A DNA stretch of 64,000 nucleotides, taken from contig MSJH02000817.1 in the NCBI GenBank assembly GCA_001931875.2, positions 62,001 through 126,000 on the forward strand, read 5' to 3'. Below, in pieces: positions 1 through 64,000 of the stretch. Position 1 is the stretch's first letter. Each line of letters starts with the position of its first letter. The notes under the pieces were generated by a model that was not told where the DNA came from, did not search any database, and saw nothing but the letters and a program-made list of their open reading frames with translations. The stretch comes from Byssochlamys sp. IMV 00236. Taxonomy: Eukaryota > Ascomycota > Eurotiomycetes > Eurotiales > Thermoascaceae. The translations under genes were made by a program, and so were the position numbers.

Positions 1-227
1 GCAAAGGGCAAGTAGCTCCCAGAACACATTACTACGCATTGAGACTAGGCACAATATTCATGGGAAAGTCATCACCAAAGATAACGGCCTAGGGCCTTCG
101 TAGATTCATTGGTAGAATGTATGTAAACAAGCAACAGGGGATAAATCAACCCAGTTGCATTGACTATAATATTGGTCGAAGAGAGCGGACACGAGATCAT
201 CCCGCAGAGACTAGAAGAAGTGGCTGC

Positions 228-2186
228 TTACGCAGCAGCAACGCCAACAGCGGCAGAGGCAATCGCAGCAGGCTGCGCTGGAGCACCAGTCTGCATGCGA
301 GGGATGACCTTCTGCTTCTCCATGGCCGCAGCATTCAGCTCGCGCTGCGCTGCCGCCTCAATGGACTCGCCCTCAACGAGACCCAGCTGGTGGTTCTCCC
401 AGATGGGGGCGTTGAGAGCCTCGGCGCCCTCAACACCGACGCCAACGAAACCGCCCTGGGCCCTCCAGTCGCTGGTGCGCTTGATGCCCAGCTCATTCCA
501 AACGCTGTTCAGCGCCTGCACGAGATGGTCGCGGTGCCCCTTGAGGTGTCCGGGGGTAGGGGTAATGCGCAGACGTTCCTCACCGCGAGGGACAGTCGGG
601 TAGTTGATCGCCTGCACGTAGATGTCGTGCTCCTCGAGCAGCTTGTCGGAGGCCTTCTTGGCCAATTCAGCGTCTCCGACCAGAACCGGCACGATATGGG
701 ACGGGTTGGGGATGACGGGGATGTCCATCGCGTTGAGGGCATCCTTCACCGCGCGGGTGTGCAATTGCTGCAGCACGCGGTCACGCTGGTATCTCGACTG
801 GTACTTGATGGCTGCATCCGCACCAGCCATGGTGGCAGGCGGAAGGGACGTAGTGAAAATGAACCCAGGAGCCAGCGAACGGATGGTGTCCACCATGGCG
901 GCAGAACCAGCAATGTAGCCACCCACGCAGCCATACGCCTTACCCAGCGTACCAGTGATAATGTCAATGCGGTCCATGACGGTGCCCTTTGTGCTCTGCG
1001 GCTGAGGAGTGTCCTTGGATGCATAAACATCGTAATCAAGATGTTCCGCAACTCCTGCACCGTGAGGACCGTACATACCAACGGCATGCACTTCATCGAG
1101 GAAAGTAATGGCGCCGTACTTGTCCGCGAGATCACAGATCTTCTCAATGGGCGCGATAGATCCGCACATACTATAGACAGACTCGAAAGCAATGATTTTG
1201 GGAACGTGTGGTGGCAGAGAGGCCAGTTTAGCTTCGAGATCCTCGAGATCGTTGTGCTTGAAGACCATCTTCTTGGTGCCAGAGTGGCGGATACCCTGAA
1301 TCATCGAAGCATGGTTCAGACTATCCGACAAGATGACACAATCGGGCATCTTGCTGCCCAGGGTCGCGAGAGTAGCATCGTTTGCGACGTAGCAGGAACT
1401 GAAGACAAGCGCAGCCTCCTTCCCATGCAGATCAGCCAGCGTATTCTCCAGAGCGACAGCGTGGCGATTGTGACCGGAGATATTTCGAGTACCACCCGCG
1501 CCTGCACCGTAGGTATCCAGAGTACGATGCATAGTCTCGAGGACTTCCGGATTGCTACCCATGCCCAGGTAGTCGTTGGAGCACCAGACCGTCACACGGT
1601 CCTCAGTAGTAGCCATATGGGCGCGGGGGAACTCGCGGGCGAGACGGTTGATATTGTTGAAGTAGCGATAAGACTTGTCCTGATGCTTCTTCTGGAGTTC
1701 GCTCTCGTAGAAAGCCTCATAGTCGAAACGGGCCACAGACGGAGCCTGGGGACGGCGGCCAGGGAAAGTCGACGCCGCTGGCTGCGCAGTCTGCGCGCGG
1801 TCTGCAGTCACAGGCGGAACTGTCCTGGTCAGTACATACATTGACCCAATTGACTCGGAAGTAACCCTTCAATGAGTATATAAGGTCGACATACCACGCT
1901 CATTCTTGCGATAAGTGCCCGTCTGCACACTGGCGCCCTGACCGTTGGTGGTGTGGTAAGCACGGCGTGCCGCAGTCGGGAAGCGCTTGGTCGTGGCAAG
2001 ACGAGCGCTCTGGACAGCGAGCGCCTTGCTCATGACCGGGCAGCGACGAGCGAGCGTCTGGAGGTTGGAGATGGTTCCACCACCAGGACTGGGACGAGTA
2101 GCCGTAGAGAGAGAGCGCAACGCAGAGGGCGAGGTGCGTTTGAGGAACGGACACATCGCGCGGGACTGATTGAGAAGAGCCTCCAT
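228..2186 (-). CDS. hemA: 5-aminolevulinate synthase, mitochondrial
   Basis: This is the first enzyme of haem synthesis, a PLP enzyme that condenses glycine and succinyl-CoA in the mitochondrial matrix. Two exons give 627 residues: 2186-1895 and 1819-228. The intron has donor GTATGT, a TACTGAC branch point and acceptor ACAG, and only that acceptor keeps the frame. The first 100 residues look like a mitochondrial presequence (Arg/Ser/Thr-rich) and carry two Cys-Pro heme-regulatory motifs, C12-P-F-L and C49-P-V-M, which in this family mediate feedback by haem. The core shows the alpha-oxoamine synthase signatures: an ACS-type SNDYLG near the start and the PLP-lysine motif TGTLGKAYG at about residue 390. 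It is the last conserved gene before the biosynthetic cluster. Identification is secure; the exact start rests on the exon 1 presequence. Confidence 0.95.
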
Positions 2187-2520
2187 GACGGACGACGAGA
2201 GCTTCTCTGTCAGGAATATGCTGTGAATGGTTTCTAGATGACTTTTCTGATGCGAAAGACGCCCTCTTCAACTGCAGAGAGAGGAAGATGAGACGGATCC
2301 GGCGGGAGGAAAGTTGGAAGTTGAAGATGTTTTATCAGTCTCTGCAGCCGGCGTTTGCTCGGGACGGCGTCACGGCGATGCAAGAACTCCGGCCCTCGGC
2401 CAACCAGATGCCGTGCAGTCGCCGCTGACCGGCCTGATTGGAGTGGCCTGATTGGCTGACAGGATCCGAAACAACCGCGGCGTGTATTACATAAGCCGCC
2501 TCCGCGTTCCCCGCACGAAA

Positions 2521-2703
2521 TGACAATACAGTATTACCGGTATTATCGATATTATCGGTATTATGGGTATTATTAATGCGGTATCTATGTGACCGAGAGC
2601 CAGTCCCCAAGATAATAATAATACCAACTGCATAATCATGCTCATCCCATTTTCGTAGAGTCGTGCGTGTCTGTCATATATAATAATAATAATAATAATA
2701 ATA
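2521..2703. repeat. AT-rich simple repeats between hemA and the MFS gene
   Basis: Between about 2525 and 2577 an imperfect tandem of a 9-base unit (GGTATTATC / GATATTATC) is repeated about five times. From 2681 to 2703 there is a (TAA)n microsatellite of about seven units. Nothing coding is supported in the 2187-2810 gap between hemA and the transporter; it should hold the hemA promoter and the transporter 3' end. Confidence 0.75.
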
Positions 2704-2810
2704 GTTATCCTGATCTGACCGGATGTGATCGAACATCCACCTCAAAATCATGACGTTTATTATCCAGCTAGGCCCCATTCGCCCATTATCTAGCTTAAAT
2801 ATGAGAGGAC

Positions 2811-4963
2811 CTAGTAATTGTAGCGATACGTGGGTGCCAGATCTCCCAGTAGCGCCTCCTCACGCTCATCGATCTCCGCCGCCGCTGCGGGGTGCATGAT
2901 CGTCGCTTTGCGATCGCGCCGGCGGTTCTCGTACCACACAGCCAACAGGTACGCCACGCAGGACGCCGCCGACAGACAGATGAACGAGATGCAGATGATG
3001 TAGCCGGGTCGGTAGAGAGGAGCGTCTTTTTGCAGAAACGAGAATGTGGCGATGATTCCGCCAACTAGAGGAGCACCAGTTAGTATAGTTATAGGCAGGA
3101 TCCTCGAAGTCGTAAGAGACACATACTGTTTCCAAAGCCAACCTGCCACGCGGTTCCCACGCTGCGGCGATGATGACCTCCCAGGTTCATCGCGAACCAG
3201 CAGACAATAACGGGCATGGCACTGCAGCCGATTAGCGCATGTCCAGTCTCAGCGGGTGTACCCTAGAGCCTACCTGTAGGAGCCACTGGTCACCAGGAAC
3301 AGCGCTCCGTACTCGACTGACCGGTGCTCCTTGCCATGTACGTTCATCAGGATGGCGAAACCGGCAATGGCAACAAGAATGGGGAACAGCGCGAATACAA
3401 AACGATGTCGCGTGCGATCGGACAGGTAGGCGATCACCATCGAGAAGCCAAAGGCGGCAGCCCACGGGGGAATCGAGTAGAGCTGCGTCGTAATGTCTGC
3501 AATTGTTAATTAGTCTGAGTTGAAAGAAATACTAGGAGAAAAAGCAATGGACTACTTACTGCCATATCCGTAAGTCTTGATGATAGTTGGTGCAAAGTAC
3601 GCGTATCCTATAGGAATCGTCAGAACAAGGTTTCCAGAAGCACCGCCAGTGTAACTCACCATAAGCCGGAACAATGAGACCAAAGTACATCAACCCACCG
3701 ATAATAACCTTGTCTGTTCCTCGTCAGCGTCGAACCCCCCTAACCTCCTTCTTGAGATTCAATCACTCACAGTCCTTGAAGACCTTCACCACGTCTTTGA
3801 AGCCGATCTGGATGTGGTGCGCGGAGTTGCCCGAATCAGCCTCCAGCTTAGCCTTGATGAATGCCCGCTCCTCCTCATTCATCCACTTCACGTCCTCAGG
3901 GAAGTCAGGAATGCAGAAGAACCAGACAATGGCGAAGACACAGGTGATGGCGCCCTCGATGATAAAGATCCAGCGCCAGCCGCGGTATCCACGCACGCCA
4001 TCCATCTCACCGATGCCACTCGCCAGAAGACCACCAAAGGCACCGGCCAGTGTCGTCGAGCTGAAGAAGAAACTGAATCGCTTTTGTGCTTCGCTGCGCT
4101 TATACCACATGCCCATGAGGTAGAAGCCTATTCGGAAATTCAATCAGCAAACTGACCGTCCTGACGAACGAGCTTCAAAACAGGATGCCACTCACAGCCA
4201 GGAAACATGCCCGTTTCAAAGGCACCCATGAAGAATCGCGTGGCCATCAATCCGCTCCAACTGGAAACCAGACCCTGGCACCACATGCAGAGACCGAATC
4301 CGAACATGCATATCGACACTGTTGAATTCGCAATCAGTTAAGACTGACTGTCTTCTCGTCCCAGAACATACACCAAATCAGAGAGATATCAACACATACA
4401 CCAAACATGCGGCTTCAGCTTCTTCAGCAGGACATTCGACGGAATCTCAAAGATGATATACGGCACGAAGAATATCGTCAGCGCCGTATTATACTTGGTG
4501 CCCGCGGGATTAATGTCCAAGTCGTCCTCCAGTCCGAAAATGACTGCATTACTGATGTTCACTCTGCATTGCACACACATTTCCAGTCAGCACAAAAAGA
4601 AAACCAACTCAATTACTACATAACCGGTCCGAAGCGCGCGCACATCTGCACCAAATACCAGACGAAAGAATTCCACATACCGATCCAAAAAAGCCCACAG
4701 ATACAACACACACAACACAGGCAAGACGTGCCAGTCGATCTTCGCCATGAGCTTTCGCTCCGTCGTCGTCCTCAACTGCGGCACATCATCATAGGCCGGC
4801 GGTGCTTCAACGGTGCGTCCGTTCTTCTTCTCCTCCTCGAGCTCGCGATCTGCATACATGTTCGTCATTAGTTATGTATGTACTTCCCCTCACCTGGTTT
4901 AAGCAACAATGCCTGGAATTCGAATCGCAATGGCAACGAACCTGAAGTCCCCATGATTTCCAT
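2811..4963 (-). CDS. MFS transporter, anion:cation symporter (allantoate permease-like) family
   Basis: This is a multi-exon plasma-membrane transporter. The start at 4963 was chosen because a tiny first exon (4963-4942) splices in frame to 4849 through an intron with a CTAATGAC branch point. The next exon junctions (4681 region to 4570, and 4410 to about 4320) also keep frame. Translation shows a charged N-tail, a first helix ending in FLDR followed by VNISNA, typical of the Dal5/Tna1 ACS family, then helices carrying GAFETGMFPG-like and GGLLASGIG segments. The protein ends shortly after an ENRRRDRK cytoplasmic tail. The substrate cannot be read from sequence. It lies between hemA and the PKS-NRPS gene, so it could be a cluster exporter/importer or an ordinary nutrient permease. 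It lacks the CCG-N8-CGG promoter site seen upstream of the biosynthetic genes, which argues mildly for the latter. Confidence 0.85.
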
Positions 4964-6151
4964 GCAAATAGATTTACAACTGCCTCAGGGGAAAAAAAAG
5001 GGAGGAAGAAGAGCGCAATCTTCTTCCCGGTGTGTCACAGATCGGAACGACGTGTAACTGTGACAGCGCTCAATTGCTCCTGAGCTCCCTTCGGAAAGAT
5101 CCCAATTTCACTCCGCAAGAGGAGGAGAAGAAGAAGAAGACGAGAAAACTGGAAGAGAAGAAAGAGTCACAAAGAGTCACAAGACCAGAGCCAAAAAGAC
5201 ACCGTCGTCGAGACGCAGACGCCTCGGCTCAAATAATACAGCGCCCGTGGATAGCTTGAGTAGAAGCTAAGGGCCCCGACTTCGGCTTCCAACTAGGAAA
5301 ATAGTTAGACAGATCGAGTCACCGCGGCCGAAACTCTGTCCGTTCTAGATCCAAGCACCGACAGCAGAATTGGCTTGGAAACTGTTTTCCTTTTTGCTTT
5401 CTTTCTATTTATTTTTCGGAAAAAAAAAAAAAAGAATCAAGGCGAGAAAGAAAGGGAGACACCGCCGAAAATGAAGCCGAAGAACAAGAGGGGGAAGGGT
5501 AGGGTATTGTGGTTGTGCAATGAATTATTCGAACCGGGGCTGCAATCCGATGATAATGACATGGGCTGGGTTTCTTGCAGCAAATGATAATACATAAATT
5601 ACTTTTGAGGCCTCCCATTCTATTCTACTCGGCACTATTTTCTGACTGGAGACGATGATCTTCGAAACTTCCCGGTTCACCTCCTTTCTGCTCTCTCTTC
5701 TCCATGGGCCATTCCTTTCCCCGCAAATTTCTCAAAGACCCCCGCAGGGCTGGAATGCCCAAGCTAGATTTGATCAAGCTATTTTCTTGTTGGCTCCTTT
5801 CCTTGCCTGCCGCGAACAGTAGTGGAACTTTATTGCTGTTTAGTAGGATTGACTAATTTTTAGTCTGTTTTAGCTGCTGTCCATCATCCCCGTTCCGGGC
5901 ATTGACGCGATAACATTAACCACGGACCCGAGTGCTAACTTAGTTATCGAGTTAACTGGGTCTGTTCTATGTATCTAGTTATGTACCGTAGATGTACCAT
6001 AGTGTAGTACTACGCACAAAGCTTTTATATCCCAAATTCTTTTTTATTGGCTTTTTTCTCTCCTTTTCTATCTTCTCCAGGTTCAGTCTAGTTAGGTACA
6101 TGTAGTAAAAATCAAACTCCAGACACCATGTCTATAGAGTAATCTCACAGT
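4964..6151. other. Intergenic, no gene seen
   Basis: This 1.2 kb stretch separates the ACS transporter promoter from the 3' end of the PKS-NRPS gene. It contains A-rich and purine-rich runs (5110-5165, 5415-5435). Open frames here are short, of biased composition and without recognisable domains. I see no RNA gene or transposon end. Confidence 0.6.
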
Positions 6152-9100
6152 CTATGCGTTGGTTCCATCCCGCCACATCTGTCGCAGGTACTGCACGTCG
6201 ATCCTCGGGCAGTCCACACTCTCACCGACCACGTCCAGCACCGCATCCGTGTTGGTGCGGTCCAGCGCGAACATGGTATGTCCGTTCATGAAGTAGTCCT
6301 TTGTCACCGCCCACCGCAGCTGTTCCTTCTCGTCGGCTCCCTCGGCGAGCACTCGCAGCCACTCCACCAGCGGGATCGCTTGTCCCACGGATCCATCTCC
6401 CCGGATCTCCCCCAGCAGCTCCGGCAGCTCGTTCAGATGCAGCGGCTGCTTGTTTCCAATGTGGTAGATCGACAGACCTGGTTGGTACACCTCCTCGTTG
6501 CTTGAGATGTCATACATTGTTGCCGCCAGGTAGTTGACCGGCACGAAATCGATTACGAACTCGGGCGACGTGTCTACCTGCGGGATCAGCTTGTGCTGAA
6601 TCATGTTCATCACGACGCTACGTATGAAGTCGTCCTGAGACTCCGATACCCCGGTCGCCGTACTTCCTGTCGCGGCGGCGGCGCGATAGATCGACACAGG
6701 AAAGCCCCGTTCAGCTGCTTCGGTCAGCAGCATCTCCGCAGCCCAGCGGGCCTTAAAGTAACCATATTCATTCGTAGGCGGCGGGGTGAAGTGTGTGGCA
6801 CTCTCTTCTGCTGTGATAATGCCTTCACGGGTGCGCTTAGTCCCCTTCCAGGCCTGAAGATGCGGTACACTCCACGTGGAGAGGTGGTTGATCTCGATGA
6901 GGTGGTCGCCGCGGCGCGCCAACTGGATGAGGTTCAGAATGGAGGTTGTGTTGATAGCCTTGAGGTCGCGGTACGTCTTGAGCAGTGACACCTCGGACGC
7001 CAGGTGGTAGATGGAGTGCACCGAGCGGGCGAGCGAGTCAAAGGAGCTGTCTGTCAGACCGAATTGCTCCTTGGCTAGGCATCCTTCAACACAGCGGGTA
7101 CGAGTGATCAGTGCGTTCTCGTCGATCTCGCCTCCGAACAGCTTAAACTTCTCCAAGGTCTCTTTGAGCGTTTGGTGTTGGATCGGCTGGTGGGTTCCCA
7201 GAACAAAGACCGTAGTCTGCGGCCGGGCCGAGAGGATGGTAGCCAGCATGTGGATGCCGATGAACGACTCGGCACCGGTGAGTAGGACGTTAGCCACATC
7301 GGAACGGTTTACACGTGGCACTCCATAGGGCACATTGAAGCGCCGGTCATTGGGCAAGGCGATCTCGTCCTCCCAGTTGATCTCCTGAGCCGGCGCGCTA
7401 GCTTTGCTGCCAGTCGAGCCATCCTTCAAAGAGCAGATAATCTCCGCAATGGCTAGAGGAGTAGGTGAGCGGAGGAGGTCTTGCAACTTGGGGTTCACCT
7501 TGAATGTTCGCTTGACCTTAGACTGCAGTCTGAGGAGCAGGATGCTCTGACCACCAAGCTGGAAGAAGTTGTCGGTCGCTGCGATGTCCCGGTCAGTGTT
7601 CAGAACACTCTTGAACAGGCTGATAACAGCATTGAGGACACTGTTGTTGACCTGAGGCTTCGAGTCTGCAGGTGCTTCAGTGGGAGCAGTCGCTGCAGAA
7701 GGGTAGGTTAGATCCAGCTGGCGGCTGAGAAGATTTTGACGGTCGACCTTTCCTCCAATCGTGACAGGGAGGCTGTCCAGGAATTGGTATCCGTTGGGAA
7801 GCATGTAGGCATTCAGATGCTTCTCAACTCGGCTCTGCAGAGTGGCAGCATACTGTGCCTTCTCTGCTGGTGTCGACAGTGGGCGCTTCGTCACCACATA
7901 GGCCACCAGCTGGCGGTCGTCGGTGAGTGAGCCGTCATCGTTGACTGTTCTAGCCACGACGGAGATATCGACAATTCCCTGTCCGTCAGTGGTGAAAGAC
8001 TCGCGGTAGAGCATCTGCTCCACCTCACCGAGGTCGATCCGGAAACCTCTCAACTTGATCTGCTTGTCACCCGCGATACGGCCATGGAATTCGAGTCGGC
8101 CATCAGGGAGGAAACGTCCGCGGTCGCCGGTTCGGAACAGTCTGTTCCATCCCCTTTGGCGGTCCTCATCAGAGCAGAATGGGTCTTTGACGAAAGAGCG
8201 TGTGTTGACTTCGGGGCGGTTAAGGTAACCAGCGCCGACTTGAGCTCCTCCGACACACAGTTCTCCGATAAAGCCGACTGGCAAGGGGTTCAGGCATGAG
8301 TCGAGGACGTAGTGGCGGCAGTTAGCCATGGGGAGACCAATGGGGATGTTGATGCAGTCCGGAGCCGGGTATTCAACACGTTGAATGGACGTCTGCACAA
8401 CCAACTCGCTAGGACTCCAGGTGTTGTACAGAGTAGCTGGGGTTCCGAGATCGTAGAAAGCCTTAGCCACCCGCACAGGCAGACGTTCACCAGCGGAGTA
8501 AGCAACGCGGTAGTTCTTGCACTTCCGCAGAGCAGCGCTGTTGTGCTCGAGAAGCAACGCGAACTGCGTAGGAGTAAAGTAGGTCACGGAGACGAATGCA
8601 TCCCGCATGAAATCAGCGAGAGCAATCGGATCCTTTCTCGTCTCTGCAGTTGCAACGCAGACCTGGGCACCGGCAGTCAGTGCAGAGAAGATCTGAACGA
8701 CCGAGAGATCGAAACAGATCGAGGACTGATGGAGAAAGTTGTCTTGGGCTGTAAACTGATAATCAGTGTTCAGCGTAGCAAGCATTTGCTGCGTGTTGGC
8801 CTGAGTCAGGAGAACGCCCTTGGGCTTTCCCGTACTCCCCTGTAATGGAAACAGTTAGCGCTTATCATTGAAATTGGATGCTGGATCTTACGGAAGTGTA
8901 GATCATGTAGAAAGGATCATTTGGCGAGTAGGTGTATTCCTGCAGCTTCTCTTGCGCAGAAGCTGCCGCGCCAATCTCCATAAGCTGATGAGAAATGGGA
9001 GACTTCGAAACCACGTCTGTGGCCAAAGACGTGAGAGGAGATTGAAATAGAATAGTCGCGGAGCTAGAGTCGGAAGCGATGAATGCTAGTCGGTCAACTG

Positions 9101-12100
9101 CGAACTCGGGGTCCAGAGAGACGTAGCAGCAGCGGTTGAGCAAGATACCGACCATTGCGGTGATAGCATCAATGCCGGGCTTTGACAGAAGTCCAACTCG
9201 TTGTCCGCCAGTGATGCCAGACTGCTTCAGCGAGAAAGCAATTCTCTGCGCACGCTCCACCAGATCACCGTAGGAAATGCTGTCACCGTCGGATGTCGTG
9301 ATGGCATTGGCAGCTGGCTGCTTTTCCGCGCTCTCGAGAATCTTCTCGCAGACGCTCACGTCATTCCACTGGTTAGGAGTGTAGCTCATATTCCAGTAGT
9401 TCTGTTTCAGCAGCTCGGTCTCCTTCGGGCCGCAGGCCTTGATTTCTTCAATTGGCTGCCGGTGGTCCCTGATCGCGCTGCTCAGGAAGGCCATGAAGTT
9501 GTCAAAGAAGCGCTCCATATCATTCTCCCCGTAGAGAGTCGTCGAGTACTCAAGTCGGAGGTTCAAGCCCCTCTCTGGGTCTTCGAGGGCCTCGAGGTTC
9601 AGCTCGCATGCACTTGGAATGTCCTCCGCCTCGACGTCATGAATGCTGTAGTCCTGGGTGCGGTATACAGGGAATGTTCCGTGCATCTGGTAGTTAACAA
9701 CAACCTGACCAAGAGGGAAGTGGCTTGTAGTCTTCTCCACCTGCATTACGTCCACAATAGCGTCGAATGGAACGTTACTGTGAGACATGGCCTCCAGAGT
9801 GCGACCCTTGAATGTCTCCAAGAGTTGGTCGAACCTGGCCTCGCAGTCATCCTGGCAGCGGATAGGGGTCATGTTGACGAAGAAACCGAGAACATCTTCA
9901 ACGTCTGGGTGAGGTCGGTTGCCATCAATAACCAGGATGGTCAGGTCTTTCTCTTCAGTGTAACGGAACAAAAATGCGCGGAAAGCCGTGAGGAGGAACT
10001 GGAAAGGAGTGGCACCAGATTGTGAGCAGACTCTCTTCAGACGGTTGAGTAGACCAGTCTTCAGTGTACCGGTAAATGTCGATCTAGAGTAGTCATTGTG
10101 AAGTGGTCTCTCAGACTTGGCAAAAGGCAGAAGCTTGCTGGCACTGGGGATGCCGGCTAGCTTCTCCTTCCAGAATGCGATATCGGGCTGGAGTGCCGCA
10201 GAAGCGATCAATGCATTGTGCCACACTGTGAAGTCAGAGTAAGTGACCTGCGGCTTAGGAATTATCGAAAGATCCTTCTTGGTCTTGATGCCGTCATAGA
10301 TAGCAGTCATTTGGTCCAAGAACGACTTGGCACTACCACGATCAATGGCAATGTGATGGCAAATGAACACAAGAGCGTATTCGTCATTACCGAGATCGAT
10401 CAGTGTCACTCGGAGAACATCACCCTCTTCGATATCGAGCTCTGTTGCCCTCAAACGAGCAGAGACCTTGGCCAGTGCCTTCTTAGGCTCTGCAGCCTTT
10501 GAGCAGTCCTCGAACCCGAGTCTTGAATCGCAGTCTTCAGTAATCATCTGCTCGGCGAAGTCATCGCCCTCGAAGTAGCATGTTCGGAGAATTGGATTGC
10601 GTCTCTTCATCTCATCCAAAGACTCTCGCAGGGCGACTCTGTCTGGTTTACCCTTCAGGTATGCGACAACAGGGAGGTTGAGGTATGTCTTGTCCTCGGA
10701 AAAGTTGTGCAAGAACCACAATCTGCTCTGGAAAGTTGACATCGGAATGGGCAGCGATGTGTCAGCCTTGGGGATGACGCTGACTGCCTGCGATGTAGTT
10801 GACTCGGTTTCCTTCTTGTCTTCAGCTTTGGGGTTAGCTTCAGAGGCTTCAGAAGTATCCTTGCTGGACGAGGTATCAAGCTTGATCAGACCGACAGCCT
10901 TATTGACCAGGGCAATGATGGATGCGGCTCCAAGGACGTCGAAAAGCGCAAGGTCGACGCCAACAGTTTTGGCGAACCACTTCCGGAACTCCACAGCAAC
11001 GATCGAGTCCAGTCCGTACGCAGACAGCGGGTTGCTCGGTTGGATGGTGTCAGCAGGCACAGCAAGGACAGCGGCAATCTTCTCGATGAAGGCGTCGAGC
11101 AGGAGGCTCGTCCGCTCTTCAACAGTAGCTGCGGTGTGGAGCAATACGGCGAGGTTCTTGCTGCCCTCGGTCTGACCACTGCTCTGGTTGAAGTCGTTGT
11201 TGGAGTACAGATTCCTGAACAAGGGCTTGAAAGACCAGTAGAGGTCGTTCTTTGAAAGGTTCAATCCGGTAATGGTCTGGTGCAGTTCGACATTACGCGG
11301 CGAAAGTTTCAACGAATTGTCCGAGGTAACAGCTTCTTCAATTTGGTATAGAAGTTCCTCTTTGTTGACTGCATCATAACCAATCCGCTCCATGACCTTC
11401 TGAAGAGCCTGGTTCTCTGCGACAGCACCAACGCCAACGATCATACCACAGTTCATTGTGGATCCAGCGAGACCAATCTCCCTTCGATGTCTCATAAGCG
11501 CATCGAGATAGGCATTGGCCGATGAATAGTTGGCCTGACCCTTGGATCCAATAGTGCCAGATGCAGATGAGAAGCAAACGAAAAAGTCTAGTGGCTGAAG
11601 CAAGGTCGCCTTGTGCAAGTTGTAGGCTCCGAGGACCTTTGGACGCGTGCAGGTCTGCCACTGCTTGTGCGTCATGCTGTCAAAGGGAGCATCCTGGAGG
11701 ACCATAGCAGCTTGGAAGACACCACCGAGGTTGCTGATAGATCGGACGCAAGACTCAACATCCGCATATTTTGCAACATCGCCTTTGTATACGGAAACCT
11801 GTACGTCCCTGGCCTGCAGCCAGTCGACCGTGGCCTTGGCTTCCGCTCGTTCAGCTCCCGAGCGAGAGAAGAAAGCTAGCTTGCAGGCGCCCTTTCTGAC
11901 CATCCACTCGGCCAGAGTACGTCCAAGGCCTCCCAGTCCACCGACGAGAAGATACGTCTTCGCAGAGTCAAACAGCTTCTTGTTTCGGTAGGTTGCCGGG
12001 CGAACGGGCACCACGTCCTCCTTGTGCGGAACAAGAACAACCTTTCCAGTGTGCTTGCCCATCTGCAGAAGACGGAAGGCCTTGATGACATCGGAGCAAG

Positions 12101-15100
12101 GAAGTTCAGCAATAGACTCCGGAGGAGTGATGTGCCCATCGTGAACCAACTTGCAGCAATCCTGGAGCACGCGAGCGCCAAGAACCTTGTTGCGCTCGAA
12201 CATAGTGATGAGGTCCACCGAAGCAAAGGTGACGCTCTTCCGGAAAGGGTCCATATCGATCTTAGTATTCTCATGGATATCACGCTTTCCGATTTCAATG
12301 AATCGACCAAACGCGGCCATGCAGCTCCAGGTGGCGTGAAGAAGCTTGCCAGCCAGACTGTTAAGGGCGACGTCCACACCACGTCCGTCGGTAACGGACA
12401 TAACACCCTGGACAAAACTGTCATCGCGGGAAGAAAAGATCTGCTCATCCCTGAGACCATATTTGCTCTTGAGGAGGTCGCGCTTTGCCTGAGATCCGAC
12501 AGTGGCAATGACATTGGCTCCGATCATCTGGGCGATCTGAACAGCCATCTGCCCGACACCACCAGCAGCCGAGTGAATCAGCACATATTCACCGGACTGC
12601 AGGCGGGCAGTGTCCACAAGTGAGTAGTAAGCTGTGGTCAGAATCAGTGGCAGAGCTGCCGCTTCAGCGAATGGCATCGGGCCAAGCTTGTAACAGAGAG
12701 AAGCTGGGTTGCGTACTATCGTACGGTGAGCACCCTGGCCAGGTCTCCACGCGACGACACGATCACCGACATCAAAGGCTGCCTTATCAACATTCGAGCC
12801 GACGCGCAGGACCACGCCCGAGCATTCATCACCGAGCTTGAAGTCTTCGATGATACCCATCGAGGCTGCAATATCTCTGAAGTTGATAGCGGAGGCTTTG
12901 ACTTCGATTTCGATTTCATCGTCCGCGAGTTCATGGTCCAAGATTTCATCATCCTCCTCGAAGACCAGAGTCTCGAGAAGACCTACCTTACCGATCTTGA
13001 GAGCAAGTGGTCTGCTTCCCAGTGGTTCGAGTCTCGGCTGGGAGTTGACGCCGTTGCGCAACTTAGAGTTGAGGCTGTCATCCGCTTCCACTCTAGGAAT
13101 GAATAGAGACCCGTCGCGTTCAGCAATCTCATCTTCCTCAAGGTTGCGGTCGAGCACTTCAATGACGCCCTTTGCCGTGAGGTCATTGGGGTGAGCAGAA
13201 GGCATATCGAGAGTTACGAGCCGGAGCTGGTCATTTTCACTGCGAGCAACTCGCGCGAGACCGACAATCATAGCATGTTCCGGCTTTGAGGACTCCAGGG
13301 TTGCGCTTTCCAAGACCCACACGATGTTCTTGCCTGCGCTGGTCAATAGACTCTGCACCGCCTTGTATGTCTGCTGGCTGTCTAGCGCCTCATCGAAAAA
13401 CAAGGCTTCATCGAGATTGGAGAGAACTATGACATTCTCAGAACGGGCTGGCTGATTGGCAAGCGTAGCGAACGACGTGCATGAGATGGACGGGTTGCCA
13501 TAGATGGTCTTGATGCGTTGAGCGAGAACTAGAGTGCGTTCCGAAGGCCGAGATGGCAGAATAATCGTCAGTGGGCCCTCGCTGGAAACACGCTCGACTT
13601 CCTTGCGCCAGGCCGTCAGGTCTCCGGTAGTAAAAATAGTAGTCAACCCATTTCCATCGATGGTCTGGCCGTCAGTGATAACATAACCACCCTCTCTCAC
13701 AAAGGCGCTGACATCGGACTGAGCAGCGTTGCTCACAATAACCAAGTCATATTCGCCAATCTTGGGCTCGGAAACGTCGATGAGTCCACTCCTCTCTTGA
13801 GCCAGGAGTTCCAGCTCCTCACTAGGCAGTTCCTGTGAGAAAACAGGGGTGATGGACTTGAACCGCCTGCGCTCGTTCGAGTCGCCGCCCAGAGAGCGCA
13901 AGACATCTCGAGTACGCTGCACACTTGGGGTAAAGTGGAGAATTGCGCTGTTCGGGTGTTGATGGGCGAATATATCCACTAACTCACTGATGTCACGGTT
14001 GGAGAGTAGAGGAGAATCCGATTTCAAGAGATCGAAAGCTGGTTGCCACCGGGTGCGGAAGAACAGTGACCTAGAAGCGGCGTTTTCATTGCTGTCTGCG
14101 CCAAGAGACGTCACTTCCAAGCCCTGGAATTGTAACAGAGGCTCATCGCTGCCTTTATCAGCGACCAGCAGGTCACTGATGGCAACACGCGGTCCGGGAA
14201 GACGCGTGAAGGAGCAGACTTCGAAGTTTTGCTCACTAGATGCAGTCATCACCTTAGCAAAAGAACCAGAAATCTTGAACGAACGGATAAAGGTTGGAAC
14301 GAGAGCCTCGTCGAGTGGCCGACCGATGATGGATTCAATAGCCGCAAAGATGACATGGAAGGAAGCGTCGAGCAACGTCGGGTGCATGATAGTCAAATCG
14401 GCCTGTTCAGCAGCGTACTGGCTTGGCTGGAAGGCGAGCGATCCCAGTGCGAAGCCAGGGCCGGTCTCGAGATTTCCCGTCAACAGCGAGAAATTCTTGC
14501 CATACTGGAGACCAAGATCCCAGAGATGCTGATAGAAGTTGTCCGCGGAAACACATTCGTTGCATTTCTTGTGGAGCGCCTTGAAGGTTGGATGGATGTC
14601 AAGGCGTTTGAACGCAGCAGGAGCCCCAGCTTCAATGGAAATGAGACCACAGCAGTGCTCAGTGCATCTCTGGTTCTCATCATAGGAGGAGATAACGAAC
14701 TCATACCAAGCATCAGACTTGGATTTGGCTGAAATAGTGGCCGGTCGCAGCTCCAGTATGATCTCGGAACCGACGTCGGACTCGTCCAGAATCAAAGCTG
14801 ACTTCACCACCACATCTCGCAAGGAGACCTCTTTGAACCCAAGGCTTCGGTCGATAGTACTAGCAACAGCCTCGATTGCCATGCTGATATAGCCTGCTGC
14901 TGGGAAAATGACCTTTCCATCGACAACGTGGTCAGACAGCCACGGGAGCTCCTTCTGGCGGATGTAGTTGCGCCAGCGCGGGTACTTCGCCACGGATCCA
15001 GGAACCACAGCACCCAGCACAGAGTGACGCTGACTGCGTAGACGATGCTCCTTGATAAAGCGAGTCTCCGACCAGTATCTCTTGTGGTCCCAAGCGTAAG

Positions 15101-17956
15101 AGGGCAAATCTCGGAGTCTCTGGCCTCGTGGGACCTGGTAGATAGAACCGGTCTCCGCGATGAAGTGGTCGCTGTTGACTGCTTCGAGGTTGACGGGATA
15201 TCCAAGCTGGAAAAGCTGACCCGCAGTAGTAAGAATCCCTTCGTAGTCATGGACGCCACGAGTCAATGAAGCAACGTATGGGATGTCAAGCTTCAGAGAC
15301 TGCACGACCTGCCGGGCCGGACCCTTGAGTGCAGGGTGAGGTCCGATTTCAACAAGGATGTCAACGTTCTTCTCCTCCTCATCATCAAGGAGTATACCGG
15401 TCAGGGCATCCGAGAACCGAACAGCTCCTGTCATGTTGGCAGTCCAGTACTCAGCTCCCATCTTTGCCGGGTCGGCAAGACGAGCAGTGACACTGGAGAA
15501 CATGCGAATCTTGGCAGGCTGGGGAGTGAAACCCTCGCAGCCATTGAGAGCCTTTTCATAGGCAGGAGCAAGAGGGAGCATGTGGTGGGAATGGAATGCC
15601 TGAGCAACTTGGAGCTGACGGGCGAAGATCTTCCTCTCGGTGAGGCTCTCCTTGAGTTGAACAATCGCATCCTCGTCTCCAGATAGCGTCATGCTAGAGG
15701 GACTGTTGACGGCTGCAATACAGATCTTGCCCTGGTATGACTTGAGTTCTGCGAGCGCTTCCATCTCCGTCAGTCCAACTGCCATCATGGAACCGCGGAC
15801 AACAGAATCGCCTTCGACGCCGTTCGACATGTATAAACCTCTGTAGTAAGCAGCAATCATGGCATTGTCGAAGGAGAGAATTCCAGCAGCGTAGGCGGTG
15901 GCCATTTCACCAGACGAGTGACCGACAACGGCAGAGGGCTCGATGTTCCATGTCTTCAGCAGATCGAGGACAGCCAGTTGCAGGGCAGTGCAAATTGGCT
16001 GGGAGAAGCGAGTCTGTCCAAGGCGACTCTCCTCCTTCGAGCGCAAGAGCTCCTCAATAACAGACCAGTCAGGCCTGTCAGGAAGACGCTGCAAGACGGT
16101 ATCACATCTTTCGAGAGTCTGCTTAAAGAGCGGAGACTGCAGGATTAGTTGACGACCCATTGCGAACCATTGTCCGCCCTGTCCGGTGAAGACGAAGCCA
16201 AGTCTGGGCTTCTCCTTGCTGGCGGCTGTCCACTTAGCATTCGGAGGCGGGTTGTTCAGGCTTTCCAATACACTCTCTCGGTCCTTTCCAATTGCGAAGG
16301 AGCGCTGTTGGTGCAGCGAGCGCCGCGATGAGAGGCTCACAGCTAGGTCCGAGACACTGCAGTCTGGGTGTTCCTGGAGGTAGCCGGCGAAGCGGGAGAC
16401 CAGCAGTTTCCCAGCATTCTCGGAGTGGGAGGTGAGCGGAATAAGCAGAGGTCTTCCGGAGACCATTGGTTTGAACTCCTTCGGCAGCTCAATAGAACTC
16501 ACGGAGGCTCTCGCTGAAGGCTGGTAGGCCTCCAGAACAATGTGTGCATTGGTACCTCCGTATCCGAAAGAGTTGATACTGGCTCTGCGCAGGCCCTCTG
16601 TTGCAGGCCAGTCAATCATAGACTGAGGAACGCTTAGCTTCCACTCGTCGAAATTGATCTCAGGGTTAGGGTTCTTGAAGTGCATGTTCGGAGGGATCTT
16701 TCCAGACTCCAGAGCCATGGTAGTCTTGATGATCCCAGCGAGTCCCGAGGCACCCTCGAGATGCCCAATGTTGCTCTTAACAGAACCGATGTACAAGGGA
16801 TCTTTGCGAGATTCCGAGAAAACTGCTCCAATGGCCCTTGTCTCTATTGGGTCACCACGAGCAGTTCCTGTTCCGTGTGCTTCGAAGTACTGAGTGTCCG
16901 CTGGGTTGAGGCCAGCATTGCTGTAGACCCTCCTGATCAAATCCTCCTGAGCTGTGGAGGAAGGGAGGGTGATTCCCTGCTTTGTACCGTCATGGTTGGT
17001 AGCAGAGGCACGCACGACGGCTCTGATGTGGTCGCCATGGTACTCGGCCTGACTCTGGCGCTTCAGGACAGCGGCGCAGATTCCTTCACCACGGACATAA
17101 CCGCTACCCGATGCATCGAACGTGGCGCAACGTCCGTTGACCGATAACATTCCCAGATCGGTCATAGTGATGAAGATGTTCGGGTCGAAGTGAAGGGCTG
17201 AGCCGACAACAATCGAGATGTCACACTCATTGTTGCGGAGGGACTGCGTGCCCATATGGAAGCAAACCAAGGAGGAAGAGCAGGCCGTATCAATGGTTGC
17301 ACTCGGACCGTGAAGGTTGTAGAAATAGGAGATACGATTGGCCAAGATGGAGTTTCCGGTTCCTGTGACCGTGTACTTGGGGTAGTATTCAAGGTCCTTG
17401 TTGGTCATGGAGTCGTAGTCGTTAGTGAAGCAACCGCAAAACACGGAAGTCTGTGAGCCGTTGATTTCGTCCAGCGTAATGCCAGCATTCTCAAGGGCTT
17501 CATAGACAACCTCGAGGAGTAGTCTCTGCTGAGGGTCCATAGCCTCAGCTTCCTTGCCGGAGATGTGGAAGAAACCCGCATCAAAGTCGGCAATGTCCTG
17601 GTCCAGGAAGTAGCCATACTTGGCATTGGTCTGAGATCTAGTTAGCAAGAGGTTCTTCTCTGGATATCCCAACGTCCACTTACAGTTCCCTTGTTGGTCC
17701 CATCCGGGTGATAGAAGGCGTCCACATTGAACCGGTTGGACGGCATCTTCTGGCGCAGGTCCTTCTGCGCCTCTATGTTCTGCCATAGCTGGCTAGGGTT
17801 CTGTGCACCGGGCACACGACAAGCCAAGCCTACAATCACGGCTGGGTCCGTCTCTGGTGGCGGAGAAGAGAGAGACGATCCCGATGCCCGGCGAGACAGA
17901 GAGAAGTTCGACGGGGTCGGAGAGATGCGAGAGGCACGGGACATTGGAGACGCCAT
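6152..17956 (-). CDS. pynA: Hybrid highly reducing PKS-NRPS (pyranonigrin synthetase-like)
   Basis: Three exons (17956-17684, 17630-8892, 8839-6152; both introns GTAAG...CTAACT...AG, frames checked) encode 3,899 residues. Approximate order: KS 40-460 (DTACSSSL near 205, EAHGTGT near 345), AT 570-860 (GHSSGE near 662), DH from 950 (HVVDGKVIFP near 993, HPTLLDASFH near 1170), shrunken C-methyltransferase relic 1270-1560, ER (SAAGGVGQ near 1782), KR (GGLGGLG near 1985, YSSANAY near 2129), ACP (GLDSI near 2298), C (HHIAIDRG near 2519), A (YTSGSTGKPKG near 3003), T (GGQS near 3433), terminal reductase from 3515 (TGAESFIG, later YGYFK). A complete ER and no active methyltransferase fit the unmethylated, partly saturated chain of pyranonigrin, which is joined to L-serine. 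In the reductase the middle glycine of the usual TGATGFLG motif is replaced, consistent with release by a separate thioesterase. The pyn assignment rests on cluster content. Confidence 0.85.
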
Positions 17957-18745
17957 GATTGGTACAGATTTGGTTGAAGTGAATCGGTCTATAGTGGTAT
18001 ACAGTATAACAGCAGAAAACAGAAAGTCTTTCACGAAAGCAGAACCTGGAGAGATTCGAAACCCGAGCCGACAGTGCAAGTCAATCCGGAGGTGAGGTAC
18101 GAGGATGATCTCAAATCGCCGGAGAACCTTGCACCCTTTGTATTCTCTGCGATCCTACTCTGGGACCTCGTAGATGAGACCATCCGCAGCCATTGTGGCC
18201 ATGGCCCCGTAGAGTGCTTACGGGCCATGGTGAGCCTCCCGGTTAGAGACGCGATATTCGAGAGAGCGGCAGGGACGAGTATCCCGAAATGACCGCGCAG
18301 ACACGGGGTACCTGAAGCTGAGTAGTTCGAACAGTAATAATACAGAGATATGCTCTGGATGCAGACGATGGCAGGAACAGGCATAGACTGGCACGCTAAG
18401 CAGAGATCCTCGCCGTTGTTGGACTGGGGAACTTCCGCCCCGACTCGGACCTTTTGATGAGGCCGACCAGCTCAGTTCTGCCCGACTGAGTAAGCGCCGT
18501 GATTCCCCGCCGGGCAGAAAGACTCGCCGTTTCCTGGCGCAGCAGATGCGTCGATGGCTGCGTTGACCAGCGCTTCTTGAAGGGGGCCAGATGCCCTTAT
18601 TAAAGGGGCCAAGAAGCCCAGTGTTGTCTGTTTTTTCTCTCTCTCTCTATCCAGTTTCATCCAGATCGAAGAACACGAAACAAATTACGCTTTATACACC
18701 CCGAAACGGCTGACTATACCATACCATTCACAATAATCATCCACA
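17957..18745. promoter_or_regulatory. Divergent promoter of PKS-NRPS and NmrA-like gene
   Basis: This 789-base region lies between two divergently transcribed cluster genes and should serve both. It holds one CCG-N8-CGG palindrome (18293-18306). A pyrimidine-rich tract near 18630-18655 precedes the NmrA-like start. No gene is supported inside it. Confidence 0.7.
18293..18306. promoter_or_regulatory. CCG-N8-CGG site
   Basis: An inverted CGG half-site pair spaced by 8 bases, the kind of target bound by Zn2Cys6 dimers. It sits 337 bases from the PKS-NRPS start and 440 bases from the NmrA-like start. Confidence 0.55.
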
Positions 18746-19575
18746 ATGGCTGGCCCTAAACCTACTCTTGCTTTCTTCGGTGCGACTGGTGGCAGTACCA
18801 TCTCGTGTATTGCTCCAGCCATCGAAGCTGGATACAAGTGCAATGCTCGTGAGTTCACCTCATGGTGGAAACCAACCTTATCCCCATAGTGGCGTACTGA
18901 CTGGCTGACTCGATACTACTAGTGGTGCGGACCCCATCGAAGCTGGAGAATCTACTCCGCGAACGCAAGGTCGCGGACTCTGCCATCGCCGCCAACCTCC
19001 AGATCACCGCTGGCAACGTTACCGATGTTGAGGCCGTCAAGAAGACTCTCGTCCGCGATGGAGCCAACGTTGACATTGTCATCTCCGGCATTGGAGGCAA
19101 GCTGCTGTTCACCAACCCTCTGAAGCCAACTCTCGACAACCCGACCATCTGCCAAGATGCCGTCTCCACCATCATTAGCGCCCTGAACAGCCTGGCGGGT
19201 CCTAAGCCGACCCTCGTGGCGCTCAGCACCACCGGCATCAGTGACAAGAAGCGCGATCTCCCCGTCGCCATGATGCCCATGTACCACTGGATGCTCAAGG
19301 TGCCGCACAAGGACAAGAAGGTCATGGAGGCTGCTATCCTCAAGGAGGTCGCCAAGCCGGAGGGCGAGCGTGCCATCAGTGACTACGTGATTGTCCGTCC
19401 TAGCTTGCTGACGGATGGCCCCAGCATTGGTACCGACAAGATCAAGGCGGGCACAGAGGAAAAGCCCGCCGTGGGCTACACCATCACCAGAGACGATGTC
19501 GGTCTTTGGGTGTTTGAGAAGCTCATCAAGGAGAACCATTCCTACCATGGCCAGATTGTCACCATCACTGCTTAG
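18746..19575 (+). CDS. pynE: NmrA-like NAD(P)-binding oxidoreductase
   Basis: Two exons, 18746-18848 and 18923-19575, splice in frame (GTGAGT...CTGAC...CTAG) to give 251 residues. A Rossmann-type glycine motif, GATGGSTIS, begins at about residue 12. The rest resembles the atypical short-chain dehydrogenase (NmrA/isoflavone-reductase-like) fold: an NVTD segment after the second strand, a GIGGK loop, and an ALSTTGIS segment in mid protein. No signal peptide, so probably cytosolic. In the pyn pathway the equivalent protein reduces the exo-methylene of pyranonigrin E to the methyl group of pyranonigrin G; that role is inferred here from cluster context. It is divergent from the PKS-NRPS and probably co-regulated through the shared promoter. 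Confidence 0.82.
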
Positions 19576-20626
19576 AATCTGCCTACTCCACGCTAGCTGC
19601 ACTGTTATGCCCTGTCTGTCTACTTGTATCGATGATATCCCCTTGAATCATGCATAACGCTCTTGAGACTTAATCAACCACCGTTTTACATAGATTTTGC
19701 TTTTTTTTTCGGTTCTCTTTTTGGCCCCCATGTTAGAGCAGTCCTAATGATAATTTAATTCCTCCGTTCTGCTTCTATGAATAGCGAAAGTATGGTACAA
19801 CTACAATCATGCACGCTGTCGATCTCTGTCGATCATGGCCCTAGTAACTCAACTAACTGTGAACACTGACACATTCAGCCCTGTCGCATCCTCTCCAACC
19901 AATAAAGTAATAGACCTCACTGTTGGTTTTCAGTCCGCAACTGTGGTACGAATGAGAAGGTGAGATAGCAAAGCAAGTCACTGACTGTGCCAGCGCTAAT
20001 ACAAGGCAGGCATCCTATCTAGGAACAACCCTTTAGAGCTAGCTGGCCACGTTTTGTTCACTACCTAGGTAATTTATGTCGTCCAATGGCTTTGTATATT
20101 ATTATATCAATCGGAATAATTGCAAAAGTGAACAACATCTCTATTCTATTTCATATCATATAATCTATATGGGTAACTGCGATGCAATCTATGATAGGAA
20201 AGCAGTGTCCAGTTCAGTCTCTGAATAGTACATGATTCTGAAAAAAGACAGACGACATAATATTCATGATGATGATAATGATGAAAGGAATGGCAGTGCG
20301 CATATCCCAATTTCAACTGGACCCAGACCAAAACAAGAGAAAACAGAGTCCCAAAACGAAGCCTAAACCTGATCCTGAGCCTGAACCTAGAATGTAATCA
20401 GAGAGCATGACATGGAAACGATGAAAACAAAAAAANNNNNNNNNNNNNNNNNNNNNNNNNNNNNNNNNNNNNNNNNNNNNAAAAACGCCATGGATCTGTC
20501 CTTGGAACGTATATCTCATCATAATGCCTTATTCGTGTCGCGGGTATATATCAAGGTAGATGTTGTGATGTTGTAGAATGACATGACAGTTCGTATGGAG
20601 GGGAATGAGTAGTATAATGCATGCTC
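19576..20626. other. Intergenic between convergent genes, no gene seen
   Basis: These are the 3' flanks of the NmrA-like gene and the Zn2Cys6 gene. It is A/T-rich and contains the assembly gap and a short tandem of AACCTGA-like units (about 20362-20392). No coding or RNA gene could be supported. Confidence 0.6.
20436..20480. other. Assembly gap (45 N)
   Basis: Forty-five undetermined bases flanked on both sides by A runs, which points to an unresolved homopolymer or low-complexity tract. It lies in the 3' flank of the regulator gene and does not interrupt a coding region. Confidence 0.95.
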
Positions 20627-23314
20627 TTATGTTCGAGACATGGCGGGGTGAAAAGGGACAGAGAACATGGATGGCTCTGGGGTCGTATTTGCCCTTGCCT
20701 TTTTACGCGGAGGGTGCTCGATCTCGCTTGGGACGGGTGTTGGCATGCCAAAGTTCAGATACATACTGGGAGCGAACGTGGGGTCGTTGTGGAGAGCGTC
20801 AATGTGAGCGCTGTTGTCGACGGTGCTGTAGCTCATGTTTCTTCTCTTTATGCCACTGCTGAAGTCGTCAACAAAGGCGCTGGTGTAGAAGCTTGGGTCC
20901 GCTGCGCTGGTGGTCGATCCACTGGTGAAGCCTAGCCAGAGATCGTGCGAATGTGCGGGATCGTTGAGAGTCGCGTTTAGCGGTACTGACATGACATCCT
21001 CCTCTAGGAAAGGCACGTCGTCTGAGAGAGGAAGGCTTCCGCTCATCGGCATCATTGGATTGTCAAACATTAGTGGACTTAGATTGTTCAAGTCGACTGA
21101 AGACCCAAATCCGGCGTGGAGAGGTGTTGTGGTGGGACTTGCAGCGCTGGTTGCGCCGGTGGACAACGTGTGGACAAGAGACTCGTCCGTCGTGGTCGCA
21201 TATGAATCGACAGAGGCTGTACGGCTGTGGCCAGGGCGATGGAATTCCTCCACGCGTTTGCGGACGCTCTTCAATTGTTTCTTGACAGCTCTCCACCGCC
21301 GGTCTTGGAGTAAGACGTCGTCGTTCTTGAAGAGGGCATGCATCGATTGTGCCAAGTGCAATAGCTCCGACAGGTTCTCAGAGAGGATCTTGATTTCTGC
21401 CTCGGTGCCTTCCTGGAAACGTGCGCAGAAATAGTCCAGTGCGCGTCCGCAGGCATCTAGCCCAAGAACATAGGAGTGAGGGAATGGACAGGGAGATCCA
21501 GCGACGACTGGACCGGCCACTTTGTGCATCTCCTCTCTTACTGGGAATACACTCAGCAGGGCCTTAGCTGACATCGTGAAGTCATCCATCAATGTCTCAC
21601 TGACTTCAATCTCCGCCCGTTCCTGATACGAATGGGGAAACAGAAGGTGGATGAGCATAGTGTGGTAAACCGTCAACATCAATGCCTGTGACAGCGGATC
21701 GTCGACTTTCGATTTCACGAGCGAAACGACGTGGAGCAGAACGTCCCTTGCGTCTGCGCAAAGAGTAGCGATTCCTGTCTGGCGCGTGTGTAGGCCGCGC
21801 AGTCGCTGGACAAGCGTCGCCTGCCATGACACGGATTGTGGGACCGTCATCGCTTCTTGTGATCGAGGGTATATGGCATATAGATGACCGGCAGTGGAGG
21901 TGATGTGGCTAAGGAGCCAGACTTCGCGTATAGTAGCGGACTGCTGACGCAAAGTTGATAGGTTGTCGGCAGCCTTGTCCAGTTTGATCAAGACAGACCA
22001 GGTTTCATCCATTGGCGGGAATACACTCAAGGTGGTTGCTGGTAGAAGGTCCGAAAAGGGCATGTCCATCTGGATAAACGACCAAAGGGTAAGAGAGAAA
22101 GTCATCCACCAAATGTTGCCAATCATCTCTTCTTCGACTTCTCCGACGTCGATGCCGTTGATCCTGCTGAGACCTTTCTGCGGTGTCTCGAGCAATCGAT
22201 TCTTCAGCTTCGTTGTCACTCGACCGGCGTACCCGATATAACAGATGGCACGGCGAACTTTTCCAAGACATGTGTGATGCCACCCGAGAAGCATTAACGC
22301 CTGAGCAGTGGAAAGGTCAGCTTGCTGGACTGTGCGAGCTCGAAGACGCGTTGACGCCCAGTCGAACAGTCTTTCCCCTCGAGCACGAGAAGTATCGTCG
22401 CCTGACGCGAAATGTGCATCTGCTAGCATCGTTGCAAGCAATATCTCATCATGCGTATTGCTCCGATAAGCGCGGAGGAACAATGTCTTCGAGATCATGA
22501 CGGATAAGGGATGCATCGCAAACCAGACGTCGATTAATTGAGTGGTACGATGGCTATCGTACTCTGACAATGGATTGGGGCCCGTTGGCTCAGGAGGGAA
22601 CATGGCGGGAGTACAATCTTGAGCCATGCCAGCGGTAAAGAACCTTCCTTCTTCAGCAAAGAAGGGCTGACAACCCAGACCTCCAAATTTGGTTACCAGT
22701 GTCTCTACCAGGTCCTGTGTCAACAGAGACAGCAGCCCACGATAATTGAGTGGGCTGAGGGGTGTAGAACGTGGTGAGAGTGTCTCGGTAGATGCTGACC
22801 GTTCAGTGCCTTTAACCTTCGCGTTAAAGGCAGAGAACCTCTCTTGGTATGTGTTTGTCTTCGGTGCATCGCATTCGGTTCCGAAGTTCTCTTTGAACAT
22901 TATCTCGAGCTCCGCAGCAATGCTGTTGGTCATGTCCATGTCGGATCGTGGAGGATCGTCGAGGAGGAAGCAGTCCTTCGGGGAACCAGACCGCGAGCCA
23001 GGCCTCGAAGACAGGTCATCGCTCATCAAGAGTGAGCCGCTTGGCGATACGTAGCCTCCATCCAATAATCGAGGTAAGGCTGGCCCTGTTGTTGATCGGG
23101 TGCTGCTCCCTCTCGGGCGTCCCTTGGATGCTTCCAAGTCATAGACGCATTCAATGTTTCGTTCTCGACAAGCTGTGCAGATGCTTTCTCCTGAACAGCG
23201 AATCTTCCGAGACCTACAGAAGTGACAGCTCCGGCGCATGTTCGGCTTTCGTGAGGCCATTTCCATGGTCCAGTTGGAACGATAACCGTACCGACAGGCG
23301 TTGTGATACTGCAC
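20627..23314 (-). CDS. pynR: Zn2Cys6 transcription factor (cluster regulator)
   Basis: A single uninterrupted frame of up to 895 residues. The N-terminus has a complete binuclear zinc cluster with spacing C-x2-C-x6-C-x5-C-x2-C-x6-C (CHFCRSRKIRC...) at about residues 30-56, followed by a basic Gly/Arg linker. The middle region has the character of the fungal_trans domain (helical, with a WFAMHPLS segment). The C-terminus is rich in Ser/Thr and has a PRKKARA nuclear-localisation-like motif. The frame opens at 23314, but in-frame Met codons at 23266 and 23260, just before the zinc cluster, are equally good starts. It lies inside the cluster next to the NmrA-like gene, so it is the obvious pathway activator and the best candidate to bind the CCG-N8-CGG sites. 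I saw no such site in its own upstream region. Confidence 0.85.
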   Translation of the reverse strand: MQYHNACRYGYRSNWTMEMASRKPNMRRSCHFCRSRKIRCSGESICTACRERNIECVYDLEASKGRPRGSSTRSTTGPALPRLLDGGYVSPSGSLLMSDDLSSRPGSRSGSPKDCFLLDDPPRSDMDMTNSIAAELEIMFKENFGTECDAPKTNTYQERFSAFNAKVKGTERSASTETLSPRSTPLSPLNYRGLLSLLTQDLVETLVTKFGGLGCQPFFAEEGRFFTAGMAQDCTPAMFPPEPTGPNPLSEYDSHRTTQLIDVWFAMHPLSVMISKTLFLRAYRSNTHDEILLATMLADAHFASGDDTSRARGERLFDWASTRLRARTVQQADLSTAQALMLLGWHHTCLGKVRRAICYIGYAGRVTTKLKNRLLETPQKGLSRINGIDVGEVEEEMIGNIWWMTFSLTLWSFIQMDMPFSDLLPATTLSVFPPMDETWSVLIKLDKAADNLSTLRQQSATIREVWLLSHITSTAGHLYAIYPRSQEAMTVPQSVSWQATLVQRLRGLHTRQTGIATLCADARDVLLHVVSLVKSKVDDPLSQALMLTVYHTMLIHLLFPHSYQERAEIEVSETLMDDFTMSAKALLSVFPVREEMHKVAGPVVAGSPCPFPHSYVLGLDACGRALDYFCARFQEGTEAEIKILSENLSELLHLAQSMHALFKNDDVLLQDRRWRAVKKQLKSVRKRVEEFHRPGHSRTASVDSYATTTDESLVHTLSTGATSAASPTTTPLHAGFGSSVDLNNLSPLMFDNPMMPMSGSLPLSDDVPFLEEDVMSVPLNATLNDPAHSHDLWLGFTSGSTTSAADPSFYTSAFVDDFSSGIKRRNMSYSTVDNSAHIDALHNDPTFAPSMYLNFGMPTPVPSEIEHPPRKKARANTTPEPSMFSVPFHPAMSRT

Positions 23315-26085
23315 AATTCACGGTGATCACGACGTTTCCTGTCTAAAGAGTGGATGTTTGGAGTTATTTAAAGCCAAGGTGGGATAAAAAAAATTGAAAG
23401 ACCGATAGAATTTGGACACAAGAGGAATCCTCTGGGAATAACGATGTGCACAAATGCATGAGCTACACAAGGGAAGTCCATGGAAAAATAAGAGAACAAT
23501 GTCACTTATGATACCAATCGGGCCCCCCCAGCTGACACCAGAAACAGATTGTTTCAGAATTGTCTACTCGTATTCTGATATGGTACTAGATGCTTACTCT
23601 GGTCCTCGGGCCTTACCCCATACGTCTATTCATAGCGATCGCCTGCCCATGGGAGATCCACAGGGATTTCAGACCCCACGAGGAGAGCGGGTTTCCAAAC
23701 CAGCGTCTCGAAACACAATGGCCAAGGTTCGACTAATGTTAAAGTGTACCTCAATCCACTTCAAAGCGCCGAAATCCTGCTTGGCTGTGCGGGTATTCCG
23801 CGTATTGGCGGCTCACCATGTGGCTATCTGGGTACCTCGTTGCCGTTCTGTTAGTTTGGTTGTTTCCGTTCATCTACGGCTGCTTCGGCATCTCCACATT
23901 CCTTCGAGGCTTCCAGAAGGGCACAAATGAAGTCTTAGTCAAGGAGTAGTTTGTGACATTGAATAATACTACTTCCTCACGGGCCAAAGGGTGTCCTCAT
24001 CACGACAGATCTAGCAGTAAGAAGCTTTGGTCCTATACAGGAAGGGTCTCGAGCCACAACCCCCCTATCTGGAATATACTGTACCAAGCGGTGCCTGCAT
24101 GTGGAGCCTCATATTTCGGGGGCTAAGGGACAGATTTTTGAGCTCCAGCTTCATATTCCAGTAACATGGGTTCTGGGGAGAGGAATGCGATTGGTGTATC
24201 TGGCAGGAATCCTTCCTGCCGCACTTACTGGCGTTAGTGGCAAAGCCTCGTGCTATTCAACGGGCAATCATTTGCTAGGCGACGACGCCATATAGTTCTA
24301 ATATAGAACAGCTGCCTTGCATCTGGCCCGAGGTCTTTGCGGTATATGCAGCTTGGCTGTGTCAATTGTACAGTCAAGGCAGTGCAGTATGCACTTCCGA
24401 GCACGAGGCATAGACAACATTAGTTCGAAAGATACCTGCCGATCGTGGTTTAGAGAGAGGCGACCATAACGGCATGATCTTGCCCGTAGAGCAGGTTCAA
24501 TCAACTGGCTCTTGCTCCATCTCCGCAAATACACATTTCGATTTCTGCGAGCCATCTATGGGCACCAATACCACATACTTCAGCAGTTGGCCTAAGTCCA
24601 CTTGAAATCACACGTCGCAGTAGTTGCGTGCAGATAACCTCAGCACCGAAGATCATCGCCACAGAGACGGCGTTGTCGACAATACAGCACACGCGGCCAC
24701 GAATGCGGGATCCTCTCCGCATTAGTCACACAACATGAGATTTGTGTCTTGCCTTCCTTGCAGACCTATTAATATTGTCAAAGCATTCTGTCCAGATACC
24801 TTTTTCTCGTCTGTCTGCTCTGAATTAATGTGCCTGCAATACCTAGCGCACGGTAATTCCCACAACACCCTGTACAAGAACACGCCCTCGACTGCAAGTA
24901 CGGCATCACAATTGAAACCGATTCAAAGCGGAGTGACGAACTTCCCGATCGCCGACATGGCGGAAGTCCTTTTTGGCCCGATGGTCCGTGTGTTCGAACC
25001 AAACTGGATCACGATGCGAGAAGTAGGGCTTGCTACTTGATACATCTATCTCCCTGACCCGTTCATGCAGAGAACTATGAAAGCCAGGTTCTTATGTCAG
25101 CGTTTCAGAATGTTCCATAGTGCTTCTTATGTCTTCCCCACCCGCAATGAACAATCTAGAGCTGATAAACGAACCACGGATATTACACGAGCCAGAAGTA
25201 GCACGGATAACCCATTCGGAGTCAGCTCAGGCCACGGAGAATGGGGCTGTGGGGATCATACTTACTGCTAACGATCTATCTAAGATAATCGCGGAGGATC
25301 TGATTACCACTGCGACAGGATCTTAGATACCTCCGAAATCCGTAGGTCAATGGAACTGAGGGCGGAGCAACCCAGCTGGTGCCAATACGTATCCCCCGAA
25401 CGGTAGGATCTGGACAGTGCCCACGAGACGTCCGTCGATTTGCGAGAGATCGAGACGCTAAGGGAAAGGACTAACTTGAAGTGACTAGACTAATTTGATC
25501 GGCCCCGGGATCGACATTCCGCAACGACCTCAATCGTTTGGCCCCCACAAGGATCTGATTAACTTGAGAACATCGGATCGGAGGCTATGGCACCTTGGGT
25601 GAATAGTTACGAGCAGAGAGTGACATCACGTAGTACTTGATTCCTTCTGCGTCTATACTCATGGATACATTGCACCATCATGCGGCGCGTAGGAGGTAGA
25701 AGGAGGTATGTACTGTTCAGAAGATCCATTGTCGATATCAAATGAGTTGGCTAAGTAAGATAGAGGCCGAAATATGAATGACTTCTCAAACTTTTCTCAA
25801 ATAAGCCTAAGGCACAGAGATTTGAAAGACAGCCTCCATGTTGCAACTATTGATATTGAATGCTCAGTTCTAAGGCTATGCTGGAGCTTCTCAAAAAGCC
25901 AAATTTCAAGAACATTGAGAGGATTCTATTCTATTCTAAACATAGACCAACAATTTGGAATAATCATTGGACAATTGCCTCCTAAATACGCTCACCACGA
26001 TAACATTCTCACACATACACTCCGCATCTTCTTTCGGCCCGCCTAGGTCCTAAGCCTTAGCCTTTCCATTAGGCCATTCGAGCAA
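23315..26085. other. Gene-poor stretch, possible relics
   Basis: In 2.8 kb between the regulator and the FAD monooxygenase I find only short frames (64-158 codons) with no motif I recognise, broken by stops in all frames. Examples are 24102-24295 (+) and 24735-25040 (+). No transposase, tRNA or terminal inverted repeat was seen. The stretch is unusually long for this cluster. It is where a missing pathway gene could have decayed, but no methyltransferase motif was visible. Confidence 0.5.
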
Positions 26086-27845
26086 CTAAAATAAACGTAG
26101 CATCAGCACCTGATTAGCCAGAGCTCTCAATCTTACCAGAATAGTTTCTCGAAACAGTTCATCGATTGGCGAGGGATGAAAAGCCACAGGGCCACTTACA
26201 GCGTCGATCATCGGCTGATAACCGTACAGCCATTCTAACGCCCATCGCCAGCCCCAGATCGGCATGTAGGCATAAACGAACTTGCGCACAAAAGGACCCA
26301 AACCATAGGGCAGTCGCGCCATGTGCACCTTGGCGTAGTTGCTCGAGAAAGTAACTAGATCCTTAGCGCGGCCCTCGCGTTTGGTGCAGTACTCTCCAAG
26401 TGCATCCTCGAGGCGCGGAGATTGTGCGCCGATATTCTTTGCTGTTTGCTTGTTTGTGAAGTATGCATGCAGAATATTTCCTAGTTCCGTAGCATCTTCG
26501 ATAGCTTGACAAGCACCCTGAAATACGTCGTTAGCAGCGGAATCCGAGTGTTGGTTAAATGTAAGGTAGATCCTTACCTGGCCGAAGAACGAAGTCATTG
26601 AATGCGCAGCTGTTGGGTCAGGGACTCCTTGTTAGCGATATCATTACGGAGTCATGGTCCCAAGAAAGGCAAATTCTGTGAGAAAAGGGGCTGAGATGTC
26701 TGCAAGGTTGTCTTCTGCGCGTACAATCCTTGCGGTTCCATACGCCATCGAACGCCAAATGAGGTGCTTAAGAGGTAGAGGTGGGGTGTATAAATACATA
26801 CCGTCACCTAACAATGCTACACGACCGTATGACATCGAAGGGAAGTCTGTCTCTTCAAAGACATCGCTTGCGACCACGCGCTCCGAGTGATTGACGACTG
26901 TCGAAGACGGTTAGATTCACTCTATTCAGTATATTAACGTCCGCAGTAACATACTGTCACGGAAATGTCCCGACTTTGCAAAAGGGTGGAAGTGATCTCC
27001 GTAGACATCATTGATGGTATCTCTCGTGGCGCCTTTCCAGACTGATCGGTCGGCTTGCTTAAGCTCGGAAGCCTAGTTGCATCCAAGCAGTTAGCATCTA
27101 GAAATCGGAAGCCTTGTTGAATACGCACCTTGACACCGATAAACCATTGCCTGTTGTCTTTGCACGGCCATGTTGTCAGGATCGAATTGTCGTACAGTAG
27201 CCAATTTCCGACCCCAAGCTCCGCTGGTCCTAGATTCTCAATCGGCGCAGTGTAACCCGACATGTGTACACGACCTGTGAATCGAATGGAGTTGATAGAA
27301 TCCAAGCCCGCTTGCCGGGCAAGAATCCTTCGGGTCACTGATCGAATACCATCTGCGCCGACAGCCACCTCACCGGTGAATTCGCGGCCATCAGCGAGCT
27401 TGACACGTACGCCTTGCTGTTTCTCATCGTCAAACTCGACGATGTCAGTCACATCAGCGTCGAGAAGAACAGTCTCGGAGCCCCCGGCAGCATTATAGAG
27501 CAGATGGTGAAAGTGATGTCTCTCGATCGAGATAACAGGATATCCAAACACCTGCTCCGTCCACTGGAAGTCGATTTCACTCCACTTGGTAGTGTTGCGA
27601 TGGACTTGGATCTTCCTGAGAGGCTGGCCTTCCTCTAGGATATCACTGTAAAGACCCAGTTGATCCAATACACGCAGCGCATTAGGCGCGAGAGATATTC
27701 CAGCCCCCACAGGACTGACTTGCTTGCTGCGCTCGAGGACCTTGACAGAGATACCGGTCTTCTTGCAGATTGTAGCGAGGGTGAGGCCGCCGAGCCCGCC
27801 GCCAATAATGAGAACTTGTGCGTCAAAAGGCTTGTCAGAAGCCAT
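26086..27845 (-). CDS. pynG: FAD-dependent monooxygenase (aromatic hydroxylase type)
   Basis: Five exons, all phase-checked: 27845-27129, 27072-26955, 26897-26802, 26609-26578, 26517-26086, giving 464 residues. The N-terminal dinucleotide motif GGGLGGL (residues 15-21), the mid-protein DG motif (VGADGIRS) and the FAD-ribose motif LLGDAAH...[10 protein letters not shown] (assembled across three exons) define a class A flavin monooxygenase. The last segment, with its YGY...W pattern, is the usual membrane-proximal C-terminus. In the pyn pathway the equivalent enzyme epoxidises the tetramic-acid side chain and triggers closure to the dihydro-gamma-pyrone. A CCG-N8-CGG site lies 268 bases upstream. 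The 32-base exon 4 is very small, and an automated model could miss it. Confidence 0.88.
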
Positions 27846-28636
27846 TGTTGAAAGGTATCGGAAAATGACTATTTCAGTGTTCCTCGTAGATTATACTATA
27901 GTACAAGTGTCTGTATAGTAACGATCAAGACAGACAGGAGATATCTGTAACCAGGCCAGTTCGATGTTGATAGATCTTACGCCTGAACAAAGAAAAATAA
28001 ACGAAAATATAGCAGTTTCAACACCATATTCAGCGTAGATGGAACCACGCTGGTAAACATAGATCCGATCTGGAAAAATTCTCCGCTGTAGGTGTTCCCT
28101 CCGCTATATACTCCGCCGGTGCGCGGCGGCGTGTTGAATTTATTGAGCTACGGCTGCACAAAAGTAAGACATTATCGACGAAAGTATAGTATTACTGAAA
28201 TAGCTTTTGGAGCCACCTAAATCGCAGTCGTCAGTTTCTTTTCCCCTCGTACAGTCGAGGACGTCGAGCAGCGTTGCTAAGACCGGGTGAACTCTGGATC
28301 CTGGGGTTGGATTTCAACTGGATTAAGATTGATAATTTTGTTTCGATCCACAATTTCTAGAACAATTGAACACTTCTATAATTAAACAAACTAATGCACA
28401 ATATTGCTCATTAAATCCAGCTTATCATCCGAAATCCTGCCCGGAGATATTGTGTGGGTTACATTACTTACTCTAAACTCAATGAGACTCGGCCCCCAAC
28501 GCCTCAATGTAAATGAATGGACATCTGTCCGCTGCCGGCTCTTGTTCCTAAGTATCTGCCCACGTGCACAGCTAGTGTTTCAGATTTTCCATCACGGTTT
28601 CTTTTTCCAATGATATTAGATGAGGTGCGCATTGTG
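27846..28636. other. Upstream region of FAD monooxygenase
   Basis: About 790 bases between the start of the monooxygenase gene and the 3' end of the F-box gene. It contains the CCG-N8-CGG site. No further gene is supported. Confidence 0.6.
28113..28126. promoter_or_regulatory. CCG-N8-CGG site
   Basis: Inverted CGG half-sites with an 8-base spacer in a locally GC-rich patch, 268 bases upstream of the FAD monooxygenase start codon. Confidence 0.5.
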
Positions 28637-30406
28637 TTACCTATGTGGCGGCCACATAGGGAATCTCACAGTAGATGTTATCGCACCGTAGTCTCGCGAC
28701 ATCTCGTCATCTTCCATGTCCTCCAACCGGAAGCCCCAGGCACTGGCGACCTGGTCATTCGGCTGATACTCCGAATATGATTCCCAGGTGGCGGTAAATA
28801 CCGCAGTAGATGAATCATAGACAAAGTGAAATGTGCTTTCAGATTCAAAATCGCCAACAAAATTGATCTGGGCAAGATGCGGCATCCGTTGTGCCGCATA
28901 GCCCATCGAGACAAATAGTCGATGGAAGTCATCATAATTTATCAATTCCCGATAGGACCAGCCTCTCTCCAAGTCGCATATCTCTGCGTTCCAATCGTCA
29001 ATTGCTGCAACTTCAGCTTGAAGCTCCGCCGTATAATGAAACAACCATTCACCTGTTTTGTTGACGAAACTCTGAGTGCTGATCTTGCTAGGTGAATAAG
29101 AAGAACATATCAACGTACCTGATGGAGTGAACCGGGGAACTAGCTCAAAGTTCAAGATTTCGAGGTGTGGCCAATATAAAGATGACAAGTCGCTGATCGG
29201 CTTCAAATCGCTATCCAAGGGGCATAGAAAATCGAGCGATAGTGTAGTCTGCTCTACTTTCAATTCTCGAAGACGGAAGCTCAAGGCCTGCAGGTTGATA
29301 GACAGTGCGTCTGTTCCGGAAGGCGGCAAAACGTTCAAAGCAGGCATGGTTTCCTTCCAGTTCAACTCTGTCTGGTTCTTGTACCTGAACACTCTTAAAG
29401 TATCTGGCAATCTTTTGAGACCTTCTGCCACATCTGGGCACGGGAAATAAATGTGTCAATCACGTCAGAGATCAAGCTATAAAAATATTATACCACAAAC
29501 ATTAATATAGGACTTCTTACCTTGACGACGTTGTTTAATGAGACCTTCATGATCTGGACGAATATATTCGTCGAGATCGAGGTCCAGTTCTGTGAGCGTA
29601 GGACAGTGCACAACGATCTCAAATATTGTGCTAGCCCATATGCGATGATTTCTATTCCCGCCCTCTCGATCAGCACCGTTCAGGAAAAGGAGTCTATCAA
29701 CGCATAAGGCGCTTGGAAACTTCAGTGAATCATCCAAGAAACGGGCTCTATAGGGTTGGACAGCAGTAGTACGCCCGTTTGTATAATCCCAGTCATAATC
29801 ACCGGCGTGAGATTGCCCGTTGGTATCCGGCTCTCCACACACTTCACGTCCAAACAGACCTAATTCCAACGAGAGCCGATGGGTTTGGCTCCAGGTCTTC
29901 AGTATCTCGAATAATCCTATCACACCTGACTGGAATGCCTTGTCATTTTCTTCTCGAATAGGGTTCTTGTAGTTGTAGTGTTGCCCTTTGATTGCCTTCC
30001 AATCTTCGATAAGAAATGGAACAACGACTTTGTATTTCAAGTGCCGAATCCAGGCCCGCCGGGCAGCGTTGGCCCCAGATGTGAGTGTTATAAACAGAGA
30101 CAGAGAGAGAGGCTTTCTAGATTTCTTTGCGTCCTGATCATCTCTACTCCAGGCAGGTTTAGAGGGATACTTGAATGTTGCCGTATTCCATATTTCGCGC
30201 AATTTGCTGTGTACTTCAGCCTTGTCTTTATAAGCTTCCGGATCTTCAACAGCCTCACTATACACGGTCAGGTTGGAATAAATGAATGATTCGAATGCTG
30301 TCTGCCAATGCCGGCAAACAACGGTATAGGCAGCAAGGGGATAATCATCAGCATGTAGATATGCCGCGATTTGAGATAGTAGCTCAAATGGCAGATTATT
30401 GGCCAT
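28637..30406 (-). CDS. F-box-like protein
   Basis: Two exons (30406-29521 and 29433-28637; GTAAGA donor, CCCAG acceptor, frame checked) give 560 residues. The first 45 residues fit an F-box: LPFELLSQIAAYL, then a CRHW segment and SNLTVY. F-box proteins use this to bind Skp1 in SCF ubiquitin ligases. The remainder has irregular leucine-rich segments (TLTELDLDLDEY; LEILNFEL) but no clean repeat, as is usual for the expanded, poorly conserved F-box families of filamentous fungi. It could start further upstream at 30496, but the F-box-proximal Met is the natural start. The stop codon follows an AGGTAAC that could be a donor, so a short extra 3' exon cannot be excluded. I see no link to the metabolite pathway. 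Confidence 0.72.
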
Positions 30407-30669
30407 TTTTAGTGAATAGGATAGGATAGTGCGAACGAACTCGGAGGTCAGCGTATGTAGTTTGTTCTTAGCGTAGCGATGGGCAGCGTGGCTCAAGCCA
30501 ATAGTCTTCTTTTACTCTTCCCGCTTGCTGCAGCAACACATGTTCAGCGCGAGACTGAGTCGCGGCCTTTGGCTTGGAAAGTGATAAGCTGTCAACACAA
30601 TTCAACCTTATGGACATACCCAGTTCCTTGAATATATGGGATAGATTCCCCGAGCCTACGCTTACTGCT

Positions 30670-33600
30670 ATGAACAACTCTCAATACCGTCCGCTGAGCC
30701 GTGATGGCTTCGAAATGGCGATAATATGTGCGCTACCCCGCGAAACCAACGCTGTTCTCTGTGCCATGGATGAGATATGGCATGATTGCCGCCATTACTA
30801 CGGGAAATGTACTGGGGATGATAACTCGTATGATTTCGGGAAAATCGGCGTGCACTGCGTGGTAATTGTAACATTGCCTACAATGGGCTCAGTGAAAGCG
30901 TCAAGCGCTTCTCAATCCCTCAAAATGAGTTTCAGCTCCATCAAACTTGCCTTGCTTGTTGGTATTTGCGGTGCAGTCCCGTTCAAGAAAGATGGGTCCG
31001 AAATTGTACTCGGAGATGTTATCATCAGTGAGACGATTGTCGAGTTAGACTACGGGAGGCAGTACCACGGTAGCTTCGAACGCAAGGATTCAGTACTTGA
31101 CGTACACGGTCGACCAAACGAAGAAATACTTGGGCTTCTGCAGCGCTGGAAAATTCCAGCCATTCTCGAAACCTTACGGCATGGATCCATGGGGCATCTG
31201 AGATATTTGCTGCAACGCCTGAATATAGACTATCCGGGCGCGAGTCAAGACATGCTTTTCCAATCTGATTACATACATAAACATCGTGGACACTGCATGG
31301 GATGCAGTGACACTGCAGGGACTGTATGCAAATCCGCTCTCACCGCATCATGCAGTGATACCCTGTGCGATGAGAGACAACTAGTTACTCGATATCGGTT
31401 GGAGGAGGCCGCTAACTCAGGCAGCAAAATCCCGGATCTTAGTATACATATCGGGTCCATTGGTACTGGGAACGCCGTTATAAAGTCAGCTCGGCATAGA
31501 GACCAGCATGCACAATCAGAGGGTATCATTGCTTTTGAGATGGAGGGGGTTGGTGTTTGGGACAAATTTAACTGCCTTGTCATCAAAGGCGTCTGTGACT
31601 ATGCAGATAGCCATAAAAGCAAGGTCTGGCAGGATTATGCGGCTGCTTCTGCCGCCGCGGTTGCAAAAGAGGTTTTGAAGCAATATGTGATGCCACAAAA
31701 GCTGCCACAGCCAACGATTCCCAACGGTGAGCCTCCATGGCAGACTTCTAAGTATTCGACTAATTGGAAACAGACTCCGTTCGGGAGCTCTTTTCCCTCT
31801 CCAGACAAGACAGTGTCCGAGATTTTCACAGTTTCCATGGGTTTACACCAAGATATTCCTTTGATAGTCCCGTCAATGATCTTGGGGAACACTCTGAAAA
31901 ATATCCGTGTAATAGACACGCTCAGCAACGAATTTTAGCCAGTCTCCAGTTCCCCCAAATGCAAGAACGCGCACAGAAGATCGAAGCAGCACACGAGCAA
32001 ACATATGAGTGGGTTCTACGATCCCAAGACAAAAGTATGCACAGGTGGGATGACCTGGTCACATGGCTGTCGTCGAGCACCGAAACAAGACGGATTTACT
32101 GGATATCCGGTAAACCTGGATCTGGGAAGTCTACTCTAATGAAGTTTTTGGAAGAGAGGCTTAACGTGCGAGAACACATGCTCCCATGGGCGCAGGGCTG
32201 TTCTGTAATCCGGGCGTCTTACTTCTCTTGGAGCCCGGGGAACGTACTACAAAAGTCTTTGGAAGGTCTTCTGCGTTCTTTGTTGTTGCAAATTCTCAAA
32301 CAGAAGCCAGATCTGATATTAGAGGTTATTGATGATACAAGATGGAATGCTGCGCAAATGCCTTCGATCACGCTAGCTGATTGGAACAAATTGGAGCTAT
32401 TTTCTTCTCTTCAAAGGTGCATTTTGGGTCTACAGAATACCTTCATCAAAGTTTTGGTCTTTGTTGATGGGCTCGACGAATTTGAAGGCCCGGATGAGAT
32501 CCGTCAAGAGCTTATTGCAATATTCAAACGATTGGCCTGCACAGGGAATGTGAAGATATTCCTATCAGGCAGGCCTTGGAATATCTTCCAAGACAGTTTC
32601 AGCGATATTCCTAAGATACGACTGGAGGATCTCACACGAGACGATATCGGCCTATATGTTCGGGCAAATTTTCTAAATAATCCACGATTCCAATATCTGC
32701 TTTCGTGTGATCAAAAGACCGCAGAGTCCCTTATTTTCGCGGTCGCAGACAAGGCTGAAGGAGTTTTTTTATGGGTACGGCTTGTGGTTCGCGATTTGCT
32801 CAAAGCAATGCGGGATGGAGATGGCATTCGCACTTTGTACCGGAAGCTCGAAGAAACACCCGCCGACTTAAATCACTATTTCAAACGCTTGTTTTCCTCA
32901 ATTGACCCTCAGCACATACGAGAAGCGTCTATCATACTGCAGATTGCATTACATGAAGAACACGGCTTTGTCGCGCTACATCCTCTCCGTTTACTTGACT
33001 TGTCGTTCACCGACGAATCGAGCCCTGATTTCATACTAGCGGACTCCTTCGAGCACCACAAAATATCCATAAATGACCGTGAGGGATTGAGATTTCGCCT
33101 AGACTCAACCACTAGGCGGCTCAACAGTCGATGCATGGGCCTACTTGAATGCACATACAGCCCTGACAGTTTCTTTGACTTATTTGATGAAGAGTCCACA
33201 GAGGAATTCCAGGATACTTCGCTCTATCAAGGCCGGAAATTTGAGCCGTCAATATACTCACATGTCTTTGATGGCCCTAATTTACTTCGCCCCTTCATGC
33301 TTACAGTCGACTTTTTGCATCGGTGTTGCCGGGACTTTCTCCTTTCCCCACACATCCAGAGCCTACTCCACCAATATACCGGAGGCCAATACGATGCGAG
33401 GATGTTGATCGTTAATGCCAGGATATCACAGTTTCTAGCGCTGCAAAAGATTGAATGCGGCCGCAGCATCTCCACAGGGATAGCAAGCTATATTCTTAGT
33501 GCTCTTTCGGTCCCCGAATTGAAAGAAGCAGTGGTATCCATAAGAGCTGCACGTATACTCCAGCCAGCTATCGAGGCTTTATCATGCTATGATATAACGT

Positions 33601-34265
33601 GTTCTGCCGGTTGGTACATTGACCTCGTGCTGACTCGTTGGGACGAGGAAAAAAGCAATTTTCTCACACTGGCAATCGACTTCGACATGCGGGGTTACTG
33701 CATGGCATATCTCACTGAAAACCAAGTCCAAGCCAAAAAAGGTCGTCCGATCTTAGATTATGTTCTACGGCCAAGGTTCGCAACAGATGAGTTCCTAAAT
33801 ATTGGTAACCAAGTCCCGAACACCGACCTTCTGCACCGGGTTCTTACTTTTGGAGCGGACCCTAACGGTCTCTACCATGGTGTCTCTGTCTGGGCACTCT
33901 TTCTTTCCTCAGTAGCAGACTGGTTGCATCTGGGTATTCATACTTCCGCCATCCATAAGCAAGCATATTTTATGGCGCTTAGGATGATGATTGATAGAGG
34001 TGCTGCACTGGTTCTCCCGTGCTCCTGGGTTTTGAGCGATGGCCTCTGTTGTTTACACCGTTATGGATGCTTCCAGAGTGGAATTGAAAAGCACGACCGT
34101 TGGCCAATGGACATTCCAACAACTGAGCAGGCCATGACTGGGCTATCACAACCGAGTTATGCTGTCGCCGATCTCCTTGCTACATTTCGGGTCCACTTTG
34201 GACCAGAACTCGATGAGCTGATTGAACTCGCAAAGACAGATGGCTATCGGCCTATTGTCATCTAA
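30670..34265 (+). CDS. NLR-like protein: nucleoside phosphorylase-like domain fused to NACHT
   Basis: Two long frames in different phases are joined by a 47-base intron (31727-31773; donor GTGAGC, branch CGACTAAT, acceptor AACAG), giving about 1,182 residues from the Met at 30670. An in-frame start at 30574 would add 32 residues. The N-terminal part is a PNP/UDP-phosphorylase-like domain (opening ICALPRETNAV; closing FEMEGVGVWD and KGVCDYADSHKSKVWQDYAAA) with the family's Cys-rich insert at about 31290-31370. After a linker comes a NACHT NTPase with P-loop GKPGSGKST and Walker B VFVDGLDEFEG. The C-terminus has at most one degenerate ankyrin-like unit (LLHRVLTFGADPN). Such fungal STAND proteins are thought to act in self/non-self or stress recognition. 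It lies inside the metabolite cluster but has no obvious biosynthetic role. Confidence 0.85.
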
Positions 34266-34306
34266 TTAATGCGTGCTTTTCCAGCAAAAAAACAAAACGC
34301 AAAAAA

Positions 34307-34425
34307 ACATACAACAGCAGGGATTCGCTGGTGGTCACCCACCCAACTACTAACCTGCCGGCGTGTGGCTTAAGTACGGCTGAGCGGACGGGAAGCCCTG
34401 TTTTCCACACCCTATGGTCGTATGT
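34307..34425 (-). rRNA. 5S ribosomal RNA
   Basis: On the minus strand, 119 bases match the fungal 5S rRNA, read from memory. It starts ACATACGACC, contains CCATAGGGTGTGG, the CTTCCCGTCCGCTCAGCCG block and the GTGACCACCAGCGAATCCC block of the internal promoter, and ends GTTGTATGT, which pairs with the 5' end to form helix I. A run of seven T on the transcribed strand follows directly and serves as a Pol III terminator. Filamentous ascomycetes scatter 5S genes through the genome, so an isolated copy is expected. It looks intact. Confidence 0.93.
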
Positions 34426-34880
34426 GCTAGTTAGCTGGCTGAAAGGGAATATATAGTGGAATACGAATAGGAAAAAAATCCGAAATTCTGCGCTTCCTCT
34501 TGAGATAACAAGGAATCTGCAATCTAGCAGGTTCTATCCTCTAATTAGGATATAAGAGAACATTCTGCAAATGGATGATATATTAGATCACCAGCACACT
34601 TCTCTGTATGCTGAGTTTCTGCAAACAGTAATAACGGGATTTATTGTTTTAGTGAAACGTCTAATATATCTATTCTAGTGGATATCTTAGAAACTCTACG
34701 ATACATTCGCGAACAGATGTCTGACTGGAACTATTATGCGGAATATACTGCGTACCTAATATTGTCTGCTCATATGCATGTCTATAAGATTCTATATAAA
34801 ATTCATCTATGCAACAAAGAATACATCAATCTTGTCTTTCTGATACGTGTCACCAATAGTTAAGAAAACACATTCCACCT
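34426..34880. other. AT-rich spacer
   Basis: 455 bases, strongly A/T-rich, between the 5S gene and the stop of the aspartic-protease-like gene. It contains TATATAG at about 34450, upstream of the 5S gene. No coding gene is supported. Confidence 0.5.
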
Positions 34881-36175
34881 TCATCTCCAGTTAAGGTCCG
34901 CCAGACCAACTTTCAGCTTCTCAAAGTCGAAGATAACGTACTTGTCCTTGGAGAAGGTCTCTCCAAAGTTGCCAATAACCCAGTCACCGTCACCAAGGGT
35001 CCGAACGTTGAGGACGCAGACGCCGTTGTCGAGCTTCTCAACATAGTTAGAAGGAATAATCTCCCAGACCTTACTTGATCCCGAGAATTGGTACTTCAGA
35101 GGGGGGAGCGACTGGGTTTTGTTGCAGTCGATCTGGTACCACGACTGGTTACCATTGTTGGGAGGCGAGTCAAGCTTGATTGGCGTAGCACCGCTGAGGT
35201 TGATCAGCTTCTGGTACGCGTTGACGGACATGGGAGCACCACGTCCGTAACTGGCATGGTCAAAGACGGCAGCAGATCCAACTGTGGTGTTCAATGGCTG
35301 CACCTCGTCGCCGATGCTGAACTGAGTGAGGCCAACGGCCCAGTATTCCAATAGAGCGGGGTTGTAGACGAAATCGACCACGTTAACTTCTGGGAATTGG
35401 ATGACATCGTACCATGTCACGCCGCCCTTGACGAGTCTAGAGTTGTAACCGCCAAGTGTCTGGAGACCATCATGGCCGCCACAAGTGGTCTTGTTGGTAT
35501 CCACAGAGCCATTGTAGCAATAATGGAAAGCAACGTATGGCTCAGGCCAATCTCCTGCGCGCCAGGCTTGGTAGAATGGGGATTCTGTAGTTTCTGTGTG
35601 GAGAATGTTAGTGTCATATCACTAGCCAGAAGATGAGCATAGAACATACTGTTGTCGGTTTTGAAAACTGGAGACAGTCCATAGACTCCCGCGAATGGGA
35701 AAGCGGCTGCTGTTTCATTGAACTGGAAGTCTGCAGCTTGAATGATCATGCGCGTGCTGCTAGGGCCAACGGTGACAATGTCGGAACTGATATCGACAGT
35801 CAAGGGCTTCCAGAAGAAGAAGTGGTTCGGGTCCCAGGACAGGTCCCCGTACCGAGAGGTGAGGTTGCGGAATGACGAAGACAATGACTGGTTGAACAAG
35901 GGTTGCTGCGTAGCGAGACAGTCGTACGTGTTACTTGAATTGCCATGGCACAAAGTCGTGAGGAGATATTGCCCAACCCATGTCCAGTCGACAAAGACAG
36001 GGAGTTTCTGGGGAGGTGTTCCCACAGAGATTTGGGATAAGAAACCGTACGAATTCCACGTCAGAGGCAAGTTGTAACTTCTAGCATTCTGACGAGATTG
36101 AACAGTGGGTACGGCACCAGCTAGATGGCTGGTGGCCGTCAATAGAACGGCTAGAAGAGCCTTAGAAAGGATCAT
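34881..36175 (-). CDS. pynH: Aspartic-protease-like protein lacking DTG motifs (PynH-type dehydratase candidate)
   Basis: Two exons (36175-35650 and 35593-34881, GTATGT...CTAAC...ACAG, frame checked) give 412 residues. Residues 1-21 form a signal peptide (hydrophobic core, Ala-Gly-Ala-Val end). The mature part has the pepsin-fold landmarks: YGFLSQISVGTPPQ with the flap-strand start, FAGVYGLSP in mid protein, and a WVIGNFGE near the C-terminus, like the usual ILGDxFLR. The catalytic motifs are changed: the first DTG is DWT (FVDWTW) and the second is DHA (AVFDHAS). The aspartates remain but the Thr-Gly pairs are gone, so proteolysis is unlikely. In the pyn pathway the equivalent protein forms the exo-methylene by dehydrating the serine-derived side chain. 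It is divergent from the thioesterase gene over a shared promoter carrying two palindromes. Confidence 0.83.
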
Positions 36176-36422
36176 CCTGAACTAGCGGTGGACTTTTCGC
36201 TGACGATAGCCGGATCTAGATATAGAAGACTCTGTATGCTTGGTTATGAGCATGGTTTCCCAAAGGCACAAAGTCATTTATAAACTTGGGAGTCCATACA
36301 CTTCAGCAATTTGGCCCCCGTGCTCCATTCGACTCGCCACCTCCATCGATATACAAAAAATCTCCGTTAAGCTCCGTCTGATTATTCTCCACTCGCAGAA
36401 CGTGGAAGCGCGAGATCTATAT

Positions 36423-36436
36423 CCGCTACCGAGCGG
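36423..36436. promoter_or_regulatory. CCG-N8-CGG site, 5-base arms
   Basis: CCGCT-ACCG-AGCGG: a perfect inverted repeat with 5-base arms and a 4-base centre, in the divergent promoter. Confidence 0.6.
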
Positions 36437-36462
36437 AACTAGACCGATAATGCCTAATTGGA

Positions 36463-36476
36463 CCGTCTATAGACGG
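36463..36476. promoter_or_regulatory. CCG-N8-CGG site, perfect 14-base palindrome
   Basis: CCGTCTATAGACGG is symmetric over its whole length. It lies 40 bases, about four helical turns, from the neighbouring site, which would place both on the same DNA face. Confidence 0.65.
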
Positions 36477-36721
36477 AGTATGAAGTAGGTTGTCGCGGAT
36501 GGAGTCCGGTGACTAAAAGAATTGTTTTGAGATCTGAAACAGATGCCCTCGGTCTTGGTATATGTAGGGACAAAAGCTTCCAATTTTCCTCGGACCAGAC
36601 TCATCCAGATTAGAACTCGAGCATCTTCGGCTTTTCTACTCCCTGCTTTTGCGCAGTATACTCCTAATCATTCTTCTGTTTTCTGCCTTACAGTCTTGCT
36701 AGAAGCAAGTACCTTAGAATC

Positions 36722-37585
36722 ATGGAAACAGTTCTGCACATGCAGGGAAGCACCAGCTCTCCCCTGACACCTCTATTTCTGATCCACGCAGTCTCAGGGC
36801 TTGCTTTCCCATATCTCACCCTGGGAGATCTCAACCCTGCAGACATGGAGCCCGAGAAGGCTCGTCCAGTGTATGGTATCTCCTCTCCTCTCTACAACTC
36901 CTCCTCGTACCGTGCGCCCGGTTCCTTCGAGGAGCTTGCGCGGCAGTATGTCTCCATGATCCAAGAAATCCAGCCGGCTGGACCTTACCTTCTTGGAGGC
37001 TGGTCCATGGGCGGGATGATTGCGGTAAAAATGGCAGACCTCCTGCAGGAACAGGGCGAGACGGTACTTCACGTTATTATGATTGATTCTGCAAACCCAG
37101 AACAGTACCCTGCTTTCGTGGATAACGAAGAACACGATTTTATCGCAGATATGGCCTACAGCGCCGTTGCTCAGAAGATGAATTTGCCAGGTAGCTCCCA
37201 TTCCGATGGAATGTCCAGCGACAGTGACCAGGACGACGATGCCGATGTTGAGCTCGAGAGCATGCTCCTCAAGATGCGGAAACACATCTGGGAGAGCATA
37301 GGGGTCATCTCGAAGACCGAACCGGGCCAGCTTCTGCCAGGCAAGTGTAACACTTCCGTGACCTTGATCAAGTGCATCAAGCTCGCACCCGTGGTGCCAG
37401 CCGTGCGATTGGAGAGGAAGAATTTTATTCGCAAGTGCTTCCTACATCCAACATTGCGATGGCGGGCCAAGCAGTTCAACCATTTCCGAACCATCCTGTT
37501 CAATGCAGAGCATGACGATGTATTCGACTCAAAGCATGCTCCTGAATTGACGCATATTCTCCGAATCGTCCTTTCGAGAATTTGA
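36722..37585 (+). CDS. pynI: Stand-alone type II thioesterase (alpha/beta hydrolase)
   Basis: An intronless frame of 287 residues beginning at the ATG at 36722. The start of the fold (LFLIHAVSGLAFPYLTL), the nucleophile elbow GWSMGG (Ser at about residue 95) and a late NAEHDD segment place it with NRPS/PKS thioesterases. The region around residues 155-175 is an acidic, low-complexity lid insert (SDSDQDDDAD). No signal peptide, so cytosolic. The equivalent enzyme in the pyn pathway releases the polyketide-serine chain from the synthetase by Dieckmann-type cyclisation to the tetramic acid. That need fits the altered reductase domain of the synthetase here. Confidence 0.85.
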   Translation: METVLHMQGSTSSPLTPLFLIHAVSGLAFPYLTLGDLNPADMEPEKARPVYGISSPLYNSSSYRAPGSFEELARQYVSMIQEIQPAGPYLLGGWSMGGMIAVKMADLLQEQGETVLHVIMIDSANPEQYPAFVDNEEHDFIADMAYSAVAQKMNLPGSSHSDGMSSDSDQDDDADVELESMLLKMRKHIWESIGVISKTEPGQLLPGKCNTSVTLIKCIKLAPVVPAVRLERKNFIRKCFLHPTLRWRAKQFNHFRTILFNAEHDDVFDSKHAPELTHILRIVLSRI

Positions 37586-38119
37586 GATCTTCCCTCCTCC
37601 GTCCTATCTCTTTCCGTTCATTAATCTATGTCGACTCTTTTTTTCCTTTGTCTCGGGGTTCTGAGGACATTTGCTTTGGAAGATTGAATTGAGAGCTGGA
37701 CATCTCCGTGGAATGGCTGGACTAGACGATTCAGCATGTATATAGACTCGAGGGCACTTTAGACAAGGGCTGTCCATTTCTAAGCAATATATCACTATAC
37801 ATGCGACAAATCCTTTGTCATACACTTCCTGTAATTGGGCATTATGTAGCGGCTTTGATGTTTGAAGCAGTCTAGTTGTGATTGAGTGACGAGTCCTCTT
37901 AAGTGATTTCATGTTAGCACCTTTTAGCCATGGTTCGAAATAGATAAGAATATAAAAGGATAAAACCACTTACGAACTCTGCCCTTTCGTCTCGTTTCAT
38001 CAAGTAATCTAGATTGTTCATTTCACAGCAAGACAGGACAAGTAAAAATAATCTCTATATTCAATCATAATCATAATCTCACATAACGACAAATAAATTC
38101 TATAAATCCATATACCCCT
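37586..38119. other. Intergenic between convergent genes, nothing seen
   Basis: The 3' flanks of the thioesterase and P450 genes. A/T-rich, no supported gene or repeat. Confidence 0.55.
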
Positions 38120-39681
38120 CTACTCAAGACATCTAATACTCACCGCGGCATCACCCACGAGCCAAGGGCTACCAATCTTCGTAAAGTCCAACTTAGAAAA
38201 GTCCTTTGGTGGACCGTGAGTTCCCCACTCAACACGGTAGTTCTTGACCAGTGTTGAGATCATCTCCCGAGTTATCATTCCAGCCATGTTTTCACCGGGA
38301 CATCTGTGCGAACCAGCGCCGAATTGAAGGAATGTCACCTGCTTCGAAGAGCCCTTCTGCTCCGGAGCCTCACTAGGTCTGAGCCAGCGCTCGGGGTCCC
38401 ACAACTCGGGGTCCTTGTAGGTCGCAGGGTCATGGTGGATCAGATATGGTGAAATGGAAACCACGGACCCGGTAGGAACAGTAATGTCTGTTCCCGGAAG
38501 CTGCACTGGCTGGCGTGCTAGGCGGAGCATGTTGACTCCAGAATAGCGACGACCGGTCTCCTTGATGACTGCCAGAAGCTCGGGTGACTTGTGGATGTTG
38601 GGACAGTCAGAAAGTGCCTCGCGCAGCTGTTCCATGTGAGCTGGAGATCGAAGCAGCTACAGAGGGGTTAGCGGATACAAATAAGTAAGGGACAGTGGTC
38701 TTCATACCTGGATGATGGTCCACGCAATACTGGCTACCGTGCTAGTATGAGCAGCGAACATAAGGAGAGTGTGGTGAGCAGGATAGAACTCTTTCAGGTG
38801 TGCGGTTGAGGCATCATTCAACGTGTAAGACACGTAGTCGAGAGAGTTGCGCCATTTCTCGGGGTTCTGATCCCGCTCATTTAGTCTCTCATGGAAGATC
38901 TCAGCGACTCTGTCACGGGCCTTTCCCAGTCGCTTCGCAGGGGGGTGAGGAACCCAGTCTGGGAAGAGGAAGTTAAAAGGGTGTCCAATGTCTGCTTCCA
39001 TACGGTGAAGCAAGTCATAAAGTTCGTCGATGTTCTTCTCGTAGAAGTCTTGGCCCATCAGACACCGTACGATGACCTTGTGCGCAAACTTGGAGGCTTC
39101 TTCGAAAATCTCAACATCAGTCTTGGAAGCCCAGTCTGAAAGAGACTTTTCCGCTTCTTCAGCCGCGATGCTGCGGTAGTGCTCCAAAGCAGCGGTTCTG
39201 TTGATCCCGCGGTTGAGAGAGCTGACCATCCGCTTGAGATGGGTAAAATAGCCAGGAACCACGACCTTGTTCAAGAAAAGGCCCTATAAAGTGTGAGAAT
39301 CCACTATTCGTCGTCTAGAAAATAGGAGCTACTTACCATACCGTCGCCGAATGACCAGACGTCTTCCCTGGTTTCCAAGTACATCTTGTTCAAATCGTTT
39401 CTTCTCAAGAAGATGATACTATTGAGAAGCATGTTGATACGAAAGACGGGACCAACTTTTGCGGTCGCATCCCTAACGAAGGTGATAGGATCTTTTCCGT
39501 ACGCCAGTGCATCTCCAATGACCGGCAAGCCGAACTTGGGAGTCGGGATACTCTTCTGGAACAGCTTCCGCAGGACAGAAAACGAAATTGCAATCACGAG
39601 TAGAAGAGGCAGGCCGAGAGGCACAACTCGTGTGATGACGGGAGTGTCTCCCACTGTAGTGGGTAATATGAAATGTCCCAT
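38120..39681 (-). CDS. pynD: Cytochrome P450 monooxygenase
   Basis: Three phase-0 exons (39681-39337, 39283-38708, 38656-38120) give 485 residues. A membrane anchor lies at about residues 18-38 (hydrophobic, then KLFQKS), followed by a proline hinge (IPTPKFGLPVIGDAL). The I-helix reads FAAHTSTVAS, the ExxR motif is KETGRR, and the haem loop FGAGSHRCPGE near the C-terminus holds the cysteine ligand, so it looks active. In the pyn pathway the P450 oxidises the ring alcohol to the ketone, completing the gamma-pyrone of pyranonigrin H. It is divergent from the MCT-type transporter and shares its promoter. Confidence 0.88.
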
Positions 39682-40122
39682 TTTGTATGTTTGGGGGCGA
39701 TAATGAAACCAACTATACTTTCTGCACTCGGTGCTCGCAACTATCCGGAATAAAGTCGTCTAGGAAGTCGGCATCCAAACGCTAATCCGCCGGGAGCATC
39801 CATCTTGTTATACTAGCCTCCAGATCTGGTCCCAGTCTTGCGAGCCACGAGGTAGGTGATCCCTTGTCAGACATCCTGTGCTGGAGTTAGATTCGCCCGC
39901 CCGCACGGCAGCGGAGGGTTTCTTGCGCCGTGCCGATTGTATGAGGAAAACATCCGTCTCTGCCGAATCGATATTTTAGGAAGTATAGAACCCGAGCCAG
40001 AATGGTTTAGAGTAACATACGCCGGCTAAAGTCGATCTTCAGAAGGACATTGATCGTTTCATGAAGTCGACATTCGTGATTTCCAACGCATAGACGCACA
40101 CCTCTTTGGTAAATCGCCAAAG
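39682..40122. promoter_or_regulatory. Divergent promoter of P450 and MCT-type transporter
   Basis: A 441-base region between divergent genes with one CCG-N8-CGG site in its middle. Confidence 0.65.
39901..39914. promoter_or_regulatory. CCG-N8-CGG site
   Basis: Inverted half-sites with an 8-base spacer, about 220 bases from both the P450 and the transporter start codons. Confidence 0.5.
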
Positions 40123-41999
40123 ATGGACAACAACAAAAGACACAGTCGAAGATCGTGGTTTGGATTACCCGATATTCCAACGTCAACCTTTCGACCTCAG
40201 TCATTCTATCAACTGTTCCAAGATGATCAGTTTCGCGTCGAGATGCCAGAGAAGGCATACTTGTCTCCTCTCGGCGCCTCGTCGGAAGAAACGCTCTATC
40301 CTCACCTATCTTTTCAGGAGCTCTCCGATATAGATCTATTTGGCAGCCAAAGAACGATAGTTACAGATTTTCCAGATTTCCCTCCATTTTACCCACAATC
40401 CGAAGAATCCCTGATTCGACATGACAGCATTTCAGAAGAGAAGGACGCAGTGGCCGATGACAGGCCTCCAGATGGAGGTCTACGAGCGTGGCTAGTAGTC
40501 ATCGGCGGATTCCTAGCATACTTTGCAACTTTTGGTCAGTTCAGAAATTGAAAAAGATTCATTTAGGAGACTTAATCTGATATATTGCAGGTTTGCTCAA
40601 CACCTTCGGCACTTTCCAATCATACTATCAAAGAAATCTTCTACCCGATATGTCTGGCAGCGTAATTGCATGGATAGGTTCCTTACAAGTACGTACGCTT
40701 TAGACATACAGAAACCACAACCCCAGTCCAGCCAGTCTAACGCAACTACAGATCTTCTTCCTGTTCATTGGCGGTATGGTCATTGGGCCTCTATACGATT
40801 CGTACGGAGCTAGGCCACTCGTCATCCCCGGATCACTTGTCTACGTTCTCTCCCTCATGTTCACCAGCATTTCAACGAAATACTACCAGCTCATGCTTGC
40901 ACAGGGCGTCATGTTTGGCATTGGAAATGCAATGCTGTAAGCTACCCTTACACATAACTAGATGCAGCCAAACGCATACTCATAGATCAGATTCTACCCA
41001 ACAATATCATCCATCACACAATGGTTCGACTCATGTCGCGGCCTCGCTCTCGGCATCGCCGTCTCAGGCTCCTCTCTAGGTGGCATATGCTGGCCGCTCC
41101 TAATCCAATACCTTCTAGACCACATCGGATTCGGCTGGGCGACGCGGATCACCGGCTTCATCTGCGTGGGACTCCTAACTCCAGCCTGTTGGTTGATTGC
41201 TTCTAGACCGGTAACTTCGCATTCACAGCACAGTGAACCACCCCCGAAGCTAGACTTTATCGGTATTCTCAAGGACTGGAAATACACCCTTTTCAGCGCC
41301 GGCATGTTCTTCGTTCTGTGGGGGATGTTCATCCCGTTCTTCTATCTGCCTACTTATGGCCAGGCGCACGGGATGAGCGAAAGTGCCGCGAATAACTTAC
41401 TTGCGTATTTGAATGCAGGCTCGCTGGTAGCGAGAGTAGTGACGGGGTTTATTGCTGATAGATTTGGGAGGTTAGTCGTCGACGACAAAAGAGAAACCCC
41501 CATTACCCATCCATTCTCAATGCTAAAATTATCCCAGATTCAACGCCATGTTCGGCTGCGCTCTCGGCTGCGGTATCCTTCTCTTCGGTCTATACGGCAT
41601 CACATCCATCGCTGCAATCATCGCCTTCGCTGTCCTCTACGGCATTTTCTCCGGTGGTCTAATCTCGCTCCAATCCGCTTGTATCGCTCAAATCACCCCA
41701 GACCACAGAATCATCGGTGTCAAGATTGGTATCATGATGGCTATCTGTTCGTTTGGGTACGCACCCCCATCCTCTACCCTCTTCCAACCATTCATAGTTC
41801 AAAGAGGAGAAACCAAACTAACATATTACTATTGATGATTAGAGGCCTAACAGGCTCCCCCATCGGCGGGGCCTTAATTACAGCCAACCACGGCGGTTTC
41901 ACAGGCATGATTGCCTTCAGCGCCGTCATTCTAACAGCTGGAGGATTCCTTGTGCTCCTTGCTCGATTCATAGCCGCTCCGAAATTACGCGTGTTTTGA
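40123..41999 (+). CDS. MFS transporter, monocarboxylate-transporter-like (MCT) family
   Basis: Six exons (40123-40534, 40591-40688, 40752-40936, 40991-41470, 41538-41756, 41843-41999) sum to 516 residues with all frames consistent. The roughly 115-residue hydrophilic N-tail is followed by PPDGGLRAW, the family start signature (DGGxxAW), and about 12 helices with GPLYDSYGAR, LGIAVSGSSLGG and ADRFGR loops. MCT-like carriers are frequent in fungal metabolite clusters, where they are presumed to export the product or move precursors. It is divergent from the P450 and very probably co-expressed with it. It may correspond to the transporter of the pyn cluster, but I do not assign the symbol. Confidence 0.85.
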
Positions 42000-42800
42000 T
42001 TTATTTCATGTTCTGTTTTCCAGAACAAGAAGAATAGAACTTGCTGAAAGTGGGAGGAGGGTAATGAACATACGATATAGACGGATTGATGCCTTTTTTT
42101 TTCTTTCTTTCTTTCATGCACATTTTTATCTTTTCTTCGTGTGACTCGAGGGATTATAGACATTACCTACACAGGATTGGGGTTTTGGTTAACTAGAGGG
42201 AAGAAATTCTATCCACGATACACGAGGGTCATAATGGGCGTTAATGCTGAGATTCCGCATGAAATTGTCGATTTTACTGTATTCTACGTTAGAATGGGAC
42301 ATGTTGAACAGTGAATATAGAAAATATTACTATTGATATTCAATTCTAGAAGACCATGTACTGAATGTATGTACATACATACAGTACACCCACGCCGCAG
42401 AAAAGTACCTTCCATCCCACTGGAAATAAAATGAACATAAACATCTAAATTAAAATACGTACCTGCATAAACGGAAAAGAACCCCAACCTCTAGGACCTC
42501 CATAAACCTAGTAAGAAAAATCATCATCGCCCCCAAAAACAAAACCCACATGGCCGCCACCGTGAACGATCCGAACCCCCGATCCCACGTGGGAGTTAAA
42601 CATACTTGAAGTACAGAGTAAGAACAAGAGACAAAAATTCGACATCTTCTAATTTTAGCAGAACTAAAATTCCTCTTCTGATTCTCATTAATACCATACG
42701 CTTAACTAGCCGAGTGGAATCAAATCATTGGACGCCTCTCTCATCTCTTCCTACCGCTTACTACCTATGTATAATTCATTCTATAAGCATGCATCTACCT

Positions 42801-42814
42801 CCGTCCCCGAACGG
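42801..42814. promoter_or_regulatory. CCG-N8-CGG site
   Basis: Inverted half-sites around TCCCCGAA, 350 bases upstream of the BBE-type oxidase start codon. Confidence 0.55.
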
Positions 42815-42873
42815 ATCGAAACGGGGAATTTAATTTCGAACCACAACTAACTATCGCCCCCAATTGGGGATTT

Positions 42874-42893
42874 CTACCGTTTGAGAACGGTAG
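42874..42893. promoter_or_regulatory. CCG-N8-CGG site in a 20-base palindrome
   Basis: CTACCGTT-TGAG-AACGGTAG: perfect 8-base arms around a 4-base centre, the longest and cleanest copy of the motif. It lies 271 bases upstream of the oxidase start codon and 76 bases from the neighbouring site. Confidence 0.7.
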
Positions 42894-43163
42894 TTACTAC
42901 CCCCTGGAGCTTTTGCCGGTATCCGATCCGAAGTGGTCTGAGAAGACGAGTTAAGGCTGAGAGAGCCTTAGCTTTGGGGGAGTGCATAAATTGCCCATAT
43001 AATGATATAATTATAAGGATGGGAGATCATCTTCTTGGCTTTTGTTTCCTTTATTGCTATTAAGCAAGCAAGTAAGCAAGTGGTCTTTGATTCCTTGAGA
43101 GAAGAAGCAGTGGTATACATCTCCAACCCGAGAATCAAAGCAGACCAAAAAGAACAAAAAAAG

Positions 43164-44939
43164 ATGAAACTCCCACCCCTCCTCCTACCCATAATGGGTC
43201 TCTTCTCTTCTTTCACTTCTGCCGCCCCCTCGGGCAGCAACTCATCCATCGCTCTCAAAACCTGCGTGCAACATGTTTTCCAAACGCAGGGCGGAAACCC
43301 CAACCAGCGCATCGTCGATCCCAGCATGGACACCTACACGGACTCTCGAATGGGTGAGAAGATCCAATTCGACGAGTTCCCTGCCTTGCTTGCTTATGCG
43401 GTGAATGCCGATGAGGTCGGTGCGTTGGTGAAGTGTGCTCGGCAGACGGGGTATAAGGCCGTTCCGAGGACGGGGGGTCATCAGTGAGTATTTATATGAT
43501 TCTGGTTGTGGTTTATTTTTGTATCTTGAAATAGATCGTTACGGGATAATGGGATAGGGGAAGATGGCTAATGGTATTTGATAGCTTCCTCGCATACTCC
43601 GCTCTAAACAACACTCTGGTCATCGACATCGCGCACATCAACTACGTCAATGTCTCGACTGCTGGGTCCGTCGCTACTGTCGGCGCTGGTATTCGTCTGG
43701 GAGCTCTATACACAGCTCTCGATGCATACAACACCACTTGGGTTGGAGGTATCTGTCCCACAGTCGGTCTATCCGGCCTCGTCTCCTCCGGCGGGTTCAA
43801 CATGCAGATGCGCGCGCTGGGCATGTCAAGCGACTATGTCCTTGCTGCAAAGGTCGTGACCGCAGACGGAAGCATCATCACTGCCTCGCCGACGTCTCAC
43901 TCTGATCTGTTCTGGGCTCTCAGAGGCGGTGGTGGCGGCACGTATGGTATTCTGGTCGAACTGACCTTGAGCCTGCGTCCTCTGCCTCGCTCAGCGATGG
44001 TTGCTATTTCCTGGAACGACAGCAGCATCCGATACGACGTGGCCAGACAGTTCCTCGACTGGGCTCCGAAAGCAGACAAGGAGTTCACTTCCCAGGTGAA
44101 CGTGTACAAATCCAACGTCCAAGTCCTGGGCTGGTATCTCGGCAAATCGCAACAGCAGCTCCAATCGCTGATCAACTCCTCCGGACTTCTCCAGATCGGA
44201 AAGCCCCAGGTCCAAATCTCCGGTAACTGCAACACTGATAACTCCCGTGTGTTCGGATACACAACGACGGAATGCGTACCGGACAACCAGGTCAATGCCG
44301 CAATCATGAATGTCGTTCCGGATCCGTTCTCCCAGTACGACAACTACCCGCAGTTCAAGTACAACGAGGTTCCTGTCTCAAGTTCTCGTGGTGTCGCCCC
44401 GGCATGGAGTCGGTTCAGACGGCTCAGCAAGTCGTTCTTCTTGCAAAAATCGAAGCCGCTGCCGGATGACGACCTGAAGAAGGTCGTTGATATGATCGGC
44501 CAGTTGGACGATGCCTCGCAGGTCTGGGGAGAGTGGCACGCGTGGAACCTGACCAGCACCATCGACAGCGCCTTTCCCTGGCGAAAGGAGGCGTACGCGC
44601 ACCTGGAGTTCCAGGTCCATGGATCCAATGATACAGCCACGCAGACGAAGTATGAGAACTGGTTTGCCAATCTCGAGAGCTCCCTCAGACCTATTGTAGG
44701 GTGAGTACCTTAGCCTCTCCACCTTTATCATGCATAAACTGTAGCTGACCGTGATGATACCCAGACCCGCCTCCTACTCCGGCTACATGGACAGTGGTAT
44801 TTCCACAAACCCATTCGAGTCCTACTACGGCTCGAACGTCTGCCGCCTGGTCCAGATCAAGAAGGCGTATGACCCGAACAACTTCTTCACGAACCCTGAT
44901 GCCATTCCTCCAACGGTGCCTCAGGGCATCTCGTGTTGA
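43164..44939 (+). CDS. pynB: Secreted BBE-type FAD-linked oxidoreductase
   Basis: Three exons: 43164-43483, 43585-44700 and 44764-44939 (GTGAGT donors, frames checked), about 536 residues. A signal peptide (LLLPIMGLFSSFTSAA) precedes a PCMH-type FAD-binding domain. The histidine of TGGHHF, assembled across intron 1, and the cysteine of GGICPTVGLSG correspond to the two residues that tether FAD bicovalently in berberine-bridge-type enzymes. The C-terminus has the BBE signature YYGSNVCRLVQIKKAYDP-NNFF, showing a complete enzyme. In the pyn pathway this oxidase converts pyranonigrin G back to the exo-methylene compound E. Secretion or vesicle targeting would separate it from the cytosolic reductase. 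It is the last cluster gene before pex3. Confidence 0.88.
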
Positions 44940-45300
44940 TAATCAGACGCGGGATGTAGATCTGCAGATGTTAGCATCAGTCATGTGTCCTTGTCATTAT
45001 AGATTAGATAGTTCTGTTTAGACTTGTTTACCTCATGTGTCCCTGTGAGTGTATATGGATGATTTTGTGGTTCTACTCGTATTGCACCAGTTCCGCATCG
45101 TTTAATCTTAATAAGGTGCCTTCTCTAGAGTATGAAGTTTTGAGGCGCACTTCATTCGCCCTCTTGTCTGATACGACCTTACACATGCAATGACAGTAAT
45201 ATAACACAACCGTGAAGCCTGAAAAAGGCAGATACATAATAACAAACATGGCTGAGAGATGGGAGATAAATCGACGCGTATAGATATCGTATGATCATGT

Positions 45301-47216
45301 CTACGGAGCAACGGCTGGCTCATGAGCCGCCGTGCTCGGGGTTTCTTCCACGGCCTTCCCCCACACCTTCTCGAATGCCGGGTCTACGACCGCTCCGCTA
45401 GGCATCGCGGATGATGGGCCCTGGGTTTCCTGCTCGGACCTTGAGGCAGCTTCTGATGCGACAACCTGGCTCAGGTCAACGAGACTCGAAACGCCAAGCT
45501 CACTGGCCCTTCTGTCTTCGTTCTGGACGCCGAGCGGAGCAGAAGACGAGGTCGGCCCCGATTCGGGCATCTGAAGATCAAAGTTCGAACTGTACACGAC
45601 AGCCGCAAAGGCTTCCAGCTCGCGGACGCCCTGCTCCATGGCCACCAGGTACTCATTGGGCGGGTGAGTTCCGTTTCCAATAACATGCGCCTGTCGCGTC
45701 ATCACTGCAAGTACAGTGGCCAGCTTCACTTTCGGCGCTGATGGGCTCGATGCCGGGATAATGGTGACACTAGAGGAAAAGTTCTGTACAGCAGGCTTCG
45801 GGGAGCTGGGGGTGGAAGGAGAGGCCTTGAAGGCCTGGGAGGCACAGTTCTGGTCAACCAGAGTCGAGAAGCCCTCGTTGTTCAGCAATGTCAGGATGTG
45901 CGTGAAAGAAGGCGATTCGATCAGATCGGAGGTCTCGTCCAGGAGATGTCGCAGTGTGGCGGTCGTCTGAGGAGACGAAGGAGCCGAGGTGATGACCCCG
46001 GATTCCTGAAGGACAGTGTCTTCCTCCTCCCGAGGCGGCAGCAGGTATGGCAACCAGTTCTTGGACCTGCAACAGTTAATTAGTATTGCAAGACTCTATC
46101 AACAGCAGGTTGACGTACCTTCTCTCTTCTTCCGTGGCTCCTTCGATCTTCTTCCGAACCTGGAGTGTCAATTCGGACAATTTGCCTATGGTGATATCCT
46201 CCCTCGGGTTCACCGGGCCGAAGGTCTCCTTGACAGCCGCCTGGACCTTCTCCATCAGGTCCTTCCATCCCCGATGGAGCAGCCACCAACTGAAGGTGAG
46301 ATACCGCCGGTTGGTCTCGTAGTCATTGCCAAACATCTGTCCAACCCCATCGTCATGATCTTCCAGACTGATTGTCTCCGCATTCGCAGGTGGCGTCGCT
46401 AGTGAGACCACGCTGGAGAGGTAGTTCCGACGACCGAGAAGGTTGAGCTGGATGCGAGTGAGAAGGGTAAGTAGAGACAAGGTGTAGATGAGCGTAAAAG
46501 CACGTGTCAATGCTGTGATGCATTAGTATTTTTCTTTATACCACAGAATCATAGTGTCTCTCTCTCTCGGGAAACCACACATACAGCTAATCTTGACCTC
46601 ATTCCAGAGCTGCGTCTTACTCCGCTTCGGCCGCTGTCCATCTGGGTCTATCTGACTAGTATGGAGAAAGCTCTCGCTCTGGAAGCTCGACAAGCTCCGA
46701 CCATCATCTTCCGTAGTGCTGGGCGGTGCTGAACTGAATTCCGACCCTGTTGCATCCCCACTCATACGGGACAGTCTCTCCGCGCGCTTCCGCTGCAACT
46801 CCTGCGTGAGCTCCTCGACGGGCAGCGCTTCGAGGATATTCTCCGTCGCCGTAGGAAGCAGAGCCAGCACTGTAAAGGTACAGTCTGTTTGATTCTGTTC
46901 GAATCGTCGTCGAAGACTGTTTGTTCATGGCACCAATCGTCAGTCAGTTAGTTTTCCATTGTCGTGTCCTGCAATGCGCACGCGAGCAGGATGACGATCA
47001 TCATCCAAGCCAGCCCCATCTTTTCACGCTACCACCACAACGAACAGAAACAACGTACTTCTCCTTGGCGATTCGATCGCTGCTCATGCGCTCTCGCGCC
47101 TCTGCAATCTTGGACAGCACATACTGTCCGGCCAGATAGCCAGCTCCGATGACACCGAAGCCGACAGCAAGGCCCTTGCGATTGCGCCGGAACCAGCGCT
47201 TGGTAGCACCGATCAT
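45301..47216 (-). CDS. pex3: Peroxisomal biogenesis factor 3
   Basis: A four-exon gene. Exon 1 (47216-47059) encodes the short matrix-side Arg/Lys tail (KRWFRRNRKG) and the single membrane anchor (VGFGVIGAGYLAGQYVLSK), both typical of Pex3, the peroxisomal membrane receptor for Pex19. Exon 2 is 46916-46585. The reading then continues through the LTRAFTLIYTLSLLTLLTRIQLNLLGRRNYL region, the most conserved part of Pex3, and ends after a Ser/Pro-rich loop and an Ala-rich tail. In exon 2 the NLRRRFEQNQTDCTFTVLALLPT segment is also family-typical. It is convergent with the last cluster gene and marks the right border of the cluster. Confidence 0.92.
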
Positions 47217-48332
47217 CGTTCGAGGGACAATGATAAACCGTGGACGGAACGATGACGAGTGTTCAGGTCATGGTATAGAAATTGAAACGAAGAGTGCAGA
47301 ATACAGCCTCTGCTGAGATTCAGAGACTGGAGATAGTAGTCCAGTCAGCCAATCTCTCAGCAGGAAATAATGAAGAATGAGCTCAGGAGTAGAAAAGAAA
47401 GAAAGAAAGAAAGATGCAGGATGAATGAACTCGCAGCTCACTGATGATGATGGCGCGGAGAGCTGGTCGCGGTGGCACTGGGGGAAGGCGAGCTAGCGCG
47501 ACTCCTCGGCAAATGGCTGGAGTTCCCTGTGAAGGAGAATGTCGCGGGGATGAAGAACTAGTAGGGGGGGAAGTAAGTAAGTAAGTACAGAGTAGTAAAT
47601 GGTAAATAATATCTCATCTATCTCACAATCTGTGTTTCTTCTTCACGCCATCTTACCATCACATTGAAAGCTGTAGACTCCCCAGGATAACTAAATAAGA
47701 TCCCTCTCTCCCTCTGCCGGCACTGAGACTCGCTGACGTTCCCGGAAAGCAAACCCAGGCGAGACTCTCTCTGGAGGGGCAATTTAATCCATCCCATCAC
47801 TCCGTTCGAATTAATCAATAATGAGCTGCTATCTCCTTTCCCAACTCGAGTTAATAATACCACCTTAGTTAAATTATTAAACTCTTTAACTAGTTTCCTC
47901 TTTTCTTTCCTGACTAGCTAAACCAGTCCTAGAGAGACGCCTCACCGTCTTCCCCAGTCAAGAAAAAAACAGATTGATTACTACTCTAACTACCATCTCT
48001 CTCTCTCCAGCTTCAACCAACGCTTTTACTCTTCTTAATCTTTCCCCCGCTCTCACTCCCAGCCTAAACCTTGCCTGTCCTACTTCCTCACATCATCGAC
48101 ATCGTCCCCGTTTTGATCCTCGAGTCTACGGTTCTACGGCCCAGCTGGCCGTCTAATACAGCTGGGTCGCCCGCAACGAGCGATCATTAAATACCGTTCT
48201 ATCGTCAAGAGACGATAAAGCAAGCCGATACGATACGATACGCAGAAGCTGGAAAAATAGGAGGAAGGGAAGATTCGAGTTGAACATCAAATTCCTTCCT
48301 TGATCTTGATTTCGATCTTGTTCTTGTTCAGC
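47217..48332. other. Intergenic between pex3 and atg101
   Basis: The divergent promoters of two housekeeping genes. It contains a short AAGA tandem at about 47396-47412 and CT-rich tracts near 47995-48010. No gene seen. Confidence 0.55.
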
Positions 48333-49226
48333 ATGGAACCCCGCAAGACCCCTCCGGAATACTTCCTGGAAATATTCGCAGACACTTCGTCCGTCAAGGA
48401 CGTTTTAAAAGGTTGGGCCCCGGTCTTATTTCCTTTTTTTTTTTCTTTCGCATTTATCGCAATTCTTTCCCGGTCTTGAGTCTCGTTGCCGTGTGTGCGT
48501 GCGGGGAAGATGGAGAGAAGACAGGGCACAGAGAGAGAGAGAAATAACTCGCAAGCTTAAACAAAAATCAAAATCAAAAGTGTCTGCGCTGACAGTGGCT
48601 TTTTCATCACACTTAGGCGTCCTCAACCTCATCTTCTTCCACCGCTACTTCCCCTCCATCCGTCCCAGCACCGTCGACGTCCTCGATCTCACACTACCCG
48701 TGATCAACGATGTCGAGCTCGAGACCCTGATCGACTCGCGCGTCACCTCGCTCGTCCGCCAGCATCTATCCTCATCGAATGCCTACGGAGGCGGCGGCGG
48801 CGGTGTCCGCGGCCGCATCGCCGTCGAGTTCTTCGAGAAGAAGCGCAAGCGTGCGGGGCTCTGGTTCGGCGGGTTGGCTGGAAAGGGCGAAGAGGAGGTC
48901 TGTTGGGAGATTTGGACGCTGGATGTGACGATCGCAACGCCCAAGACTGAGTCGGGTGAGTATCGAGTGTCCAGTTCCCGGACGGGCTTAACTATCGCCG
49001 GTGAGCCTCGAAAGCAAAAGTTACTGACACCACCTTAGAAAGGGCCAAGGTCCGCAAGGCGATGGAAAACATGCTTCAGAAAGCCGCTTTCAAGATCCTT
49101 GCCGTTGTCAACCGGGATAAAGACCACATCCCGCCCATCACTACCAGCGATGCCAATCCGTTCCCTTATCGCATCGTCTTGAACCCCCGCACCGACAGCT
49201 GGGGTAATCGCATCGGTCTATATTAA
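48333..49226 (+). CDS. atg101: Autophagy-related protein 101 (HORMA domain)
   Basis: Three exons (48333-48411, 48617-48955, 49039-49226, frames checked) give 201 residues. The protein opens with EYFLEIFADTSSVKDVLKG and continues with FFHRYFP and the VLDLTLPVINDVELETLID block, the most conserved part of Atg101. The end, NPFPYRIVLNPRTDSWG, is also family-typical. Atg101 pairs with Atg13 in the Atg1/ULK initiation complex of fungi other than budding yeast. A Gly-rich insert (YGGGGGG) lies in the loop after SLVRQHLSS. Short, GC-rich exon 2 against an AT-rich leader. Confidence 0.92.
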
Positions 49227-49887
49227 AGGATGGCATCTCCATTAGACATAGACACGATCTAGAGTGACATGATGCCATTAGTCGGCTTCCATGCCATCGA
49301 ATCATTTTATCGCCCGCGTTTCCAGAGGATATCTGGACGCTGCGCCACGGGTTATCAGGAGTCTTGGAGTTCAACACTAGACGGTGCACCAGGAGAAGAG
49401 CGCCTTGGTCAGGAAATGTATATTATTTGCGCTACTACTACTACACTACTTCGAGACCGCTTCAGTCGGGAAAGGACCAGATGGGAATAAAAAATATCAA
49501 TAATCGGCGCTGTTGGATTTCAGGAAAGACGCAAGCAAAAAAGCATTTACCATCCTCGCAAACCATGGATTCAAACAGAAAGGGACTCGTTCCTATCCAT
49601 ACATTCACCGGTCTGACCAGCTGCCGCGGTCGACCCTAACCACCGTCCAACTACCACCAATGTGGCGTCTGTACCACACTCCCGTTTCTATCTACTACAA
49701 TTGCCAAAAGGAAAGCCCAAAAAGCTATGAGATACTCTCATCCAGAGATAGCGCCTAACTCAACTGACTCGTCACGCGCGGGAGAACGGAATCGCGGGAT
49801 TATACTGGCGCAGGAGCTCATGCCACCATGTAAACATACCAAAACACCCTCTGCGATTCACATCCGTCCTGGCCAACGGCTCCAGGC

Positions 49888-50913
49888 TTACTGGTCCTTG
49901 GCGGCAGCATCGGCCTGGGAGCGGAGGTTGGAGGAAGTAGAGCCACCCTGGAAGAAGCGGCCCAGCAGAGGCTGGAGGAAGGAGTGGAAGACGATCTGAG
50001 CACCGCTGTGAAGATTGTCAGATCGCGACTCATCGACGGCTTGTCATTGGCTGATTACTTACTTGGTCTGGGGGAGGGCCATCCAGAGGACGAGCACAAA
50101 CTTGAAGATGTAGTAGAAGGCTAGATAGCTCGCAGGTCAGAAAATGAAACTTGTCAAGTGGCCCATTCTTGGACTGCAATCGAAAAAGTTCATATGGTAA
50201 CTTACGGAACCAGTAGGCAGCACTGACAGCGCTCTCCAGGACGGTCAGGAAAGCATACACAACCCAGTACTGTTGATTTGCATGTGATTAGTTTCCGTTA
50301 TCACGTCACGTGGGTCAATAGCCGGTCGCATGAGATGCCGCGGCCAACATCACGCGGGCTATGACCATCATCAACGAAGGGAACTTACGGTGAGCCACTA
50401 TATCAACCCAGTCAGTCATCAGTCATGCATGAAGGGATCCCTCAGAAGTGAGAGAGTACGCAAGTCCACTTACCTGAGTGTCATCGGCAGTACCAGCAGT
50501 AAACAGGGCATGAAGCGAGTAGTAACCTGGGATGAGGAAACCAGCAAAGTTGACCAGGAACTGGCCAGCGATGTTGAAGAAGACGAGGAAGAAGTAGATG
50601 CCAACGAGACCCAGGACGACATAGACCTTAGGGACGGAGGTCTGTCTCTCCAGGTTGTTCAGGGCGGCATACTTGGAGAGCTAATTATATATTTTTTTAA
50701 TTTCTTCGTCAGCAAAAAAGCTCCTAACTTATCCCTGGCCTTTCTCTGAGCGCGGAATTCCTTTTTCCAAGACAAGCTTCCCGTGTAGGAAGCTTCAAGG
50801 AATAGAAATGCTCAGGTAAAAGAAAACCGAATTGTCGGTCAAGAACAAGGTATACACACCTCCTTGTCGAGCTGGGATATGTGGTGCTGGGCACGATCCT
50901 GCAAGCTGGCCAT
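49888..50913 (-). CDS. yop1: Yop1/REEP-type ER membrane-shaping protein (TB2/DP1/HVA22)
   Basis: Several short exons. Exon 1 ends at 50860 (MASLQDRAQHHISQLDKE), followed by LSKYAALNNLERQTSVPKVY, two hairpin membrane segments (VVLGLVGIYFFLVFFNIAG and LVNFAGFLIPGYYSLHAL), then DTQ-WLTYWVVYAFLTVLESA and a third hydrophobic stretch FYYIFKFVLVLWMALPQT. The protein ends GRFFQGG...AAAKDQ. This layout is that of Yop1, a reticulon-like protein that bends ER tubules and interacts with Yip1. About 170 residues, the usual size. Confidence 0.9.
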
Positions 50914-51776
50914 TTTGTCTTGGCTGTGGGGTTTCTGATGCTAGAATCAATGGAGGACTTGGGTATATCTCAATCCAGTTGCTGCAGGGGTGCTGGAAAT
51001 AGGAATTGTGGCGGTGCGGACTCCAACAGAGACAGGAAAATGTTTAATGAAGAGAGAGAGCTTGAGAGTCGAAAGGAAACGCTGGCCCTTCTTTTGGGGA
51101 AGAGCTAACTTAGCGGATGACGGTGTGTCGGGTCACGTGTGGTCATGACGTTACCACGCGGCCCGTGCTCTCCCGCTGTCCTATTTTTGTGCTGTAACTT
51201 ACTCTATACAATTACAAGGAGTCTCCAAGCATAGTTCCTTGCCCTTTTTTTCCAGGAGAAGAATTCCCTCAAGACGAGTGCGCACACCAACACTTGCTGG
51301 TGTCCTTAGGCTCATAAAGACTCGATACAAGAATAAATTAAGATTTAGATACGATGCGGAAGTTAGCGGAAAAGGTAGAAGATCAAGAATAGATAGGTCC
51401 ATAAACTACACTGAATCGTACACAAGCCATCATATACGTCGAAACAAATGGTGCAAACCAAGCAGAACGGGAATAAATGAGTATCCTCTGATCTAGTAAT
51501 GGCTAACAGTAGAAGTGAAGAGAAATTAACTTCCCAATCTCAAATTGATTGCGTATTGCACCGTAGCCACCAACCGTCATCCTATCGCCTGTTTCGTTGT
51601 CACATAACGCCTTCCTGAATGTCGGAACCGCAAAAAAAGAAAAGTTCAGCAACGAGACGGCACGCGCGATACTCCACCAACTCCCTCCCAGAGAGAGAAA
51701 CCGATAGCCTCGACTATGCGTTCGCAGAGAAGGTCACCGAAGACCCGCGTTGCCGAAGATTGAGTGTCCAGTCACT
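50914..51776. other. Intergenic, nothing seen
   Basis: The yop1 promoter and the 3' flank of the Snf2-type gene. Short frames here (e.g. 51239-51496) lack any recognisable motif. Confidence 0.5.
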
Positions 51777-54700
51777 TCATTCTTCGTCACTCACAGCACC
51801 GCTATTGGCACTGTCTCGGTTCCCGGTGTTGAATGTGAGTTTCAACTTGGGCTGGCCCGACGGTGTCCCGGCACCGGAGACAGCAGTAGACTGGCCATCC
51901 GCAGCGTCAGCCTCATCAGGGTGGGCAAAATCAGGGTAGTTTTCCAGTTGTTTCTTGATTTCACTGATAGCAGTAGACTATAACATCCATTAGCAAAAGG
52001 CTCATTGAAGACTCATAGAAAAGACTTACTTCAATCTTGTTGGCGTCCTGGAACAGAACACTGCCATCCTCGTTATAGGTCCGCGCATTCTGACAGAGAA
52101 GGTGGATGTCATCGCGGAACTCTTTCAGACTCTGGTACTCCTCGCGATTGATCTTCTTTTTGATCATATCCATGGCGATCGGGTTCTGGATGATCATGTA
52201 GTAGTCAGGGTATTGTGACTTGGGCGGAGGCTTCATGAACGGCTCAATGATAGCGCGGGTAACCGTCTCATCCTCGCTGTCAGACGAGTCAGGAGCAAGC
52301 TCCTCTTCGAGATCCATCAACACCTGGTAGACAGCGGTGAGGATCTTCTGCAATGTCGCGCGGTCAGCCGGACTGAGGGTCTCGACAACCTTGCCCGGTT
52401 TGCCCTTCTTGCGCTTGGTAGGCGGCGTCTCTTCGACCAGCTCAGATTCTGCCTTGCGTTTAGGCGCGGGCCCCTTGCGACGTCTCTTGGGCTGAGGAGT
52501 TTCTGAGCTTTCACGAGAGGGCTCAGGAGATGACTCGACGATACCTTGATTCTTGCGCGCCCGCTTTTCTTTGTTGTTGCGACGGCGCTCGATCTTAGCC
52601 TCTTTCCTGGCGATAGCATCCTCGATCGTGTCATCATCAGCATCAACCGCCATCAGCCACTGCTCCTCAGTGAGGCCATCGTCATATTTAGTGACCTTGC
52701 GCTCACGGGCACCGCGTCCGGCCAATTCATCGACTGGCACCTCGTCTGTAACCGGCGCTTCTTCCGTCAGATAAATATCCGGCAACTCGGACTCGCCCAT
52801 CAGACGGGGAAGGGGACGACCAGGCCCGTACTGATCATTCTTTAGTCGCTCCTGATCGATGCGCTGGAACAGCGCCAACTCGTCTTCGGAGCGAGCCATG
52901 ATCTCGTTGAGATCGTCATCATCCATTTCGTCCTGCTCGCCGAGCTGATCGGCTGCCTCGGCACTCTCCAGGAGAGTTCGCAGAAGAGCATCACGCTCCT
53001 CGTTGGTCGATTTGTTGTCGAACTTTCCGGCCTGGATGACCTTGCCGTCCATATCGAGCTTAAATTGGGCGCGCTCCAGGATCTTCTCTTCAACAGAGTT
53101 AGAGCTGATCAGACGGAGAATCCGCACTTCATTCTTCTGGCCGATACGATGCGCACGGTCCTGGGCCTGCAGATCCTGGTGAGGGTTCCAGTCGGAGTCA
53201 TAAATAATAACAGTGTCTGCGGTCTGCAGATTAAGACCCAAACCTCCGGCACGAGTAGAAAGAAGAAAACAGAAGTAGTCGGAGTTCGGTGCGTTGAAGA
53301 TCTTCAGCAAGTCTGACCGATCGTCCGACTTTGTAGAACCATCAAGACGCAAATACTTCATGCCACGGAGTCTGAGGAAATCTTCCATGATATTCATAAT
53401 CTGCGTCATCTGGAAGAACATCAACACACGATGCCCCGAAGCCCGGAACTTGGGAAGGATCCTGTCGAGAAGCTCAAACTTTCCTGCCGTTCGCCATAGC
53501 AGATCATTGGTACCACGACCAGGGTTCATCTGATCTTCAACGGGCTCGAACACGAAGGGATGGTTGCAGAGCTTTCGAAGCTGCATCAGCATGTTGCTGA
53601 GACCACGCATACCGGTCTTTCCTCCCTTGCCATCGCTGACAACCATCTTGTTGTGGGTGACAAGCTGCTTGTACAACTTGGCCTGCAAGGCAGAGAAACG
53701 GCATTTGATGACACGCTCCTGCTTGTCTGGCAGGTCTTTCTCGACATCCTTCTTGAGACGTCTCAGCAAGAATGGCCGAAGAACCTTGTGCAGACGCCGG
53801 ATGACCAGCAGCTGCTCTTCTTCGCTCAGTTCCATCCGATCTTGGCCTCCGGTGTTGGCGAACGGAGTGTTGAACCATTCGTCAAACGACTTCACTGACT
53901 TGAAGATGTTCGGCAGGACGAAGTTCAACAGGGCCCAGAGTTCAGGCAGGTTGTTTTGCAGAGGAGTTCCGGTCAAGATCAACCGATAGCGGCTGGTGTA
54001 ATATTGAGTCAAGGTGCTGCTCAGCTTGGATTGAGCGTTCTTCATACGGTGTCCTTCATCGACGATCATATGGTTCCATTTCACCTTGCTCAGAACCGGT
54101 CTGTCCTTGATGATGTACTCATAAGTGGTCAGAAGCACCTGAAAGTTGCCCCAGCGAATGGCCTGCTGTTGCTGCTTTCGTGTATTAGGAGGTCCCTTAT
54201 ATACGATCCTCGCCACTGATGGCGCCCACTTCTCAAACTCCAAATTCCAGTTGGTGAGCGTACTGAGAGGTACAATAACCAAAAACGGACCGTTCTGCTT
54301 CTTGAACTCGATAAGGTAAGTGATCAAACTGATGGTCTGGATTGTTTTTCCAAGACCCATTTCATCTGCCAGAATACCGTTGAGGTTGTTGTTGTAAAGA
54401 GAGATCATCCACTGCAGACCCTTGAGCTGGTACTCCTTGAGCGTACCACCAACCAAGATAGAAGGCTGCACCGTGACTTCTTCTTTGATGCGGTGAGCAA
54501 CAGCGTAGTAATCGATCTTCTTGCCACCCTCTTCTTCATCAGTTTCGTCTTCGCCTTCTTCTTCGTAGAACTGGTCTTCTTCGCCGAACCGCTCGGCCAC
54601 GCTGCGCTGCTGCTCCCTGACGGAAGCGGCGAGCTGCTTGAGGAAACCATCGGTCTGCTTGAGCAAGTGTGAGATACGGGAGTCCTTGGCCTGGCCCAGC

Positions 54701-56305
54701 AGCTTCATATAAGTCTCCTCGTCGTTGGCCTTCAGCGCCTGAAGACGTTGCTTGGCAGTACGCTCCACACGCTTCTGCTCCTCACGCTCCATGTGCTGGT
54801 GGTGCTGAAGCATCATGCGTCCGAGCTTCTGCATGCGGGCGCGCTGCTGGTTGGCTGCATTTTGCACCTCGTGGCTGTGGCTCACGATAGCTTGCAATTG
54901 ATCGTACTGCTTCTTCTTCTCGCGCGTCTCGCGAGCGTCCCGCTGTTGCTTCTCGAGCTTCTCGGTAATTCTTGCCTCCCGCAGAGACTGCTTCTTCATG
55001 CGGCGGTGGCTGGAGCGGTTCGCGGTCATGCCAAGATTGTCGAAATGGAACATCTCATTCTGGATCTGCTTACGGAAGGCTCTTTGCTTGGGGAGCAGAT
55101 TGAGCATCTTGTACTCAATCAAGGCCTTCAACTTGAGAGAATCATCTCCGGTAGGAGTCTCACTCTTGCTCGCATCCCAAACTCCTAAGTTAGCTGGCAG
55201 CTGGGCCAGCTCGGCCTTGCGAGCAGTGATCCTGTTATATAGAGCCATCTCCCTGTCTTCTCGTACCTGCTCGAGGTCGATGCCCATGGGCATCAAGCTA
55301 GGGATGTATGGTCGATTGGTACGAATGGAGTGATCCGCATAGTTGATCGAGCTCGGGAAAAGTTCATAGGGAGACTCAAAGCTCTCGTACCAGCTCTTCG
55401 GTTGCTCGACCTTCTCTGCGCTATCAGCAGCCTGTTCACTGCGACCGCGGGAGGCATTCTCCAGCACAGATTCCGCTGCAGCGAGATTATCAGCGGGAGT
55501 GGAAGGCTGACGTTTCTTGGAGGCAAAGAGCTGCTGTTGGAGAGACGGCGGGATGGCAACGTTCTTCGTCAGCATCTTGAATGCAACAATCTGGTTTCGG
55601 AGTCTAGCCAGCTGGTCCGGGGAGAAGCTTCCATTCGCAGCTGGAGCACCCTTCTGCGCGGAAGCGGCAGTCTGCCCTGAGGGTTGAGACTGGCCACCTG
55701 CAGCGGTAGCATTCGACTCTTGTCCGCCAGTAGACGAAGCAACGGATCCATTGCGGGCTAAATGGAGCGCGACGAGTTAGTAACAATAATATGGGAGACG
55801 TCCTTATAAGAACCGATAAAACTCACCATGAACGCCGTTGGGGGTACCGTCCTGGCCAGCACCGTTCACCTGCTGCAGGTGCTGCTGACGTTGCTGCGCC
55901 TGAAGTTGCTGCTGCGCGAACTGTCTCTGCTTGTTGTAAACCGTCTGGCGTTGCACAGCAGTGAGGAGATTGTGAGCCTTCAGGTACTCGGGGTCATCAT
56001 GGCGGACACCCTGTTCTTGCATCTGCCGAAATTTCTGCAGTGAGGTTAGCGCGATCCATGGGAGGTGGTCTCAATGATCTCATTGTTGTTGAAATTGGCA
56101 CGCTGAGTGTTGGTATGGTGTGTTCTTTTCAGATGGGAAAAGCGCCTGTTGCGACATCTTCTGAGGGCAAGAAGCGCGGTCCTGGTGGCCGGGAAACAGA
56201 GAGAAGACTCACCTGATAGACCTCCTGGACGTGTTGCTGGGTCAGGTTCGGGGGCAAACTCATGTTACCAGCGCCCATATTGGGCACTGACTGGATAGAA
56301 GCCAT
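51777..56305 (-). CDS. snf21: RSC/SWI-SNF type Snf2 chromatin-remodelling ATPase
   Basis: Four exons, about 1,400 residues. Exon 1 begins MASIQSVPNM at 56305, exon 2 is Gln-rich, the large exon runs from the 55760 region to about 52030, and the last exon ends at 51777 with an acidic SDEE tail. Domains in order: a QLQ motif (DQLARLRNQI), an HSA helix (Arg/Lys/Glu-rich, RREARITEKLEKQQ-like), the helicase core with DEMGLGKT, VDEGHRMKN, RAGGLGLNL and QAQDRAHRIGQ, a SnAC region, a Lys/Arg-rich linker (KRRRKGPAPKRK) and a C-terminal bromodomain (YPDYYMIIQNPI). This is the Sth1/Snf21 catalytic subunit layout; Snf2 of SWI/SNF is the alternative, and the shorter N-terminus favours Sth1/Snf21. Confidence 0.92.
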
Positions 56306-57656
56306 GGTCTAGCGCGTCTGGCCGTCAGTCATGAGCAGGCGGACGCCTGTACTGTCGAAGAAGCAGCGGCAGGAGTGACCGCGCCAGGTGAAGGAAAACG
56401 CGTGGAAAGGACCGTCAGCGGCAGCGGAGGACAAGTCGCGCCTGTCCAGCGATGTTACGCGTGGCTTTGTTGCTATGGCGGGGCGGCGGGCTCCGTTTGA
56501 CGATGGATGCGACAAGCAGAGGTTGATATCTGGATGCTTGGCGGATGGAGTCTCGTTGTTGCCCGGTCGGCAGAGGAACTCACGGCGCCCGGTGAGGAAG
56601 GGGAGGAGCGGCCAAGGGGAGGAGAGGCGCAATGGCAGGGACCAAATGCGCCCTACAACGAAGGGTCGCGTTGGGGAAGCGCGTTGAAGCCTTGGACGGA
56701 TGAACTGGGGATGGAGGGGGGGTGGCCGTCGCGACAAGTTCCGTCCTGGTCGGATGAACTTGGCTGTGCTCAGCCTGTGCCTGTGAACGAGAGGAGGCAG
56801 GCGGCGAGACGTTGAAAGAAGATTTCGCACTAGGCACGTGAGCAGCCTGCTGACTCAGCTGCCTGTCGCCGCATTGGGCTTGGCCGGGCAGAGTCGATCT
56901 CACTGGGGATTTCTACAGTCTATCTGGATTCTACAGGGTGTGAGGTCGATGTGAGCGTGAGCTTTGAAGCAAGTAGTAGACGCTGAGGACTCGACGTTTG
57001 TTTATCCTTTCTCCTAGCGACTTGTCGCCGTCACGGGTTATGCTCCAGGCGGTCTGGGGCTCTGCATTTGGGCCGATAGTCTCGATCTTCGATCGCCCAC
57101 GCGGGTCCTTCGGGTAGCGTCTCTGGGGAGTCGACTAGGACATTCCTCCACGTCAGAACGGTTCATGGTTGATAGAACGAGTGTTTGTTGCAGCAGTTAT
57201 TGCAGGTTAATATTACCCGCGAAAAGTGGCCCCTACTCTGTCCACTAGCTCGTTCAAAAAAAATGTCCTCAGATGAAGGTGTTTGTGCATTATGCAATAT
57301 CCCCCGACTCGACTGAGTTGAGTCATTGTTAAAATGCTTAGGAATACCAATTATTACTATCCTTGGTTCGCAAATCGGCTCACGCCCTTTTTAATCCTGT
57401 TCCTATAAATATCTAATTACTGATCCTACCCCTCCAGCAGAAAAGAGATTTACAGCAGTCCACACAAAAGACATTATTGCCCTGTGGGTTTGACACCTCC
57501 TCAGAGGTCAATATCACTATTCTTCACCACGAAAAGGAGAGCTGATGAGCGGAGGAAAGACGAAGAAAATTACCAAGACCCTAAATAGAATCCACCATCG
57601 TGTATCTATGAACTCCCAAACTCCACGCATTATTTCCATCCGATGAGTTATCCAAA
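56306..57656. other. Intergenic, nothing seen
   Basis: 1.35 kb holding the snf21 promoter and the 3' flank of the BAR-protein gene. The first half is GC-rich and the second half AT-rich. Overlapping frames in both directions at 56300-56900 are composition-driven and have no domain. Confidence 0.5.
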
Positions 57657-59191
57657 CTAGTAGGCGCCAGCACCAACAAGGTTTCTCTTCATGGGTGGCG
57701 GTGGTGGCGGAGGCTTCTTTGCACGGGAAGGCGGCGGTGGAGGTGGTCCCTTCTTAATGATGCCAGCGCCGTTCAACGTCGTAGAGCTGGGATTGCGAGA
57801 CATGACGCTTCCATGTGATGCGGCTGGGGAGGTAGACAGAGGACTTGTGGTACTGTACGAGCCAGCCTCGTCTGCCGAATCCGCGTAGGGATCAACATAG
57901 ACCTTGCTAACGGGGCGCAGCGAGGAGCGGGTTGAGCGGATGGCTGTGTTGTCGTTGATTACCCGGGACATCCGAGCAGGCGACTGATCTCCCTGCAGCT
58001 GTGTGGGCCCTTCGAAAGAAGGCGTGGAAGAGTAAACAGGCCTCTGGTATGCGTAGTCGGTCGAGTAAGAGTCATTGGGCGATTCCATCACGCTGTTGGA
58101 AGATGGCGTTCCCATCGATCTGAGAGACGGACGGTGTGTCTGGAGCACAGGTTCCTCTTCCACCGGTTCATACCTTTCCTGGTACGAATGCGCTGTATTC
58201 GCGCGCGGGCGTCCAGGGCGACGGCCTCCGGGGTTTGGTGCTCGACCTTGACTATTTGGAAGTCAGCATTATTATAGAACGCCTTGTAGAGATAAAACTG
58301 CACTTACCTAGCCGGCCAATCGTTCCGCAGTTGCAGGAGCGCTTCGCGACACCGCTCATGGTACTCCAGCTCAGCATCCATGAATGCGGTGAGGTCTGCC
58401 ACGCTCTCGGGCTCGGATTCTTTGATGTCCAGCATTCTGCGATAGACATCATCGCTGGCTTCTTCATATTTAACCTTCTGTGTACGCAGTTCTTCCTCGA
58501 CGCGGAAGTCCTCTTTCTTCGCCTTCTGCATCTTCGCGAGGGAGGCGTCGTACGCCAGTCGCCGTGTGTCAAGCTTCTTACGAGCATTCTGTATTTCCCG
58601 AATCTGTCAGTCCCCAGACCCAGAGTAATCAAACTTCATCGACGTCACATACATGGTACTCTTTCATCTGTGTCAGTGACCGTTCCAACGACTCCAGCCA
58701 GGTGGATGTGGCCTGCGCAATGTAGCTCTCCTCGATACGGGCTATCCGTTCCTGTGTCCGTCCGAACACTAGATAAGAACTTTGTCAGAATCACGGGTTC
58801 ATGAGAAGGGAGCTTATGGCGAGTCGTTAAGATTCTTACAGCTCAAGCACTGTCCAAACTCCGAGTACATGTCAAAGTCGCCTCCATGGGCGACCATACT
58901 GCCACCCATATATCCGATAGGCAAGTTTCTCTCCTTGTCATCGCCTTCGCTTCGTTTCGAGATAGCTTTGACATAGACGGTCATGGCCTTGTGCATGCGC
59001 TCCAATCCTTTTCTGAGTGTCAGCGCTGTAGACCCCTAGGCGTATTCAATATGCGCCCTCATACCTTCTTGTCTCACAGCCATTTCTGTCTCGAGAGCTT
59101 TGAAATCATCCGAGAGGTTGGTCTTAGCCTCTCCGCCCATCTTCTCGCCCGCCCATTGCTTGAAGCGGTCCAACTTCTTGTTGACAATCAT
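57657..59191 (-). CDS. Endophilin-type BAR domain protein with proline-rich tail
   Basis: A five- to six-exon gene from the ATG at 59191. Residues 1-250 are helical and charged: MIVNKKLDRFKQWAGERMG, then MERMHKAMTVYVKAISKR, the SLTQMKEYQNARKKLDTRRLAYDA segment and EYHERCREALLQLRNDW. This is the N-BAR/endophilin pattern for binding curved membranes. The roughly 170-residue tail is Ser/Thr-rich and ends in two polyproline runs (PPPPPPSR and PPPPPPPMKR), likely SH3 ligands. It resembles the S. pombe Mug137 type of BAR adaptor, a role in endocytosis or membrane traffic being the likely one. There is no SH3 domain of its own. Confidence 0.82.
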
Positions 59192-60834
59192 TGTGTATGG
59201 CTGGTGTTATGGAATTGCCCTCTAGCGGCACTGATGAGGAACGCAGTCGCAATGGGCAATCGTAGAATCAAGCGATGCGAAACGTCTGTCGAGAATACAC
59301 TTGTTCAGGCCAAGTGAAAATAATAATAATAATACTGCTTCAATCTGTCCAGTTGGCTTTAGGGAAGACCAGGTGTCGCGTGGTTGCGAGATCTGGCAGT
59401 ATGGCTGCTTCAAGCAGCGCAAACGAGCGGTATTGTTTGGTTGGATGGATGAGTGAGGAATGTCTTAGTGATGGGACAATGAGAGTCTAAACAATCTCAT
59501 TACCATCAACAAAAAAGTATTTATGGGATCCAAGAGACTGAGAGAGCGACAATAGCTCGCGACAAAAGACTACGCTAGCATTCAGAGGGAGTATCCGCAG
59601 GTTTAATAAGTGGCTGTGGTTCCCTTGGGGATTTGGCTTTGACTTCGAGGAATGGCACGCAACCGAGACAAGACGACATCCCCAATCAGGAGCTGTCGCG
59701 ATCATGATGTGCACCCGGGCCTGGAAGGATACGACGCTTGGGGAGGTGCGCCACACGGGACACAGAGCGATCTTTCCTGCCAGCAGGAATCCCCCTTCTT
59801 CCCTGCCAAGCGGATGGCCGTGGGGTTTTTACTCCCTGTCGGAAGAGCTGGAGAAAGAGGGCGCGTGCTGGCATTGCTGAGCAGCTCGTTCGATGGAGGT
59901 GGGGTGACGAAGATGAGGATAGCGCCTGTACCTGAAACCCGGCAGAGGATGTTAGCCAACCGTCGCAGACTCTAATCATCATTTAATCAACCGCCACCAG
60001 AATGATCCCAACCGGGCAAAAGAAAGACGTTGACACGCGTTCATGGGCCGTCGGTGGACCCTGGCTCCAATGTTCCCCCCAAGAAGCCTCTGGAGGTCTC
60101 TCTCTCTTACCACGGATCGCCAGCTATTTACAGAAACCGCTAATGGTGCTAGTTGAATGGTTATCCAAACTCCAGAGGGCCCTGAAGTTTTAACTCCATT
60201 CAACTTTGTGAGACTCGACTCGGCGCCTTCTGAAACAGCATGTGTGCGTGGGAATTTAGAGCCAACGGGCGCTAACATCTTATCGAAAACCTAAGGCTGT
60301 TGGTGGTGCCGTAGAACTTTCAGAACCGGCCGATTTTAGAACGTCTGGGTCTCGCTGAAGTTCAGAACTCCCACTGATACACTGCGGAGGCCATCCATGC
60401 ATGCACAGCCCCCCAGGTGCAGATCGAGCAGTGGATTAGTCTAAGGAGAAATCTACTCCGTATGTGAGTAGGCCTACTAGGCCATGATGAAGGGTAAGAT
60501 CGGGTCCAGAATCCAGATACTCTAGGCCTAGAGTGGTGGCTATCCGTACCATATGCACACGAACACACACCGCATGGTGCTCGTTAAGTCGCACAAATAC
60601 CGTATATAGACCAGCTTAACTATTGTTTTCAAACATAATCGATATTATTCTGTAGAGGAATAATATGTATTAGTATCCAGAGGTCCGGGTCCCTTCTCAA
60701 CAGGATGAACTCGACTGCGACAGGGATTACGCAGGCCGGTGGGAGATCTGGCCGATCGTCGAGAATCCCTTGTGTCATCTCGGGGAAATTGAAGGTCCAG
60801 CAACGTACGGAGTATCTAGATAGATCGTGCGCAA
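59192..60834. other. Intergenic, no gene supported
   Basis: 1.6 kb between the BAR-protein start and the 3' end of the Ada-type gene. Several overlapping short frames (59652-59982) run in opposite directions with no domain. A dinucleotide/trinucleotide AAT run is at 59319-59332. Confidence 0.5.
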
Positions 60835-61809
60835 TCATGTCTGATACATCGAGTCTTCTAAAAACTCGAATATATCTAGCTCCTGCCGTGATCCTACCGC
60901 ACTAACAGCATCACCGGAATGGCTGACAGATTCCGCGGCAGGACAGTTGCTGCCCGTTCCAACGATCATCTGGGTTGTCTCAGGAATGTCTATGACAGGC
61001 GGCCACAGACCGTTTAGGAAGTCCCATCCTAATCTGGAGTCCTCCGCACTCATGATGGGATCAAAGTCAAACATGTTCCAATCTATCTCATTATCGAGGG
61101 TCACATCCGTCCCGTGGCCCACGTTATGAACAAGATCAATCCCTTCGCCATTCTCTAATGGACGAACCCTGCCGTGGTCATTACTCATCATTTCAGTCCC
61201 TGGCGGCTCCTTCTCGACTCGAGTATATCTTTTGTGGATATTCATCGCGTACTGACCAGGTGTGACGCCAACGTACTTCTTGAACACGCGGTGAAAGTGA
61301 CTAGGAGAAAGCTTAGCCTCCGCTGCCAGTTTGCAGAGCGTCAGCTTCTCCCCTGAGTCGCACGTGGAGGAAATCGTCTCACACGCCTTCTGCACAGACA
61401 TAATGTGTGGGTCAACGCGCACATGGAGTCGCGGACAGCACCGTTTACACGGTCTGTAGCCAGCTGCCTCGGCTTGTATGGGAGAATCGTAGAACTCGAC
61501 GTTTGCTCGACGGGCCAGCCGTGCAGGACAGGATGGTCGACAGTAGATACGAGTCGTGCGAACGCCGTAGACGAAGGTGTGCACGGTGCTGTCTCGATTG
61601 ACAATTGCCTGCCAGCGCGCTGATGCTGTCGAGGGTGAATGGGCAGATAGGCGGGGCAGCCGTGGAAGAGGTGCCTTTTCAACACCTGCGTCTTCATTGT
61701 GAATCATGCTCAGATAATCCTTCTTTTCTTGAATCAAATAATCGAGAAAAGAGATATAACTGTTGGCAAGAAGAGATAACAGGCATCTCGCAATATATGA
61801 TTCCTGCAC
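60835..61809 (-). CDS. Ada-type zinc-binding/AraC helix-turn-helix regulator without alkyltransferase domain
   Basis: A single frame of up to 324 residues. From about residue 60: RWQAIVNRD, then YCRPSCPAR and PCKRCCP. These four cysteines match the zinc site of the N-terminal domain of bacterial Ada, whose first cysteine accepts methyl groups from DNA phosphotriesters. An AraC-type HTH follows (KLAAEAKLSPSHFHRVFKKYVGVTPGQY). The O6-methylguanine methyltransferase domain of E. coli Ada is absent. In its place is an acidic, aromatic C-terminus (NEIDWNMFDFDPIM; DIFEFLEDSM) like a eukaryotic activation domain. Ada-AraC proteins occur in ascomycetes and probably trace to old bacterial transfer. 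The start is uncertain: Met codons at 61809 or about 61707 are possible. Role proposed: alkylation-damage response. Confidence 0.82.
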   Translation of the reverse strand: MQESYIARCLLSLLANSYISFLDYLIQEKKDYLSMIHNEDAGVEKAPLPRLPRLSAHSPSTASARWQAIVNRDSTVHTFVYGVRTTRIYCRPSCPARLARRANVEFYDSPIQAEAAGYRPCKRCCPRLHVRVDPHIMSVQKACETISSTCDSGEKLTLCKLAAEAKLSPSHFHRVFKKYVGVTPGQYAMNIHKRYTRVEKEPPGTEMMSNDHGRVRPLENGEGIDLVHNVGHGTDVTLDNEIDWNMFDFDPIMSAEDSRLGWDFLNGLWPPVIDIPETTQMIVGTGSNCPAAESVSHSGDAVSAVGSRQELDIFEFLEDSMYQT

Positions 61810-63465
61810 AACGCCTCCGTAGCGCTAAATCCCCATTTGAGAACTCTGATTGGTCACTTTGGCGGCAAGATCGATTGAGCGTTGAACGCATGGATCAGTG
61901 GCACTCGAATGCAAGGTCGCTTTCCTCCGTGCAGATATTATCATCTTGATCTATCAAATTTCTACTTGTTTTGTTGATTGGACTTGGTGGGATGGTGGAA
62001 CTCTGATCTTTATTGCGCGATGATGCTACGCCAGCACAGGCGCTATATATATATATACATATTCAAACATGAGGAAAACATTGCCCTAAGTGATGTCAAT
62101 GATAACCATGCAAGCAATACTGAAAACAACATACGACAGAAGAGAAAGAACATTATATCCAAAAACAGAAATTGATCCTTAGCAAGTCTGGCATGTGGTT
62201 GTTCCCGGACATGAGCCCTTTCGCAAGGGCGAAAATAGAATATCAAATATGTCGGCTCACAAAGCGTACGTCTAGGTGATCTGTCGATTATCCATTCCCA
62301 GCAGGTTTCTTGATATCATAATCATAGGATAGAACCTACTAAATCACCAGATTCTTTGTATGATACAAAGATAAATATGGATTCGAAAGCCTCCCTAGAA
62401 CTAGAAGCAAGCGAGCAATCCAAGGTGGTTTGAATCAGACTGTACAATTCAGGATTCGACAAAACAAGCAATGGAGATTCGATGAACAAGAAAGAAAGAC
62501 AAAATGCTAGTTGGTCAACCCCTAACCTGCATTACGTGATAATAACAGTAGTAGCTCGCGTGTCTATGATTTCTACCACCAATGCAATGTCACTCCGCAC
62601 ATTTGTAATCGATTGAACATATTGGACAGTACTATAGTCTATCAGCCTTTCTTCCCAAAGCTTCGTGATTGCTGAGTTGCTCAGCATTTCTGCGCTAACC
62701 ACTATTCGGAGCCATAGATCGTCTCCAGGGCTATCGTCTCGGTCCCCCGAGTAGAACGAGGACTCAGCTGACATGGGTTCAAAAATAACCAATCAGAGGA
62801 ATCTGCTGGCTATTGTCTCTAATATATCGCCGAGTGCTAGCGAAGGGATAAGTCTGTCGCCCATTGTTCCAATTGATTATCTCGTTGGATGGAAGGAATC
62901 ACCGATTGAACATGTATATCAAAATCCTAAATCCCCTCACGAGGAAATCAAGCTCATTCGCTAACTGGATCAATTAGGTCCAGAGGGATGTTGCGACAGG
63001 TACAATATGCCAGGGATTTACAGCCGTTTTACATTGTCCAACTCTAGCAGGATATGGAACACAAGCAGGAAGTTCCACTACCCATTGCGTCTATAATCGC
63101 TGCTACATTATCAATAACGGTGCCCCGGATAAGTCGTAAGCATCAAGAGATGCATTGTGACTAACAGCGTGCCACGTTCTGCGTGAAGGAGGCCTCGACC
63201 GAGTCGTTGGCGAGAATCAGAACAAAGACGAATCGACGAGACCGATCCAGCCGATCCAGAGAAGCATGGGATCAAAACCTTGGTGAAACGAATTCGTGAC
63301 GAATAACCGACTTTATCATTGACATTGATGAAAAATTTTTAGCCACATATTTGATTGCTCACTAAGGACGCGTGGGTAGCTGTCCACAGTCGCCTAAGTA
63401 CATATGCTTCGTAGCAGAAGAGCATTTTCAACCCGTCACAAAACAAACTCCACACCATATCAGGT
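61810..63465. other. Intergenic, no gene supported
   Basis: 1.65 kb between the Ada-type gene and uL2. A (TA)n run lies at 62045-62057. A frame at 62532-62792 (-), 86 codons, is the only one of note and has no secure domain. Confidence 0.5.
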
Positions 63466-64000
63466 TTAATCCTTGGTCTTCTGGGTACCACGGAGCAGAC
63501 CGGTTCTCCGGGCAGCGATAAGACCGGCCTTTTGACCGTGGGCGGCGTAGCGGGAGATGGTCGAGGCCTTACCAATGTGCTGGTGGTTACCACCACCGTG
63601 AGGCTGTAAAAGAAAAGGTGGTTAGATACCCATAGCCTGCCTGAAAGGGAATCGAGGAAACTTACGTGATCGACGGGGTTCATGGCAACACCACGAGTCT
63701 TGGGCCAGCTGTTGCGCTTGACAGCGAACTTGTGCTTGGCACGAGAGGCCTCTGTCAACGGATATTAGTCCCAATCCCACTGCCATTTTTCCTTATAACA
63801 TAGGGAGAAAAACGTACTCAGCAGAGGCTTGTCGGTACGACCACCACCAGCAACGATACCGATCATACCACGAGCATCGCTCTTGATGACCTTCTTGGCA
63901 CCAGAAGGAAGCTTGACACGGGTCTTGCCATCCTCAGGGTTGTGACCAATGACGGTAACGTAGTTACCAGAGGTACGGCCGAGAGCACCTCGGTCACCGA
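63466..64000 (-). CDS. rpl8: 60S ribosomal protein uL2 (L2/L8), 3' part only
   Basis: The gene runs off the right edge. Three exons are visible, joined at about 63820/63752 and 63665/63605 with GTACGT and GTAAGT donors, frames checked. The translation reads [24 protein letters not shown], then [20 protein letters not shown], then [19 protein letters not shown]. The last segment is the universally conserved uL2 loop at the peptidyl-transferase centre, here split by an intron after the aspartate-histidine. The protein ends in [10 protein letters not shown]. The missing part lies upstream, beyond 64000. Confidence 0.95.

What the first reader, a model, noticed from the sequence alone, without database searches (positions are those of the whole stretch)
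17957..43163. Shared CCG-N8-CGG operator in every biosynthetic promoter of the cluster
I found CCG-N8-CGG at 18293, 28113, 36423, 36463, 39901, 42801 and 42877. The sites fall in all five upstream regions serving the PKS-NRPS/NmrA, FAD monooxygenase, aspartic-protease-like/thioesterase, P450/transporter and BBE-oxidase genes. Together these regions are about 3.7 kb, where roughly one site is expected by chance (1 per 4,096 positions). I saw none in the housekeeping intergenic regions I read, nor upstream of the first MFS gene. Three copies are extended palindromes (36423, 36463, 42874-42893). The cluster's Zn2Cys6 protein is the natural ligand, which would make this the pathway operator. One further copy lies in the F-box coding sequence (30311), as chance allows.
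Basis: partly seen in the sequence, partly recalled or inferred. Interest (0 to 1): 0.85.

Follow-up and report, generated by a model that had tools for sequence, protein, structure and literature searches.

The report
Shared switch sites in a fungal gene cluster
The promoters of a fungal pyranonigrin-type gene cluster, including the one in front of the cluster's own regulator gene, carry the same paired DNA sequence far more often than chance allows, so it is very probably where that regulator binds to switch the pathway on.

Summary
All seven CCG-N8-CGG sites are exact. Six promoter regions (4,732 bp) hold 11 copies against 0.7-0.8 expected. In an unbiased scan of 37,757 spaced 3-mer pairs, CCG-N8-CGG and its edge variants take the first four places. 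Nine of 11 fit CCGY-N6-RCGG. Single half-sites are not enriched, so pairing and spacing are what is kept. Best reading: an everted-repeat operator of the cluster's PynR-like Zn2Cys6 activator, probably with autoregulation. Regulator relatives share exact contig lengths with relatives of this PKS-NRPS in 12 of 119 cases compared, and PynR overexpression switches on the pyn cluster in Aspergillus niger (PMC7902601). Binding and conservation in other fungi could not be tested. It is a new member of a known kind.

The parts
18293..18306 (.). CCGCGCAGACACGG, operator in the divergent PKS-NRPS / NmrA-like promoter (about 790 bp)
   Evidence: exact match; fits CCGY-N6-RCGG
18435..18448 (.). CCGCCCCGACTCGG, second CCG-N8-CGG in the same promoter; does not fit CCGY-N6-RCGG (missed by reader)
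23798..23811 (.). CCGCGTATTGGCGG, upstream of the Zn2Cys6 gene (missed by reader)
   Evidence: fits CCGY-N6-RCGG
23866..23879 (.). CCGTTCATCTACGG, upstream of the Zn2Cys6 gene (missed by reader)
   Evidence: fits CCGY-N6-RCGG
28113..28126 (.). CCGCCGGTGCGCGG, operator upstream of the FAD monooxygenase; a second, overlapping CCG-N8-CGG starts at 28116
36423..36436 (.). CCGCTACCGAGCGG (6-bp arms TCCGCT/AGCGGA), divergent aspartic-protease-like / thioesterase promoter
36463..36476 (.). CCGTCTATAGACGG, perfect palindrome, same promoter
39901..39914 (.). CCGCACGGCAGCGG, midway in the divergent P450 / MFS transporter promoter
42801..42814 (.). CCGTCCCCGAACGG, upstream of the BBE-type oxidase
42877..42890 (.). 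CCGTTTGAGAACGG (20-bp palindrome 42874-42893), upstream of the BBE-type oxidase
20627..23266 (-). PynR-like Zn2Cys6 transcription factor, 879 aa, ATG at 23266; zinc cluster C-X2-C-X6-C-X5-C-X2-C-X6-C followed by KGRPRG
   Evidence: PF00172 and PF04082; start; only Zn2Cys6 motif found in the window; homologs
6152..17956 (-). PKS-NRPS; small introns not modelled
   Evidence: domains; C domain 99% to Paecilomyces variotii P0111; start read
18747..19575 (+). NmrA-like NAD(P)H-binding protein, two exons by reading
   Evidence: PF13460
26086..27845 (-). FAD monooxygenase with introns; its 3' part (26086-26598) had no Pfam hit, so this end is approximate
   Evidence: PF01494 on 26937-27890
34892..36175 (-). 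aspartic-protease-like protein
   Evidence: PF00026 on the C-terminal frame; N-terminal frame matches aspartic-protease relatives
36722..37585 (+). thioesterase
   Evidence: PF00975
38120..39681 (-). cytochrome P450; N-terminal exon by reading
   Evidence: PF00067 on two frames; start read
40123..41999 (+). MFS transporter; N-terminal exon by reading
   Evidence: PF07690 on 40986-41996; start read
43164..44704 (+). BBE-type FAD-linked oxidase; first exon by reading
   Evidence: PF01565 on 43550-44701; start read

Best explanation
CCGY-N6-RCGG (an everted repeat of two RCGG half-sites, inner spacer between the triplets 8 bp) is the operator of this pyranonigrin-type cluster. The cluster's own PynR-like Zn2Cys6 protein (20627-23266, minus strand) binds it as a homodimer. 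Each zinc cluster reads one outward-facing CGG in the major groove, and the 11-bp step between the triplets puts both half-sites on roughly the same DNA face. Binding about 210-600 bp upstream of the start codons, at two sites in several promoters, activates three divergent gene pairs and two single genes together, and the regulator's own gene as a positive loop. Shown here: the sites, their statistics, their spacer specificity, and co-occurrence of the regulator and PKS-NRPS families. Inferred: binding, dimerisation, activation and autoregulation.
For: 11 copies in six promoter regions of 4,732 bp against 0.72 and 0.84 in first- and second-order Markov shuffles (maximum 6 in 3,000 for each); 0 of 3,000 hit all six promoters under either model; the best of 63 spacer/orientation classes in 600 shuffles per model was 6 and 7. 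Three convergent intergenic regions of the cluster (2,221 bp): 0 copies. Rank 2 of 37,757 spaced 3-mer pairs, ranks 1, 3 and 4 being edge variants of the same motif; P 1.2e-9, about 5e-5 after Bonferroni. 9 of 11 fit CCGY-N6-RCGG where the genome share is 1216 of 4558 (binomial 2e-4). CCGY half-sites are not enriched (12.9 per kb in promoters, 14.5 in the window). Places with two CCGY-N6-RCGG sites 20-81 bp apart: 7 in 47.4 Mb, 3 of them here; the other 4 lie in long open frames (3) or a 33-bp tandem repeat (1). One Zn2Cys6 motif in the window. PynR overexpression turns on all pyn genes in A. niger by RT-PCR (PMC7902601 section 5).
Against: No binding, expression or conservation data. CCGY/RCGG was read off these same sites, so its binomial value is optimistic. 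Genome-wide neither the motif nor its pairs exceed the backward-pattern control (4558 against 6387; 1216 against 1530; pairs 2 against 3 and 5 against 5). The TF upstream region alone is only moderately significant (2 copies, Poisson 0.005), and both its sites lie inside an open 158-codon frame of unknown status. The known pyn cluster differs in gene content: PynC acts as a methyltransferase there, and no methyltransferase was seen among the frames scanned here. The A. niger TF relative P0016 is only 42% identical and has KIA instead of KIR in the zinc-cluster loop.
Confidence: 0.8

Rival explanations
1. The sites are a real shared operator, but another Zn2Cys6 regulator encoded elsewhere (alone or as a heterodimer with the cluster protein) binds them, and the cluster protein acts through other sites.
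For: No binding data; the genome holds other Zn2Cys6-like stretches (weak matches on C611, C543 and C663); half-site pairs alone do not name their reader.
Against: Promoter-located pairs of sites were seen only at this cluster, and the motif is sparse in 200 kb of the same contig, as expected of a pathway-specific regulator; the cluster protein's family co-occurs with this PKS-NRPS family, and A. niger PynR is sufficient to switch on its cluster.
Confidence: 0.14
2. Chance or base composition: promoters throw up CCG and CGG triplets, and the spacer was picked after looking.
Against: The promoters are AT-leaning (GC 0.459), other spacers and orientations reach at most 5 against 11, half-sites are not enriched, and the result survives correction for all 37,757 spaced pairs.
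Confidence: 0.03
3. Single CGG half-sites are read by monomers (as TerR can do), and the everted 8-bp arrangement is incidental.
For: TerR predominantly binds a single CGG half-site (PMC4360782, passages).
Against: CCGY half-sites are not enriched in these promoters, whereas the 8-bp everted pairing is about 13-fold enriched.
Confidence: 0.03

Closest known systems
TerR operator of the terrein cluster, Aspergillus terreus (PMC4360782; passages seen)
   Same: One Zn2Cys6 cluster regulator; a CGG-pair motif found by computation in all promoter regions of its own cluster except terG, terH and terI, then confirmed by binding and reporter tests; terA has three motifs.
   Different: TerR sites are direct repeats, TCGG-N5-CGG, and motifs with inverted half-sites were not recognised; here the repeat is everted with 8 bp and the half-site is RCGG.
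Leu3 and Pdr3 everted-repeat sites (title of Hellauer et al. 1996 seen only in the reference list of PMC5082525; spacers recalled)
   Same: Everted CCG...CGG read by Zn2Cys6 proteins.
   Different: Recalled spacers are 4 bp (Leu3) and 0 bp (Pdr3), not 8; those are metabolic or drug-response regulators, not cluster regulators.
PynR of the A. niger pyranonigrin cluster (PMC7902601, section 5 read)
   Same: Regulator inside a PKS-NRPS cluster with an aspartic-protease-fold enzyme; its overexpression activates all genes of the cluster.
   Different: No binding site is given in the section read; gene content differs from this cluster.
AflR (TCG-N5-CGA), GliZ and similar cluster regulators (recalled, no call)
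   Same: Palindromic Zn2Cys6 operators repeated across the promoters of one biosynthetic cluster.
   Different: Different half-sites and spacers.

Membership tests
Pathway-specific Zn2Cys6 operator of a fungal biosynthetic cluster | Same motif in all or most promoters of the cluster, above chance | tested here: met
   11 copies in six of six promoter regions, expectation 0.7-0.8; rank 2 of 37,757 pairs, ranks 1, 3 and 4 being edge variants of it
Pathway-specific Zn2Cys6 operator of a fungal biosynthetic cluster | Paired CGG triplets in a fixed orientation and spacing | tested here: met
   everted, 8 bp; other classes at most 5; half-sites not enriched
Pathway-specific Zn2Cys6 operator of a fungal biosynthetic cluster | A Zn2Cys6 regulator gene inside the cluster | tested here: met
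   PF00172 and PF04082 at 20627-23266, only one motif in the window
Pathway-specific Zn2Cys6 operator of a fungal biosynthetic cluster | Motif concentrated at the cluster, sparse elsewhere | tested here: met
   CCGY-N6-RCGG: 9 in 4.7 kb here, 8 in 200 kb of background, 1216 in 47.4 Mb; 3 of 7 close pairs lie here. Plain CCG-N8-CGG is not rare: 4558
Pathway-specific Zn2Cys6 operator of a fungal biosynthetic cluster | Direct binding by the regulator and dependence of expression | not testable with these tools
   no wet data; analogy to A. niger PynR only
Pathway-specific Zn2Cys6 operator of a fungal biosynthetic cluster | Conservation in orthologous clusters | not testable with these tools
   no fungal DNA collection on hand; scans of genome contigs and viral contigs found no relative of the TF
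PynR regulator | Zn2Cys6 regulator linked to a pyn-type PKS-NRPS | tested here: met
   exact contig lengths shared in 12 of 119 listed PKS-NRPS relatives compared (length equality is a proxy); P0048/P0187 are named pynR/pynA
PynR regulator | Orthology to A. niger An11g00290 | tested here: inconclusive
   an A. niger relative is found at 42% over 76% (P0016), but its locus tag is not given
TerR-type site (direct repeat CGG-N5-CGG) | Direct repeat with 5-bp spacer in the promoters | tested here: not met
   0 CGG-N5-CGG and 1 CCG-N5-CCG in 4,732 bp

The most novel reading that the evidence does not exclude
The PynR family represents a so far undescribed Zn2Cys6 recognition class: everted RCGG half-sites with an 8-bp inner spacer (one helical turn between triplets), read by a zinc cluster that is followed directly by a KGRPRG AT-hook-like basic tail, seen in many but not all family members. 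The operator would be conserved across the pyn-type PKS-NRPS clusters of Eurotiales, lichens and other Pezizomycotina, marking which genes belong to each cluster and excluding intruders such as the F-box and NLR-like genes here.
Probability: 0.3. Interest if true: 0.55.

Novelty: new member of a known kind. Interest (0 to 1): 0.42.

Why it matters
PynR can switch on a silent PKS-NRPS cluster, but my searches and the section read turned up no binding site for it. A concrete 14-bp operator makes that testable with one gel-shift. It gives a handle for deciding cluster borders (here PKS-NRPS to BBE oxidase, without the F-box and NLR-like genes), and a sequence to look for in the fungal and lichen genomes that carry relatives of this regulator together with relatives of this PKS-NRPS.

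Tried and rejected
Counting sites over the whole 25-kb region: rejected as a test, because background stretches reach similar counts. Half-site enrichment: none. Finding orthologous clusters as DNA: genome contigs and viral-contig scans with a TF alignment gave no relative; in the window's genome the TF has only weak other matches, and the N-terminal frame of the aspartic-protease-like gene has none. Looking for targets outside the cluster: the four other close pairs lie in long open frames (a GATA-factor-like gene, a Ser/Pro-rich frame and a CPSF73-like gene, named by eye) or in a tandem repeat, so no extra target is claimed; pairs with other gaps were not searched, and most of the 1,216 single sites were not examined, because the tool lists only the first places. 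A solved relative of the DNA-binding domain with this spacing: only LAC9, GAL4, PUT3, PPR1, Cep3 and RSC3 matched, weakly. Structure prediction was not run, since it would not give DNA contacts. Literature: four spellings of the motif found no paper (notations with brackets cannot be searched); a search needing four of six PynR/binding terms returned none, and so did one on FacB/AmyR-type sites. Listings (8 of 12 shown in the last) showed nothing on this operator, judged by titles and abstract beginnings. Passages of PMC7575713 (pyranoviolin cluster) and PMC5559640 (Pho7) were seen and give no such site.
Full report
What was claimed and what is there. All seven are exact. The window holds 20 copies in all. 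Eleven lie in the promoter regions defined below: 18293, 18435, 23798, 23866, 28113, 28116, 36423, 36463, 39901, 42801 and 42877 (28113 and 28116 overlap, so ten are separate). One (24918) lies further out in the 2.8-kb stretch between the regulator and the FAD monooxygenase. Eight lie in frames read as coding (676, 6247, 6736, 29817, 30311, 32080, 39163, 49102; contexts; the exon at 49102 was named by eye).

Gene map. The cluster runs from the PKS-NRPS (6.15-17.96 kb, minus) through an NmrA-like gene, a Zn2Cys6 regulator (ATG 23266, minus), a FAD monooxygenase, an aspartic-protease-like gene, a thioesterase, a P450, an MFS transporter and a BBE-type oxidase (starts read). F-box-like and PNP/NACHT (NLR-like) frames sit inside it at 28.6-34.3 kb. 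An aminotransferase (ALAS-like) gene and an MFS gene (by eye) lie to the left; PEX3, ATG101 and SNF2-type genes to the right. Intron borders were not modelled. The organism is Paecilomyces variotii or very near it: the regulator is listed as 100% identical over 92% to a P. variotii protein, and the PKS-NRPS C domain 99%.

Is it more than chance? They hold 11 copies. First- and second-order Markov shuffles give 0.72 and 0.84 (maximum 6 in 3,000 each), and none of 3,000 in either model puts a copy in all six. The best of 63 spacer/orientation classes in 600 shuffles per model was 6 and 7. Observed counts for the other everted spacers and for inverted pairs are at most 3, for CGG-CGG at most 2 and for CCG-CCG at most 5. 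The three convergent intergenic regions of the cluster (2,221 bp) hold none. The regulator's upstream 1 kb alone is only moderately significant (2 against 0.10, Poisson 0.005).

An unbiased scan of 37,757 spaced 3-mer pairs present in these promoters (spacers 0-20) puts CCG-N7-GCG, CCG-N8-CGG, CCG-N9-GGA and CCG-N7-ACG in the first four places: one motif and its edges. The Bonferroni-corrected value for CCG-N8-CGG is about 5e-5. It is the best-scoring of the 39 pairs that occur in all six promoters.

Results against the simplest form of the claim. The raw total in the 25.2-kb region (16) is not exceptional, since 25.2-kb stretches of 200 kb of the same contig reach 13 for this spacer and 15 for others. 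Genome-wide the plain motif occurs 4,558 times, fewer than the backward control (6,387), and the narrower form 1,216 times (control 1,530). So nothing about the motif stands out genome-wide; what stands out is its density in these promoters.

The narrower operator. Nine of the 11 promoter copies fit CCGY-N6-RCGG, against a genome share of 1,216 in 4,558 (binomial 2e-4, optimistic because the form was read off these sites). It occurs 8 times in 200 kb of background. The 25.2-kb region holds 10; background stretches hold at most 3 for this spacer and up to 6 for other spacers. Spacers 5-13 other than 8 in this form occur at most twice in the promoters. T precedes CCG in 9 of 18 half-sites, suggesting TCCGY-N6-RCGGA. 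Single CCGY half-sites are not enriched (12.9 per kb in promoters, 14.5 in the whole window), so composition is not the cause and pairing at a fixed distance is.

Genome-wide pairs. Two such sites 20-50 bp apart occur in 2 places in 47.4 Mb and 51-81 bp apart in 5; 1 of 2 and 2 of 5 lie in this cluster. The control (pattern read backwards) gives 3 and 5, so the totals are ordinary and the location is not. The four other places lie in long open frames (GATA-factor-like, Ser/Pro-rich, CPSF73-like, named by eye) or in a 33-bp tandem repeat, so no second promoter pair was seen at these gaps.

Who binds it? The window encodes one Zn2Cys6 motif by pattern. Of 98 relatives found, 76 show the zinc cluster by pattern, many with CRSRKIRCSG followed after the last cysteine by KGRPRG or KGRPK, an AT-hook-like tail; a Hypocreales group, including the protein named PynR in Cladobotryum, lacks this tail. 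Of 367 PKS-NRPS C-domain relatives the best 120 were listed. In two of these pairs the gene numbers differ by two (Q9166_007424/007426, Q9181_003232/003230). In Thermoascus thermophilus the TF relative and the aspartic-protease relative are VTN02DRAFT_1116 and 1118, both on a 39,848-bp contig. The regulator family therefore appears to travel with this pathway. In A. niger, inducing pynR made all pyn genes strongly transcribed (PMC7902601, section 5). No other strong match to the TF was found in this genome.

Mechanism (inferred). A homodimer reads two outward-facing RCGG half-sites whose triplets start 11 bp apart, about one helical turn, and activates three divergent promoters (PKS-NRPS/NmrA-like, aspartic-protease-like/thioesterase, P450/MFS) and two single promoters (FAD monooxygenase, BBE oxidase). 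Two sites 532 and 600 bp upstream of its own start codon would close a positive loop. The intruding F-box and NLR-like frames lie head to head with a short gap that holds no site (30311 lies within the F-box domain coding sequence), and none lies between the MFS gene at 2.8-4.9 kb and the PKS-NRPS, so the operator map separates cluster members from neighbours.

Known or new? Cluster-wide CGG-pair operators are a known kind: TerR of the terrein cluster was worked out from a computed promoter motif, a direct repeat TCGG-N5-CGG (PMC4360782, passages). Everted repeats are known for Leu3 and Pdr3 (a title in the reference list of PMC5082525; spacers 4 and 0 recalled). An everted 8-bp repeat was not found in print (four spellings), which is weak evidence, because bracketed notations cannot be searched and most subscription papers are missing. 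I rate it a new member of a known kind.

Limits. No fungal DNA outside this genome could be reached, so conservation is untested; binding and expression are untested. Promoter borders rest on start codons read by eye from open frames.

Noticed in passing
20627-23266: The nearest public P. variotii and P. lecythidis proteins (P0001-P0003, 711-812 aa) start downstream of the zinc cluster, so those gene models lack the DNA-binding domain that the DNA here encodes in the same open frame.
   Followed up: yes
28637-34265: An F-box-like frame and PNP/NACHT (NLR-like) frames sit head to head inside the biosynthetic cluster with no operator in the short gap between them; they look like an insertion.
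   Followed up: partly
23267-26088: About 2.8 kb upstream of the regulator without a recognised gene; a 43-codon frame 23818-23946 reads like a membrane segment and spans one operator site. Could be decayed gene remains or a small gene.
   Followed up: partly
G000 (whole genome): The assembly is 47.4 Mb in 840 contigs, larger than the roughly 30 Mb recalled for P. variotii; it may hold extra sequence, but no second strong match to the TF or to the N-terminal frame of the aspartic-protease-like gene was found.
   Followed up: partly
20436-20480: A run of 45 N within the convergent NmrA-TF intergenic region.
   Followed up: no
L008 1501-1580 (G000:C695:272932-273011): A 33-bp tandem repeat carries three CCGY-N6-RCGG matches; no nearby cluster gene was identified.
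   Followed up: partly
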